This document shows positions 1-64,000 of a stretch of 64,000 bases of DNA, one piece after another; the stretch's first letter is position 1, and every line of letters begins with the position of its first letter. The notes under the pieces are model-generated. The model did not search any database, was not told the DNA's origin, and saw only the letters and a list, made by a program, of their open reading frames with translations. The stretch comes from Morinoia aosen (lineage: Eukaryota; Arthropoda; Malacostraca; Amphipoda; Talitridae). A program made the translations under genes and the position numbers. The stretch lies in the NCBI GenBank assembly GCA_030386875.1, contig CM059563.1:18739936-18803935 (forward strand). Reading direction: 5' to 3'.

Positions 1-134
1 ACACTTTTTCCTCCTGGGAGTGCTAACAAGAGTCACGTCTGTCCGTCCGTCATACTTAGAAACATTTTAAGGTTACGTCCGAAGCACAGATATAAGATCA
101 AACCCCTTTGTTTTCGCGCACGAGTGCACCAGGA

Positions 135-458
135 CACGTGATCTGAGATACGTTTCCTTTGATTACAGTAGAGTTTACGTGTACTAACGGGCCTTGTACA
201 CTGGCTCATATATAGGTTTGTCCTGTTTAACAATCGAATGTACTCGCATATAAATATATGATTAGGTCTGTAGCACACACATAGCTCAATAACTTTTCAC
301 GTGATCTCAGATATGTTTCCCTTGAATAAGGTACAGAGTTTACGTGTACTAACGGGCCTTGTACACTGGCTCACATATAAGTTAGTCCTGTTTAACAATC
401 GAATGTACGCACATATGATTAGGTCTGCAGCACAGACACATAGTTCAATAACTTTTAT
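135..458 (+). repeat. Tandem duplication, two ~164 bp units
   Basis: Units start at 135 and 299 (both CACGTGATCT). They share GAGTTTACGTGTACTAACGG and TTTAACAATCGAATGTAC. A few point differences and a small deletion separate them. Confidence 0.9.
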
Positions 459-750
459 TCGAAGAAATATTCAATTTTACTCGTTTTACTGTCTTTGGAC
501 GGATGTAGCTGATGAGCAATCATTATTAGTTTCAGAATAAATCCAGAGCTATGCGGAGATTTGCATGCATCATGAAACAATACTTTTAATCCAACTTGCT
601 CATAGATTTCGAGGTCCAAATAACACAGGGAAATTTTTTTTCGCACGAGTACGTTAATCGATAAGATGGGGTTGGTTAGGATTGATTAAGTTATTCAAAC
701 TAAAAAAAGTTGGCCCGAAATTTTTCGCGGGTTCACTTACGATTTAGATT

Positions 751-1015
751 AGGTAAGTTAATTTTAGCCTCCCTAACCACAACAAAGATGTTCCGAAGAG
801 AGGAAGGATGAAGGCAATATTTAGTATGAAGCTATGAAACAAGGTATAAGCCTAAGTTGAAAAAGAAAGCCAGAGTTGCTTAAAACAGAACAGCACTGAA
901 CCGAAAAACGATGGTACTTAACCAAACAATAAAATTTATTCGATTTAAAAAAAAGAACGCCTTTCTAACTCTTAGCTCGGGGCCTTACATTTTCTCCCTG
1001 AGAGCGCTAAAACAC
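751..1015 (+). repeat. RepA dispersed repeat
   Basis: It begins TTAATTTTAGCCTCCCTAAC, then CACAACAAAGATGTTCCGAA and GAGAGGAAGGATGAAGGC, and ends TCTCCCTGAGAGCGCTAA. One of about ten copies of a ~350 bp family. It has no A/B boxes, no clear inverted termini and no open frame. Confidence 0.85.
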
Positions 1016-1689
1016 AAAATGTAATTTTTGACGGCACTTGCGAAGGTGATAAAAGAAGGCCCTATTCTTACATCGAAAACTTTTTTGAAATGACAAATAT
1101 GCAACGGTTTTCTTATTCAGAAAAATTGATTAAACAAGCGTGACGGGTAATAAAAGCTTAAATTAATTAATTCTCAAAATAATTTTTGATGTTCGAGATT
1201 TTCACTGATTGTTAGAATATGACCGAGTTTGATCAAATTCGAATATTTACAATAGTCGAGCGTCTCTTTAAAAAAAAGATCATCCCAACGCAGGTCGTAA
1301 GAAACGATGAAAACTATTAACGAGTCATTCTCGAAAATGTTCAAAAGAACTTGATACAACTCATATGCTTCCACATCAATTTAAAGAGGGAAAAGCTTAC
1401 TTTTTAGCCTCATGAAACTGGCTTCAAAGACTAGAAACGGAAACAAAATAATGTGGAATAAAGCTAATTTCAACTCTCCAGTCCAAGTGTCTTAGTACCT
1501 AGCTGGTAGGTGAGTAGCTTTTGGTGATATGATTTAAGTTTGAGGCCTTGACAGAAAACGAGTCCCCCCGTCTTTCTACGAGATGCATTATGGATCAGAA
1601 TAAAGGTTCCTGGAGGATTGACCTAATGCATTCAAATTAAGTTCCAGTTCCACTTTATTTAACGGGAAACGTGTTTACTAGTATAAGTT

Positions 1690-1800
1690 TACTTGTGAAC
1701 TTTATTCAGCCGGCCACCGAAATTAGCCACAAGTTCAATTTGTAGGTTTCGGGAACGTAGAGCGCCACTCGGAAAGTATAAGAATGTATATCAAGCTTGT
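1690..1800 (+). repeat. Dispersed repeat pair (also near 4085-4175)
   Basis: CTTTATTCAGCCGGCCACCG, then AAATTAGCCACAAGTTCAAT, matches CTTTATGCAGCCGGGCCACG … AAATTAGTCACATCAAGTTC at 4097 onward, same strand. Confidence 0.6.
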
Positions 1801-1854
1801 AGAACCAATCTCTTTTACAAAGTCATGAATCTTCACGCAGGCAAAATGGAGACT

Positions 1855-2135
1855 GGACACACAACGGGGAAGAGGTGGAGAGCGAGGAGCTGCTGGCGGT
1901 TACCACGTAACGGAACCGGGCAACAGAGGGGAGGCGGGTAGGGGAGAGTAAACAGTAAGGGTAGCGAGCGACCGAGAGGGGGCGGAGCGTCATCGCAAGC
2001 AGCGGCCGCAGCTACTACTCCTGGGGCGAGCTAGCAGGACTGAGCGCTATGAATATGGAGTACTACGGCTGTCGCTTGATTTAGCAGCTGCACTCGCTGC
2101 TGCTGCTGTCAAGAACACGATGGGGTACGCCCTGT
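1855..2135. promoter_or_regulatory. CpG-rich island, possible promoter
   Basis: A sharp GC- and CpG-rich stretch in AT-rich surroundings (GAGCGACCGAGAGGGGGCGG, AGCAGCGGCCGCAGCTACTA). It includes CAAAATGGAGAC, which resembles a YY1/Pho-type site. No exon with good splice signals could be tied to it on either strand, so this is a suggestion only. Confidence 0.25.
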
Positions 2136-2944
2136 CAGTTCGCATACAAGCTTATGAGGATCAATTCAACGAAGCTGAACGTCAATATTGGGAAGATCCT
2201 CTGCATTACATTATGCTGCTTTATTTCTATTAACAGGAAATGGAAAATTTGTGTCAATACTAATTAGATTTGATACAGTTTTCTAGCATAATTTTCAGCC
2301 AGTACTCGGAACGTAATCGTTAAGTAAGAGAAGGCCTGCGATAAATGTTGTTTATTACGGAAAAGTTCCAGAGTACAGTTCCATCACTTGCGAAGTTTGA
2401 TGACCACGAAGGTGTTGAACCATAGCACGTCAAAATTAGCTGTATGTTCGATAGGAAACCTTGGACTACTCGTGATTTTAATTCATGAGCAACGTTCGTA
2501 AATAAGTCAGCAGAGATCAAAAAAGAAAAACTTAAAAGTATATTATAAAAAAATAAAACCCTTGTTACCACGCTATTAATTTTTCAACTTGTGCAATACC
2601 TTTCAAATCTTAACACATGCTCACACTATTATTAGAAGTTAGAAATAGCACACACACACACAAAAGAATAAATCTTAGCTTTCTATCCACCAACGCTATC
2701 ATTTCATGGAAATGAGATACGTAGCGTATCCTGTGAATCGCTCACAAACAACACCCACCGAATCTGCGAGAAGAATGTCGCACTCTCTGTCAGAGAAAAG
2801 AAAAATCACCGGCATCCGGGGGAGGAAAGACAGCGGCCGAGCTAAGAAGAGGACGAGAGAGTCCTCTGTCACTTCCTTCCGGCCACAAGACAACAATATT
2901 TATAGTGGGAGTGCATGACAACTATACGAAGCGCTCTCAACACT

Positions 2945-3185
2945 TAAGCCGCAACATGCGCCACCGGTGGCCAGGAAGGGGATTTTCATAATGCTGCTAA
3001 TCAACCAGTAGTCACAAACTTAATTTTCAAAAATGCTTAATTAAATAAAAATGAAGACACAAGCTTGTTAATGTTAGCAATTTTTAAAATTGCTTACTAC
3101 AAGTGAATAAATTTGAGTTGAATATTGAACTTCAGTTTAACCAATTGCAGTCAAAGTGTTAATCTTGCCATCGGCTTATGCGGCG
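2945..3185 (+). repeat. Dispersed repeat, also inverted at 36640-36870
   Basis: GCCACCGGTGGCCAGGAAGG, then GGATTTTCATAATG … AGTAGTCACAAACT … AAATTTGAGTTGAATATTGA … CAATTGCAGTCAA. The same blocks occur in reverse order and complement at 36640-36870, just inside the intron after exon M. Confidence 0.75.
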
Positions 3186-4257
3186 CATAATACACTAATT
3201 CCATAGATGAGCTTCTAGTTCTACCATTGGTATCTATGATGATGAACATATGTACATGCAAACTCGAAATGCTTGTTTAGTCCCGCTGCTTCGAGATATC
3301 GTTTACGAACTCGGAGAAACTCGATAAATGGTTAAATTAATGTCATCTCGTTATTTAACGCTTTTTGGTTGAGTAACAGTTATATCTAAAAAACGGTGCA
3401 GAAAACTTTATAATCGACGGCGGGTACTTATGACTAAAATCGTACAATTTAAACACGCTCATTTAAAGCATTCCTTAATTCTTAGAAAAAAAAAACAGTT
3501 AAAAACTCATAAAGAAGTAAACAGCTATTTACGTCGTAAAACATGAAACATTTATTGCCGAAGAGAACCGAAATATCGATGTGTACCGCAAGTAATATTT
3601 AATCAGCACTCAGAGTTCAGCTCAAGTTAGTAAATTTAGTTTACATCAAATTGAACCACTAAGTTTCCAAATTCAACGAAAAAAATTAATCTTTATCTCG
3701 ACTGAATCATTTTCTATCAAAAACTAAATTACATTTCACAAATTCATACCACAAAACTACTCGATTTAAAATCAATTTACAGCAAGAATTTACCGATGTT
3801 CACGTGAAAAAAAAACACACACACACCAACAGCTGCAATAGTTGATTTGCTCAGATGCAAGTGAGCATGTCCAGCAAACAAGACCAAACTAAATAGAGAC
3901 TCAGTCTCGCATACGGACAGCAGCGCAGCAGACTCCGCAGCAGCTGCAGCCACCGCAAAGTAGTCCTGACGCAAGTCTCCGAAACCGTTTTTCTCTCAGT
4001 GCACACAAACGCACAGCTAATGGGTGTATATAATGGTACGTGGAGCGTGGTCCGGTGCTCGCAAGGTCAATAACTTCCACATTATGAAGATCAGGACTTT
4101 ATGCAGCCGGGCCACGGAAATTAGTCACATCAAGTTCGATTTGTCGGTTCTGAGAATGTAAAACGCCAACATGCATTATTTATTAATATTTAAACTTGAG
4201 TGAGGATATTACGACATGCATGAGATATTAAGCGTATTCGATTGTATATTAGATTTT

Positions 4258-4575
4258 GAGTTCAGTTTTAGCCTCAGTAACCACAACAGAGGTGTCTCCA
4301 AGAGAGAAAAGAGGAAGCACTGTTTTGTATGGAGTGAAGGAAACTGAGAATCGATGCACAATGTGTCCTCAAACTCTGCGTACTGAAACACAAAAATTGA
4401 ATAAAGTGGTAGGGGTAGAAGAAACTAACAGCAGTGGACCGAAAATATGGTCCGTTATGATATTGCACGCCAATTTTACTTCAACAAAAGTCAGACTCCT
4501 TTACGCTTCAGCTTGGGACTTCACATTTTTCCCCTTGAAAGCATCAATTCCCTTAGATACATTGAGGGAATTTTT
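4258..4575 (+). repeat. RepA dispersed repeat
   Basis: A diverged copy: TTTTAGCCTCAGTAACCACA, GAATCGATGCACAATGTG, and an end block CTTGAAAGCATCAATTCCC. The 126-residue frame across it is a chance product of the repeat. Confidence 0.75.
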
Positions 4576-4639
4576 TCACAATCGCTGGGTATCGCATAAA
4601 CGTACGAATGGAATCACGGTCTTTGCTCATCTGTAAATT

Positions 4640-7080
4640 TTACGTTGCAATTTAAGATTCAACTTTCTCATCTTTCGTGTTATAATGAACAAACGGGAAA
4701 ACAAATCACTCTTAACGAAAAGGCTATACTATACGGATATGCACGAATAAAAAAGTTTTCCTCCGTATAATTGTCACAACACTTACTAAATCCTGCGACA
4801 GCTGGTTTTGGCCTTGGCATTTAGCTGGGAGGTTAGTCACAGCCTGGAGTAAAAGGCATTAGTGAAAAAAAAATTAGTTTCTTCATTCTTCGCCAAAAAT
4901 ATCCTTAAAATAGTTAATTTACTTCATCACTTCACCCTAAAATCATCACACAACCCCTTCACACTCAAAGTATAAAAGAACAGTTTCACTTTAATCAGAT
5001 ATAACTATAATTGTACGTGGCTAATGCAAAATTATTTAAGAAGAAAATACATAGACGCATCGAACGCAACACCTCAAAAGTTGACTAATCCTGAATCTAG
5101 ATGCTCAAATGGAACACTTCAAGGCCATTTCAATACTATAAATTTTCATCACTAAAAACCATGAGAACAATTTATTCCACAACACGACCGCTGAATGGCA
5201 ACGCTCAACAGCTCCTCCATGGAAGTATTCCGAGATGCGGGTAGCCATCTTGCGTACATCAACTTCATGACTTTAATGATCACGGCAAGCGGTGGAAAAA
5301 ACAGTACACACAACCGACACAAAGGATGAACTTAAGTAAAAGATGGATTGTTGCACGCTACAAAGGCTTACATGAAAGGGTTTTTTGTTTACTGAAAGAA
5401 GAAAGGCAGGATGATGATTTACAAAAACGAATGATGAGTCGTTCTCGTTTCCTTTCTTTTAAGGCCTTCTTACCAGAGTTCCATCATTGGTACGAGAGAC
5501 GAAAGTTAAAAATAAAGTTTCTATTTTTTTAATCTATATACGCTTTTAGTTTTTGATTATTTAGCAAGAAATGAGAAGTTAAGACCTTTGAATAAAAAAA
5601 AAGTATTGAAGAATTCATTGGTACGACGAAAAGTTCATGTAAGGTACATAATTGGCAAATGGAAATGAATTGATAATCGCTCGACGATCAACTGGAAATT
5701 AAATTTTATTGTCATTTCTTTCGATGAAAAATTTTCCAATAACAAAAACAGAACATAAAACTCATGTTGAATGTTCACACACACACAACAATTACTTGCG
5801 GCTTGGAAAACGAATGTAATGGTTGACCCAGGGCACACTTTATAGACTGTCATTAATAATGATGCAAATGGTGCAAATAATGTATTCAATGGAGGGAGAC
5901 AGCAGAAGCGTATCCACGAATTTGTCAAACTTAACACACACACACGAAAGCCGTCGACGCAGCAGTACTACAAGCAAAGATGTACGAGTCATGAAAGAAA
6001 ATTAGACGCTTCACGAAGCAGAAACGATCTTCAAATTGATAGCAAAATTTCCGAATGCATATCAAACTTAGACATATTGTATTTAAAATAAATATATACC
6101 AACCGAAATTTGCACGAAAAAACGCTGCATAAATGAATAAAATTTACTTGCATGAAATGGCCGACCAGCCCAATGGAAAAAGAAATACTTATGTAGAAAA
6201 ATGTTTCTAAACTTTCTTACAGTCATTACGGCCTCACAGTTTCTAGCAGGTTAAGGGAATTGTTCTGTGATCAGCGCTAGTGTTGCTGCATAGATTTTTA
6301 CATTTATTGGCATTTATTGCCGAAATGCGCCATCGCATGCATGAGATTTTTACTTACACTGCTTATTTCTCTTGCTTTCTAGTTCTGTTTTTTACTTTAT
6401 AGCATGATACAAAGTATCACTTGAGCCAATGCATGAAAAATGGAACCACCACTTATCAGCTGATACTGAAACGGCAGCTGATAAAACGCACCTTTACACC
6501 CAAGAAATTCATTCCCTGCCCTGAGTTATATTAACAAAAGCATATGAGAGTCAAAAGTAGGCCCTGCAAGCTATGTGGTTAAATTAAATTTACCTGAGAA
6601 ATGCTGGACTGTAATACGAACACAAGCAAGATCTTGTTTGGGGATAGAAAAAACACGCACATAACCGTTAATATTGAAAACTCCACATTGTAATGAGTGA
6701 CATGCTCCGCTGAGCGTAGCACATACAAACCGGTTCGTAAATCATAGATATTTCAATATTACATGGAGTTCCAGAGTCCAGACACGAGCGATTTTTACCC
6801 CCCATTTTCTTACTTTTCTCCCAGAAATGTTGGGAAAGAAGATCGCATTTGCCTCAAAATTAAACGATCGCATATATGGGTTACTTGAACTGGACTATCA
6901 ACTCATTATTCTGTAGCTGAACTTGTATCGGCAGAGTATAAAAAATGTTCATCTTTTTCCATGAACGATCAATCACAATTGTAGAAATAAAAAAGAATCA
7001 ACAATACAACAGGACACAATTACTACACAAAACCGCCAACCTAGGACTCCTTTTAAGAACCACAACTTAGGCAGCGATTA
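4640..7080. other. Stretch without recognisable gene
   Basis: AT-rich; only chance ORFs of 60-100 codons and short CA runs (about 5778-5788 and 5935-5945). Nothing with family resemblance was seen on either strand. Confidence 0.6.
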
Positions 7081-7340
7081 GGATACAAGTGGGACCAGCA
7101 GAAAAAAGCGGTCAGGAAGGCTACAAATGAATGCGGTACCAATTGCGAATCAAGGAAAGGTAGCAATCACGAGCTGAGGCACGAGCAGAGGCGGCAGTTC
7201 AGGGCACGACGAGGCTTCATCATCGTCAGTAATAGGAGGCACATCCGCAGAATCAGAGGCTCCTACTCGCTCTTACGTTGCTGATGCAGCAGCTCAAACT
7301 TCAGCGGAAGCACTTTGACATCCAAACAAATGCAGGGCGG
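7080..7340. other. GC-richer island with coding-like fragments
   Basis: The minus strand gives VGASDSADVPPITDDDEASS and then CPELPPLLVPQLVIATFP before a stop. Just upstream in another frame it gives DVKVLPLKFELLHQQRK. The two look like a frameshifted relic of a real coding sequence, perhaps a transposon or retrocopy. No family was recognised. Confidence 0.3.
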
Positions 7341-8512
7341 GCCAGAAGTAACTAACCCAGTAAATAGGATACCGAAATAAACCATAAAAGTGTTGTTCTT
7401 TCAAATAAAACAAGTTTCAACTCAGTTTTCCTTTTGTTAGTAAATTAGAAGGGTCAGTTTCTTCTGAAGCCCCTCACTGTATGAGCTAATCAACTAAATA
7501 ATGGATCTAAATATCTCAAAACGCATCGATAGATCAATAATTTTTCTATGCATTCTAACCCCGCATTCGGCGGAGCTCGCGCGTATCCAGAATACGGCCA
7601 ACCGTCCAGAACTTGTGACAGGTGACGCCATCATTCGTCTTGGTGACGCCTGTCAGCTGCAGTCTGGAAGGTCGGACGAGTTTCGCTAGAAAGATTGATC
7701 ATTGTTTTGTGCTAGAAGACTCTCGTGCCGCCAGCGACCTACATTCATAAGTCAGGAATTTGTACCTACTGCAGTAATTCAGCACATAGCCTGAAGGAAA
7801 GCCATAACAAGTTAGAGTGTGCTGATTACATAGCAAAGGTAACCGTAGCAATGTAAGAGTTGTTATATTAATTTTTGATATAATTTAAAACGGCTGAATT
7901 CATGCACAATAAGAACAGATTGTATAGCGTACCACAAAATACCATATCTTCATTTATTAATAAACTGTGAATGATAAAAAAAATTAGCGAAGCACATTGT
8001 ATTCTGTGAAGTGACCTTCAGCGTCACAGCGCACAGTATGTATCCCACATGCACTCTTATCACGACAGTTATCCAACTAAAAGAGAAAAAACTTGCTTCC
8101 TTGAACCCAAAGCCACTTAATGGCCCTTCCTCTCTTAATGAAGCTTACTGTATTAACCTCGAGTTAATAAAATTTCACAGTTATCAGCGTCCTTCATCGG
8201 TGAAGAACGAAGTCTCCAGAGCACGCGGTAATGAATAACCTCAAGCTTTAGGATTCTCATAATACGTGCAGGACGACAGCACCATATTTGAATCTAATGG
8301 GACTCATTCTTAAAAACCTCATCGCAATCGTACATAAAATCAAGATTTTATCTTTGCATACCACGCAACAGCCATCCGGCACTACCGTTTATAAACGTGC
8401 GCAAGCCGAGCGTACTCGGCGCATAAATAGCACCAATGCAGTCGTAAATGGAGAACGTGTTGCAGAAACGCACTATGAACACTACCTTGCACGATTTTGG
8501 CAAGGCAAATGA

Positions 8513-8640
8513 GAATTCAAATTAATTCGAATAATTGAACCGTGAGTGAAATCAAGAATTCAGTTTAATTCGAATAATTGAAACCGGAGTCGAACCAAGA
8601 ATTCAGTTTAATTCGAATAATTGAACCGTGAGTCTAATCA
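8513..8640 (+). repeat. 43 bp tandem repeat, three units
   Basis: Units start at 8513, 8556 and 8599, each GAATTCA(A/G)(A/T)TTAATTCGAATAATTGAA. The unit contains TTAATTCGAATAATT, which is close to self-complementary. Confidence 0.9.
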
Positions 8641-8839
8641 GGGATACCGGTAACCAAACCAGTCCAGACACAGACGTCGAGACGGTAACCAGCAGTGATG
8701 GTGCAAACACAGACGAGGGCGCTTGTCGGCACGCAAGTAAACTCGGGGAATGGCTTCGAGTCACGTTCGTGATCACCGAAGCCAGCCGAACATCTTTAGA
8801 GGACCCGCATCATGGAACACGGAAGGACTTTGCTCAGTA

Positions 8840-11300
8840 AAATATCCTAAAAAGAAGAAAATACTCTTAAAAATCGTTCGCTCTTCCAATATCTGTGCAC
8901 AGCCGTAATATCTGAAACAATAATCGTCATGGGTTGTACTATTTAAATTAGAAACTTTTTCAAACTTTCCTATACGTTTCTTACTTCCTAATAATTATAG
9001 TTTGAAAAATTGAACTCTGAAAAGTGTATCATCGTTATTTCACCCAGATTTTTTTTTACTAAATCCACAAAAGCGAATCACCGACATCAGTTTAGGGACG
9101 GAACTGCCACTTCGTCCTTTAAAAAGCACATTAGTGCACAAATTCGACGAGCAATAAAATATATAAGCATTTATAGCGAGTATAGAACACAACAGTAAAC
9201 TAGAGCAGTCAAAGGTTAAATTGAAGCGAATTCATGTAGATGAGCAAAATTTAATTTTTATCGTGTAACATGTTCTGTTCTATGTACAGGTCTGTGACAG
9301 GCTTGCCAAGCCCTCAAAATGTGCCACAAGCCCTCACATATACACTGCAAACATAGCTTTCAATCATAGAACTCGATAGTATTCGTAAAATGCGCAGCCT
9401 ATCCCTGGGACCACCTAATCTTCTGAAACGAGTTATAAGTGAAGCGAATAATTTATACCTTTCCACCACCAGAATGATCCGAGTACTCTGATGTCACCTA
9501 ATACGAATTCATACGTAAAATTACCTCGTAACTCGACTACACCAAACTGTAAAATCAAACAAGCACTGATACTGACACATGATCCAACCATCACTGAAAA
9601 TACTCTTTTGACCAAGACAGGTACAAAATCAACGCTTACACCTTTGATATCATAAGACAGCTCATCCCTACTTTCTTACGTGTCTCTCGCTTTATAAAGC
9701 AAGGGAACTTGGTGTGAAACAGTATCAGTGATACCCGAGAAAAACAGCTCTACACGCGCGCTCCTGTTGTTCTAGTGTATATAAAGAGAGCGGTGGGAGG
9801 GGAGAAGAGGTGCTACAGTAATTTCGTGACTTAGTGAAAACAACCACGGATCAACCGTAAATTGGCTCTCAGGTGATGCAGCAAAAACGGAAATAGCGAG
9901 AAAGGGTTTGTAAAGAAAGCCTAGGTAGAAAATGGAGCAAAATAGTAATGGCTATTACAGAATCCTGTTTTAAATCTATAAACAATCGTTTCAGACATGT
10001 AAAGATTCGTGAAAAACATTTTGATCCAACACTTGGTCAGAAAAAAATCATAAATAATAATCCCTCGCACACAGATATAAGTTACCTCAGTTGACCATCA
10101 AACATTTGGGGGCGCTCACATAACCATAAAGAAATGAGTATTCACAATTACTTTTTGTCACAGGTAAAAACAGTTCCTACAATAAAAATAATCATCACAA
10201 GAGTTTATTAATATAAATCATTGACATCAGACTTTAGGTAGTAACTTCGCACAAAGTGGATCATTAAAGGTACAACGAAACATACTATTTTAGTGAGATG
10301 AATAACGTAATGTTTAAATCTTAATTAACATAAGAAAAGCACGTGATGCATAGTTGGCGTCAGTAAATAAAAAGTAACATAAGTGGCAGCGACCGGACAC
10401 CAAGCTCATATGTACGTATCAGTTCACTAATTAAGCAGCAATTTATTAAGCGAGAGAAAAGGACGACCATAAGTTTAAATTCCCTCGTGTTAATAAAATT
10501 TACATAATATTAGTGTCCTTCATCACGTAAATATGCTGGTAGTAAGTTGGAATGCTACACGTTAGTTGAATGACTGGTTATTCAATATTTTTCTATTGCT
10601 GTTACATTTACAAAAAACCAACAAATACTTTACTTCAAATATCCGCGTTGTATTCCAGTATTCGTGGTTTCCAAATTTTAAAACTAAAAAGTTGCTTGCG
10701 TTCTGAAGGCATTTTTCAGCCACCACAAAACCGAACTCTAAAAATATTTTCTCAACCGAAGGCAGACATGTTTCCGTTGGTCACGTAACCTGCCGAAGTC
10801 TGTTTGTGTCAGTAGCGCGCAAAACAAAGTCTGCTGCAAGATCCTTCCCACTTCCTGCCTTAGTTTCTATTCCTCCGCTCCACAGTGACAGGAAGTTCTG
10901 AGCAGATTCTTTTTGACCTCATCCATTGGTAGGAAATATCGGTTTGCTTCTCGGCAAGGGGGTTGCTAGGAGTTACTTCCACTACCCGACAAAAGGAGTT
11001 GATGCTGGGTCTTCTAAAGCGAGAAGACCATTTCACTACACCTGGTAATGGCGTAAGGCTGGGATTTTGTCTCTCACGACACTATTTCATTAAAATAGAA
11101 GTGATTCGAAGGCAGGGTTGAACCTTCAAAGTTACGCAGCCGCGGATATCTCGCATAGAAATCACCATGCAGATTTGATCAAAAACAACACATAACTGCC
11201 AAACTTGACGCTGAAAACCCAAGTATTAGATACATTGCCCGATTTAAAAATATTACACACACTTGAGCAATAGTTTGAGGCTGCTCAAAACATTTCAACA
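8840..11300. other. Stretch without recognisable gene
   Basis: AT-rich, with no supported ORF. TTAATAAAATTT…GTCCTTCATC near 10490 repeats the block at about 8163, another sign of old dispersed repeats. Confidence 0.55.
9775..9820 (+). promoter_or_regulatory. Possible TATA-type core promoter
   Basis: GTGTATATAAAGAGAGCGG is followed about 30 bp later by GCTACAGTAATTT, an acceptable initiator spacing. There is no convincing ORF downstream. Confidence 0.2.
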
Positions 11301-11318
11301 CCAATAAATTTGTTATAT

Positions 11319-11692
11319 AATTTAAATCTGAACCGAAAATTGGGTATTAGTATCGTCGAATCTAAACTGAATAACTACGTATTAATACCGTTAATAATCT
11401 AAAATTGGAAAAATGAGTATTAATATTATTAAATTTAAACTGGAAAATTGAGTATTAGTATCGTTAAATCTAAAACCGGGAGACTACTGAGTTTTACTGA
11501 ACATAAGTATCATTAAATCTAAACTGGGAAACTGAGTTTTAGTATCGTCGAATCTAAACTGAAAAACTGAGTATTAATAACGTTAAATCTAAAACTAGAA
11601 AACTACTGAGTAAAAGTATCGTTAAATCTAAACTGGGAAATTGAGTATTGGTATCGTGTATCGTCAAATCAAACATTGAAAACTGAGTACAT
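11319..11692 (+). repeat. ~35 bp minisatellite, about nine to ten diverged units
   Basis: The recurring unit is TCTAAACTGGGAAACTGAGT then ATTAGTATCGTTAAA, with length changes between 33 and 48 bp. It does not encode a sustained open frame. Confidence 0.88.
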
Positions 11693-12137
11693 ATTTGTAT
11701 CAAGGCAAGTACGGGGCCAGGGCAAAGTCCCAATAGGGGGCTGGACAAGTGTGTACTCCCAGCTCTGAGCCACAAGTTCCCTCCTCTCAAGGAAAACAAA
11801 GAGCACGGGTGGGCAGCTGCAGGAAGAGTTACAGCAACAAGAACAAAAGCAGCTGAAGCACCAGCTGCACTACCAACAGGGAAGGATAGCTACACGTACG
11901 CCGGATGCCCAGGACAAGAAATGGCGGATGACGCATGTTCACATTTGTATTTGAATTACAAGATTCCTGTTTAAATGCAAATATCATACAATACGAGCTT
12001 TAACGCATAATGCAGATCTATAATAGAGTTATTTAATTACTTACAGGGCGTACATTTATTGATGATATTTTCCTAAATCTGACAGATTAAATTGTTCAGC
12101 AAAAAATTGATCAGAACGCTTAACACCAATTAAATTA

Positions 12138-12492
12138 AACGTTAGTTTAAGCCATGCTAATTGCTAAAAAAGCGTTCCGAAGAGAGGAAGGAGGAAGGCC
12201 CCATTTAGTATGGAGATAATGGAACGCGGAATCTATGCAGAAGGGGCATAGAAACAGTAAGTGTAGGAAGAAGTTTATGAAAGAAAATAAAAGTTGAAGA
12301 AGAAGTAGTGGGTGCTGAAAAACAGGACCGCAGTGAACTGAAAAAACGCGGTTCTTAACAAACAAAAAACATTTCATTTCAACAAAAAAATGGCATACCT
12401 AACTCTCAGCTCAGGCCTGCACACATTTCCCCCTGAGAGTGCTAATTCCCCTAGATACAATCGTTGTATCCCCCTGAGGAGCCATAAGTTAG
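12138..12492 (+). repeat. RepA dispersed repeat, long copy
   Basis: It contains GTTCCGAAGAGAGGAAGGAG, GGCCCCATTTAGTATGGAGA, AATCTATGCAGAAGGGGC, the end block CATTTCCCCCTGAGAGTGCT, and the terminal palindrome-like ATACAATCGTTGTATCCCCC. Confidence 0.85.
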
Positions 12493-12810
12493 AAAGTCAC
12501 AGAATAATATCATTACATCGGAATTCGTGGCAAAAAAATCATTTTAAAAACAGCACACTAAATGGAGATATGTCGCGTGTTTGTGCAGTGACTGGAACAC
12601 GCGAGAGAAGTTCAGAAAGCGAGCACACGTGCAGCGACGTGCATCACCGCGACGCTGTGCGAGTGCACGGAGGAGCGACGTCACGCCTGACGGGGCTGCT
12701 AACGAGCACAGCGCACTGTGGTGACAAACTCGAGTACGTGGTGTGGGTCGTAAGTACCACACACTTTTTTCTTTGGTGCATTTCATTAGAAGTAGGATCT
12801 ATCGAAATTT

Positions 12811-13108
12811 GAATTAAGTTGATCTAAGCATGTCTAACCACAACAAAGTTGTTCTCAATGGAGGAAAAAACACTTCGACTGGAATGAAAGGAACGGGAAA
12901 ACTATGCACAAGGTTTCTCCCAGCATCTTGCCCATAGAGACGGTTAAAAAATAGGAATGACCCGAAAAAGACGGTCCATAACAAAACAAAAAATATATTC
13001 TTTTTGAACAAAAGATTTTCAGCTCAAGACCGTACATCTTTTCTCTGAAGGCGCTAATCCCAAAGATACATTAGTAACATTACTTGTATCATCCAGAGGG
13101 GAAGAATC
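12811..13108 (+). repeat. RepA dispersed repeat
   Basis: It starts TGTCTAACCACAACAAAGTT and ends near TTGTATCATCCAGAGGGG. It sits 320 bp from the preceding copy in the same orientation. Confidence 0.75.
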
Positions 13109-13109
13109 T

Positions 13110-14450
13110 ATAGCAAATTCATAGAATTCCAAGAAAGGGAGAAAACGTAATTATACAATGTAAAAAATTCACTGCCTAAGATTCAACAACTTTAAAAACA
13201 TTTAACACTCAAAAATTTTAAGAGAGACGAAGAAAGATATATTAATGAATAAAGCATTTAAATTTTGGTATCTGGCGCTCGTCAAAGACGTCTGCGATTT
13301 CAGATGCAATCCACACACTGCAAGCGAAAAGTGAAGCGCCTTCTTGCGAAATGCCGACCAGATCGTACGCGTGAGAGCAGAACGCGGGGTTGTTGGAGCG
13401 CTCTCACGTTCCTAAAGCAACCTCAGCAATCCAATTCCTGAGGCTGTCAATTCGTCCTGTTCTTAGAATAATGTAAGATGAGCACAGGAAAATTAAACGG
13501 GAAATTATGCATTTTGATTCGCATGTTTTACAAATTATTCTGAGGAAATCATAGCCCCCATTCTAATGAAGAATTAAAGGTACCACGAGAAAACACCGAA
13601 CAGGTACGAAAAAATAATTATTGAAGTACTGATCCTAAACATCGGTATTCGTTACTATGGGCGAGTATGCTACAACTGGAATTAACTATTGGTGTTATTC
13701 AGACTTATGCAGTCCAGTAATTTCAAGTTCACTAATCACGTCATCGATTTTAATCTAAACTTATTTGACGGCCACGAGCAATTCTAAAACTTGGCTGACT
13801 CTACGATTCCACCGGAGGAATTATATTAGTGTAAGTGTGAATGGCACGCCATTCTGCATAGTGACCAATACCATAAAATTATTGACATAAATAATATATA
13901 TATAAGCACTAAATCAAAGCGATTTCACTTTTGAGCAAACAAAAGTAAATCTTAGAATCCTACCCACCAACGCCGCATATGATACATCAGTAAACGAACC
14001 AATGCTAGGCTTCGTTTCTGAGTCAGAAGATGGGATAGAAAGACCACTAATTACAATATCAAATGTTAATCTCTCTAAAACGTTGACTGTGCATTAGTAT
14101 ATTTATGTACCACTAATGCTCATTTACATACCTGTATCAATGAATAGCATTTCTATTATTTCACTAATTTTATTCAAATTAGACTATGGCCTACAAGTTA
14201 AAACGTTATCGCCCAGTTATATTTTTCCCGCTTCATAGAAAGGATGAAAATGTAATCAAGCAGTAAAAACGGGCTTTTCAAATCTGCTATTTCCAACCTA
14301 ACCAAACCGACCGTAGCAACCGCGCAAACGTAGTTAGCTTGAAAAAAAAATCATTTAAAATATTTAATTCATACATACCCTCTTGAAAGCCAAGAAAAAA
14401 AACTTCAAGGAGCGAGTCCAATTAAAATCAACATAATACAGTAAAGAATA
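13110..14450. other. Stretch without recognisable gene
   Basis: It contains a short block (AATCTTAG…CTACCCACCAACGC near 13950) also present at about 2673. No coding signal. Confidence 0.5.
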
Positions 14451-14623
14451 AATTAGAATACGTGCTTATATTGCGTGTTCTCCGGTGCCTTCAACTCCCA
14501 CACATCATTAGCTCTCCTACAACAAGAGCTAAATTGGCCTCCCTGTACCTGACAGACATCATGAGACACCCAACACAGAGATCCTGGCGTCTCTGCAGCA
14601 GACAACACGTGGAGCCCTGTAAC

Positions 14624-16317
14624 CAGGGTTGGCACATAAAAAACCCACCCAAAAAAACCCACCCAAAAAAGCCCAAAAAAACCCACATTAAAAAACCCAC
14701 TAAATAGTGGGTTTTTTTGGGCTTTTTTGGGTTTTATTGGTGCTATTTGAATTTCACTTGTTTTCAAGCTTATAGAATCAAAATGAGCTAAATATTTATA
14801 TTGTCAAAATTTTGTCCAAGGCATTTGCATGACTATGACAATAAATAGTGAAAAAATACCACTATAAAAATAAAATAAGAAAAACCCTAATCACAAAAAA
14901 AACTCGAGGGGCTAGTATATTTCCAGGAGTTCCATTTCCAAAGTAAAAAACAAAAACTAAGAAACAAATGCAGTTTGACAATTTGGGAGTAAAGAGACTT
15001 CTGAATTCTTCCTCTGTCTTCTAGACTAGACTGCTACTACAGTACTACTTTATTTCTCTTTCTACATCCACTGTCATTTTATCGTTGTCACCCACATCTT
15101 GATCATTTCTGAGGTGGCAATATAATGAGACCGATTTCTGTGCGCGTTCTGATCCTAATCTATTTCTCAATTTATTCCGCACAATTCCAAATGTTTAGAA
15201 AATTCTCTCAACGAATCCTGAACTTGCGAAGAAAGAATGAAGATTGCTTATAAACTTGCAGAAACCCTCTGCCAGTGTTTTTTTAAGAATCTGCATTTTC
15301 TGCTGTTTCATGTCTTGAATATCCCACCATCAACGAGGAGTCGTTGTCTTAGTGATATTCATGTTGAACATGTGTTTTGGGAAGATGTTGGAGTCCTTCA
15401 ATTTATACAAACAAATCGCACCGATCAACTCCGGATTGTACTCAGCCAACCACTCTTCAATATCTGTCTCCTTTGAGAGCTTTGCCGGAAATAAGTCTAA
15501 CAATTATAGTCAGATGGGGCAAGACACGACCGCAGCCATCATGGGGTAAGAAAGTAAATAAACGACTGGCCTATGGTGAGCATTCAAGCTGCACTGGAAC
15601 AAATTTGACGATCGAATCTGTTAGAGCATTTATTTCTAATCATTTTGGTGTTTGTTGCTATCCTGAACTGCAAAAAGCAATTCTTTTGACAAATTTAAAA
15701 AAAAAAATTTGGCATGTCACTACATGTTGTAACATGTAACAGTGTGGTTGACTGACTTGGCTTGCGCTGCTAAGCCCTCCAGCTCACACAATACACATGT
15801 TAAATTGTTAATAGCATGACTGTTAAGTGATGTGCAGCTGTCTTGCTTCAAGTTGCTTGTGGTGGTTACTTATGATCTGCATAGTGCTTCCCTCTCACAC
15901 GACTTGCGTGACTCTGTCTTCTGCTAAAACAACTTACAATGAATTGACAAGCATAGCGATTCTCTTTGCACATCTTATATCTTCACAGACTGCACAGCTA
16001 TGTCCCTATGCATATGGTAATTGTGATGGACAAACTTAATTCATATATTGTTCATAGAATGTAATAATTCATATCATGATGTAATATAATGTTGGAAATA
16101 AAGTAATCTAATAACAATATAAACTCAATAAGTGTATATAAATCTGGAAAAGAGGCACTGGAGCTATGTGAATAACTCTTTTAAACAAAAAAAGGTATTA
16201 CAAAAAACCCAATAAAGCCCAAAAAAACCCAATAAAACCCAAAAAAACCCAATTTAACCCAAAAAAACCCATGTGGGTTGGGTTTTTTTAAAAAACCCAG
16301 GGTTTTTTCCATCCCTG
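14624..16317 (-). mobile_element. hAT element, 1.7 kb, internally decayed
   Basis: An exact 8 bp target duplication, CCTGTAAC, lies at 14616-14623 and 16318-16325. The terminal inverted repeats begin CAGGGTTGG (left) and, read inward from the right, CAGGGATGG; both are hAT-like. Each end is followed by a block of AAAACCC / GGGTTTT subterminal repeats (14635-14745 and 16196-16305) that can fold on themselves. The core holds minus-strand fragments of a transposase. The perfect duplication points to a fairly recent insertion of an element that was already non-autonomous. Confidence 0.9.
15330..15800 (-). pseudogene. hAT transposase fragment
   Basis: On the minus strand, CVLCELEGLAAQAKSVNHTV and then TCYN has the spacing of a BED-type zinc finger (C-x2-C … H … C). 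Further on a clean stretch reads LFPAKLSKETDIEEWLAEYN and then PELIGAICLYKLKDSNIFPK. Stops and frame changes separate the pieces, and the catalytic core is missing. The assignment to hAT rests mainly on the flanking termini and target duplication. Confidence 0.55.
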
Positions 16318-16697
16318 CCTGTAACTGTGAAACCGCAAGCCAAGAATTTACCGTAGACGCATACTGTATTACAGCCACAATGATCAGAGCTCAAACAAAA
16401 CCAAAACATGGGACCCTATAGTTTCTTCGTGGCTGTATCACCATAAAAGAGTATCCTGAGCCAAATACGACTGTAAAATGTATGTATGTCGTAAATTTAT
16501 AAAATGTGTGACGTGACGCATAAATGAAACCACAAAGTGCATCCGATGGAACCAATAAATGCATGCTGTAACACCATAAAATAAAATATTATAAACGCAT
16601 CCGGTAACGAAATACAACACGTCAGCATTTCATAGAGTCAATCTCCTACTACCACTAGATTTTTTCGCCGGAATATTACCGTTGAGGCAGAGAACAT

Positions 16698-16905
16698 AAT
16701 AAGTTAGTTTCAGCCTCCCTTACCACTGTGACAAAAACCAGCAATCGTATTATATCATCGTTACCAAGATGGGACTTGGCCATACTTCATGGTCAGGCGA
16801 TGGAGTGAAAAAATTAGAGTTGGTTTAAAAATGGTAAATGGTTCAAGAGAAGTAAAGATGAAATACTTAAGTTCTAGGAATGTCAACTCAAGACCTTGAA
16901 GTGAT
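16698..16905 (+). repeat. RepA fragment, strongly diverged
   Basis: The first 25 bases (AAGTTAGTTTCAGCCTCCCT, TACCAC) match the family well. The remainder only loosely resembles it. Confidence 0.5.
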
Positions 16906-16909
16906 TCGT

Positions 16910-19900
16910 ACGTAAAAGTGAATGGCTAGAAGATTTCTAACATGCAGTGAAAGGCACCCAAGAGTACGACAATTCGCAGCTTGTATAGAAAATTCACACC
17001 GTCTAAGAGCAGTCTGAAACCAGTCCAAATTTCAAAAATCAACAACCAGGTAAGAAACTTGAAAGGCAACTACTCGATCACAGAAAGCGATTAAGATTTG
17101 AAACGTTTAGAGCCCACCTAATCGACAAACCAGATAAATCTGTGTGAAATGTTCTAGTAAAAATAGTTAGAAAATGAACGACGCATCACACGATTAAAAC
17201 GTCAGTAGTTGCCGACTCGTGCATCAACGTACATCACCTAAACACAGGTGCAGGCGCAGACCAGAGAAGAATGTTTACAGAACTAATTTAGCATAACAGC
17301 TCAGTAAGACGCGGGTGACAGCTCAACGACCAGAGCTTTAACCAAAGCTTCAACAGAAAGTCACTTGCGAGCGTAGAGTCTAGCCTACGAGCTTTGTAAG
17401 GCCACTTAAAACTATAAGTTAGCGCAATAATACATGTTAGTTAGTTCATTCACCAGAGCAGTGAATGATTTTCCGTTTTACTTACGTAAGTTTCTTTTCC
17501 GATTAAACAATTTAAATAAATCGCGAAATTATGCGATATACACCTCGTTTCTACATCAGTTTCGATGCCATAGACTTGAAGTTTTCTTCGCAATTTTAAA
17601 AAAGAAAGCAATTTTAAAATAGGTACGGCCGGCGGGTATATTTATCCATGGTAATACAACATACTAAACATAAATCCTGTCAGTTAATCAGATAAATGAT
17701 TAAATTTAATACTTCCAATGTATATTTTCTTCCTTGCACCTTTTTCGTTCATTTCGTTCAACAAAAATTGTCCCAAGAAGAGTAAAAAATACTTGTCCGT
17801 AATTTTTATATTTTACCTTATTTGGCTTCAAATTTGAATATCAGAACGTCACGAAACAAAGGGAATACCATGCGACATTTGATTTTGTTCTCGTCACGAA
17901 AGCACTAGACGATATCATGAAGGTAGTAGTGCTACATCTGTGAGTTCACTGTAGATTTCAGTAATCTAATTCTTTAATGGTAAATTAAAAATTGATGGAA
18001 AATAAAGTTTATCTTCAAAAGTAATTAAATTATTGAAATTGAAAGTCAAATTCTTCAGTTAAGAAACTTGCAGAAAGTCACTTGCAAGTAACACAGAATT
18101 TTTCCGAGGTTTAACTGTGGCTCCAGCTTTTTACATGCTCTTTCTTGAACCTGTAAGGAAATTAACCAAAGACCGAATCGGAAAGGATTCGCGAGAATGA
18201 ATACAGATCGTTTGAGTTGCTTTGTAAGCGATGCGGTCAATTTACACCAGTGATCGAGGTCGCTGCGTCTAGCATGAAAAATTACGTACGACTAGCAGAA
18301 TGAACTGTCCACCTTCAATAAAGTTGATTCATAAGATACGGTACAATTGTTTCTTGGATTTCGATAATATAATAGCCGTGTCGATGGCTCCAGCGAAATG
18401 GAAAAAGCACATAACTGGCACGTCGGCTTAACGATTATACATACAATGGTACTCTATGCTCGTAACATTTATACTATAATACTAACATATGGACCATAAG
18501 TTTCTGTGAGACATGGTTCAGACCTGATGCATGGCCATCATTCTTCACTAACGTAAACTGTGAATTGAGGAAAACTAATTAGCACAAGTTCACATCTAAC
18601 AAGCTTTTTTGTTTAGAGACGTCACATGATTCATAAATCAGTTCATTCCAGTTAAGTCCTATGCTCGCCTTGAAAGTGACTGAACTGCTTCACAGCATCA
18701 CAATGAGGGCCGTCACTGTGAAAGCAAACGAGTGATAGATTCAACACGTGTGATGAGAACATGAACTTTGGAGTAGGAAAAGAAACGTCCTGGATCGCTC
18801 CAATTTACAATTACGTTTTTAGCTTGTAAATTGAGTAAGAGAGTTGCCCCGTAACCTCGCTTACGCACCTTTGCGTTTTCCCAATTACCAGAGCAGCCAG
18901 CTACTCAAATGTACAGCGCTGTTTGAAACCTGGAAATTCTTCGTCCCAAGTGTAACGCTTCGTGTTTAGATCAGGGAGAAGACGTCGTGTCACGATAGCG
19001 CGGCGGGTTCTATTTATTTATGTTACGCACGAGAAAATTACACTCCAAATTGGTGATTAGTAGAATGTTAACGCAAAGCTGACTGACGAGGTCGATTACG
19101 CAACACATTCAGTCTTCCAACACATTTAGGCTATGCCTAAATAATTTTTCAAATTTTTCTAAAATCTTTTCTGCCTAGGAATGGGTGTTCAAGCGAAAGC
19201 TATAATTTCAACTTCTATATCCCTATACTGTTGTGTTGCTACATTTTCATTATAATTTATTTACGCTCGAATTGTTGAAAATTAATATTTTCAAACAACT
19301 TAATTTGAACGACTATGTATTCTTATTAGGCCATCGAGATAACTCGTTTACTTTGGACTGGAAAAGATCGACCCAAATTTATGGAAAGCTATAATTGTTA
19401 GTCATATGGTAGAAATCCTGAACTCGAAAAATTAATCTAAACCAAGTTCTCTGTGTGCGAGTACATGACACATTATATAGTAATTCATAATTATTTGATC
19501 TCTAGATGGCGTAGGCCTACCCATAGCCTACCTAGTTATCCAAGCATTAAGGTTTTATAATATTCAAGTTTAAAGCTAGAAAAATATAGGTAGATACTGC
19601 AGTAGTTGAATAAAAAAAACAGGTTTAGCACCAAATGAACGATGTCATTAGTTACGAAATACATTAGACGCACTCACAGGATTTATTTCTTAGTAAATCC
19701 GTCACAGGGTTATGGATGATGTGCGGCTTGCTTATCAACTGAAACTTCTATTCAATGACCTTGCAAGTCTTTTCATATTATGATCAGCCCAGTGCGTACA
19801 GTGAAATGTAGGTGAGAAAATTTTTCTGCTCAATCTTCAACTTAAAAAACGAAATAACTTTTACTTAAAAATTACCGCAGAGAACATGGCATTTACCTCA

Positions 19901-20825
19901 AGTGACCCAGTTGGATTTGAAGGAAGCTTCTATTGTTGCCTGACTCTGGTTAGAATTTGCCCGCCCAAATACCGTTGAAATTACCAAGCGGGTACCCAAC
20001 TCCGGGTTTTCAGTTAAAATCCGTTAGTTAGCCTAGCTTCGCGAAAAAATACCACAGACCACATCCACTGTTTTACTGAAATGAATACGCATTTTTTGCC
20101 AATTTAAATTGTAATGAATCGTGGAAACATAACGTACACTGAGCACAAACAAATTCCAGGCATCGCCACAACGCGCGGGCTACTCAGTGCAACCAACCTC
20201 ACCAACGCCAGAACTTGAACTAACGTAAACTGAATTTCTGAAGCCGAGACACCCGTGCTACGCCGATTGCCGGAACAACGACGCCAAGTTTTCCAACGGA
20301 CAACTCGTAGCAGCTGGAGGTCGCAGGTGTGTTTGTTGTCTTGGTGTTCCAAACAAATCTACTCATTTCACGGACGCTGCCAAGTTATTGAACGATTCGT
20401 TTGTGTTTCCGTACCCATACATAGTATTTTGTTATATGCAGTTAACCATATATAAAGCTAGATATAGAAATCCATGCACATAAAAGATATATAAATATGA
20501 AAATCAATGAAGAATTCCGGATTCTCTCTCCTGCGCCTTCTCATCTCTTTAGAATCCAAAGTTATGAGATTTTCTGGGAGATACCTTGAACGTTCATTGC
20601 CTTTCTAGCTGTGAATGTGACAAGAAAAATTTAGGACATTTGTCTGATTGCTGAAAGGTTCTAGAAGAAATGATCTGTCCTTGAAATATGCACTTAGGTG
20701 TCACTTCGTTCCCATTTTGGATTTGAGTAAGTCATAGAAAAATTGACGAATCATTTGTTTTTCAATATGTGCCTGTGCCGAATAATCACGGGTTAACCTA
20801 ATCACGTTAATAGGCACCTTATTTC
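16910..20825. other. Stretch without recognisable gene
   Basis: Four kilobases with only short chance ORFs on both strands. No terminal inverted repeats, tRNA boxes or transposase motifs were noticed. Confidence 0.55.
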
Positions 20826-20827
20826 TT

Positions 20828-20960
20828 AATAATGACAATCGTGATCAAGTTGCCGTGTGAAGAGTTTTTGGTTCGAAGCCCTGCAGAACCAGGCGTTTCT
20901 TCCCCGTTGGGAAACGAAGAGAATAAGCCACACAACTCGCCTTCCTTTCTTAGAGTTCGA
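20828..20960 (+). mobile_element. Diverged copy of the same SINE family
   Basis: A weak A box (TGATCAAGTTG) is followed about 33 bases later by a B box, GGTTCGAAGCC (20870-20880). It is then followed by CTTCCCCGTTGGGAAACGAA, which matches the SINE body at 63230 (TTTCCCCGTTGGGTATAAGG). The 3' end is unclear. Confidence 0.5.
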
Positions 20961-21195
20961 AAAGAATATCGGCTCGACCAGAGGTAGCCGTCAGTGTCAG
21001 TTCTAAGGCATTCGAAAACGCAACGTACAAGATAAATTATATTAAATTGATTGGATACACATTCTACTCAAACACTGATTAAAAGGAGAAAAATCCTATC
21101 ATCCGCTTAAATGGTCAGAGCGTTGAAATGCCAGACGTTGTATCGTATCGCCATAAAGAAGCACTCGTAACATAATGCAATAAGCCATTTGTCTC

Positions 21196-21315
21196 TATCG
21201 CTATATATCTATATCTATCTACAAATACATAAAAATACACATACATTTACGCACACATATATATGCATTCATGTATCTATATATATTTATACATATATAG
21301 ATATATATATATATT
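21196..21315. repeat. TA/TATC microsatellite region
   Basis: A long run of ATAT, ATCT and ACAT units (for example TATAGATATATATATATATT at its right end). It abuts the possible SINE fragment at 21290. Confidence 0.8.
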
Positions 21316-21505
21316 GCCCGAAAGCATGTTGAAACGCATTAAATGTGAACCCTCCCAAATCACGCGTTGACATGCAACTTGAACTCGCACTTAACACAGG
21401 AAGTTTGGCTCCTCGGCCACATGACAGGCTGAAAGCTTTAAAACCTATTCCTTCCTGCATGCACGAGCTCAACTGTGTCATGCGAGGATTCGAAACCACG
21501 GGGTG
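21290..21505 (-). mobile_element. Possible SINE fragment ending in TA microsatellite
   Basis: The minus strand has a B-box-like GGTTTCGAATCC (about 21487-21498) and ends, about 190 bases on, in a TATATA microsatellite. No A box is recognisable upstream, so it would be 5' truncated or decayed. It differs from the SINE at 63151. Confidence 0.3.
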
Positions 21506-22174
21506 ACACGAACAACTGTTTTTCTAGGTTGCATATTGATATTTTGAAACATATCAATGATATGAAATAAAAATAAGCAACTTTTTATGGTTTTACACGA
21601 AGACTTATTTGACTCGAACAACATCGACACGTGACATTGTTGCGTCACGTTGCATCCTATAGCGCTTTTCGTGGCCTTAATTTATCAATGCATCTCGCAT
21701 AAAAAATCATCCGAGGTCACTAAGGAAGATATCATTTTGACAAAACTGTAGGATAAGCTCGAAAACTGTTCTAAGTTTTCTTAATCTGGTAACTGTCATT
21801 ACAGTGTATGGTATGCAAGGCACACTGTCGTTTCGGTAACAGTATTCTGTTGTTTAACTGAACTAATATGTGAACAGTGACCGCTCATACGTAAAAATGC
21901 TATGCGTCTACTTCCAAGTTGAAATTGTCTTTTATCAGCTGTTGTTCAAATTTTCTTTCGTAAGAATTTATTGAAATAAGGGGTCTTTCATATTTTCGAA
22001 AATGTAATTTTTTTGGTGCTCCGATGGCAGCGTCATCATTATTATATTACAGAGTTAAATACTAGGATGTCATAACGAAGGCGATCTTAAGAAAGAGAAG
22101 AAAATATATGATTGACATCGGCTCCACAAATTAGGGAATCTATTCTCACAAGATACCCTGAGCATAGAAATAGC

Positions 22175-22376
22175 CAGTAGTGCAGCCAGGAGGAGTCACG
22201 GAGGCCATACACCCCCCATCCCCCTTCCGAAATGTTGAGCTGGGGGCCAGTGTCAGTCGCCGTTTTAAGTAAACTAAAAGAATGATAATAGTGCTGATAA
22301 TTAAAGCCTGCCTCACTCGATATTATTTGTCGGGGATCTTGGCCTCCCCCGAAATTTTCGGCTGACTGCGCCACTG
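22175..22376. mobile_element. 202 bp hAT-type MITE
   Basis: An exact 8 bp target duplication, GAAATAGC, lies at 22167-22174 and 22377-22384. The termini are CAGTAGTGCAGCCAG and, inverted, CAGTGGCGCAGTCAG. There is no coding capacity beyond chance. The CAGTGGCGNAGCCAG terminus is common among hAT-derived elements. Confidence 0.9.
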
Positions 22377-22911
22377 GAAATAGCAGGTTAGGAAGAAATT
22401 TTCAGAAGAAAAAAACGTACAATCAACGGCGAAGGGGTAAAAACTAAAAGAAGCACAACACAGTTGTCCCAAAAGCCTATCTGTACAATATGATGTAACC
22501 CTACAGTACCTCCCCTGGAAGGTACTACGTCACAACACAAACAGAATGTGACTTTACAGTGTACGTAGAGTCACAATCCTATTAATAGTAAAAGAGTAAC
22601 GGAAAAGAAAGAAATTCGTCCGCCTTTAAGCACTCCCAAGTGTATACTGAACTATATTTGTTAGAATTCGGGGTGACTCCTGCAAATGATAATAAAATAT
22701 AGGTATTATCTTCACCCAGACATCTTGCAGTGAATGTTCAGACCAGTCATCAATCATCTCGTAGATGTTTGAACTCTATTTACTAAAGTATGCCACAAAA
22801 ATGAAAGGGCACTATTCCAAAACTTCACAAATATATGGACCAAAAGACTCAAGTAATGAGGGTTACTCAACGAATGTCAAAACATGAACGTACTCGTACG
22901 TCCCACAAAAC

Positions 22912-23660
22912 ATACAGTGAGATGCAAATTAATACAACACGTTGATTAAATCGCCAGATTCCACGTTACTAAACCCCATACAATTATGAAAATTGGACTA
23001 TGTATAATTAATAGTATAAAAGGTTAATAACATACCTAAAACCTACAAATATTCAATATAAAAAATATATAGGAACATGTATATTAAATACGTGAACTAA
23101 AGTCTACAAAACATCTAAAGATATGCATACATTAATACTTCGTTGCATAACCATCATTATTAATTAAGGCTTCAAGACGTTTAGAGTAGTTCTCTACCAG
23201 CCTTTTAAAATTTCCTGGTGTAATCTGAATGTTCCCATTTTACAATGCGAATTTCTTTGGGTTCAGTGATGTCATTGGGACCTCTTCTGAGTCCTCAATT
23301 TCAATTCCCTGCACAAAATTTCAACCGGCTTCATGTCCGGGGATCGACTTCGCATTCTAAAATGTTTATCTTCTTCATCCTCAACCATTCCTCGGTTTCG
23401 TTTGCAGTATGCTTTGAATCGTTGTCTCGTTGGAAGGTCCATCCACGTTTCTATTTAAACAAACGAGCTGAGGGTAGGAATTGCTTTTCCAATATTTCAC
23501 GATATTTCCTGCGAGAATTTTAATGTATAATATCGAGGAAAAAGACGGGTATAGTAAACTTTTGTTCGTGTATTTATTACACATGTTCCTATAAAATTTT
23601 ATAGTAAATATTTTTATGTTTTACATGTACTATTAACCTTTTATAGCATTGTTTGTAATG
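22912..23660 (-). mobile_element. Degraded Tc1/mariner-like element
   Basis: The left end TACAGTGAGATGCAAATTAA resembles Tc1-family termini. A long inverted repeat pairs about 22985-23090 with about 23555-23650 (both contain TATAAAAGGTTAATA and TATAGGAACATGT). Between them, on the minus strand, are pieces of a transposase C-terminus in shifting frames: [20 protein letters not shown] (with the DND of the DDE triad) and VENYSKRLEALINNDGYATKY before a stop at 23134-23132. Frameshifts and stops show that it is dead. The right end is lost just before the RepA fragment at 23668. Confidence 0.8.
23132..23575 (-). pseudogene. Tc1-like transposase remnant (C-terminal half)
   Basis: Minus-strand reading gives [20 protein letters not shown] followed by [14 protein letters not shown], where Tc1 proteins have 'WPSQSPDLNPIE'. 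After further frame changes it gives NYSKRLEALINNDGYATKY, the classic Tc1 C-terminal motif. The N-terminal DNA-binding half is absent. Catalytic residues are incomplete, so no active enzyme is expected. Confidence 0.78.
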
Positions 23661-23667
23661 AATTATT

Positions 23668-23700
23668 CATAAATTGGTTTCAGCCTTCCTTCACAACAAC
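23668..23700 (+). repeat. RepA, 5' fragment of the copy split by the I-type element
   Basis: TTGGTTTCAGCCTTCC runs into the target duplication CTTCACAACAAC. Its continuation is at 30369. Confidence 0.85.
23689..23700. repeat. Target-site duplication, left copy (CTTCACAACAAC)
   Basis: Identical to 30369-30380 on the other side of the I-type element. It lies within the RepA motif 'CAGCCTCCCTAACCACAACAAAGATG', whose halves are found outside each duplication. Confidence 0.93.
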
Positions 23701-23982
23701 ATTATTATTATTATTATTATTTTCAGGTTTTCCCGCCGCTTTCGATACTTTGACGAAATCACAGCGCAATTTGGTAGCATTGTTGCATTTGGGTCTTATA
23801 ATGGACAGTTTCGGAGGGTGAGAGTCATCTCAGCCCCGTTTCAGTGCCGTGGTGTGTCAGCTTGGTCTGACGGAGGAGCGACGGTGTTTCTAATCGCGGG
23901 CATCCGCGCTGGCGTTGGTTTGGGCCCCATATGAGGCGGAAAAGGTTTTCTTTCTAGAGGTTACTTATTTTCAGTTGGTGAG

Positions 23983-26900
23983 TCAAATTTCATGGAGTAG
24001 GCGAATTTCAAGTAAGAAAAGGTTCAGAGGAGAGCGTGGCCCGCAGATGGCGAGGCCGGTCAGTAGTTCAGGGAGGTTCGGCTCCTCGCCGAGGCGAGCT
24101 TGCCGCTCTTGTGTGTAGTCGGGACATTCGAGAAGAATGTGGCGGACCGTTAACGGCACAATACAATTTTCGCAGTACGGTTGCGGTCGGCCCTCCAGCA
24201 AGTGCTGATGCGTAAGGCGTGTATGGCCTATACGGAGCCTAGCGAGGACTACTTCCCACAGTCGATCCCTCTGCTGGGAGAATGGGAGAGGACGGACATC
24301 TGGCTTTATTGCCTTTAGCTTGTTGTTGGCAAGCGCCGACCACTCAGCCTGCCAGCGTTCTCGGATGCTCTTTTTGTAATACCACTTGTGGTCTGTTCGA
24401 GGGAGGCGGACCGGATTTATTTGCAAGTGGAGAGCCTCTCGAGCTGCTCGGTCGGCTGCTTCGTTTCCCGGCACTCCAACGTGGCTGGGAACCCAGCAGA
24501 AAGTAAATTGTTTACTGCTCGAAATGAGGCGACACTGTATGAGTTGAACAATGGGGTGAGGCGAGTTGTATCTCGAGAGCGCTAGAATAGCACTCCGCGA
24601 GTCGGTTATTATCGTAGTCTCCAGGTGAGGAAGAGTTTCAGCGTGATTAAGTGCATCGTATATAGCATATAGTTCTGCTGTATACGAGGTTGCATGCGGT
24701 TGAATACGCCGCTGATACTTCGTAGAGCCTTGAATATAGGCGTATGCTGCTCCTTCTGGTGCTTTGGCTCCATCCGTATAAATACGGGAAAGAAATTGAT
24801 GGGTTCGGACATGATCAAGGTAAAGTGCTCGAAGTTGGGATGGAGCGGTCGTGGACTTGGAATATTTGTAAAGTTCGTGACATATGCTAATAGCAGGTAA
24901 CCGCCACGGTGGAAGTGGAGAAATTTGTTCTAGAAGAACCTGGTCTCGATGGGGAGCATATCGATCTCTGAGGTCCGATACACGTTGGAAGAAGTTTCTC
25001 AAGTGTGGGGCCTCCCTTCTAATTCCGCGTCGGTCAGCGGGTGGTTCGTTTGCTATGGTGCTCAATTCGTGCATCGGATTGGAGACGCTTGCCGCTACTC
25101 TGGCCGCATAATTAAGACTTTTTATAGTCGCATATAGCCGCAGAGTCAAGAGACCCGAGTCTGAGTGGAGGCTTGTCACAGGGGAGGTACGATATGCTCC
25201 CGTTGCGATACGTATGGCAGCATTTTGGATGGGCTGGAGTAGATCCAATACGGACGGTGCTGCGGAGGAGTAAACCTCCACGCCATAATCCAGCTTTGGC
25301 TTAAGCAGCATTATGTAGAGACGGAGTAGGGAGATCCTATCTGCGCCCCATGATTTATTTGAGAGTAGCTTCAGTAAATTTAGAGTTGAATTGCATCGCC
25401 GCTTCAGGTCTTGGATGTGCGGCCTCCAAGTGAGGGAAGTGTCAAAAGTCAGTCCTAGGTACTTATACTGCTCCACCGCTCGCACAGGTTGACCATTCAT
25501 TGTCAAAGTATGGGCCATTTTGGGGCAGTGGTGTCGGCGACAGATATGCATGGTTACTGTCTTTTCAGCATTGAATTGGAATCCTGTTTGTTGACTCCAG
25601 CGGGTTAGCGAGTTAATCGCCAGTTGAAGTTGCCGTTCGACAACTCGAGTGGAAGCTCCGGCGAAGTAGATCGTGAAGTCGTCCACGTATAGAGATGCTC
25701 CAACAGATGGGGGTAGGGTAGCTGCTATGTTATTCACAGCTACAAGAAACAATGTACAGGATAGTACGCTGCCTTGGGGTATGCCTCCTTCGGCGGGGTA
25801 GGGTGTCGAGGTGGCTGATCCTATTCTCACTCTGATACAGCGATCACGGAGGAAGTTGTCGACAAAGTATGCTAGATTTCCGCGCAGTCCAAAGGAGTGT
25901 AGAGATCGGAGGATGTCGTATCGCCAAGCGGTGTCGTAGGCTTTAGACAGGTCAAAGAAGACTGCTATGAAATGTTGTCTAGCGTTGAAAGATTCACGAA
26001 TCGCTGTTTCCAGCTGGATCAGGTTATCTGTGGTACTGCGATTGTGGCGGAAACCAGACTGAATGGGAATTATGTGGTTTCCACGCTCCAAAAACCAAGC
26101 CAGTCTGGTGTTGAGGATTTTCTCCAACAGTTTGCACAGTGTACTCAACAGAGAGATCGGTCTGTATGAGCTTGGTACGTGGGGGTCTTTGCCTGGTTTG
26201 AGGATCGGGATTATTGTAGCGATTCGCCACGAGTTTGGATATGAGTGCGTGATGTATATTTGGTTGTACAGGTGAAGAATTAGCTGCTGTAGTGTTGGAT
26301 CAGCCAATTTTATCATTGAATAAGTGATGCCGTCTTGGCCCGGACTGCTATCTGTGCAGTGCGATAGGTTGGAGTGGAACTCTTCAGGAGTTATCAGGTC
26401 GTTATACGGTTGGTTAGAAGTTGCTGCAAAGTTGAGGGCTTGGTTCTCCGTGGAGGTTTTGTACGCAAGAAAAGCTGGACTTGCTCGGTGAAAACCGAAA
26501 TCGCGAGAGTAGTGGGAGGCAAATTGATCGCTCACTTGGCAAGGATCTGAGACAATTGTGTCCTGAATGCGCAGAGATGGATGGGTAGTCGGGCTGAACT
26601 TTCCAGCAATCTTCGCTACTTTTTTCCAAATTTCAGAGGGGGAGGTATGAGCGTTGATTGTAGTCAAATAGTTTTGCCAGGAGTTCTTTTTGCTGTTGGA
26701 GAATACATATTTACACTGCGCACGTGCTCTGTTGAACGCTATTTTGTTGATTACTGATGGGGAGCGGCGTAGTTTCCTTCCTGCTTGGCGGCGCCGTTGC
26801 AGTGCTCGTTGGCACTCTGCTGTCCACCAAGGGACGGGGGGTTTCGAGTATTTGCCTGAGGTTTGTGGGATGGCTGCATTTGCCGCTGTCTTGATCTTGT

Positions 26901-27684
26901 TTTCTATTAGGTTAAGGAGATCTTCGACCGAGTCATCTGGGTTTCTAGGCCCGTCAATCTTTGTGTGATCTCTGTAGAGTGGCCAGTTCGCTTTATGAAT
27001 ATTATAGTGCCGTCTCGTTTGGAGTGGGGTGGCGCGGCGCAGAGTGACTCTGATTGGGTAGTGGTCGCTGCCATATAGGTCGTCCAAGACTTCAAAGGTG
27101 AAGTCCTGTAGGGCCCCTGAGGAGCATATGGCTAAGTCGATTATTGAGAAAGTTCCTGATTGTGAATGGAAATGTGTTGGTGAGTTATTGTTCAAAAGGG
27201 AGATGTCATGTGAAATGAGAAGGTCCGCTATCTGTCTACCCCTCCGGTTGGCTCTCGGGGGGTCCCACAAGGGGTCGCTTGCATTCATGTCCCCCATGAG
27301 CAGGAATGGTGGTCGCAGCTGCTCGATGAGGTGGGTGAAGTCGCGGGCTGAGACATCCAAGTGGGAGAGGTACAGGGAACATACTGTGTATGTTTTGGCG
27401 GGTAGATGGATTTTTATGGCTACTGCCTGGAGATTTGTGTCTAGTGGGAAGAGATCGTATGGGCATCTCTGGTGTACTAAGATTGCTGCTCCTCGTTCGT
27501 GGCCATCGTCACGAACAGGGGCCGAGCGTTCGAGGCGATAATGTGAAGGGGGGTTTGCGTAGCGCCCAGTCAGGAGGGTTTCCTGGAGGCACACGCAGAT
27601 AGGATTTTCATTGCGAAGAAGGACTTTGAGATCATTGAATTTTGTGTGGTAAGACTGCATGTTCCATTGTATGATTTTCGACAT
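23983..27684 (-). CDS. ORF2: endonuclease / reverse transcriptase / RNase H
   Basis: 1,233 residues, starting at a true ATG (MSKIIQWNMQSYH), with no internal stop. The N-terminal ~230 residues form an AP-endonuclease-like domain (QWNMQS, CLQETLL, GDMNASDPLWD, GSDHYPI) that would nick target DNA. The central reverse transcriptase has SYRPISLLSTLCKLLEKIL, FFDLSKAYDTAW, GIPQGSVLS and the catalytic YVDD. The C-terminal RNase H has YTDGAK, AELYAIYDAL, ITDSRSAI and HVGVPGNEAAD, so its D-E-D-D set is present. The remainder contains a Cys/His cluster (CENCIVPLTVRHILLECPDY) typical of I/jockey-group C-termini. It is probably translated by reinitiation, since ORF1 stops 21 bp upstream. Confidence 0.95.
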   Translation of the reverse strand: MSKIIQWNMQSYHTKFNDLKVLLRNENPICVCLQETLLTGRYANPPSHYRLERSAPVRDDGHERGAAILVHQRCPYDLFPLDTNLQAVAIKIHLPAKTYTVCSLYLSHLDVSARDFTHLIEQLRPPFLLMGDMNASDPLWDPPRANRRGRQIADLLISHDISLLNNNSPTHFHSQSGTFSIIDLAICSSGALQDFTFEVLDDLYGSDHYPIRVTLRRATPLQTRRHYNIHKANWPLYRDHTKIDGPRNPDDSVEDLLNLIENKIKTAANAAIPQTSGKYSKPPVPWWTAECQRALQRRRQAGRKLRRSPSVINKIAFNRARAQCKYVFSNSKKNSWQNYLTTINAHTSPSEIWKKVAKIAGKFSPTTHPSLRIQDTIVSDPCQVSDQFASHYSRDFGFHRASPAFLAYKTSTENQALNFAATSNQPYNDLITPEEFHSNLSHCTDSSPGQDGITYSMIKLADPTLQQLILHLYNQIYITHSYPNSWRIATIIPILKPGKDPHVPSSYRPISLLSTLCKLLEKILNTRLAWFLERGNHIIPIQSGFRHNRSTTDNLIQLETAIRESFNARQHFIAVFFDLSKAYDTAWRYDILRSLHSFGLRGNLAYFVDNFLRDRCIRVRIGSATSTPYPAEGGIPQGSVLSCTLFLVAVNNIAATLPPSVGASLYVDDFTIYFAGASTRVVERQLQLAINSLTRWSQQTGFQFNAEKTVTMHICRRHHCPKMAHTLTMNGQPVRAVEQYKYLGLTFDTSLTWRPHIQDLKRRCNSTLNLLKLLSNKSWGADRISLLRLYIMLLKPKLDYGVEVYSSAAPSVLDLLQPIQNAAIRIATGAYRTSPVTSLHSDSGLLTLRLYATIKSLNYAARVAASVSNPMHELSTIANEPPADRRGIRREAPHLRNFFQRVSDLRDRYAPHRDQVLLEQISPLPPWRLPAISICHELYKYSKSTTAPSQLRALYLDHVRTHQFLSRIYTDGAKAPEGAAYAYIQGSTKYQRRIQPHATSYTAELYAIYDALNHAETLPHLETTIITDSRSAILALSRYNSPHPIVQLIQCRLISSSKQFTFCWVPSHVGVPGNEAADRAAREALHLQINPVRLPRTDHKWYYKKSIRERWQAEWSALANNKLKAIKPDVRPLPFSQQRDRLWEVVLARLRIGHTRLTHQHLLEGRPQPYCENCIVPLTVRHILLECPDYTQERQARLGEEPNLPELLTGLAICGPRSPLNLFLLEIRLLHEI

Positions 27685-27705
27685 TCTTTAGGGGTATTTA
27701 CGAGT

Positions 27706-29873
27706 TTATGGTCTGTCATGACGAGAGGAGTGTAGGACAGGAATTGGGGCATTGCATTTGCTGGCCGGCTGGTCGGGTGGACGGGTGTGTTTCTTTTTTG
27801 AAGTTGAGGTACTATGCTGCTGGTATGGAGAGAGGTCTCGTTCCCGTTTGTTCAAGAAGGAGACGTCCATTTTCTCTGAGTTGGAGTGGGAGCGAGAGCG
27901 CGGCGGAGACTGCGAGGCTATGCGCGCATTTCGGGCGCAGGGCTTGGGCCTTGAGGATTGGGACCGAGAGTGTCGTGGTGGCACCTCGTTACTGCTTGAG
28001 ATAGGTGAGGGTGTTTCCGAGGATTTATTGAAATGCAGTTGTGGGGGAGGCATCCCCTGCTCAGGCCGTTCCTGATGACTTGTCTTCGAGCCCAAGGGTG
28101 TGGAGGGAGGGCACTTTGCTCGTGCATCTTCCGGGTTTGTTTGAGGGAGGCTGTCGCCAGTTCCAGCTGGAAGCTCCGGATCCTGCCCATCCCGAGTGGC
28201 CCCTTCCCTGGTACCCAGCCAGGGGTGTGGTACCGGAGACTGAAACTGTCGCGATGTACCGGGGGCCTCCCCCCGAGTAGGCGGCGTTGTCATCCTTGGT
28301 CTACACGTGGCCACTTGGGTGTTTGCGGTCGATGGTGTTTTTGCATTTAACGGCCGTATGTGCGGCTGTCGAGTGCTGTTGTTCCCGTCAGTGTGAAACT
28401 GCGCGGTGTCTAGAGGGAGTCGCTTAAAGGTGTATTGAGCACGGGTCGTGGTGTCTCGTTGGTCATCACTTGAGCTCTGGGCAGTAGTGGAGTCGAGTTC
28501 TTGCTCATCACGGGTCTTCATGCTGGACGCTGGTTTCCTGGGTGGAAGAGCATTCGGCTGAGAAAGTAAAGTTGAGTGTTGTTGGGACTCTAGTTCCGCT
28601 GCCGGGGGTGAGGTCACCGACTGGGCCGTACCTGCCTTGTGAGATTCTGAGGGTGCTGGTCCCTGACCAGTAGGGGCTGCCACCGGCACTTCCTTCGGCG
28701 GCCGTTGTACTACAAAGCTGTACGTGCGGCCTTGCGACTTGTACCAGTCAGTGACTTGGGCTTTAGCGATTCCGTATGTTGTGTGCTCTTTTATCATGGT
28801 GGAGATAATTTCCTTCCGGTATAGGTAATGTGGGCAGGATGGGCTGTATGAAGGGTGAGACTCACCACAATTCACACAGGATGGCGTCTGGATGCATGCG
28901 CGTGAGTGGTGTCCCATTGTTCCACACCGAGCACAAACTTCAGTCGTCTGTCGGCAGCGTTTTTTGGTGTGTCCCAATTTTTGGCATCGAGTACACCGAA
29001 TGGGGTTCGGGAAATAAGGCCGGACGTACTCCGCATGCCATTCACACAACTGCACTACGGGGGGGAGGGATGTGCGGTTGAATGTGAGCACATACCGTGG
29101 AGTAGGTTTAAGTTCCCCATCTATTCGGGCTTTTTGCCTTTCTATCTGGGTGACTCCCTGGCCGCGTAGGGCCTCTAGCAGGTCTGTCTCGGGGATGTTG
29201 GTAAAGGTGTGGCTGTGCACTGTGCCCTTCACAGTATTAAGGGTAGAGTGAGGCTGTACTTGGGTGGGATTAGCTCCGAGTTGTGTGATAGTCTGAAGAC
29301 TATTGAGCTGGTCTTCATTAGCCAGCTGAATAAGTAGCGAGTCTTTGGATATTTTTTGGATTGATTTGGGAGAACCCAGTTTCAATTTTAGATCTCTGTC
29401 CACAGAGAGGACATCTACGCCTTTATTTAGGTCAGCTCCTGGGAAGGTGACGACGTGGTAGACAGGAAAGTGAGGTACTTTTTTTCCCTGCTCCAACTGG
29501 AGAAGGTGTTTGACAGAAAGAGGTTGTGGGCGTGGGCGAGAATACTTTGACTTCGCTCTTTTAGAACTTTCATAGGGCTCCAGGGTAGCAATTGAGGATG
29601 TCCCTGCTCGGTGATTTGTATTTGTGTTGCGTCTCTTATCATTAGATGTTGGATTGGAAGGCTCGAGTGTATATTTATTTTGCTGTTGCAGCTCCTCGCG
29701 TTCCTCGCCACTCGCAGACGTGCTCTGCGATGGTTTTGGTGCCGCTGAGGTTGACAGAGAACTGCTTTCCGCATTTCCTGTCTGGGAGATGTCCGTGAAG
29801 TCCAGGGGCAGGTTGAAGTCGTCACCATCAATTTGTTTTACGGTTTGGGGGGGATTGAGTTAGAAGTTTCCAT
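27706..29873 (-). pseudogene. ORF1 (gag-like, CCHC zinc knuckles), frameshifted near its start
   Basis: The open frame runs from about 29859 to TAA at 27708-27706. The knuckles are CTRCQKLGHTKKRC, CARCGTMGHHSRAC and CVNCGESHPSYSPSC, preceded by an RRM-like region and followed by a long Pro/Ser/Gln-rich tail. The long frame has no ATG before the knuckles. An ATG in strong context (ACCATGG, 29873-29871) lies just upstream in another frame and meets TAA after 12 codons. The two frames meet at a run of seven C (29847-29853), so a one-base slip there explains the break. An RNA-binding chaperone role is inferred from the family. Alternatively it may start at a non-ATG codon. Confidence 0.85.
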
Positions 29874-30368
29874 GGTTAGTGAGTTAAGTCTCACCTGTGC
29901 TCTGAGCCGGCACCAGCTTTGGGCAGCCGCCAACAAGGGGAACCCTTCTGTCAGGCTCACGTAGTCCCGACGGGCACACTCACTAAGCACAGGCATAGCT
30001 CCTGGCACAAGCAGATGCAGCAGGTTGTTGCGCTTGACTAACCAGCGAGACGCTTCCGCGCCTCGCTGGCGTTTAAACCGCCCCCCGCCTTTCCACCCGG
30101 CCATCGGCTAACCCTTGCCGCGCACGACTATCAAGCCGGCAGGTCGGGTCTAGGTCCCGGCCGGCCTTGCAATCAAATCCAAGGAGGGGTCAGTGTGTGT
30201 CCAGTAGAGTATCCAGTTGTCAGCTCAGTTGTCAGTGTTGCCATCCCAGTTGGTCTGGATCTCGGCCCAAGCCTGTCTGTCATGGTTGAACCTGGGACAG
30301 CATAGCCTTGGGCTTCATTGAACACACAAGCCCCCTCCCCACGACAAGGACAGGATGGCGCGAGGGGG
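29874..30368 (-). promoter_or_regulatory. 5' UTR / probable internal promoter of the I-type element
   Basis: This is the GC-richer leader of the retrotransposon, about 495 bp. Elements of this group carry an internal RNA polymerase II promoter at the very 5' end. No TATA box is visible. The first eight bases pair with a GAGGGGG run about 30 bases in, so the 5' end can fold into a strong hairpin. Confidence 0.45.
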
Positions 30369-30380
30369 CTTCACAACAAC
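30369..30380. repeat. Target-site duplication, right copy
   Basis: A perfect 12 bp match to 23689-23700. It is followed directly by AAAGATGCTGAAAGAGAGG, the continuation of the interrupted RepA copy. Confidence 0.93.
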
Positions 30381-30715
30381 AAAGATGCTGAAAGAGAGGA
30401 AGGATGAAGGCCCCATTTAGTATGGAATTAAGGGAACGTAGAATCTATGCACAAAAATGTGTGCCCGCAAAGGATTCCGGGCGCACAGAATTAGTAAGAT
30501 AAGAAGGAAGGTTATGAAATAAGATGAAAGTTGAGGAAGAACGTCAGAGGTGCTGAAAAACAGGACAGCAGTTAACCGAAAAAAGATGTTCCTTAACAAA
30601 ACAAAAAACATATTTCAACAAGAACGCCTACTCAACTCTCAGCTAAGTACCTCACATTTTCCCCCTCGAAGCGCTAATTCTCAGACAATAGTTGTATCCC
30701 CCTGAGCGGACTATT
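30369..30715 (+). repeat. RepA, 3' part of the split copy
   Basis: It continues AAAGATGCTGAAAGAGAGGA, GGCCCCATTTAGTATGGAAT, AATCTATGCACAAAAATG, CACATTTTCCCCCTCGAAGC, and ends AATAGTTGTATCCCCCTGAG. Confidence 0.88.
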
Positions 30716-30719
30716 TTTA

Positions 30720-32300
30720 ACGTATAGTGTAATTTTCGCAATTATACGTGGTGTAGAAATGTGGAATCCGGCGATTTAATTACCGTGTTCATTATTTTGC
30801 CCCCACTGTGGCTCATACCGTTTCATAACTTTATTCGCTAAATTAGCAAAACAACTGGACCAAAAGTTGTCACAATATTCACAAAACTAAGTTTCTCTTT
30901 CAAGAGATTACAAAATTATTCGAAAATAATTTAATCGCAGGAAAATGAAACAAAAAATACGCTAAAATCACCGTTTGAAACCAACTCATTTAATAGCACC
31001 TAACGCTATATTTTGAACGCTCATATCTACTACAGTAGTAGAATCGCAGGTAAATTATGTACAATTTTTTTTTTTTGGCAACACGCAGCGCTTCTTTTAA
31101 TACTTGGTAATACAACAAAAAAAGAAAAACAACTCGAAACATGAAAATTACAGTTGTACAAAATGAAATAATACCGCAAGTGTATTGGGAGTAAATAATC
31201 ATCATACGTCCAATAGATCGATTCTAGGTCCTAGGTTTCTCAAGGGCAAGAAAAAAATAAATAATACATTTATTCGAAAGCTTACCCGGCTCCTAAATAC
31301 AAGAGAAGCTAATACGCTTCAAAAAAAAAAGTCATCCCTTAGTTTACAGAAGATGAAGTCAAATGAATGATACACAACCTCCCATAGACTCGAACAGAAG
31401 CAGAAGAGAACGTAAAAACTATAGGACTAGTTCATATGAAGGCAGACAAAGTCGTAGCTTATTAACCAATAACCTTAATGCAGTATTAAACGATCGGACG
31501 ATTAGCAAGAGCGATGAACACATGGGAGTTCATTTTAGCTTTGCCACATGCCTACAACACTCAAATAACATACTTAATGCGTCCATGCACATGTTCATCT
31601 TCCATAGTGCAAATTCATCAATTATTCTTCACTGTTCGTCCATGAACAGTAAATGCCGATGTTACACTCGTACACTGCCAACATCATTTAATTTCACTGG
31701 CTACAGAAATAGGGCTAATCATAGATATGATTCTTTACGACCATCCAAACGAATAAGTCCTGTAAATATACCATCAGCAGTAAGTCAACATAGTGTTTAA
31801 AAAAAATAAATGTCCACATTTTCTAGCAGCAGTAACCCTTTGGCTTATATCAGTCAAAGAGCAATTTTTAAAGTGAGAAAGAAAACACCAGGATGCAAAG
31901 AATTAAAATTTGGCTCCTATAACATACGCATTACATTATTTCTTTACCTATCTTGTGAGTCGTGTCATGAAAATTTCAATTAGCACCGAATGAACTTGCA
32001 GGAGTGAAACATCAGTTTGAACACGAGTTATAGAAATAGCACCAAAAAAAAAATATCGAGTTGCCCAAATCAATACAGTATTAGAATTTTATTTTGATTA
32101 CTAATAAAGTGAAACCTCCACTTTTTAGTGAGTGCTTCAAAAATGCAATAGAGGAATTTTTCACCATTTAAAACGACCTCAGTAGCAAGAAACTTTTCTA
32201 TGCAATTTTGAGAGAAAATTAAAAAATATTAAGCTCAGGTACCAAGTTCTCGAAAAAATAACCTACATTCCAAGAACCGTACAAACTCTCCTTTTCAACT
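30720..32300. other. Stretch without recognisable gene
   Basis: It includes a 145-codon plus-strand ORF (31363-31800) with no family resemblance and biased, repeat-like composition, judged to be chance. It could overlap the distal 3' UTR of the minus-strand gene. Confidence 0.5.
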
Positions 32301-32307
32301 GATATCG

Positions 32308-33070
32308 TCCAGGTATGAAAAAAAAGCTCATTCCTACATCAACCAAAAAACAAATTCGAGGCCGAGTCACATCATTAGGTCAAGATTATAATTTGTTACA
32401 AACACCAGGGAGCTCGTATCACAGATACTAGAAATACTGCTAAATACGTCCTCGTCCAGGCGTGAAAATAACAACAACTTATTCCCACATCGACCAAAAA
32501 ACTGGAATTAAAGGGCAAGTCACATCATTAGGTCAAGATTATAATTTGTTACAAACACCAGGGAGCTCGTATCACAGATACTAGAAATACTGCTAAATAC
32601 GTCCTCGTCCAGGCGTGAAAATAACAACAACTTATTCCTACATCGACCAAAAAAACTGGAATTAAAGGGCAAGTCACATCATTAGGTCAAGATTATAATT
32701 TGTTACAAACACCAGGGAGCTCATATCACAGATACTAGAAATACTGCTAAATACGTCCTCGTCCAGGCGTGAAAATAACAACAACTTATTCCTACATCGA
32801 CCAAAAAACTGGAATTAAAGGGCAAGTCACATCATTAGGTCAAGATTATAATTTGTTACAAACACCAGGGAGCTCGTATCACAGATACTAGAAATACTGC
32901 TAAATACGTCCTCGTCCAGGCGTGAAAATAACAACTTATTCCTACATCGACCAAAAAAACTGGAATTAAAGGGCAAGTCACATCATTAGGTCAAGATTAT
33001 AATTTGTTACAAACACCAGGAAGCTCGTATCACAGATACTATGTAGATATAGTGCTAAATGCGTCCGTCG
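32308..33070 (+). repeat. ~153 bp satellite-like array, five units
   Basis: GTCCAGG unit starts lie at 32308, 32454, 32607, 32761 and 32914. Units 2-4 are nearly identical; the first and last are diverged, as expected for array edges. The unit contains CATCATTAGGTCAAGATTAT and CAGGGAGCTCGTATCACAGA. The ~153 bp period is close to nucleosome-core length. Confidence 0.93.
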
Positions 33071-34181
33071 TTCCCACCCGTATTGCTCATGTGAGCGGTT
33101 GTTAATCAGGAACCTGTACTGCGTTAGTTCAGACAATGTCAACGTCGTGGAAATATGCACTCGTGCCCGTTTGTCATACCACCTTACACCTTACCTCTTT
33201 ACTTTTAAAGACTTCCTTTCTTTCTCTTTGAAACCGGAAGCTAGGACGCTCGATCCCGTCAAATTGAAAAAAATGTGAATACATAAGAAGAGAAGAAATA
33301 TAATTTAGAATAGCTAAAAGACCGTATCAATCTAATTATTCAACAGTTTATCCCAATTTCATAATAATGTGAAACATAAGTTAGTTATTTAGCAAGAAAT
33401 TCAAGAAAAATTGAGAAAATAAAACGTTGTAAACGATAATTTAGTTTAAAATACAGGGCAGGAACACAGAATTTCCGAACATGAATACCGGACTCTAAAA
33501 TGCACAACGAATTTTTAAAACCTCCACAAAAGTAAAAGAAGAAACAAATGAACTGGGGAACTATATTCAAGGATGCAATTATTGAAGAAATTTCATCACC
33601 GTCAATAAAACAGCGATGCTTCAAGTAGAAGTAGACGCATTTGCCATTTCTAAATTTCTCTGCTCCAGACCGTTTGGCACAGCTTCACTAAGCAAGATTT
33701 AGCCCTTCTTCAACGAGTTTAAATTATAGGATTATGGATCGATAATCACCAACTACATACCATCGCTATTCAAAGCGTTGGCCTTGATATTATACACAAT
33801 CAAGTGATGAAGTCCGACACTGATGAGTGTTGGCAAAATGAAAGTTAAAATAGCTCACGAGTACTGAAAGATGTCGTAAGCAATACGAGGCTCGTCTGAG
33901 CTTGTAATGGGACGCTAAGATAAGTAGAAAATATGTTCAATAAATATAAACAAACACTAAATGATACAACTTTTGGAAGAATGTGGGAGTCAAACATACC
34001 CTCCCTTAATGTACGAATACAACGACATCACAGCAGCAACTCTTAGAATGTTGGTTCAATACGCAGCAAGAACGTGACGGCGGCTCAAGTTCTGGCAAGC
34101 ACGGGGGCCTAGCGAAGAGATGTCAGTTTGGTATCTAGGTTGCCAGCTTGAGACGGTCTGATGAACGCTGACGGAGCCACC
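33070..34181 (-). other. Probable 3' UTR and downstream flank of the NPAT-like gene
   Basis: This follows the TAA of the last exon. I see no AATAAA or ATTAAA on the minus strand within the first kilobase. The nearest AATAAA on that strand is around 32100, inside or beyond the satellite array. The 3' end is therefore not placed. The stretch has no coding signal. Confidence 0.35.
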
Positions 34182-34262
34182 TTACTTCTTCCTCGTCTTG
34201 CGTCGGAACATTTCAATGAACTTGATCATCTCCGCTTCCGTTTTCTTGGGAAGAATAATATT
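34182..34262 (-). CDS. Exon O: last coding exon
   Basis: 81 bp. The acceptor is GTCCCTCCAG. It encodes NIILPKKTEAEMIKFIEMF and then RRKTRKK and TAA at 34184-34182. An amphipathic helix with a very basic tail ends the protein. Human NPAT also ends with a short conserved helix (…DVEKFLASL…), so the AEMIKFIEMF helix may be equivalent. That is a guess by position and pattern only. Confidence 0.78.
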   Translation of the reverse strand, partial: NIILPKKTEAEMIKFIEMFRRKTRKK

Positions 34263-37200
34263 CTGGAGGGACATAAAGCACAATGTCAGGGTATGTAATA
34301 ACTAGATGCCTAGTTGAAAATAACTATTCTACACGGATGAACCAACACTTTTTTACGTCCCCAAATTAAAAGCCCTAGCAATTTTTGCACGAGTTTTCTA
34401 ATTACTAACCTCCATAATATATTTCGAAAACAAGTACTGCTAATTCAAACAAAAAGGGTAAAAGTACTAAATTTACACATTAGGGCTGTAAAGCTCAATA
34501 TCGCAATTGTGGGCAACTTTCTGAAAGACATAACATTTTTTAAATAAAGCATTTTCATAGATTACCAGCCTTCAAACTTATTCAAACCAAATTCAGCATG
34601 AATCATTTGATGTGCTCATGACACTCCTTTTGAATAGCTTTAAATGAAATATACATTCGATTACTTTCATCAACAGCAACCTTCATGCATTTCTGGGGTA
34701 CCTAAAAGCTAAATAAAAAATTTGAGAAAGACACTAGAATCCAAATTAAAAACACTCGAAGTTTTATGTGCTTAACACCTCAAACACGACATTAGATACG
34801 ATATGAGTGTAATTTTCAAATATGAAGTACTACGAACCTTATTGGAGATAATAGGTGCAGGCGTGGGAGAAGATACATCTGAGGGAGGCAGCATGGCAGA
34901 GAGAGCAGAACTGTTAGTGCTTTGGTCGCACGTAAAATTTTCCTTTTCAGCAGCAGACTCTGCCTGCTGTCCTCCAACCCTTTCTTGGCGATCACAAGGT
35001 CTTTCTTTCCTCGCCCTCGAGTGTGCATCACTCAAACTCGGATCCCCCGCAACGTCACTTGTCTCCAAGTCAGAGCGTTTACTTGCAGAAGCTGAATGCG
35101 TCCTACACCCACCAGAGAGCTCATCAAGCACTTCCCTGTCCCTTTCTTGTCCTCCACTCCGTGATCCACTCACTGATTTCTTCTCCGAGCGAGGCATGTT
35201 CTCACTCATCTCGGAGTCCATGAGGGTTCTTTCATCGGCGCCAAGATTTCTGTCCTCGGCGCCAAGAAGAGTTCTGTCCTCGGCGCCAAGAAGGGTTCTG
35301 TCTTCCACGTCATCAGGGTACACGCCAGCCCCCGGAGTTTTAGGCGGGCGCTCCAAGTACGAGCAAGACTCTGTGTACGAGTCTATGGAGAGACTAGGGA
35401 CCGAGTGAGAGGAAGACTTGGGTACTTGCGTCCCCAACAGTGGAGTTGATGTGTAGGGGTTTACCCTTGTTCTGTGGTGAGAAGAGTCTTTGGCTGACTT
35501 TCTGGGTTTGGACGGCGAATAGAAAATATACTTGCCTGGAGTGGGGGGAGCTTGTGGGAAGTATGAATCATCGCGGGAAGAGACCTGAACGAGAGGATTG
35601 GTACATTGAAGCACGTAAGACGTAAAGAGAACACCACTAGGCCAATTTTTTAAGCATAAAATACGTAAGAACAATTTCAAGACACAAAAACAGAGTTTGC
35701 TGATAGGAATGTGCGAATCCCCAGCAAAAAAAAAAAAACGGCTTTCAGTTACTGATGGAAATCTGAGGAAATTTTTTTCAAATAGCTATAACTATAACAT
35801 TTAATATATTCTCTGAACATTGCCACGCATAGTTAGCAGATGATTAACAGAAATTCTAGAATAAAAGAACGAGAACCCAAGGAGCTTCATCCCAATGTAA
35901 ATTACGCCGCGTCGCGTGCGTGCCTGAACGTGTCGGCGAAGCTTGGCATTATTTTGCCAACTTTAAACCATCACGGAGAGGTACTACGAAAACCTGTGAC
36001 AGAGCAAGCAGTTTATGAGTTGAATCGTTCAAAAGTAGATGAGGCTTCAACTGAGCAACAGTTTGGTTATCAATGAATGGTAAAACCATAATAGCACTTG
36101 GACCTCAAAATGATGAGATACGTATTAGACGCTAAGGAACTGAGAAATCTTTCCTCCTCTTAGCAATAAAATATTCATACCAAAATAATTACCACCTAAC
36201 CTGCAATAGAAAATATCTGCGGATATTTTATTGTACAAATATCTTGCCTCTCATAACAGTAAGATTACTTGTGAGAAACATTTATACTTGAAGTAAACCT
36301 TGAGCCAAGGGAAGTGCACAGCTACGAGTGGGGAAATCTCTTCCCCGACAAACCCACAGTGTCGACAATAATTTAGTATTTTAACACGTTTGCTACGTTT
36401 CCCCGGTTGTTAACGGTTGGTTTGGTAAGGTTGTAAGTAGCAAAATTGGGAAACCGACTCGGCTGCTTGAATGTACTTTTATCCTTCCTAAGAAAAATGA
36501 AGAATGTAATAGCATGATAACTTTACAAGTCGTATGATAACAGTTATTTCCTAAAAAAGTCACGAAACAGATGACATGCCATACACTTATACCGGTACTT
36601 GAATGAGCAATTTACCCAGTGGTACACATTGCTCCCAATACGTAGGAAACGTGTTAATCCATTGACTGCAATTGAGTACACTAAAGCTCAACATTCAACT
36701 CAAATTTAAAGTCAATATTGTTAAGAAATTTTGAAAATAGCAGACATGAACTGGATCGTGCCTTTATTAAGCTTTAGTTACATACTTACGAAAATTGAGT
36801 TTGTGACTACTAAAAGTCAACAACATTATGAAAATCCCCTCCGTGGCCACCGGTAGCACACGTTGCAGTCAAAGTATTGAACAAACACTCACCGTTCCTC
36901 GTCTTCCGGCTGGGGAGCGTCGAACATCAGAATTTCGTGAGCAATTGGAGGTTGTCTCAGCCGTGACAGACGATGGGTGCCTCTCTTGGGACTTGTTAGA
37001 GCTGCTCGACCGAGATCGCTTCGACTTGTTACCCTTCTTTTTCTTCTTTGTTTCAGAATCAAAAGACTCAGGGGTTGCTGGATCGCTAGAGATGGCAGAT
37101 GCTAAAGTTGCTGTGTCGTTAGATAAAACTACCGTTGGAGCATCGGTAGTTTTTGGGATACTGAGGATATTTGAGCGCCTGCGATTTCTACGTGAGTCGA

Positions 37201-40200
37201 TTGAGGTATCAGAGAATTTTTCCTCCGCCTCTGAATTTCTAGACTCGTTAAACAATTTTCTTGTAGTTTCAGGAATGTTTGATGCACCCAAAGACTTATT
37301 GGCAGTCAAAGTGATGTCAGATGCACTCAAAGCCTTTCTAGATTTCAAAACATCAGATGTTCTCTGTAACATCGGATCGTCATCAAGTTTGGAAGACATT
37401 GAAGACGTTTTAAAGTTTCCGGCAACAGTCGTGGAATTCAAGTGTTCATTTGCAGTATCTTGAATATTGGATGCACTCGATGACTTCTTGCGGCCCGCAT
37501 TCGTTGACCTACTTGGGTGCTTCACTTCAATGCTCTTCTCCTTTTTACCTTGTATGTCATAGTCTGCCTTTGAAGCAACTCCAGAACCAAAATCTAGATT
37601 TTTTGTGACACACTGCAGGTTTTGCGCAAACTTCTTACCAGCCGCAGGATGTCTCGCTCGATTGTGGGTACTGGACAGAGGAAGCGTCTGATTTGGAACA
37701 TCCAAAGGTAAAGCTTCATTATAAGCAACACTGCAACTTCTTGCATCGTCTCTAGCACTTGGTAAATCTGAGCGAATGTCACTTGAATGTCTAGGTGCAG
37801 CAGCAATCCGACGCATCTTCTGACAATTTGAATCTGATTCAGTCTTCCCTACATTCAAAGTCATACCTTGATGAGAGGTGTCCTCTTCAGAAGCATTCTC
37901 AACTTCCCTATTCTTTGAAGTTTGACAAGCCTGAGACCAAGCAGGAAAAAGACTGGCATTTTTGTTCCCATGACCAGGACGGTTGACGTCTCTTACGGGA
38001 CAGGTTCCGATGTTGCTGGTCCGAGACCTTATCGTTCTGCGGGTTGAACCACTTGAGGCAGTTGGCGCGGGCCAATCAGGTGAATCAACAATATGCAACT
38101 GGTCTGGACTAGAACTAGCTGTAGAATATTCGCTTCCACCCACATCATGTTTGCGCCAGAACTCGACAGCAGGATTCAAGTCAACTTTTGAAAGTGACTT
38201 GGACTTTGAGCGCAAGCTAGAATTGGTGCGTGAGTCGGGCTTATCAGGAATAGGTTCAGATACAGAGAGAGGAATTGGTGCTGATCTGTCTTGCAGTCCG
38301 TGAGGAGCTTCACTTATGTTGCTTCTCTCTTCAGCTTGTACTATTTTAAAAACTGGATAGACTTCAGGGCTGTACGGCGTGAGTGAGACTGGTAAATTTC
38401 CAACTCCTGAACTACTAGATTTCGAAGTAGTTTTAGCAAATGAACCAGGTCTGTTTCGATTGGAATCTATGCTGTCTGCCCTGGAGGTACTTGATGCTTT
38501 TTCATCTAAGCATGCAAAATCCGGCACTGGAAGTGAAATAGAGTGCTCATCATCTGGCCTGCTTGAATTACTTCGAGTAGGATCTGAAGTAGACTGTTTC
38601 TTTTGTTTTGCAATACGTGGATCGATTGGAACTGAACTTAATGCACTATCAGTCGAGTCTCTAGAAGTTACTCTTGAGTCTGACACGCTAAAATTAACCG
38701 GAACACCTTCTGACGCTGTTGATTTTAAAAAAGAGGTAGTGAGAGATTGACTAGGCATCTGTTGCGCAGAGTTTGCAGTTATTGCTATACTTTCGGTAGT
38801 CACAGATGAGCAAGACATAGGATATGAGTTGGACTTTGGAGAAGAATGATCTGATTTAGCAACATAAGCGTTTGTGTGAGATCCTAAGTGAGGGCTAGGG
38901 GCACCTGAGGGTGTTGATGGAGTCGAATGACCACTTTCTAAATTCAATTCAAAAAGGGAGATGAAATCAGAAGAAGATAAACATAGGTTAATTTCGACCT
39001 CTTCATCAGATGAGTCCTCAAAGTTTGATTCCAAGGCGTTGGGATCTGTTTCCATAGGACTCAAGTTCTCAGAAATCAAGTCACCTCGATCGGACTTATT
39101 GGAGTCGTATTGGGGGTCGAGGAAAGCAGAACTTGTGGCTGGGTTCACAGATGCTTCAAAATCGCGCTGAGACGTCGGCACGGCTACCATTGCTCGCGGT
39201 CCTTCTCGAACCATTGAGCTGCAGATGCTCCTCATTTCTTTCTCAGGAGTAGGAGGCAACGGAGTGAACGATGCAAGTTGTTTTCCAACAGAACTTTTTG
39301 GGAGCGTCAGGCGCGCGTCTTGAGTAGGTTGACTCTTTTTAGAAGAATTTGCTCCTCTTTGAGGAGAAGCATCATTCGAAGCAGACACTCTTCCCTGCGA
39401 ATCAACTGTAGCAGCCTCGGAATCAAGATCAAACCGTTTTTCTGAATCTTGTGTTTTGCAGTGAAAGTCCACATCCTTTTTGTGTAGAGGAACCGAGTCT
39501 TTGCTCGCCTCAGGTACGATATCACCTGCATCAGCAAGATCACCATCATTCGATGTACCACAAGCAGAAGTGGCAAGATGGCCTACACCAGGGGCAACAG
39601 AGGCGGGAACAACACTACCAACTGCGGCGGCAAAGGTCGCATTGGCAGGGCTGTTAGGATCAGAGTCAAGTCCTCCGTCGAGCATTGCAAGCTTGCTGTC
39701 CAGATCTGCATAGGAGTCGTTCAGGTCGCCACCGTCTGCCTGCTCTGAGAGCGCTCCGCTGCCGCTGTATGCAGGCGTACAAACTCTCGAGGCCTTACTG
39801 CTTGATAACTCCGTATCTGTAACATTCAAAATCAGAGTCAAATAAAATGAACTATGTGTTGTAACTCTATCAGTAGCATTCAAAATCATGTTCAAATAAA
39901 GTGAATATTGTATTTTATTCAAATTTTCTCTCACGTTCCAGTCAGCAGTCATATGAGACAGTAAAGAATTTACTTTGAAAGATTATAAACTTTTTGTAAA
40001 AGAATCCAAAATCTTATAGTAACGCAAATAATTTTTTATTTGATCTTAAACACTTATCCTGAATATGCGTTAGACTTATTAAATATTTTCTCAACATCAG
40101 AGCACGAAAATTGACATTTAATTTTAAATCTTATCCTACTGATCCAACCAAGAGCTGCATGTACTGCAACAACCTTAAGATTGGTTTTATTTTAAACTAG

Positions 40201-43200
40201 AACATAAGGAAATAGAACGTAAGGAAAGCTAATCAGAATATAGTAAACTTTACCAAAAAAATGTAACAAAGCTTTATGAATTTAAGCTGAAATTAGCCAC
40301 ATTTAAATAACCCTCAGGCCTCTGTTTACTGAGCAGTCCCCCATCCAAACGAAGCCAGAGACCAAAGTAAACAGCAGCTAGTAGAGTGAAATTTGAATAT
40401 ACAGACATGCTACAGAACACTTTTAACATGTTCGCTGCCGCTGGACGCACATGTAAGTCCAGCGGTCTCATGTTAAGTTAGGTTGTGAGTAGCTAAGTTT
40501 AAAAAACTACTTTATTATTCAAAAACAAAAATTGTATTTTTCAGAATGTGAAAATATAATAGCATGATGATATTTTATCCTGTAGGCTTAAATCTTTTCT
40601 AATAAAGATGTTGAAATAATTTAAATGCTGTTCACTTACACCGATATGTAAATGAGCAATTTACCAAGTGGTTGGTCGGCAGTTTACGTGTCAACGAAAT
40701 GAACATCCAAAAAGTGAGCACCATATGAACCTTGAGCCAAGTTCGAAACTGCAGTAAATTTCCCTTTGATGAAAAAAATCCACACGCGACCTAGAAGGTA
40801 CAATAGAGATGTCAGGCTCGACAGATGATGATTGATTAGGCAATGCTTAAAAATACGTAATGTGAAAATTTACACCACCCCACTGCATTTCAATATATTA
40901 GTATATATCTATAAAACGAAAATCAATCATGAAGCTAGGCATACAAGTAACTAGATGTTATGTCCTAGCAGGTACAAGCTAACTAACTCAATGTAATGAG
41001 ATCATCATATGCTAAAGAATTGAAAGATGGCTTCCAGCAACACTATGAACCTTTACCTTTCATGAGGTTAATAGAAACTTACAGACACTCACCATAGATA
41101 ACAGGAGAAGCAAAGCCCTGCAGTGCTCGTTGCAGGCGTTGCACTTCTAAAGACTGTACTGCGTCGGGCCCTTCCATTTGAGGCTCAGCAACATTCGTAT
41201 CATTTGGCCCTAATGATGCCTGTGTCATGTTATCGGGAAGGCCCACTGCAGTAGTAGAGAGCCTCCTCTTGCAAGATAAAGTATCAGGGTTTGGAATTTG
41301 AGATGCAGAACTTCCAGCACGGCTGGTGGGTGAGGATGACAACCCTTGTCTCTCACTGTGAGCTAAATTATCAGATTCATGATTGACATCTTCCTTTTCA
41401 GCATTGCGGCCCCGTGATGAAGGCTGCTCATGGCTCTTGCTGCCAAGAGACTTCATAATATCTCGATTACAAGACTTGGTTTCCTGAGTGACTTCTTGTA
41501 ATGATGTTGGGCCCATTGATCCAGAAGTTCCATCATCTCCAGTGGCGTTTGCGGACGCGCAACGTGCCTCGGCTATATCTCTAGGTGAGTCCTTCGAACA
41601 GCCAATTTGGGCAAGCTGATCATTATTAGAACGATCTCCTTTGTGTTGTTCTTCCGCATCAGAGTGGTTATCTACAAATGACATGTCAGCATCGCCATGT
41701 GACAGTACGGTAGTCCACTTCTCCCAAACGTCAGCAGGAGATGGGGGAACATCTGCAATATTACCTAGGGGCGACTGCGGAAATTGGCTCTTCTTTGCAG
41801 AGCTTGAAGGAGTGTTGAGAAGTCGAGAGCGAGTTGAAGCCAAAGAAGTTGATCCAAGTCGGCCTGAAACTGAAGGAGTAGATCCTTGACGACCTGAAGC
41901 CGAAGGAGTAGATCCAAGTCGGCCCAAAGCCGAAGGAGTAGATTCATGACGACTTGAAGCTGAAGGGGTAGATCTAAGACTTTTCCTAGATGATCCTTTA
42001 GGGGTGTTAGGAAATTCCTCACTACAAGATCCAAATTTGACCGGAGACAGCTTACCAGCACCGACCACACATTTGTCAAGATTGTTTTCTGTCGTGCATT
42101 TCGATGCACCTAACTTTTCCTCACTTTTAGCTGAAGATTGCAAATCATTGGTTACTACATCGTGAGCAACTGGCTTTTCTTTCAAATGCGCCTGAGTATT
42201 CAACTCTTCAACTAGTGAATCCTCCTCACTTTCAGATTCAATTCTAAGTTTCCGAGATGGCTTTTTGGAGGAAGGCTTCATTTTCTTTTTCAGAGTAATC
42301 ACTTTACATTCCCTGCCAGCTGATTTTCTAGATTGTTTAACTTTACCCTTAGCGCCAGTTTTTTGTACAAATGGACGTTCTTTGCAGTTTTTCTTTTTAG
42401 GGACACGAGTTTTTGAGTCAGACGTAGATTTTGAAAACGAGACGGAGGTTTCTCGAATGTTGTTCAATGGGATATTTTCTTCTTCAACAAATACTGGCAC
42501 CTCATCACAAGGACGACTTTCAGTCTGCTGTTTGAAGCCTGAGTGGCTAGTGACCTCAGGTTTTGCTGTATCTGAAGGCTTTAAAGGAGAAATTCTAGCA
42601 AGTGAATTAACATTTCTAGGTAATTCTGCGTTGTCAATTTCTTCATGCTCCGAGTTGCCTGAATTAGAAACAGATGTTAATTTGTTTGCTGCAGACGCAG
42701 TTTTTTTACCTGGAAATTCAGGTGAGTTAGAAGAATCTGAGATATCAAATATTGAAAATTGAGATGACTGTGCTGACTTGGACACTTCTTTGTTAGACGT
42801 TTTCTGGCTAACAGAAATACGAGATATGCTTTTTCCAGTCATAGTCACAGGGTTGACTTCAGCATCTTTCTCTTGCTGACCATCACCAACAGTTGTTACG
42901 TCACCAACAGGCTTAGAAGTTTCACCAACACCTTGAGGAGCCCGGAGCCTTTCTTCAACTTGATCACTTTCAGGCCTACGAGAACAGTCTTCGTTTACTT
43001 GCTCCGATATGAACTCATTTTGCTGCTGATTTTTGGACTCCTCTTGCTTTTGGATGTGAATCTTACCACTTTGTGGGCTTTCCGACTTTGAACGCTTATT
43101 CTTCTTTTTACTCGACTTCTTCCGTTGAGTGTTTTTCATTTTCTTTTTGCGCTTTGTTTCTGTAATTGAAAATTGTTCATTTTCGATGCTCATCACCAAG

Positions 43201-46200
43201 TCGGATAAACTTGATTCTTTCCCCAAAGATGGCAGAGACACAGTGACAGAAGAAATGTTGGTATTAACTACAGCAGAATTTCCTTCATCATTCACCAAGG
43301 TTGCATGGGTTCCAGGTTCTTCGGCACTGAACTCAACAGCATCAGCCTTTTCATTGGCATCTGTTGGAGATGCACAAGAATTCTTATCTGTCACATCATT
43401 TCCTGTGTTATTTTTCTTCACGCTTTTCAGCAGTTCGTTCTCCAACATGAGACCCATAGTCATGGGTGATAATGACTGCCTATTTTCTCTCGTATCATTT
43501 TTGTTCACTATGGTATTTGAGTTACCAGCGTCACACTGACTTTTTCCAGGAGCAACATCCAATTGCGATGTGACACTCCGGTTCGCAGACACAGTTTCAG
43601 GAAGATGATCATCATCCGTGGGTACATCATCATCATCATCATCAGAGGTGTGCATGTTCAACTTCCCATTTGGGGTTTTAGAACAAGGAGAAAATGGAGG
43701 GAAGGATGTAGGTAGAGGGGTGTTCAAATCATTACCGTGCCCACTCATTTTTTTAGCTGTGCTAGGGATGCCTTGGTGCACCGGTGTAGGCGGCTCAAGA
43801 CTCACTTCTGACATTTTGTAAGGGGTGTTCAGGGCATCTGATATAAGGGAAGGTAGAACACATTCTGAGTCGGATGCTTTATCACTCTCATGATGAGGCG
43901 GCTGATCATTAGAACATATGCTATTTTTGTTACGTCGGGATTTTTTGCACGAGACAGAAGCAAGCAACGCCTCAGAATACTCAGAAAAATCAAGGATGGG
44001 CATTGACTGCACCTCCTCCGGAGCAGATTTCTTTTCTTTCATTTCTTGGTCACACAAGCGTCTTCGCTTCCTTCTGCCACGAGGGGACGGAGAACATTCG
44101 CTAGAATCCGACAACACAACTGAAGCTTCTTCCATTATAACGCTGAGATTTTGATTAGCTTGTGTGGCTTTTCCTTTGGGAGACCTGATGTTCGGCACGT
44201 CAGGCAATCTGTGATCCGTTGTGTCGAGCGGCGGTGAGCTAAACAGGCACCTCTGCAGGCGGCCGGCCTGAGCCTTGCCTGGAGACTTTACGGGGGTGCG
44301 GAACTCGAGCGCCCTAACGTGGCTACGCCGCCGCTTGTAGCTCGGGGTGCTTTGTGAGCCTCTTTCGGCCGAACTCGCCACCTCGGAGTGCACCGTGACA
44401 CTTTTGACGGCTGACATGGTCACCCCATGAGAGGAAGAACGTTGTTCAGCATTGCCACCTGACACAGAATTTCGTATAACTCGCGACCTCAATTGACGTG
44501 GCTGGACAGAATTATCAGACTCTTTTTTGCTATCAGCAGACAATGTCTCACCTTGATCTGTTTTTGCCATGAGTCGTTTGCTTGAACGTAACACAGGGAC
44601 TGGACTTTTATCTACTTCAACATCTGGGTTAGGGTCACTGATATTTTTGGCTGTATTTTCCTTGCCTCCTTGAAGATCAGTTCGATCTTCATTCTCTTCT
44701 TGAAAATCAGGTAGATCTTCATTCTCTCCTTGAAGATCAGGTAGATCTTCATTCTCTCCTTGAAGATCAGGTAGATCTTCATTCTCTCCTTGAAGATCAG
44801 GTAGATCTTCATTCTCTCCTTGAAGATCAGGTAGATCTTCATTCTCTCCTTGAAGATCAGGTAGATCTTCATTCTCTCCTTGAAGATCAGATGGGTCTTC
44901 ATTCTCTCCTTGAAGATCAGATAGATCTTCATTCTCTCCTTGAAGATCAGATAGATCTTCATGTTCTGCTGAAGGAAGTTCCGCGGGAAAGCTATCCGCC
45001 GTTTTTGTACCACCATGAATTTCTTGTTGTTGCTTGTCAGGCGTGACTGCCGCAAAAGCAGCATCGAGAGCAGCTGTGATAATTTTCTCCCCAGTGCTCG
45101 GAGGTTTTGCCCCCGTTTCAGTATCCTCCTCCCTAGCTTTGGCAACATCAGCAACTGCAGAGGAGGTGTTTTTTCTCTTTGATTTCTTAGCAGCGAGATT
45201 TTTTTGACGAACAATTTCCTGCTGGGCTGCAGGAAGTCGGCGGACATATTTAGTTCCATACTTGATGGCCACCAAATTTGGAAGCGTGACAGTCATCGGT
45301 TGCCTTATTTCACCTGCACATGTGTCAAAAATATCTGCGTTAAAATTCAAGACTTTAGTACAGCTTGGCCTTTCATCTGAATTTTCAATCACTTAACATG
45401 TACGTTTTTTAAAAACAAGTGCTCTAAAAGACTACTAAATAAAATAAATTTTACCATATGAAAACACACAATGTCGAGAATGCCGTTTCCACATGTAATT
45501 CTGATTCCAGAGAATCGAATCAGAATAGCAAGAAATGAATTCTATGCTCAAGGTCAAACATTACGGTGCGTAAATTAACGAGTTTCTCATTATATATAAA
45601 TAACAAGAATTTCGAACCAAATTGAAAACGAGAGCCTAATATTAATTCACATATAAGCAAACCTAATACAATGGTCCTTCGTTTATCGCGGTTGGTCGGT
45701 TCCAAAACCAGCTGCCACAACTCAATTTCCGCGAAGTAGTGACAGCTTATTTACCGTAGTTATTTAACATGCATTTGGACTTTTAAAACCCTCCTGTCCC
45801 GTTAAAAACCCACCGTTTACAGTAAAATACTCTATTAATTACAGGGACTACAGTTAAGCAATAACACTTGAGAAATGTTAATGATGAAGCTCATGCTGAC
45901 TTTTGCTGCGCAGCTGATGATTGTATTTCACGCAAAAGCTCTGCAAAATACTTTCAATGGACATATTTTAGAAACCTGCAAAGTCGTTAATCCGCAATAG
46001 TCAAACCGCAAAGTAGCGAGGGAACACTGTTAGATGGAAATGAATGCCGTTCAACAACTGAACTAAAACACAAGGCGATTTTAATAAAAGAGTCCGTGAA
46101 AACCATCAGAGGGTAGGCTACATGTACGTCAAGCACTGATTTCCCCGAGTTACATTTTTGGTCGCAGTTCAAGAGAGCAATGAATTTTCCACAAAAGGAG

Positions 46201-49200
46201 AGGCGTCTCAGTTCCTAAGCTCCCAAGGTTTTGCCTCCACAAAAACGAGCCCTTTCATCTAAAGAACCATACGTCTACTATACGCTATCAAGCCTCAAGA
46301 AGCTAGGCAAACAAAGTTTTTATCACCGCCATTTTAGCATCCTTAAAGTTAACACACTCACTGCAATCCATGGACTTTGGTATGATCACTTTCACTTCTG
46401 CACTCCCTGAAATAAAAAGACACTCAGAATTAAAAAAAATCATCATGCACGATCATTGGCCAAAATCCGACTAAAGCCGATTACAACTGCAGAGAATGGA
46501 GAAGTGCTCTGCAAATTTTCCCACTAGGGGTAATTTCTTCCCCTGGTTCATCTTCAGTCAAACATCCCTCCAAGTATATACATTCATAGTTACTACCGTA
46601 CATTATATATTTTTATTGTTATTTAATGAAAAAGTTTCAGCCTTCCTAGCCCAAATAATTCTAGCCTTGATGATTTCTAGAGAGCAAAGAGAAGAGACCG
46701 TAAAGTATGCTCTTCAAAAAACAGGGTCTCTATGTACAAGGTGTATTCCCATGCATGATACCCTGGGCACAGACACAGCTAGTTATAAAAGATTAGACGT
46801 TAATATACCACCAGTTATGTATGTTAAAATTGAAAAAACATTCAAGAACAAGGTTCAAATCCACGAAAATCTGAGAAATAAATAATATTAAAACTTTAAT
46901 TTATCAATTTTTGGTAGCACTTCTAAGGATGCCCAAGAATAAACAAGGACTAATTTTGACTGCATGACACCAATATTAATCCTTGGTCAAAATGCTTTAC
47001 TTGAAAATGTAGTCAAATTTTACGATCAAGCATTTTACTTTGAACGCCAGCCTTTCTTAGCTGCACCACGCCCACATTATGGCACCGTTGACGAACTCTG
47101 CATTTGTGAGCAACCGTTTACTTCAAATGATTTTTTTTAAATTAAAATAAAATTATCAAGGCACTAGTAGTAAATTAGAACACCAGATTAGAACCAGAAG
47201 AAAAACGCCTCAAAAAAATAGGTAAATAAAAACATGCCTCAATTTGAGGCTAGAAGGGCTTGCTCGGTATAATCAACAAAACAACTCTAATAGATTGGTA
47301 ACTCATTCATATTTGAGGAGGTACATCATATCTTCCTCATTGCATTTGAAACTATTTTTATGTAAAATAGCCTAACGAAATGTATTTGAGAATATTAAAT
47401 GCATTTAGAATTTTGCATTCACTTGAAACCTTTGGTAAAAAAAACATACACATACTGAGAAGTTATATGTGGTCAGATATTACGTGAAATATTGCTGAAC
47501 TTACCACAACCGTCCGGAGGGGGATACTCCAGCACAGCAAGCATGCCTGAAATACAATACACAAACTATAAAAAAAAACACGTTTAGTTTCATGCGATTC
47601 TGAATTAAAATCACTAAAGTGAGATGCAGAAGGTAGGGTCATTGGTTGCTATCAGTGATAAATTTCCAGGCAAGCAGTTCAGTTTTTGGGAAGAAATGCA
47701 CAGCCAGCTTTTATGCAAGGCTCAAGACACAAAAATTATAGCAGTGATATTGAGGGTTATCCAGTATACAAGGCTATCATTTCACATAAGTAAAAAACGC
47801 GATTCTTACAATTGTGTCTGATCTGCTCATTTGATAATGCCCAGGTCAAAGTTTCAAAGTAAATCACATCATATATGGCTAAATTACATAGCACGTAATT
47901 TTACAGGATAATTTCGATAAAAATCTCAGTGATATTCTCAAAGTACTCAGTTTCAAGGTTTTACTTCTTCTAGATTAGTTCTTAACCTTTGCGCTGTTTC
48001 ATAACTCTTGCCAGCTGTTTTTATACATGAACTTAACCCCACATACATAACAGCAGTCTAAAACAAAGGAATTTCACAAAACAACCATACGTGAATTAGT
48101 TTATCTTCCTCAACGTGCTGCACGCACAGCAAGACAGATCTCTCACTATTGAAATCTTTACCACAGGTTCTCCCTGATCCCATACCTGGAGGAGAGACGC
48201 TCTTGTTCACAGGCTGCCGAGCGTATTTGCCTGTGTTGTCCAGGAGGGGGATGGAGTCGCTGATGATTGAGAACCTTTTCTGAGGCGAGTAGGTGGGCGA
48301 GGCTGCTGCAACAGCGCTTGAATGGGCATCATCAGCCAAGGTCGCCGGAGCACCATCACGAGAGGTGGCAGAGTCACCATCAGGGAATGATGGCTGAGAG
48401 GTAATGCCACTAACAGGGAAACTTGCAGGATCTCCATCACGAGAGGTGGCAGAGTCACCAGCATGGAATGTTGGTTCAGAGGTGGAGTCACTAACAGGAA
48501 GGCTTGCAGAAACGCCAACAGGATTAGGGGCGGAGTCACCAGCATGGATGTACGCAGCATCACCAAGAGGCCCGGAGCTCGCATGAGGTTTAGTTGCTTG
48601 CGGAACTTCAGTAGCCTCACCTACCGTAGTTTGTGGGCCAGTGGCATACGCATTTACAGGCTGCCCATTTGTTGAGTATGTAGTCCCAAGCGAGGTACTC
48701 ATGTTATTTAGGGTACCCATATCCAAACTTGCAGCATGCACTTCATAGTTGTGAATATGAGAGTTCTGTGCATTTTCACAGGGCACGTTCTCTGGATACA
48801 CGCCACATTCATGGGCAGTTGCAGACTGAAAATGATTATTTTGAACATCCGTTTGAATGTTATTGGCCTGCATATAATTCAATTGTGGGTCATAATCCTG
48901 CATGCTGCTGGATCGCGAAAAATTAGCTGGCGAATGATCGACATGAATGCTATCAGAAGACGACGGGTTTACATTCTGCATGCCACAGGCGGGCGCGTAA
49001 TTAGATAAAGAACCGCGATATTGTGGAGTATCGTCTGGCACACAATTGGGGCGTAGAGTGTTATTTTGAGTGATGTTAGCCTGCATGTAATTGTGATGCA
49101 AATCACTAGTTGCCTTGGTATAGCTGGCCTCCTCGCCCATAACCTGCGCCATAGAGTTGCAATAGTCAGACCCTCCAGTTCTTGAAGGACTGTTGTGAGT

Positions 49201-52200
49201 GTTTGGTGCAACTGCTTGGTTTTGGCCACAAGTAGTAGGTTCCACTGGGTTTTGGTCAAGTTCTATGTGGTTTTTAGCAGACGTAGGTCCCGAATGATTT
49301 TGGTTATCAGCAGTTTTCATGTGCTCTTGCTCACAAGTAGGTTCCATATGCTCCTGGTCGAGCGGACCCCGTTCTGATAAACTTGTGTTGTGGCTGAAAT
49401 ACAAAGTGCCTACTTTAGAAGAGCAGCAACGAGTACCTGATATTTGAGGCCTAGAGCAAGAGTAAAATTTGTGACAGTCTAAGGAACTTTGCCTTGCCTT
49501 AAGCTAATGCAATATCAAAATTAATACTATATTGTTACATTAGAGCAAGACTCCCAAGCCACAACGAAAGTGATCTCAAGAGAGAGAAGATACAGTTTCA
49601 GGGTCTCACGGGACTGTTCAGTAGAGACTGCAGAAAACGCGGAATCTTTGCACATAGAAACAGGAAGGTTTGAAAGAAGAGGAATAAAACACAAAGTAAA
49701 GATGGCAAAGAAAGCATAAAAACTAAAAGAAGTGAAGTGGGCACAAAAGATGGAAGTCCCAAAGACCATCTGCAGCCGAGTTAACTTTAACAGTATCGCC
49801 TGGCGGCGTCATTCCCCATGGTATATAATGGATCTAACTAGCCTAAACCAATGGACTATTTTACAGGGTACTAGGCACTTTGTTGAAAAAATTTTAACAT
49901 AAGGTTGAGAACATTAAAGTCAATACTTTTACTCAAAAATTCAACGTTAAAGAGTTACAAAGACTCAAAATTTTCATACGGTTTCCTGAGTGTTCCATTA
50001 AACCTAAGATTAAAATTTGTTTACACTGAACATTTCATTGGCTGTGAAAATAATGTCAATGAAGCGAGTATTCAATGCTGAAGTAGCACATATGCACCTA
50101 GCTTACAGCGCAGCAAATAGGAATTCTTGGGAGGCTGCCTGAATTTATGCAGCAAGATATCCTAACAAAAATATTTTTAATTTATTCAGCGAAGTAACTA
50201 AAAAATCTGTTCTGAATTTTTACAGAAGATAGCTTTAAAAATGTTTTGAATTTATGCAGTAAGGCAGCTGAAAAAAATGTTCTGAATTTATGCAGCAAGA
50301 TTCCCTAACAGAAATGTTGCATTAAAGCCATGACAATAGCAGTTGTTGTAGCGTCATCTCAAGAAAAACGCAAATAGAAAAACGTACTAAATCACCAATG
50401 CTGTTAGACATTAAAAAGCCACGCACACCTTGGAAAAAAAAACGCTGCTGGTTCTACGTTGGCAAGAAGCATTCATCTGAACAGGCAGCTCCTCTGGTAA
50501 TAACAGAAAATGAAGTAATCTGGTAGAAAAAGTTACAAGGAAAACTCTTCTGCTCAATGATCTTATACTTTCATTCCCTTTACGCTAAAAGCTGAGAAAC
50601 CAGAATAGCAGCAAAAACGATTGTGAAATAGCAAGGAGTAGGGATATATAAAAAAAAGTATTGATTGTACGGTGATCATTGAAAATAGTCGTACCTGGCC
50701 GTCGCCGAAGATCCTCGATCATCATCAAAATTGTTTTGGAAGTTTTCATTATCTGATATATGACTGCTTTGAGGGTCAGAACCTGGAAGAAAAAGATAAA
50801 TACAATGAAGAGGACAACTAGAGAATTACAGAATAAGAGGAATTGAAACTAATCAAAATGCCTACTTTTCAATCGAATATAAATGGTCGTCAAATAATGA
50901 AAAATTTTCAGCCAATGTGTAACAAATCCTAGAACCACATTTGCTACAAATTATGGCCACAAAGTTGCAAAAAGAGTGTTGCAGTCTACTTGTTCTAAGT
51001 AAAATATGACTTGTTCGAGAGGGTATAAAAATTTTAACAGCCTCATGAATACACTAACTACAGCAACATTAACAATGGAAATTATGAAAAACATACTTAT
51101 ACCGCACCAAAAACGTGCACATGTTTAACCAATCTACGCTAAAACTGAAGCACAACAGATTCTTAGAACTTAAGTAGGAGGCAAAATTTGACCTTGGGGT
51201 AAAATTATTTGGAAGGCGGTTGCACGAGTTGTACCTGCGCAATTTACAAATAAAACGGCTACTGCGCATAAACTCATGCCCTGAGAACACGAGCTGTTAC
51301 CGAACAGTGGGGTGCTGCTGATAAAAGAAGTACTAGTACATACACGAGTTAGTTAGAGGCTTTGCTCAAACTAGAAGATATATGCAGAGAGGAAAAAGCA
51401 AGGAATCATTAAGTACGGACCAAGGAAAACGAGGACTTTATGCACAAAACAAAAACCCAACTTGAATATCAAGTCAAAAAAAAACATAAAGGTTAACCAG
51501 TTTCAGTCATTTGCGAGGAAAAAGTCACAAAGCCATGTTCAAATATATGGATAAAACCTGCCGTTATTCGAGGTCAAAATTCAGTTGGCTTCATTTTGAC
51601 CCCACCGTGCATCCACGCGTTAAACCCTCAGTAAACACCCCACCTTGGCGGCCGTCGGAGTGAGGGCGAGGAGGAGTGTGGAAAACGTTCCCAAGTTCCT
51701 GGCCCGACTGGGTGACTTCAGCCATGTCAGTGTAGCTGCAGTGAGGTTCAGGAGTCGACAGCAACCTCGCTGCAGCTGCCTCACCACCATCCCCACTGGG
51801 GTTGTAAGCCCTGCATGGCTGGGATGAGTGGCTTTGAGCCCCACAAGGGAGTAGACTAGATGAAGGTTGGACAGCAGCTGCGTCTCTCGAGTTGGAGTTT
51901 TCGTTAGCTGTAAGATAATGCAGAATTAGTAGGTAACATCTAATGTATTGAGAGCAAAATTAAAAATAAAAGTTTTATTTTCCTTAAAGAACACTAAAGG
52001 CCTGTTTACACGATCATCGAGTGCGCACGTGAGCAGTGAAGAGAGGCGCAAGTCTCGCCCGCCCGCTTTATTCTGCTTCAGGCTCATTTACTGCTCAATG
52101 ACAATGCATACCATGCTTGTTTTCATGGCGGTGGCAAGAGCTTGTCAGTATCATTACAGCCACACTGTCTTCAGCAAGTAAATGCTCCAGAAGCAAAAAC

Positions 52201-55200
52201 AAGTGGGCGGGGCTTGCGTCCCTCATCACTGTTCAAGCGTGTACTCAATGATCGTGTAAACAGGCCTTTATGTACGACTTTTCATTCAATAAAAAGTAAT
52301 TAACTATACTACAGGGAATTTTTTTCAATTGAAAGAGAACAAAATGAATAAAAAATGTAGCCAAATATAGCTCACAGGAAACGTCATCTAAGTGCTAAGC
52401 CGTATCCTGCCACTCACGGATGCCTAAGAAGAACAGCTCATGGTAGTAGGGATCATCCATGATCATTTTGCTGACTGTTTCCGCTATGTTAGAAGTAAGG
52501 GCAGACGAAGAAGCATTCACAGCACCCTCCACCTTGCCATTCAGGTCCACCACATCCGAGGCAGAAGCTGTCTCACTCGGAGCAGTTTTTTGGCACTCCG
52601 CAGCAGAGGCATTCGTATCAGTGATGCGTCTACTGCTGGACGCTTCTGAAGATTTTTCAGTCTCGTCCTCCCCCACCACTGTATAGCCTTGCTCAGCCAG
52701 GGTCTTGTTGATGGCAGCAGCGAAATGCTCATGGAAGGCAGTGTTGCGCAGGATGCTCGCTGTTAATTGCTCGTGATACTGAAATGGGAGTAATGGCTTG
52801 TGTGTTAGAAATAGAAGCTAACAGGGCCAGTACGAGAGGGATTATTTCACCTGAATATAAATGTGAAAACAAATCTTTGTACTATATGGTTTTAGGTGAA
52901 CTAAAAAAGGAAAATCACTAAGAACATACTATACCGTACTTACTAAAGAATTAACAACTGTACCCACAAAAACTGGTAAAATTTTTTCAACCAGTTTATT
53001 CAAACTGTAATTGAGAACTGAATTTCATCCTTGCCAAGCTTTCAACCAAACCAGTTTTTTGAAGTTTTTTGTAAATAGTTACTCTCCGAAAGTATATGCT
53101 ACCTCACTTGAAATTCTGTAGCTGAAGAAAGGTTTCTCACAAGGTTTTTCTAGTAATTCACACTGAATATCTCACATTTACAAATAACGAGCACAATATT
53201 TACGACTGTGAAGTGTCAGTGAATTGACTCAAAGGAACATTGTTAACCAAAATAATGAATAATATTTTAATCTATTTTGTGACGCAATCTCAGGGATACA
53301 AGTGTTAAACCCACAATTATTTTCAGATCAATTTACTGTGTAGTGAGTTCTTGTAATTTTGACATAAAACTCCACAAGTTTCGCAGGTCTCCTGCGTGGT
53401 TAAAACAACGCACACTAAATAATTAACCCCTACCATACCCAAGGGTAACATGTATAGCTCAGAATTAACTTCACTTACCTCTTGTACCGTAGTGATCTCA
53501 TCAGTTGGAGGTCTTCTTCTCACACGAAAACTGAAAAGTAGGAGACATTATCAAGAAGCGCGCTATTGAAACACAAACCAAGTTGTTGGTTTCTCATACA
53601 AAAATCTTCTATTGCTCACAAATTAAACGCCTAAACACGCATACAAACATTTTTTAGTTAAAAAAAAGTGAACTACTCAACAGGATAATTAATATATTGG
53701 CCAAAACACCAAGTTTTCATCACCATGATGAAAAGTAAATTATATATGTTTGAAAGCAGAATACAAAATGTGGTATATTGACTCTGCTACGATGCCCTTA
53801 TACACAATGCTGGACAAATGCCGCATAAAAATTTGCTGTGGTTTTCACAGAGAGAAATGAATGTCTCTCCAATACATTACACATATCAATTCAAGGATTG
53901 AAGGACTTGGCCTTAATATCATTGTGCAAAGCTTTCTGTTTCTAATTCACAACTTTAATTTAATTGCAAATAAATAACACACCAACTCTACTTTCACGGA
54001 AGACAAAGTAACTTCTACAACCAAAGTTTTCTTATCTGCACCTAGAAACAGTTACTGTGACCTCTGCAAGAAATAATACAGCAGAGATAGAATTTTAATT
54101 CGTCCCAACACTCTAGTTGAAAGAAGTTTATAGAAGCTAAAGGTTACAGAAGAAAGTAATAGATGCTGAAAAAACTGGAACAAACCGAAACGAAAAATGA
54201 AGATGGTCCGTAAAAAACAAAAACCTATTCAACATACCTAATTCAAAAACCAATTAACTATTCTAATTTGTCAACAAAATGATGGTCTACATAACATTCA
54301 GCAAAAGACGTCACATCTTTCCACTGCAGAAACTAATTCCTGCAGATACACTAGATGCCTCTTCCTGAGGGCGGAAATAATACGTCAAAGAAAGACTAAT
54401 TTGAAGAATGACTTCTTTACTAAAAGTAAAATCCACATTGATGTGATTCTATTTGAAAGTTTCAATGGTAAGAGAACGTTTTAAAAGATGCAGCACTCGA
54501 ACTTACTCTTTTCTTTTGGGGGAGAGACGCTCTTTTGTGGGCGTCTTCTGGGGCGTACTGGGGACATCAGGTGGCAGCACTTGGTCATCGTATCCATCTA
54601 CAGACAAAATATAACAAAATCTAATGTAATAAAGAAATATGTCTATGCAACATTAGATTATATTAGTTTAAGCCTCCCTAACTGCTAAAAATAAGAGCAC
54701 TTCAAAGAGAGGAAGGAAGAAGACACCATTAAGTATGGAGATAAGAGAATGTAGAATCTATGCAGAAGGAGCATATAAAAAGTAAGTTGAGAAAAAAGTT
54801 CATGAAACATGATAAAAGTTGCATAAGAAAGTCATAGGTTCTGGAAAACAGGACAGCAGTGAACCGAAAAAAGGTGGTCCATAACATAAAAAAAACTTTT
54901 ATTTCAACAAAAAAAAAGGCCTACCTAACTCTCAGCTCGGGCACTCACACATTTTTCTCATAGGATTGTTAATTTCCATAGATACAATAGTCGTAACCCC
55001 CTGAGGGGATATTTATATGCACAACATGCATGCCAGGAGTGGTAGATTTTACTAATATGGTTAAATGAATTAGCAAAATTTGTTGAGGATCATCACAACC
55101 TTGCAGATAATGGAGCAACAGATCAAAACAGGCAGCTCTGACATAGATTTTGCAAGTATATCTAATCAAGAAGCTAAAGTATAGGTAAAGAAGCTGACGA

Positions 55201-58200
55201 ATCACCACCATTGACTCATTGGATGAGTCAATTAAATAAGAAGTAGGCTACTGAAAAGAAGGATTTGTCAGAATCATATTATCTTTCATTATACATCTGA
55301 GAAGATCTGTGCTAAACATACAAGGGAAATTTGTATTCTTTTTGAAACTTAGTGTGTTCAGGTAACTTATTATTTACCCAATGCCAGGTTAGCAAGTCTC
55401 CATCAAGACACCATCTCATCGTCTATCTTATTAAGGGAAGAAAACTCCCAGAAAATCGAATTTTCTTAAGATATTGGGTTTTAGCTGCCATAGGAAGGGT
55501 AAGATGTTAGGTACATCCTGTGAAAAATGAAGTTCGTACGTTCATTGATTCGCCCCCAATGGGGGTTTGAAGTATGGGGGGGGGGGGGAAAGTGATTTTT
55601 TTCTCATGATACACCTCCCCCCTTGGCACTTTCTTCACGGCTTGACGCTGCTATGTCATCTTCTATGTCTCTTCATCACTGTATAATGATTTCAAGGGTC
55701 CTAGCTGACCCATCCAAAAATAATTTCAAAAAAATTGCGATTGTTAATGTTTCTTTGTTTACCTTATTTTGGAGGATCGGAATGTGGGGCTTCAAAATAT
55801 AGCTCCTCCTACAGTTTTTGAGCTACAGTAATGATTTTGGAACCAAAAGAACCGAAATTTAATCCTCTACAAGATGACGCCGGGTTTCATTCATTTTCGG
55901 AATAGAAATTAGCTACATTTCTTTTGTGGGGAAAAGTGTGAAAATGGGTTCAATTTTTGTATTTTTCATTTTTTCCAAAAAGTATTTCGAAAATTCAAAA
56001 AAATTTATGCTACGTTGTATAGAATACAATTCTGCTTCTTTTGATACCAATATTATCTCTTTATCTCAAAATCTGATTGAGTCATGGGAGTTTCCGCAGA
56101 CCCATTTTTCCGTTTTCTTTGAATAACTTGTTTTCTATGGGGAAAATGTAAAAAACACATAAGTCCAATCTTAATCCTTGTTCAATTTTACAAACCTATA
56201 CCAAGTTTCATGAAGATCGGTCGAATAGTATAGGACTTTTAAAAATGGGAGTATTCTCCCCTTAATGCCTTTTCTTTCTTTGCTGGAGGACTTATTCTAT
56301 TCTTTACAGATCAAATGTAAGATTTACTATGGAAGTTAATTAATAGCCAAATACTGTGTAACTCCATCACATAGCTGCTAGATATTTGATCATAGTGTAA
56401 CAGTAATGGGAAACGCGTTTTTTGAACCCTCATAGGTAGAACTAGCACCGATAAACCTCAGGCAGCCAAGGAGAGGCTGTCACAAGTGTGACATAACATT
56501 ATTATTATTATTATTATATAGGACGTTTCACCACTGAAGGTGCTACGAAGGCGTTTCATCGGTGACTTCGGTATTTCCTAGTTCGTCATTTCTGTACATA
56601 AAGCAAATATCACTCCTATCATCGCCGAGTGGCGGCTGTGACATAACACCTTTAAAGGATACTCTCATATGGTAGAAACTTGCTCATCTTTGCTGGTAAA
56701 AATTTACAGAAACTGCCTCTTTAACCCGTCTCCACATGGTCGACCTACCAAGAGGTTTGATGAAAATGGGTCAACTGTGCAACTTACTGCACATTCACTA
56801 ATCATGTTAGAAGTTTCATTGGGGGTTCATTGTAAAGAGAGAGAGTTGCTCTTTCTGTCAGTGGGGAAAAAAATACTGCTACCCCAATGAAAATCTACGA
56901 AATTCGAGTTCTTATTTCGGTAAAATACAAAAAACAGAAACCAGAAAATCACTGGCCATTTTTTATTTATTGCACTTTTATGTTTTTTTATGATGCATTT
57001 TCATAGATTCTAAGTTGCTGAATCTTGTGGTATGTGAATTTTTTTTCAGGTCCAATAGTTCCGGAGTTATGTGCACTATATGTAAAACACAGTTTTTATT
57101 TTTTAGTTCATTTTGTGTATAGGCTGTTATCAAGCAGTTTCATTGCTTGTAAAGAGTTTGATATGCATAGAGCTTTTCCTCCCGAATACAATGGTGGTAT
57201 TATTTTTTGCCTAGGAGTAAATCTGTGGATTTGGACTCCCATTTTTGGAACAAAAAACATTAGAAAATAAAAATGATGGCGACCTTCTTAGAGGCAGAGT
57301 GTGTGCTGGTATGCCTCAGCTACACTGCTGGCCTTCTAAGAGGTTGTGCAGCGCCGGTAGCTACACCCCAGACTGAGCAGAAGAATTCATACAGATTTGA
57401 GCTTGTTACCTCTCCTTCCCTGTTCCCCCCACCTAATTTTACCTTACACCAATGAATAGCGCTCAACGAGACGCTTAAGACCATATATGGCAACCCTAGG
57501 TTTGCTGATGTGAAACATGTGCTAGCTTTGCCGACCTTCTAAGAGTCCAGGACGTGGCGACGGGTTAAAAAAAAATTACACAAAATCAAACTTACCACCC
57601 TTGCAGCAGAACCACGTCATTGAGGTATCTGAATGTTCCCTCATCATTAGGAGCTCTTATAACTTGATATTTTTTATGCAATAGGTTCATTATTTATTTT
57701 TACAAAGGCTAATCTAGTGTTCCACTCAGTTAAGTGATTAGGACAGAAAAACTCAGTGAAGTACAAGTGGCATCAATTGGATGTACAACTTTGGTGTCTC
57801 AATTGACACAACACTGACAAAAGAGGGTGTGAGCATCCCATGAGACAGAAGAAGTAAAGACATTACAAAGCCAACACTTAGGCAGGAGTTCAGTTGCATG
57901 GAATGCCTGCCTCTCCCCATGAAAGAAAAGCTTAAAATGAAAGATAACACCAAACTAGTCCATCAAAATATACAGCACATTATTTCTTACAATGAGAGTT
58001 CCTGCCTTAAAAAAAAAGAGCAACAGGGATTATTCTGATTATAATTGATTCTGAACATGAACTTGTGATCACTCACCAACTGCATCAACTGGAGGCTCAG
58101 CACTGGGAGTATTAGAAGGGCAGGGTAAAGCTTCCTTCAGCTTTGCTTTTTTGTAGAGTAATTTTTCTCCAAAACCAGACTGCTTCCGTTTCCTCTGTTG

Positions 58201-60577
58201 AGCACACACCTGCCAACAAGTGATGATCATTCCTCAGAAATATTTTGCTCACAGAGCCGGAACTGCTGAAAGAGCCTTTGTCATGAAAGCCATTTTTGTA
58301 AGAATCAAATAAATGGCAAGTGTAAATGGTTAACATTTTCGAAATAATTTTCTTTTGTGAGAAATTGGCTAGTAAATCAATTGAATCTAGCTGCTGTAAA
58401 ACTTACTTGAATTGTTAACGCCTATTCCTACAGAGTTATTTATTCCTAAATATTAATTTAGAAACCACCATTTACCTTTGCGGACTTTAGAATTGAAAAA
58501 ATAAAAGGGGAACAGAATCTTGAGTTACACTGTACAGAGTATTAGCCTACATCACACGAAACATCACATCCATGCCTGCACTTATTCAGCATAACATTAA
58601 AGACTTGTCTTGTGTTCATTTCACCCAGTCAAAAAACTAAGACTTGTCTCTTCTTGCACACATCCCACACAATAATGGAGACATGTCTAACTTTGCACTC
58701 ATCTCATAAAATGAAGAAGACATCTCTTACTTTGTAGTCACTCCACACAATAAAAAAGAAACATTCATTGGTATGCTTGTTCTCATCCAGCACACCAATA
58801 AAACTCATCTAACCTTGGCCATTGTCCTGCTGGTGGTGATGGATGACACAAGACATCTGAGCTGCTCACTGAGCAGGCAGCTCTCCAGCAGGTGTGCCAA
58901 TAAGTGAGGATGCTCTACAGCAGCACTTCTGACTGCGAACAAAATTCTCTTCTTAATTCATCATTCAATTATCATAGAAGACAATCATTCATTGAATTCA
59001 ATAAGTTAGTTCAAGCCTCCCTAATTACAACAAAGAAATTTCTAAGGTAGGAATGAGGGCAACATCTATTAGGAAATTAAGGAAACAGGGAATCTATGCA
59101 CACACACAGTATCCACAAAAAGTAGAGAGCGCTCTCAATTGAATTCAGTGCTAAATAGTGCTGCGAACTTTTGGCATTTCTTTGCTGCTGTCAGGCATCT
59201 GATTATTATTTTACATGTGGCAACTCAGCTAGCTATTTAACAGTGCTGGCAGCTTTCATTATCCCACCTAAGGTCTCTTTGAGCTCTTTTAGAGAGTAGT
59301 TGTGTTATTTTTGGCTCCAGTCTCTTACCCTCATTTTTGTTGTTTTGATTTGTTGTGCTTCAGTTTTAGAAGATATTCATCCTAATGGCTCCTATTAAAC
59401 TTAGTGGCAAGGAAAAAGCTCATATTTTGGCCTGGAAGACTGATAATGTGTCAATAAAAGAAATTTTGAGATGTACAGGGCAAGATGAAAGCAGCATTGA
59501 CGTTTGGTCACTATACCTCATGCCTCCCACCCAACGTTGTACCACATCAAAAACCTGTCAATGAAAGGCCTCTAAGTCTACTGACAACATCCTACAATGT
59601 GTATCGCTCAAGAAACCACAGGTTACAGCAGGTGAACTCAAAAGATCTTTCTAAGCCTTTCAGGGACAGGTTTTTGAGGTGGTATAACATTGGGCGGGAG
59701 GCCACATGCTGTTGTAACCAGACTTTCAAATGGTGCTTTCACCTTGCCCTGCACGTCTTGAAATTGTTTATGTTGACACATTATCAGTCTTAAAGGTCAA
59801 AAGGCAAGCGTTTTCTTGCCACTAAGGTTAGTAGGAGCCATTAAGATGAATGTCTCCAAGTACTGCAATGCAACAAAGCAGAAGAACAGAAATAGGGGTA
59901 GGAGACTGAAGTGAAAAATAACACAACTACTTTCCAAAAGACTTTGAAGAACCCTGAGATGGGAAAATGCAAGCTAACTGAGCTGCCAGATAGCTAGCTG
60001 AGTTGCCAAACATAAAATAATAATGAACAGATGGTTGACAGCAGCGGGAAATGCAGGAAGTTCACAGTGCCTTTATCATTGATTGTAATTGGGAGCACTC
60101 TATACTTTTGCAGAGGGAAAGAAGTTTATGAAACCAGATATAAGGGAAAGGAATAATAGCAATGAAAAATTGGACAGTAGTGAACAAAAATTGATGATCT
60201 ATATTGAATAAATTTCTAAAAAGGTTATTTAAAAAAAAATGTAGCTAAACATTAGCTTGGAACCTAAACTTCCAGAGAAACAGTTAAATGTGTCGTGTTT
60301 GAAGCCATACCTTGTAATTCTGCATTTTACAGTCAAGTAAATTTTCCCTAAACATGCATCAAAAAACATCCAAACAATTTTACCATGACGTACATAGAAC
60401 ACTTACTTAGTTCTCTTGAGTATGCATAATCAAGCAGCGCCTCCTGCAAGGAAAGCTGCCAGACCTTTGATTGCACCTTGCGGCCCTGCTTTCTCAGCTG
60501 GAAAATTTCAGCTAATTCAGGAAGCTCCTCAAGAAACTTCTCCACCGTCTGCTTGCACCCCCGGCTTTCAAGATAGC
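34182..60577 (-). CDS. NPAT/Mxc-like giant LisH protein, 15 exons, 5' end outside window
   Basis: Whole-gene entry. Coding exons in transcription order: 60577-60407, 58932-58814, 58209-58077, 54597-54507, 53530-53479, 52778-52418, 51907-51644, 50782-50695, 49393-48186, 47546-47505, 46406-46362, 45313-41093, 39816-36893, 35584-34838, 34262-34182. Every intron is GT-AG and all 14 junctions keep frame, giving about 10.5 kb of coding sequence (over 3,500 residues). The first exon has a LisH-like helix pair. From memory of the family, its GYL start and the later LSLQEALLDYA segment line up with the N-terminus of vertebrate NPAT. NPAT and fly Mxc are nuclear scaffolds of the histone locus body and CDK2 targets. 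Many TP/SP sites, basic stretches and disorder fit that role. The protein is about twice the length of known NPAT/Mxc, which lowers confidence. Gene structure is well supported; identity is an inference from weak similarity. Confidence 0.62.
34838..35584 (-). CDS. Exon N: penultimate coding exon
   Basis: 249 codons. The acceptor is TCGTTCAG and the donor is ATAAG|GTTCGT. It begins VSSRDDSYFPQAPPTPGKYI and then FYSPSKPRKSAK, with clustered TP/SP sites. A short repeat, EDRTLLGA, occurs in two exact and two decayed copies around 35230-35300. It ends SSPTPAPIISNK. A longer minus-strand frame that continues past both splice sites is intron read-through. Confidence 0.8.
36381..36657. mobile_element. 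277 bp piggyBac-type MITE (TTAA ends), copy 1
   Basis: The termini are TTAACACGTTTGCTACGTTT and, inverted, TTAACACGTTTCCTACG, so TTAA stands at both borders as in piggyBac-type insertions. It lies in the intron between exons N and M. Internally it contains TGAATGAGCAATTTACCCAG, shared with the copy at 40423. Confidence 0.82.
36640..36870 (-). repeat. Dispersed repeat, inverted copy of 2945-3185
   Basis: It contains TGACTGCAATTGAGT, TCAACTCAAATTTAAAGTCA, GAGTTTGTGACTACT and GAAAATCCCCTCCGTGGCCA. It abuts the piggyBac-type MITE that ends at 36657 and stops 23 bp before the exon M donor. Confidence 0.75.
36893..39816 (-). CDS. Exon M: 2.9 kb disordered exon
   Basis: 974 codons. The acceptor is AATGTTACAG and the donor is AACG|GTGAGT. 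It is Ser/Thr/Asp-rich throughout. Notable text: GDLNDSYADLDSKLAMLDGG near the start, ASFTPLPPTPEKEMRS, an acidic block SSDEEVEINLCL, LPVSLTPYSPEVYPVFK, and a basic tract KKKKKGNKSKRSRSSSSNK close to the end. It has no catalytic domain. It ends VRRSPAGRRGT. The open frame runs upstream of the acceptor into the intron, but the acceptor and phase fix the start at 39816. Confidence 0.82.
40423..40694. mobile_element. Same TTAA MITE family, copy 2
   Basis: It begins TTAACATGTTCGCTGCCGCT and ends ACGTGTCAA, where the right TTAA has decayed to TCAA. It shares GGTTGTGAGTAGC and AATGAGCAATTTACCAAGTGG with copy 1. The left end also holds a small hairpin, CCGCTGGAC … GTCCAGCGG. It lies in the intron between exons M and L. 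Confidence 0.75.
41093..45313 (-). CDS. Exon L: 4.2 kb exon, nuclear, repeat-bearing
   Basis: About 1,406 codons. The donor is TATG|GTGAGT. Two acceptors are usable in phase: CAG before 45313, or CAG before 45334, which adds seven residues. It starts near EIRQPMTVTLPNLVAIKYG, then has KKSKRK, and then ten copies of a ten-residue acidic repeat (44671-44970). Further on are RGRRKRRRL and KRRRSH basic patches, EFRTPVKSPGK, DALNTPYK, a Lys-rich block (KRKKKMKNTQRKKSSKKKNK) and a Ser-rich ten-residue repeat near 41850-41970. The many TP/SP sites next to Lys/Arg suit a CDK substrate. It ends ALQGFASPVIYG. Confidence 0.85.
41845..41975 (-). repeat. In-frame 30 bp Ser-rich repeat in exon L
   Basis: About four units of ten residues, of the form GRxGSTPSxS (GRLGSTPSAS, GRQGSTPSVS, GRLGSTSLAS), with decayed units either side. 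Each unit supplies a Ser-Thr-Pro site preceded by a basic residue. Confidence 0.85.
44671..44970 (-). repeat. In-frame 30 bp minisatellite, 10 units, inside exon L
   Basis: Ten consecutive 30 bp units start at 44671, 44701, 44731 and so on every 30 bases to 44941. Several central units are identical on reading. Each encodes the ten residues DLQGENEDLP, with variants PD, SD, DFQEE and RT. Because 30 is divisible by three, copy number can change without a frameshift, so this should be polymorphic. The repeat is strongly acidic. Confidence 0.95.
45669..46029. mobile_element. 361 bp Tigger/pogo-type MITE
   Basis: The left end is CAATGGTCCTTCGTTTATCG and the right end, inverted, is CAGTGTTCCCTCGCTACTTT; both continue GCGGTT. 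This is the CAGTGGTCCCTCG…GCGGTT terminus typical of pogo/Tigger elements. A TA precedes the left end; on the right it is TT, probably mutated. It lies in the intron between exons K and L and has no coding capacity. Confidence 0.75.
46362..46406 (-). CDS. Exon K: 45 bp microexon
   Basis: The acceptor is TTTATTTCAG and the donor is TGCA|GTGAGT. It encodes GSAEVKVIIPKSMDC. Like exon J it is phase 1 at both ends and therefore skippable in frame. Its VKVIIPK text has a regular hydrophobic pattern unlike the disordered flanks. Confidence 0.68.
47505..47546 (-). CDS. Exon J: 42 bp microexon
   Basis: The acceptor is GTATTTCAG and the donor is TGTG|GTAAGT. It encodes GMLAVLEYPPPDGCG when joined in phase. 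It is supported by good splice signals and by phase 1 at both ends. A 42 bp cassette in the same phase as its neighbours could be skipped without a frameshift. Confidence 0.68.
48186..49393 (-). CDS. Exon I: 1.2 kb disordered exon with internal repeats
   Basis: 402 codons. The acceptor is TATTTCAG and the donor is CCAG|GTATGG. The sequence is rich in Asn, His, Ser, Thr and Pro. It contains degenerate repeats: LHHNYMQANIT / QLNYMQANNIQ, EQEHMEPT / EQEHMKTAD, and a ~30-residue unit around GDSATSRDG that occurs twice with a looser third copy. It has no enzymatic motif. It is probably a flexible scaffold segment and ends with KSVSPPG, another SP site. Confidence 0.8.
49545..49795 (+). repeat. RepA dispersed repeat, intronic, diverged
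   Basis: It contains AGCCACAACGAAAGTGATCT, AGAGAGAGAAGATAC, and GCGGAATCTTTGCACATAGA, matching the family order. It lies in the intron between exons I and H. Confidence 0.6.
50141..50315 (+). repeat. ~36 bp intronic minisatellite, five units
   Basis: The recurring unit is GAATTTATGCAGCAAGAT(…)CTAACAGAAATGTT with AT-rich variation, located in the intron between exons I and H. Confidence 0.8.
50695..50782 (-). CDS. Exon H: acidic short exon
   Basis: 88 bp. The acceptor is TTCTTCCAG and the donor is CCAG|GTACGA. It reads SDPQSSHISDNENFQNNFDD and then DRGSSATA, acidic and Asn-rich. It ends in phase 2 and its AG joins the leading C of exon I to make Ser. Confidence 0.72.
51644..51907 (-). CDS. 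Exon G: low-complexity exon
   Basis: 264 bp. The acceptor is CTTACAG and the donor is CAAG|GTGGGG, which is a weak donor. The open frame begins PNENSNSRDAAAVQPSSS and ends TPPRPHSDGRQG. It is Ser/Pro/Ala-rich with no recognisable fold. The frame is fixed by the phase-1 ends of exons F and G; a longer-looking ORF in another frame is spurious. Confidence 0.7.
51997..52268. mobile_element. 272 bp MITE with ~70 bp inverted repeats
   Basis: The ends are AAGGCCTGTTTACACGATCA and the same sequence inverted at 52249-52268, flanked by TA on both sides (51995-51996 and 52269-52270). The inverted repeats extend imperfectly for about 70 bp. It lies in the intron between exons G and F. The superfamily is uncertain: a GGCCTGTTTACACG terminus suggests PIF/Harbinger, but the duplication looks like TA. 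Confidence 0.85.
52418..52778 (-). CDS. Exon F: conserved-looking helical domain
   Basis: 361 bp. The acceptor is CATTTCAG and the donor is ATCC|GTGAGT. It opens with YHEQLTASILRNTAFHEHFA, then a Ser-rich linker, and closes with IAETVSKMIMDDPYYHELFF. These two helices look like paired motifs of the kind 'residue run, (D/N)xxFxExF', and they are the least disordered part outside the LisH region. If this is NPAT, they would correspond to the conserved segment after the LisH domain. I cannot confirm that without an alignment. Confidence 0.8.
53479..53530 (-). CDS. Exon E: short basic exon
   Basis: 52 bp. The acceptor is CTTTTCAG and the donor is GAG|GTAAGT. It encodes FRVRRRPPTDEITTVQE after completing an Asp codon from exon D. 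The RVRRRPP patch extends the basic region. It ends in phase 0. Confidence 0.75.
54085..54380 (+). repeat. RepA-related fragment
   Basis: The middle and end sections are recognisable: GAAGTTTATAGAAG, AAACTGGAACAAACCGAAAC, CATCTTTCCACTGCAGAAAC and CTTCCTGAGGG. The start is missing or too diverged. Confidence 0.5.
54507..54597 (-). CDS. Exon D: TP-rich linker with basic end
   Basis: 91 bp. The acceptor is TCTGTAG and the donor is AAGA|GTAAGT. It reads DGYDDQVLPPDVPSTPQKTP and then TKERLSPKRK. Three TP/SP sites next to Lys/Arg match the proline-directed (CDK) consensus. A 3.5 kb intron separates it from exon C. Confidence 0.78.
54655..55015 (+). repeat. RepA dispersed repeat, full length, intronic
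   Basis: It contains TTAGTTTAAGCCTCCCTAAC, AGAGAGGAAGGAAGAAG, AAGTATGGAGATAAGAGAAT, GCATATAAAAAGTAAGTTGA and GATACAATAGTCGTAACCCC. It shows the uninterrupted AAAAAGTAAGTT site that the Tc1-like element hit in another copy. Confidence 0.85.
55576..55588 (+). repeat. G13 homopolymer
   Basis: Thirteen consecutive G in the intron between exons D and C, next to CCCCCAATGGGGG at about 55553-55565. The length could be an assembly or sequencing artefact. Confidence 0.85.
56499..56517 (+). repeat. (TTA)n microsatellite
   Basis: Six TTA units after GTGACATAACA. It could be the tail of an unrecognised retroelement whose body lies to the left, but no reverse transcriptase remnant is visible. Confidence 0.6.
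58077..58209 (-). CDS. Exon C: basic segment
   Basis: 44 codons plus one base. The acceptor is TTGGCAG and the donor is GTTG|GTGAGT. It starts VCAQQRKRKQSGFGEKLLYK, a basic stretch that could serve as a nuclear localisation signal, and moves into a Pro-rich linker with an NTPS motif. Confidence 0.75.
58600..58770 (+). repeat. ~40 bp intronic tandem repeat, three to four units
   Basis: The recurring unit is AGACTTGTCTCTTCTTGCAC then ACATCCCACACAATAATGG, located just downstream (in gene sense) of exon B. Units are diverged. Confidence 0.7.
58814..58932 (-). CDS. Exon B: helical segment after LisH
   Basis: 39 residues. The acceptor is TTCGCAG and the donor is AAG|GTTAGA. The text includes AAVEHPHLLAHLLESCLLSE and then QLRCLVSSI, leucine-rich and probably helical. 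It continues the LisH domain and may be part of a self-association region. It ends exactly on a codon boundary. Confidence 0.75.
59123..60102 (+). mobile_element. Tc1/mariner-like fold-back element inserted in RepA
   Basis: TA dinucleotides flank the element (59123-59124 and 60101-60102). The ends read GAGAGCGCTCTCAATTGAAT and, inverted, GAGTGCTCCCAATTACAATC. The inverted repeats are unusually long, about 280-300 bp, and extend into the start of the transposase gene, so the initiator region occurs at 59384 (plus strand) and again inverted near 59845. The flanks are the two halves of a RepA copy broken at its AAAAAGTA. Confidence 0.85.
59384..59795 (+). pseudogene. Tc1-like transposase N-terminal fragment
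   Basis: It starts MAPIKLSGKEKAHILAWKTD and continues NVSIKEILRCTGQ. This is the helix-turn-helix start of a Tc1-type transposase (LSxEEKAxIL…SIxEIxRxTG). A second readable stretch in another frame contains VPHQKPVNERPLSLLTTSYN and LQQVNSKDLSKPF, matching the second DNA-binding helix region. The catalytic DDE domain is absent, removed by the internal deletion that left the element palindromic. Confidence 0.75.
60407..60577 (-). CDS. Exon A (first visible): LisH-like N-terminus
   Basis: 57 residues. The acceptor is a pyrimidine-rich tract ending in CAG at 60578-60580, and the donor is TAA|GTAAGT at 60407/60406. The exon begins with the last two bases of a codon, so at least one upstream exon with the ATG is missing. 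The text GYLESRGCKQTVEKFLEE followed by LPELAEIF is a LisH-type pattern (helix, Gly/Cys turn, amphipathic helix with Phe-Leu). In human NPAT the segment GYLQQENLISTCQTF occupies the same place just after a short first exon, as far as I recall. The second half, QLSLQEALLDYA, resembles NPAT's next helix. The exon ends in phase 1. Confidence 0.8.
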
Positions 60578-60765
60578 CTGGTTTAAAAAATGGTCAAAAT
60601 AAATGAGAAAATGTGTCTAACAAGGTTAACATTAAAATGCAATTCATAGCCAATGGCATTAGATAAAATTAAAACCAAATTGCATGATTTTAAATTCTAG
60701 CAATGACTAAGTCTGAGTTACATGAATGATTTAAAATTTTCTTCTCTTAATCAAGATCTTCTACA

Positions 60766-61287
60766 GGTAAATGTGTAGCGTTGGTCAGTAAAGGATTTAT
60801 CACTTTTCGGTACCTAAATATAGGTAACTAGATCTAAATAAACAATTTTTCTTCCATGAACTTTCCGACGGAAAGGAGTATTTAACGAGTTTGATGACGA
60901 ATGCGCTCTTATAAACGGCTACTCAACAATTTTTGAATTTTTGTTGCTTGAATCATGGTAATAACATCAAAATGAACAACTTTTCTTCTAAACACTTTTT
61001 TTGTCAAATGAATATTTAACGAGGTATGGCGGTAGGTTTGGTTTCGTCTTTGATGACGATCGCGCTGTAAGCGAGACTTCATGACAGTTTTGCCAGACGC
61101 ACGGTAGATGAATTACTTGCCGCTTCAAACGCTAGAGTTGCAGAAAGTCATTTACAGCTATACCTTGTAAAATACTCATTTCCGACGGAAAGTGCATAGA
61201 AGAAAACTTGTTTATTTTGATCTAATTAACTATGATTAGGCACCAAAAACTTAAAACCCAATTACTGACCAACGCTACACATTTACC
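60766..61287. mobile_element. 522 bp fold-back element, 9 bp target duplication
   Basis: A perfect 26 bp inverted terminal repeat begins GGTAAATGTGTAGCGTTGGT. Imperfect pairing extends well over 100 bp (both arms contain TAAACAA…TTTTCTTC…ACTTTCCG). The flanks TCTTCTACA (60757-60765) and TCTTTTACA (61288-61296) match at eight of nine bases. Long inverted repeats with a 9 bp duplication are typical of Mutator-like elements, but no transposase is present. Confidence 0.8.
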
Positions 61288-61650
61288 TCTTTTACATAAT
61301 ATGGAAATAAAACCAATACTTCCAAATCAAAATTATAGAATCTTAGAATCATAAAATCAATCCAAATGTCAAAAGCTCATACAAATTTTTCAGGTAACCT
61401 TTGCATGAAATGAGCATAACTACACTTTTATATTCTTAGCTATATTATTATTACAATATGTACCATAACACCAACATATTCTTAAGCTTCCATGCATCAA
61501 CTAATGATAAACCATAGCTACAGTTAAGAAGGCTGTACTTCAGAGTTTACCAGGCAATCACCATTTCATTCCAATACATGTCCTTATGTACCTCATTTTT
61601 TGCAATACAATAATGCTTCAAGTACCAACTTCAAAATTATTTTTGGTATT

Positions 61651-62175
61651 TGTTAAGGCCTTCACACTAATGGATTTCTGAATTTTTTAATTTTCTATAA
61701 TAGTAATGACATCAAAATAGAGAACTTTTTTCCTATGCACTTTCCATCACAAATCAGTAATTAATGAGCAATAGCAGTTGGTCAAGTATCCTTTTTTATA
61801 GCTGGTCCTTTGTTTGAAATGGCAAAAATCAGTTCATTTTCTATTGGATGGCTCAAAAAGACGTTATGGGACGTTAGAACGCTAGGTTCAGTTAGATTTG
61901 GTTGGGTTAGGTTAGTTACATTAGGGTAGGTTAGTTGAGGTTGGGTTATGTCATGTTAGACATGACCGCAGCAGTGACATAACTGGGTTACGCTTGCACC
62001 ATTTCAGTAAGCTGTCTTCCTAAAGGTTTTCAATACCAGACGACAAGCATTAAACACGTTAAATACTCTTTTGTAACAAAAAGTGCTTACAGGAAAAGCT
62101 GTTTATTTTGATGTCAATACCATTATAAAAGCAACAAAAATTTGAAAATCAACCAGTATGAACTCAACATTTAAC
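61651..62175. mobile_element. Second, older fold-back element related to the one at 60766
   Basis: The arms pair over about 120 bp. The left has TGACATCAAAATAGAGAACTT … GCACTTTCC, and the right, inverted, has TGACATCAAAATAAACAGC … GCACTTTT. The same module also occurs inside the 60766 element (near 60950-61010). The ends are not sharp. The centre contains a GGTTAG-rich tract. Confidence 0.65.
61879..61960 (+). repeat. GGTTAG-rich degenerate tract
   Basis: It reads GGTTGGGTTAGGTTAGTTAC and then TTAGGGTAGGTTAGTTGAGG. It resembles a decayed (TTAGG)n array, the telomere repeat of most arthropods, but is short and imperfect, so it could equally be simple sequence. Confidence 0.45.
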
Positions 62176-62764
62176 ATATTTTTTTAACATAGCTAGGTTG
62201 TTATTTGATACGGTTTTATTTTCTAAGCCTATACTATTGAGATTTGCATCAAATATGTACTCAAGTTTTACAGATTATAATGAATGCCTAGAATAATCAA
62301 GCCTAATTTTATCATTTATCTAAAATTATCATTCAAGCTGCCCATAATAAATCAAAATTAATTAATATCAAACCAACATTTAAAACTTTTCATTCAACAC
62401 ATTAAATAAAATGACATGAATGTAACAATCAAAGCAAAAACATCCAACAAAATCAAGGACAAAACAAATATTTGAATTTTGTTTTCTTTTTGCAGAAAAA
62501 GCTAGCTAGGGTAATTCATCAAATATCGAACAGAAATCACGTGTGTCTAGAAACAACCTTCATAAATCGGTAACTTTTGCTCTGAATAACTCTTGCGGGC
62601 CTCAAGGTTATTCTTGAACAGTTGCTTTCTTGTTCTGTGATGTCGCTTGAAAGACAACGTAGATTATTGAAATGTATTTATTGTTCTAAAAATCGAATTC
62701 TTTAGTAACATAATTTCATCAATATCGAACAGGAATCGAACAAGAATTTTGATTCGAACAGGAT

Positions 62765-63015
62765 GGTTTGTCAATTAGTTCTCTTCGTATGGAACTTTTG
62801 TTAGACTATTAGCACGCCACGTTTGGTTTGTCTATTAGTACGCCTCGTATATTTTGTCTATTAATATGCCTCGTATGGTCTATCTATTTGTACACCTCTG
62901 ATAGTTTGTCTATTAGTACACCTCGTATAGTTTGTCAATTATTATGCCTCATATGGCTTTTCTATTTGTACACCTCTGATGGTTTGTCAATTAGTACTCC
63001 TCGTATGGAACTTTT
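62765..63015 (+). repeat. 26 bp minisatellite with 78 bp higher-order pattern
   Basis: Successive TCTATT / TCAATT cores lie at 62831, 62857, 62883, 62909 and 62935, exactly 26 bp apart, and the array extends both ways (about nine units). Units of type 'CTATTTGTACACCTCTGATG' recur every third position, so the homogenising unit is 78 bp. Confidence 0.88.
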
Positions 63016-63150
63016 GTTTTAGGACGTCCTATATTAAGAAACTTTTTAAAACCCAATATGTTGACATGTATCTCATGTGGCCACTTGGAAAATAAACGTT
63101 TTTCTTTCATTCTTTTTTTCTTTGGTGCACTGGATTTTCTTGGAAATTCT

Positions 63151-63350
63151 CACGGTGGCACAGTGGTTAAGGGATCGGACTTGTATGTTGGAGTCGCGGG
63201 TTCGTATCCCGGCGCTGGCGCTGCGATTTTCCCCGTTGGGTATAAGGGAAAGCTCAAGCACAATACCCCACTCGACCCAGGTGTCGGAAATGGGTACCGG
63301 CTTTACGGGGGAACCGTCATGGTGTCCTATATATATAGTGTTAGTTATAA
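63151..63350 (+). mobile_element. tRNA-derived SINE
   Basis: The tRNA-like head has an A box, TGGCACAGTGGT (63156-63167), and a perfect-spacing B box, GGTTCGTATCC (63199-63209), as needed for RNA polymerase III. It continues into a non-tRNA body (TTTTCCCCGTTGGGTATAAG … GGTGTCGGAAATGGGTACCG) and ends near a short TATATATA run at about 63340. It is not a functional tRNA gene: the 3' half does not close the acceptor stem. Confidence 0.85.
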
Positions 63351-63385
63351 GACATTTGAAAAACCAATGCTGAAGATCATTTGTA

Positions 63386-63751
63386 TCAGGCTTGATTGGA
63401 AATAAAGCATCCCAAAGATGCCGATGTTTGTTTTGTTTGTTCGTTTGAAATAACTGTCTCATTACTTATTTTCAAGATGCATTTGAATGGAGAGTTATCA
63501 AAATTTGAATATGATGTCGATGTTTCATTTGCAGTGTTTGTTGAACCATCATTGTGATCATCAACCTGTGTGACCTTTTTTGGAGTAGAGTGTAAAGCAC
63601 TCTTCAATGAATTATTATTGATGCTTGCATCAATTTTCTTGGCAAGGGATTGATCATCAGTAAATGTAGCCAGACGAATCATTGATGATCTTGAGGGCCT
63701 TGGAACACCAGCAGCTGATTGATAGCCCCTCACCAGAATTCCCATCTTCAA
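63386..63751 (-). CDS. Unassigned 121-residue ORF, possible exon
   Basis: It starts MGILVRGYQSAAGVPRPSRS at ATG 63751, preceded by an in-frame TAG. The first ~95 residues read like genuine disordered coding sequence (RLATFTDDQSLAKKIDASIN, ALHSTPKKV); the last part looks random. A GTAATG after ATCTTGAAAATAA (about 63466) could be a splice donor. I recognise no family. It could be the start of another gene overlapping the NPAT-like transcription unit, or a retrocopy. It is not the missing first exon of that gene, which needs to end one base into a Gly codon. Confidence 0.3.
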   Translation of the reverse strand: MKMGILVRGYQSAAGVPRPSRSSMIRLATFTDDQSLAKKIDASINNNSLKSALHSTPKKVTQVDDHNDGSTNTANETSTSYSNFDNSPFKCILKISNETVISNEQTKQTSASLGCFISNQA

Positions 63752-64000
63752 CTATTCAATGTTATTATCAAGTGTTAATACAATATTTTAATGAAATAAA
63801 ACAGGCGTTCAATAGATCTATTCAGTTATTTAAAAGAATTAAGAATCGAAAAGCCTTGTTCGAGGCATAAATTCATGATTTTTAAGGAATTTTGATTCGA
63901 ACACCTTTGTTCAGTATTTAATACTGACATGAAAAAGGAACTGAATGTCGAACATGGAATAATTATCAAGTTTTTGGCGGAGAAGAAAAAAATACAGTAA

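Follow-up and report, generated by a model that had tools for sequence, protein, structure and literature searches.

The histone locus body is an intensively studied condensate that has NPAT/Mxc as its scaffold, and disordered scaffolds are often variable in length. Drosophila Mxc is 1,837 residues long, carries an N-terminal LisH at positions 6-38 and an AT-hook at 1523-1535, and self-associates via its LisH and SIF segments, as stated in PMC9153134. Human NPAT has 1,427 residues, and FLASH and YARP are bound by its C-terminal helix, AGMDVDKFLLSLHY (PMC7432317); a C-terminal fragment of the human protein binds its middle region (PMC11613458). In the fly, elongation at the histone genes is described as controlled by cyclin E/CDK2 (PMC11702538).

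Our window, a stretch of 64,000 nucleotides from the amphipod Morinoia aosen, contains a candidate NPAT/Mxc gene of 15 coding exons on the minus strand, running from 60577 to 34182. Including a start exon that lies beyond the window, the whole frame comprises 16 coding exons, 10,734 coding bases and 3,577 residues, in keeping with the more than 3,500 residues claimed in the initial annotation. The best explanation, which we consider quite probable, is that this is a single-copy NPAT/Mxc orthologue with the family's type of working at histone genes. It would be an arthropod member of the family that has become long chiefly via two intronless middle exons. The unusual trait of the gene is its length, as gauged against two reference lengths only.

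Length of the protein and its source

The protein is 1.95 times as long as Mxc and 2.5 times as long as human NPAT. The initial annotation had put it at about twice the family's usual size, which suits the fly protein well, with "usual" standing here for two species only. Its attribution of the size to two intronless blocks also stood: block 1 (exon 13, 41093-45376, 4,284 bases) and block 2 (exon 14, 36893-39816, 2,924 bases) together account for 7,208 of the 10,734 coding bases, or 67% of the frame.

Tandem repeats within exons total about 716 of the 10,734 coding bases, too few for a recent burst of repeats to account for the growth. One of them, a 30-base repeat at 44666-44962 in block 1, runs for 9.9 copies in the coding frame and encodes ENEDLPDLQG units; another, with an 81-base unit, lies inside exon 10. 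Acidic repeats similar to the ENEDLPDLQG units occur elsewhere in the genome, for example on contig C13. An origin of the blocks by copying was considered and dropped: among the 47 of 128 candidates that were scored, nothing else in the genome matched block 2, and the other matches of block 1, at least 46 with 33 of 6,463 candidates scored, all fell at query positions 133-252, which is the 10-residue repeat. When five parts of the protein were compared with each other, no match appeared below E 0.4.

It may be that great length is usual for NPAT in this animal group, with no special expansion behind it, and we give this close to an even chance. Only two lengths (1,427 and 1,837) enter the comparison, and both the small share of repeats in the coding bases and the lack of a second block 2 among the scored candidates fit such a group-wide trait. 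Among the papers listed by a literature search, none dealt with NPAT length across arthropods.

Exon structure of the candidate gene

The initial annotation had called for an ATG exon, which we located by sequence. In 40 kb overlapping and extending the window end, we searched for an ATG frame of at most 30 codons with a final G, the donor GT[AG][AG]G and the needed phase. Of five candidates one fit, adding LLPSELARLVL. It lies at 64833-64767 in extended coordinates, outside the window and 767 bases past its end, and encodes MASENSDFFSYLLPSELARLVL|G; read by eye, an in-frame TAA stands upstream of it with no intervening ATG. The first in-window exon (exon 2, 60407-60577) starts within the Gly codon (G|GC) of GYLESRG, exactly the kind of border that the initial annotation had described, and the joined N terminus of start exon plus GYLESRG reads LLPSELARLVLGYL.

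Exon 1 is supported by this search, by splice sites and phase and by the N-terminal alignment, and exon 2, which contains the second half of the LisH-like segment, by splice sites and phase, alignment and Pfam. Splice sites and phase define exons 3 (58814-58932), 4 (58077-58209), 5 (54507-54597) and 6 (53479-53530). They are joined by the codon signal in exons 7 (52418-52778), 8 (51644-51907), 9 (50695-50782), 10 (48186-49450, 1,265 bases), 13, 14 and 15 (34838-35584), with motif shuffles adding to the evidence for exons 7 and 15 and a repeat scan to that for exons 10 and 13. In exons 11 (47505-47546, 42 bases), 12 (46362-46406, 45 bases) and 16 (34182-34262, which includes the stop codon and gives the C terminus ...AEMIKFIEMFRRKTRKK), splice sites and phase are accompanied by a weak codon signal.

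The in-phase joining of the 15 in-window exons at canonical splice sites, as first annotated, was borne out. All 15 introns have AG acceptors, GT donors and matching phases, each contains between 9 and 82 in-frame stops, and the sole stop of the joined frame is its last codon, at 34182. Scored with a rough self-made matrix, 13 of the 14 in-window donors exceeded 4, compared with only 8 of the 15 acceptors, the other 7 being low. Block 1 stays free of stops for 1,437 codons, much longer than chance would give, as 60 local shuffles reached 213 at most. When the codon score was taken in 100-codon steps, the chosen frame was best in 35 of 36 and uniformly so through both blocks; the exception was step 1-100, where its score of -2.0 was bettered by that of a frame containing 6 stops (-0.0). 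The exons of 171, 119 and 81 bases have a higher codon score in another frame but contain stops there, and in those of 42, 45, 52 and 67 bases the codon signal is indecisive. Downstream, 2,089 bases separate the stop codon from the first AATAAA, and the 3' end of the model is provisional. An exon candidate at 50519-50429 was rejected, as it would break phase with the exon at 49450 (read by eye).

From phase, frame and codon use, we infer that exons 1 to 16 probably form one transcript. Alternatively, the locus could hold two same-strand neighbours, a short NPAT of about 900 residues that spans exons 1-12 and a second gene consisting of exons 13-16, in which case NPAT would not be enlarged. The tiny exons 11 and 12 with their little codon signal would fit such a division, as would an unrecognisable C-terminal NPAT helix and the three alternative acceptors at the start of block 1 (45376, 45334 and 45313, all of which keep the phase by eye, with 45376 scoring below 4). 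However, the junction 46362/45376 is in phase, the exon 12 frame soon stops when read on, and the block 1 frame has no ATG ahead of MTVTLPN (the last two by eye). In addition, PKTPGAG in exon 15 bears a weak likeness to PRTPGSG in the provisional human NPAT sequence used here (66 of 2000 shuffles as good), and we regard two genes as unlikely.

The surroundings of the gene include a non-LTR retrotransposon just downstream on the minus strand, at 23983-29859, whose 1,234-codon frame contains endonuclease, reverse transcriptase and RNase H; a 717-codon frame ahead of it has no Pfam match and looks gag-like by eye. A 153-base tandem repeat (32330-33071, 4.8 copies, 95% match) lies between this element and the gene's 3' end. 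In vertebrates, ATM is the upstream neighbour of NPAT, and by eye no ATM-like upstream neighbour was found here among the frames of at least 95 codons in 40 kb.

Assignment to the NPAT/Mxc family

The start exon, by completing LLPSELARLVLGYL, strengthened the likeness to NPAT that the initial annotation had seen in the N-terminal LisH-like segment. The N terminus LLPSELARLVLGYLESRGCKQTVEKFLEE aligns gap-free to human NPAT with a score of 80, while the best of 300 shuffles reached 45; the human comparison sequence is a provisional one, not a database record, and the two have the N-terminal run LLPSxxARLVLGYL in common. Over the full length of the protein, no segment but the N terminus stood out against this sequence. 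A profile search of the N terminus, which the initial annotation had proposed, put LisH (PF08513) first among the Pfam families, with 14.5 bits for 60 residues and 16.0 for a trimmed piece of 34; these scores are below its cut-off of 21.6, and LisH_PAC1 was likewise under its own. Because of this sub-threshold LisH score, we call the segment, at about residues 12-45 here, "LisH-like", a term that Wei et al. 2003 reportedly use for NPAT in their title. Pfam scans of the exon frames and of the N and C termini brought no NPAT or LisH family over its cut-off, which illustrates how easily NPAT can be missed; at the two termini no Pfam family of any kind passed. An APC_r match in frame 48061-49503 (21.3 bits, cut-off 19.9) covers 15 residues only and was rejected as composition. 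Across the genome, the NPAT_C profile (PF15712) gave no match, and its control was equally empty. Neither the first 79 nor the last 51 residues had a PDB match under E 0.3.

We also compared motifs of the provisional human NPAT sequence with the protein at their expected places. The helix matched in exon 7 is supported, as only 13 of 2000 shuffles did equally well. No support was found for the VLCF motif (131 of 2000) or helix 2 (342 of 2000). The human FLASH/YARP-binding helix, whose partners are the SANT domains of FLASH and YARP/GON4L, was equalled against the C terminus by 1042 of 2000 shuffles, with one species' helix as the query. No paper containing the string PSDVARLVLGYL came up in a text search of the literature.

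The sequence composition of the protein was assessed by shuffling. The initial annotation had called both blocks rich in TP/SP sites, and this holds for block 1, with 31 SP/TP against 19.7 expected (a count reached by 7 of 2000 shuffles), and fails for block 2, with 16 against 17.3 and no enrichment; over the whole protein, 65 against 55.3 +/- 6.3 is not clearly raised. Full CDK sites, [ST]Px[KR], number 16 in the whole protein against 6.4 +/- 2.4 expected, the maximum of 1000 shuffles being 17, and the excess is clearest over residues 1-449, which have 4 where 0.55 are expected (4 of 2000 shuffles). Four sites are strongly basic, around residues 189, 1328, 1640-1663 and 3249. Serine makes up 14.9% of the protein and tryptophan 0.2%, a composition which suggests that its middle is likely disordered.

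A second NPAT copy was sought in the genome, and none was found. Its N terminus, the composition of the remaining protein and the lack of any other candidate lead us to accept the gene as a predicted NPAT/Mxc. That it belongs to another LisH family and resembles NPAT by chance seems very improbable: LisH and LisH_PAC1 scores under their cut-offs, a missing NPAT_C match (with its empty control) and GID8 as the only LisH protein by name among 14 weak PDB matches to the first 79 residues (E 0.32 and 0.54) would suit that reading, but the LLPSxxARLVLGYL run, the NPAT-like large size, the serine-rich composition, the CDK sites, the basic patches and an exon border within the same Gly codon as the initial annotation names for NPAT all speak against it.

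Proposed working and comparison with Mxc and human NPAT

If self-association, condensate formation, kinase control and action at histone genes are carried over from the NPAT family, as analogy suggests, then the protein would associate with itself by means of its LisH-like N-terminal part together with the segment behind it. The long, likely disordered middle would provide condensate cohesion and cyclin E/CDK2 sites, and the basic patches would serve nuclear import. The protein would then gather at replication-dependent histone clusters and permit their transcription in S phase. The middle region that a C-terminal fragment binds in human NPAT would be the part lengthened here.

We looked for such clusters in the genome (1.99 Gb, 29 contigs) by way of histone 3' stem-loops, scoring 75 of 298,150 first-look candidates. 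All of the resulting stem-loop candidates were below the Rfam gathering score, and 14 of 25 fell at 40.66-40.93 Mb on contig C4, 8 of 25 on C22 (five of them at 2.90-2.97 Mb) and one on C8, 17.6 Mb from the NPAT/Mxc gene. A gathering-level Rfam scan of three stem-loop places found nothing. Open frames on C4 and C22 were read by eye as core histones, namely H2A, H3 and H4 in locus L022 and all four in L023, while L024 has H4 and a broken H2B. With candidate clusters on these two contigs, the presumed targets would lie on chromosomes other than the gene's own. Inside the clusters, long frames at 2247-5063 of L022 and 6985-8241 of L024 appear by eye to be endonuclease parts of non-LTR retrotransposons, perhaps elements settling in histone repeats.

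Several other features of the genome were observed. It has 115 cuticle-domain matches, which mark it as an arthropod's; no odorant-binding-protein match was found, and the control of that search was empty too. Of 24 COX1-family matches, 14 lie at 55-72 Mb on C27. Most of these are open when read with the standard code, in contrast to the mitochondrial COX1 copies with their 8 TGA, which points to sequence of a bacterial cobiont or contaminant in that contig. The mitochondrial genome is on C28 at 1501-20000 (L016 and L017), in an order that looks rearranged by eye, with ND3 before COX1 and CYTB before ND6, and with a segment around 14.8-18.8 kb in repeated copies. Its gene order hints, as no more than a guess, at a non-insect animal and perhaps a crustacean. 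Mitochondrial-type COX1 copies are also found on C26 and C29.

Returning to the NPAT/Mxc orthologue, we suggest tentatively, with less than even confidence, that this lineage about doubled the disordered middle of its histone-locus-body scaffold, kept the N-terminal self-association module and perhaps remodelled the C-terminal partner-binding helix. If true, this would offer a natural test of whether condensate size or histone gene number scales with scaffold length, and an orthologue of about double length could help separate the effects of scaffold length from those of single motifs.

Compared with Mxc by published lengths and positions, the protein has its N-terminal LisH-like segment in the same place as the fly LisH, and both proteins have a long low-complexity middle. 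No counterpart of the Mxc AT-hook was found here: the protein lacks a GRP core and the nearest stretch is PRGRRKRRR at 1331. With the provisional human NPAT sequence it shares the N-terminal run LLPSxxARLVLGYL and the stretch in exon 7, and the full CDK sites and basic patches add to the likeness; the human C-terminal FLASH- and YARP-binding helix could not be recognised here, with only KF followed by hydrophobic residues in common. This is a gene of a known kind, and its long middle part, which makes it about twice the size of the fly protein, is its one unusual trait.
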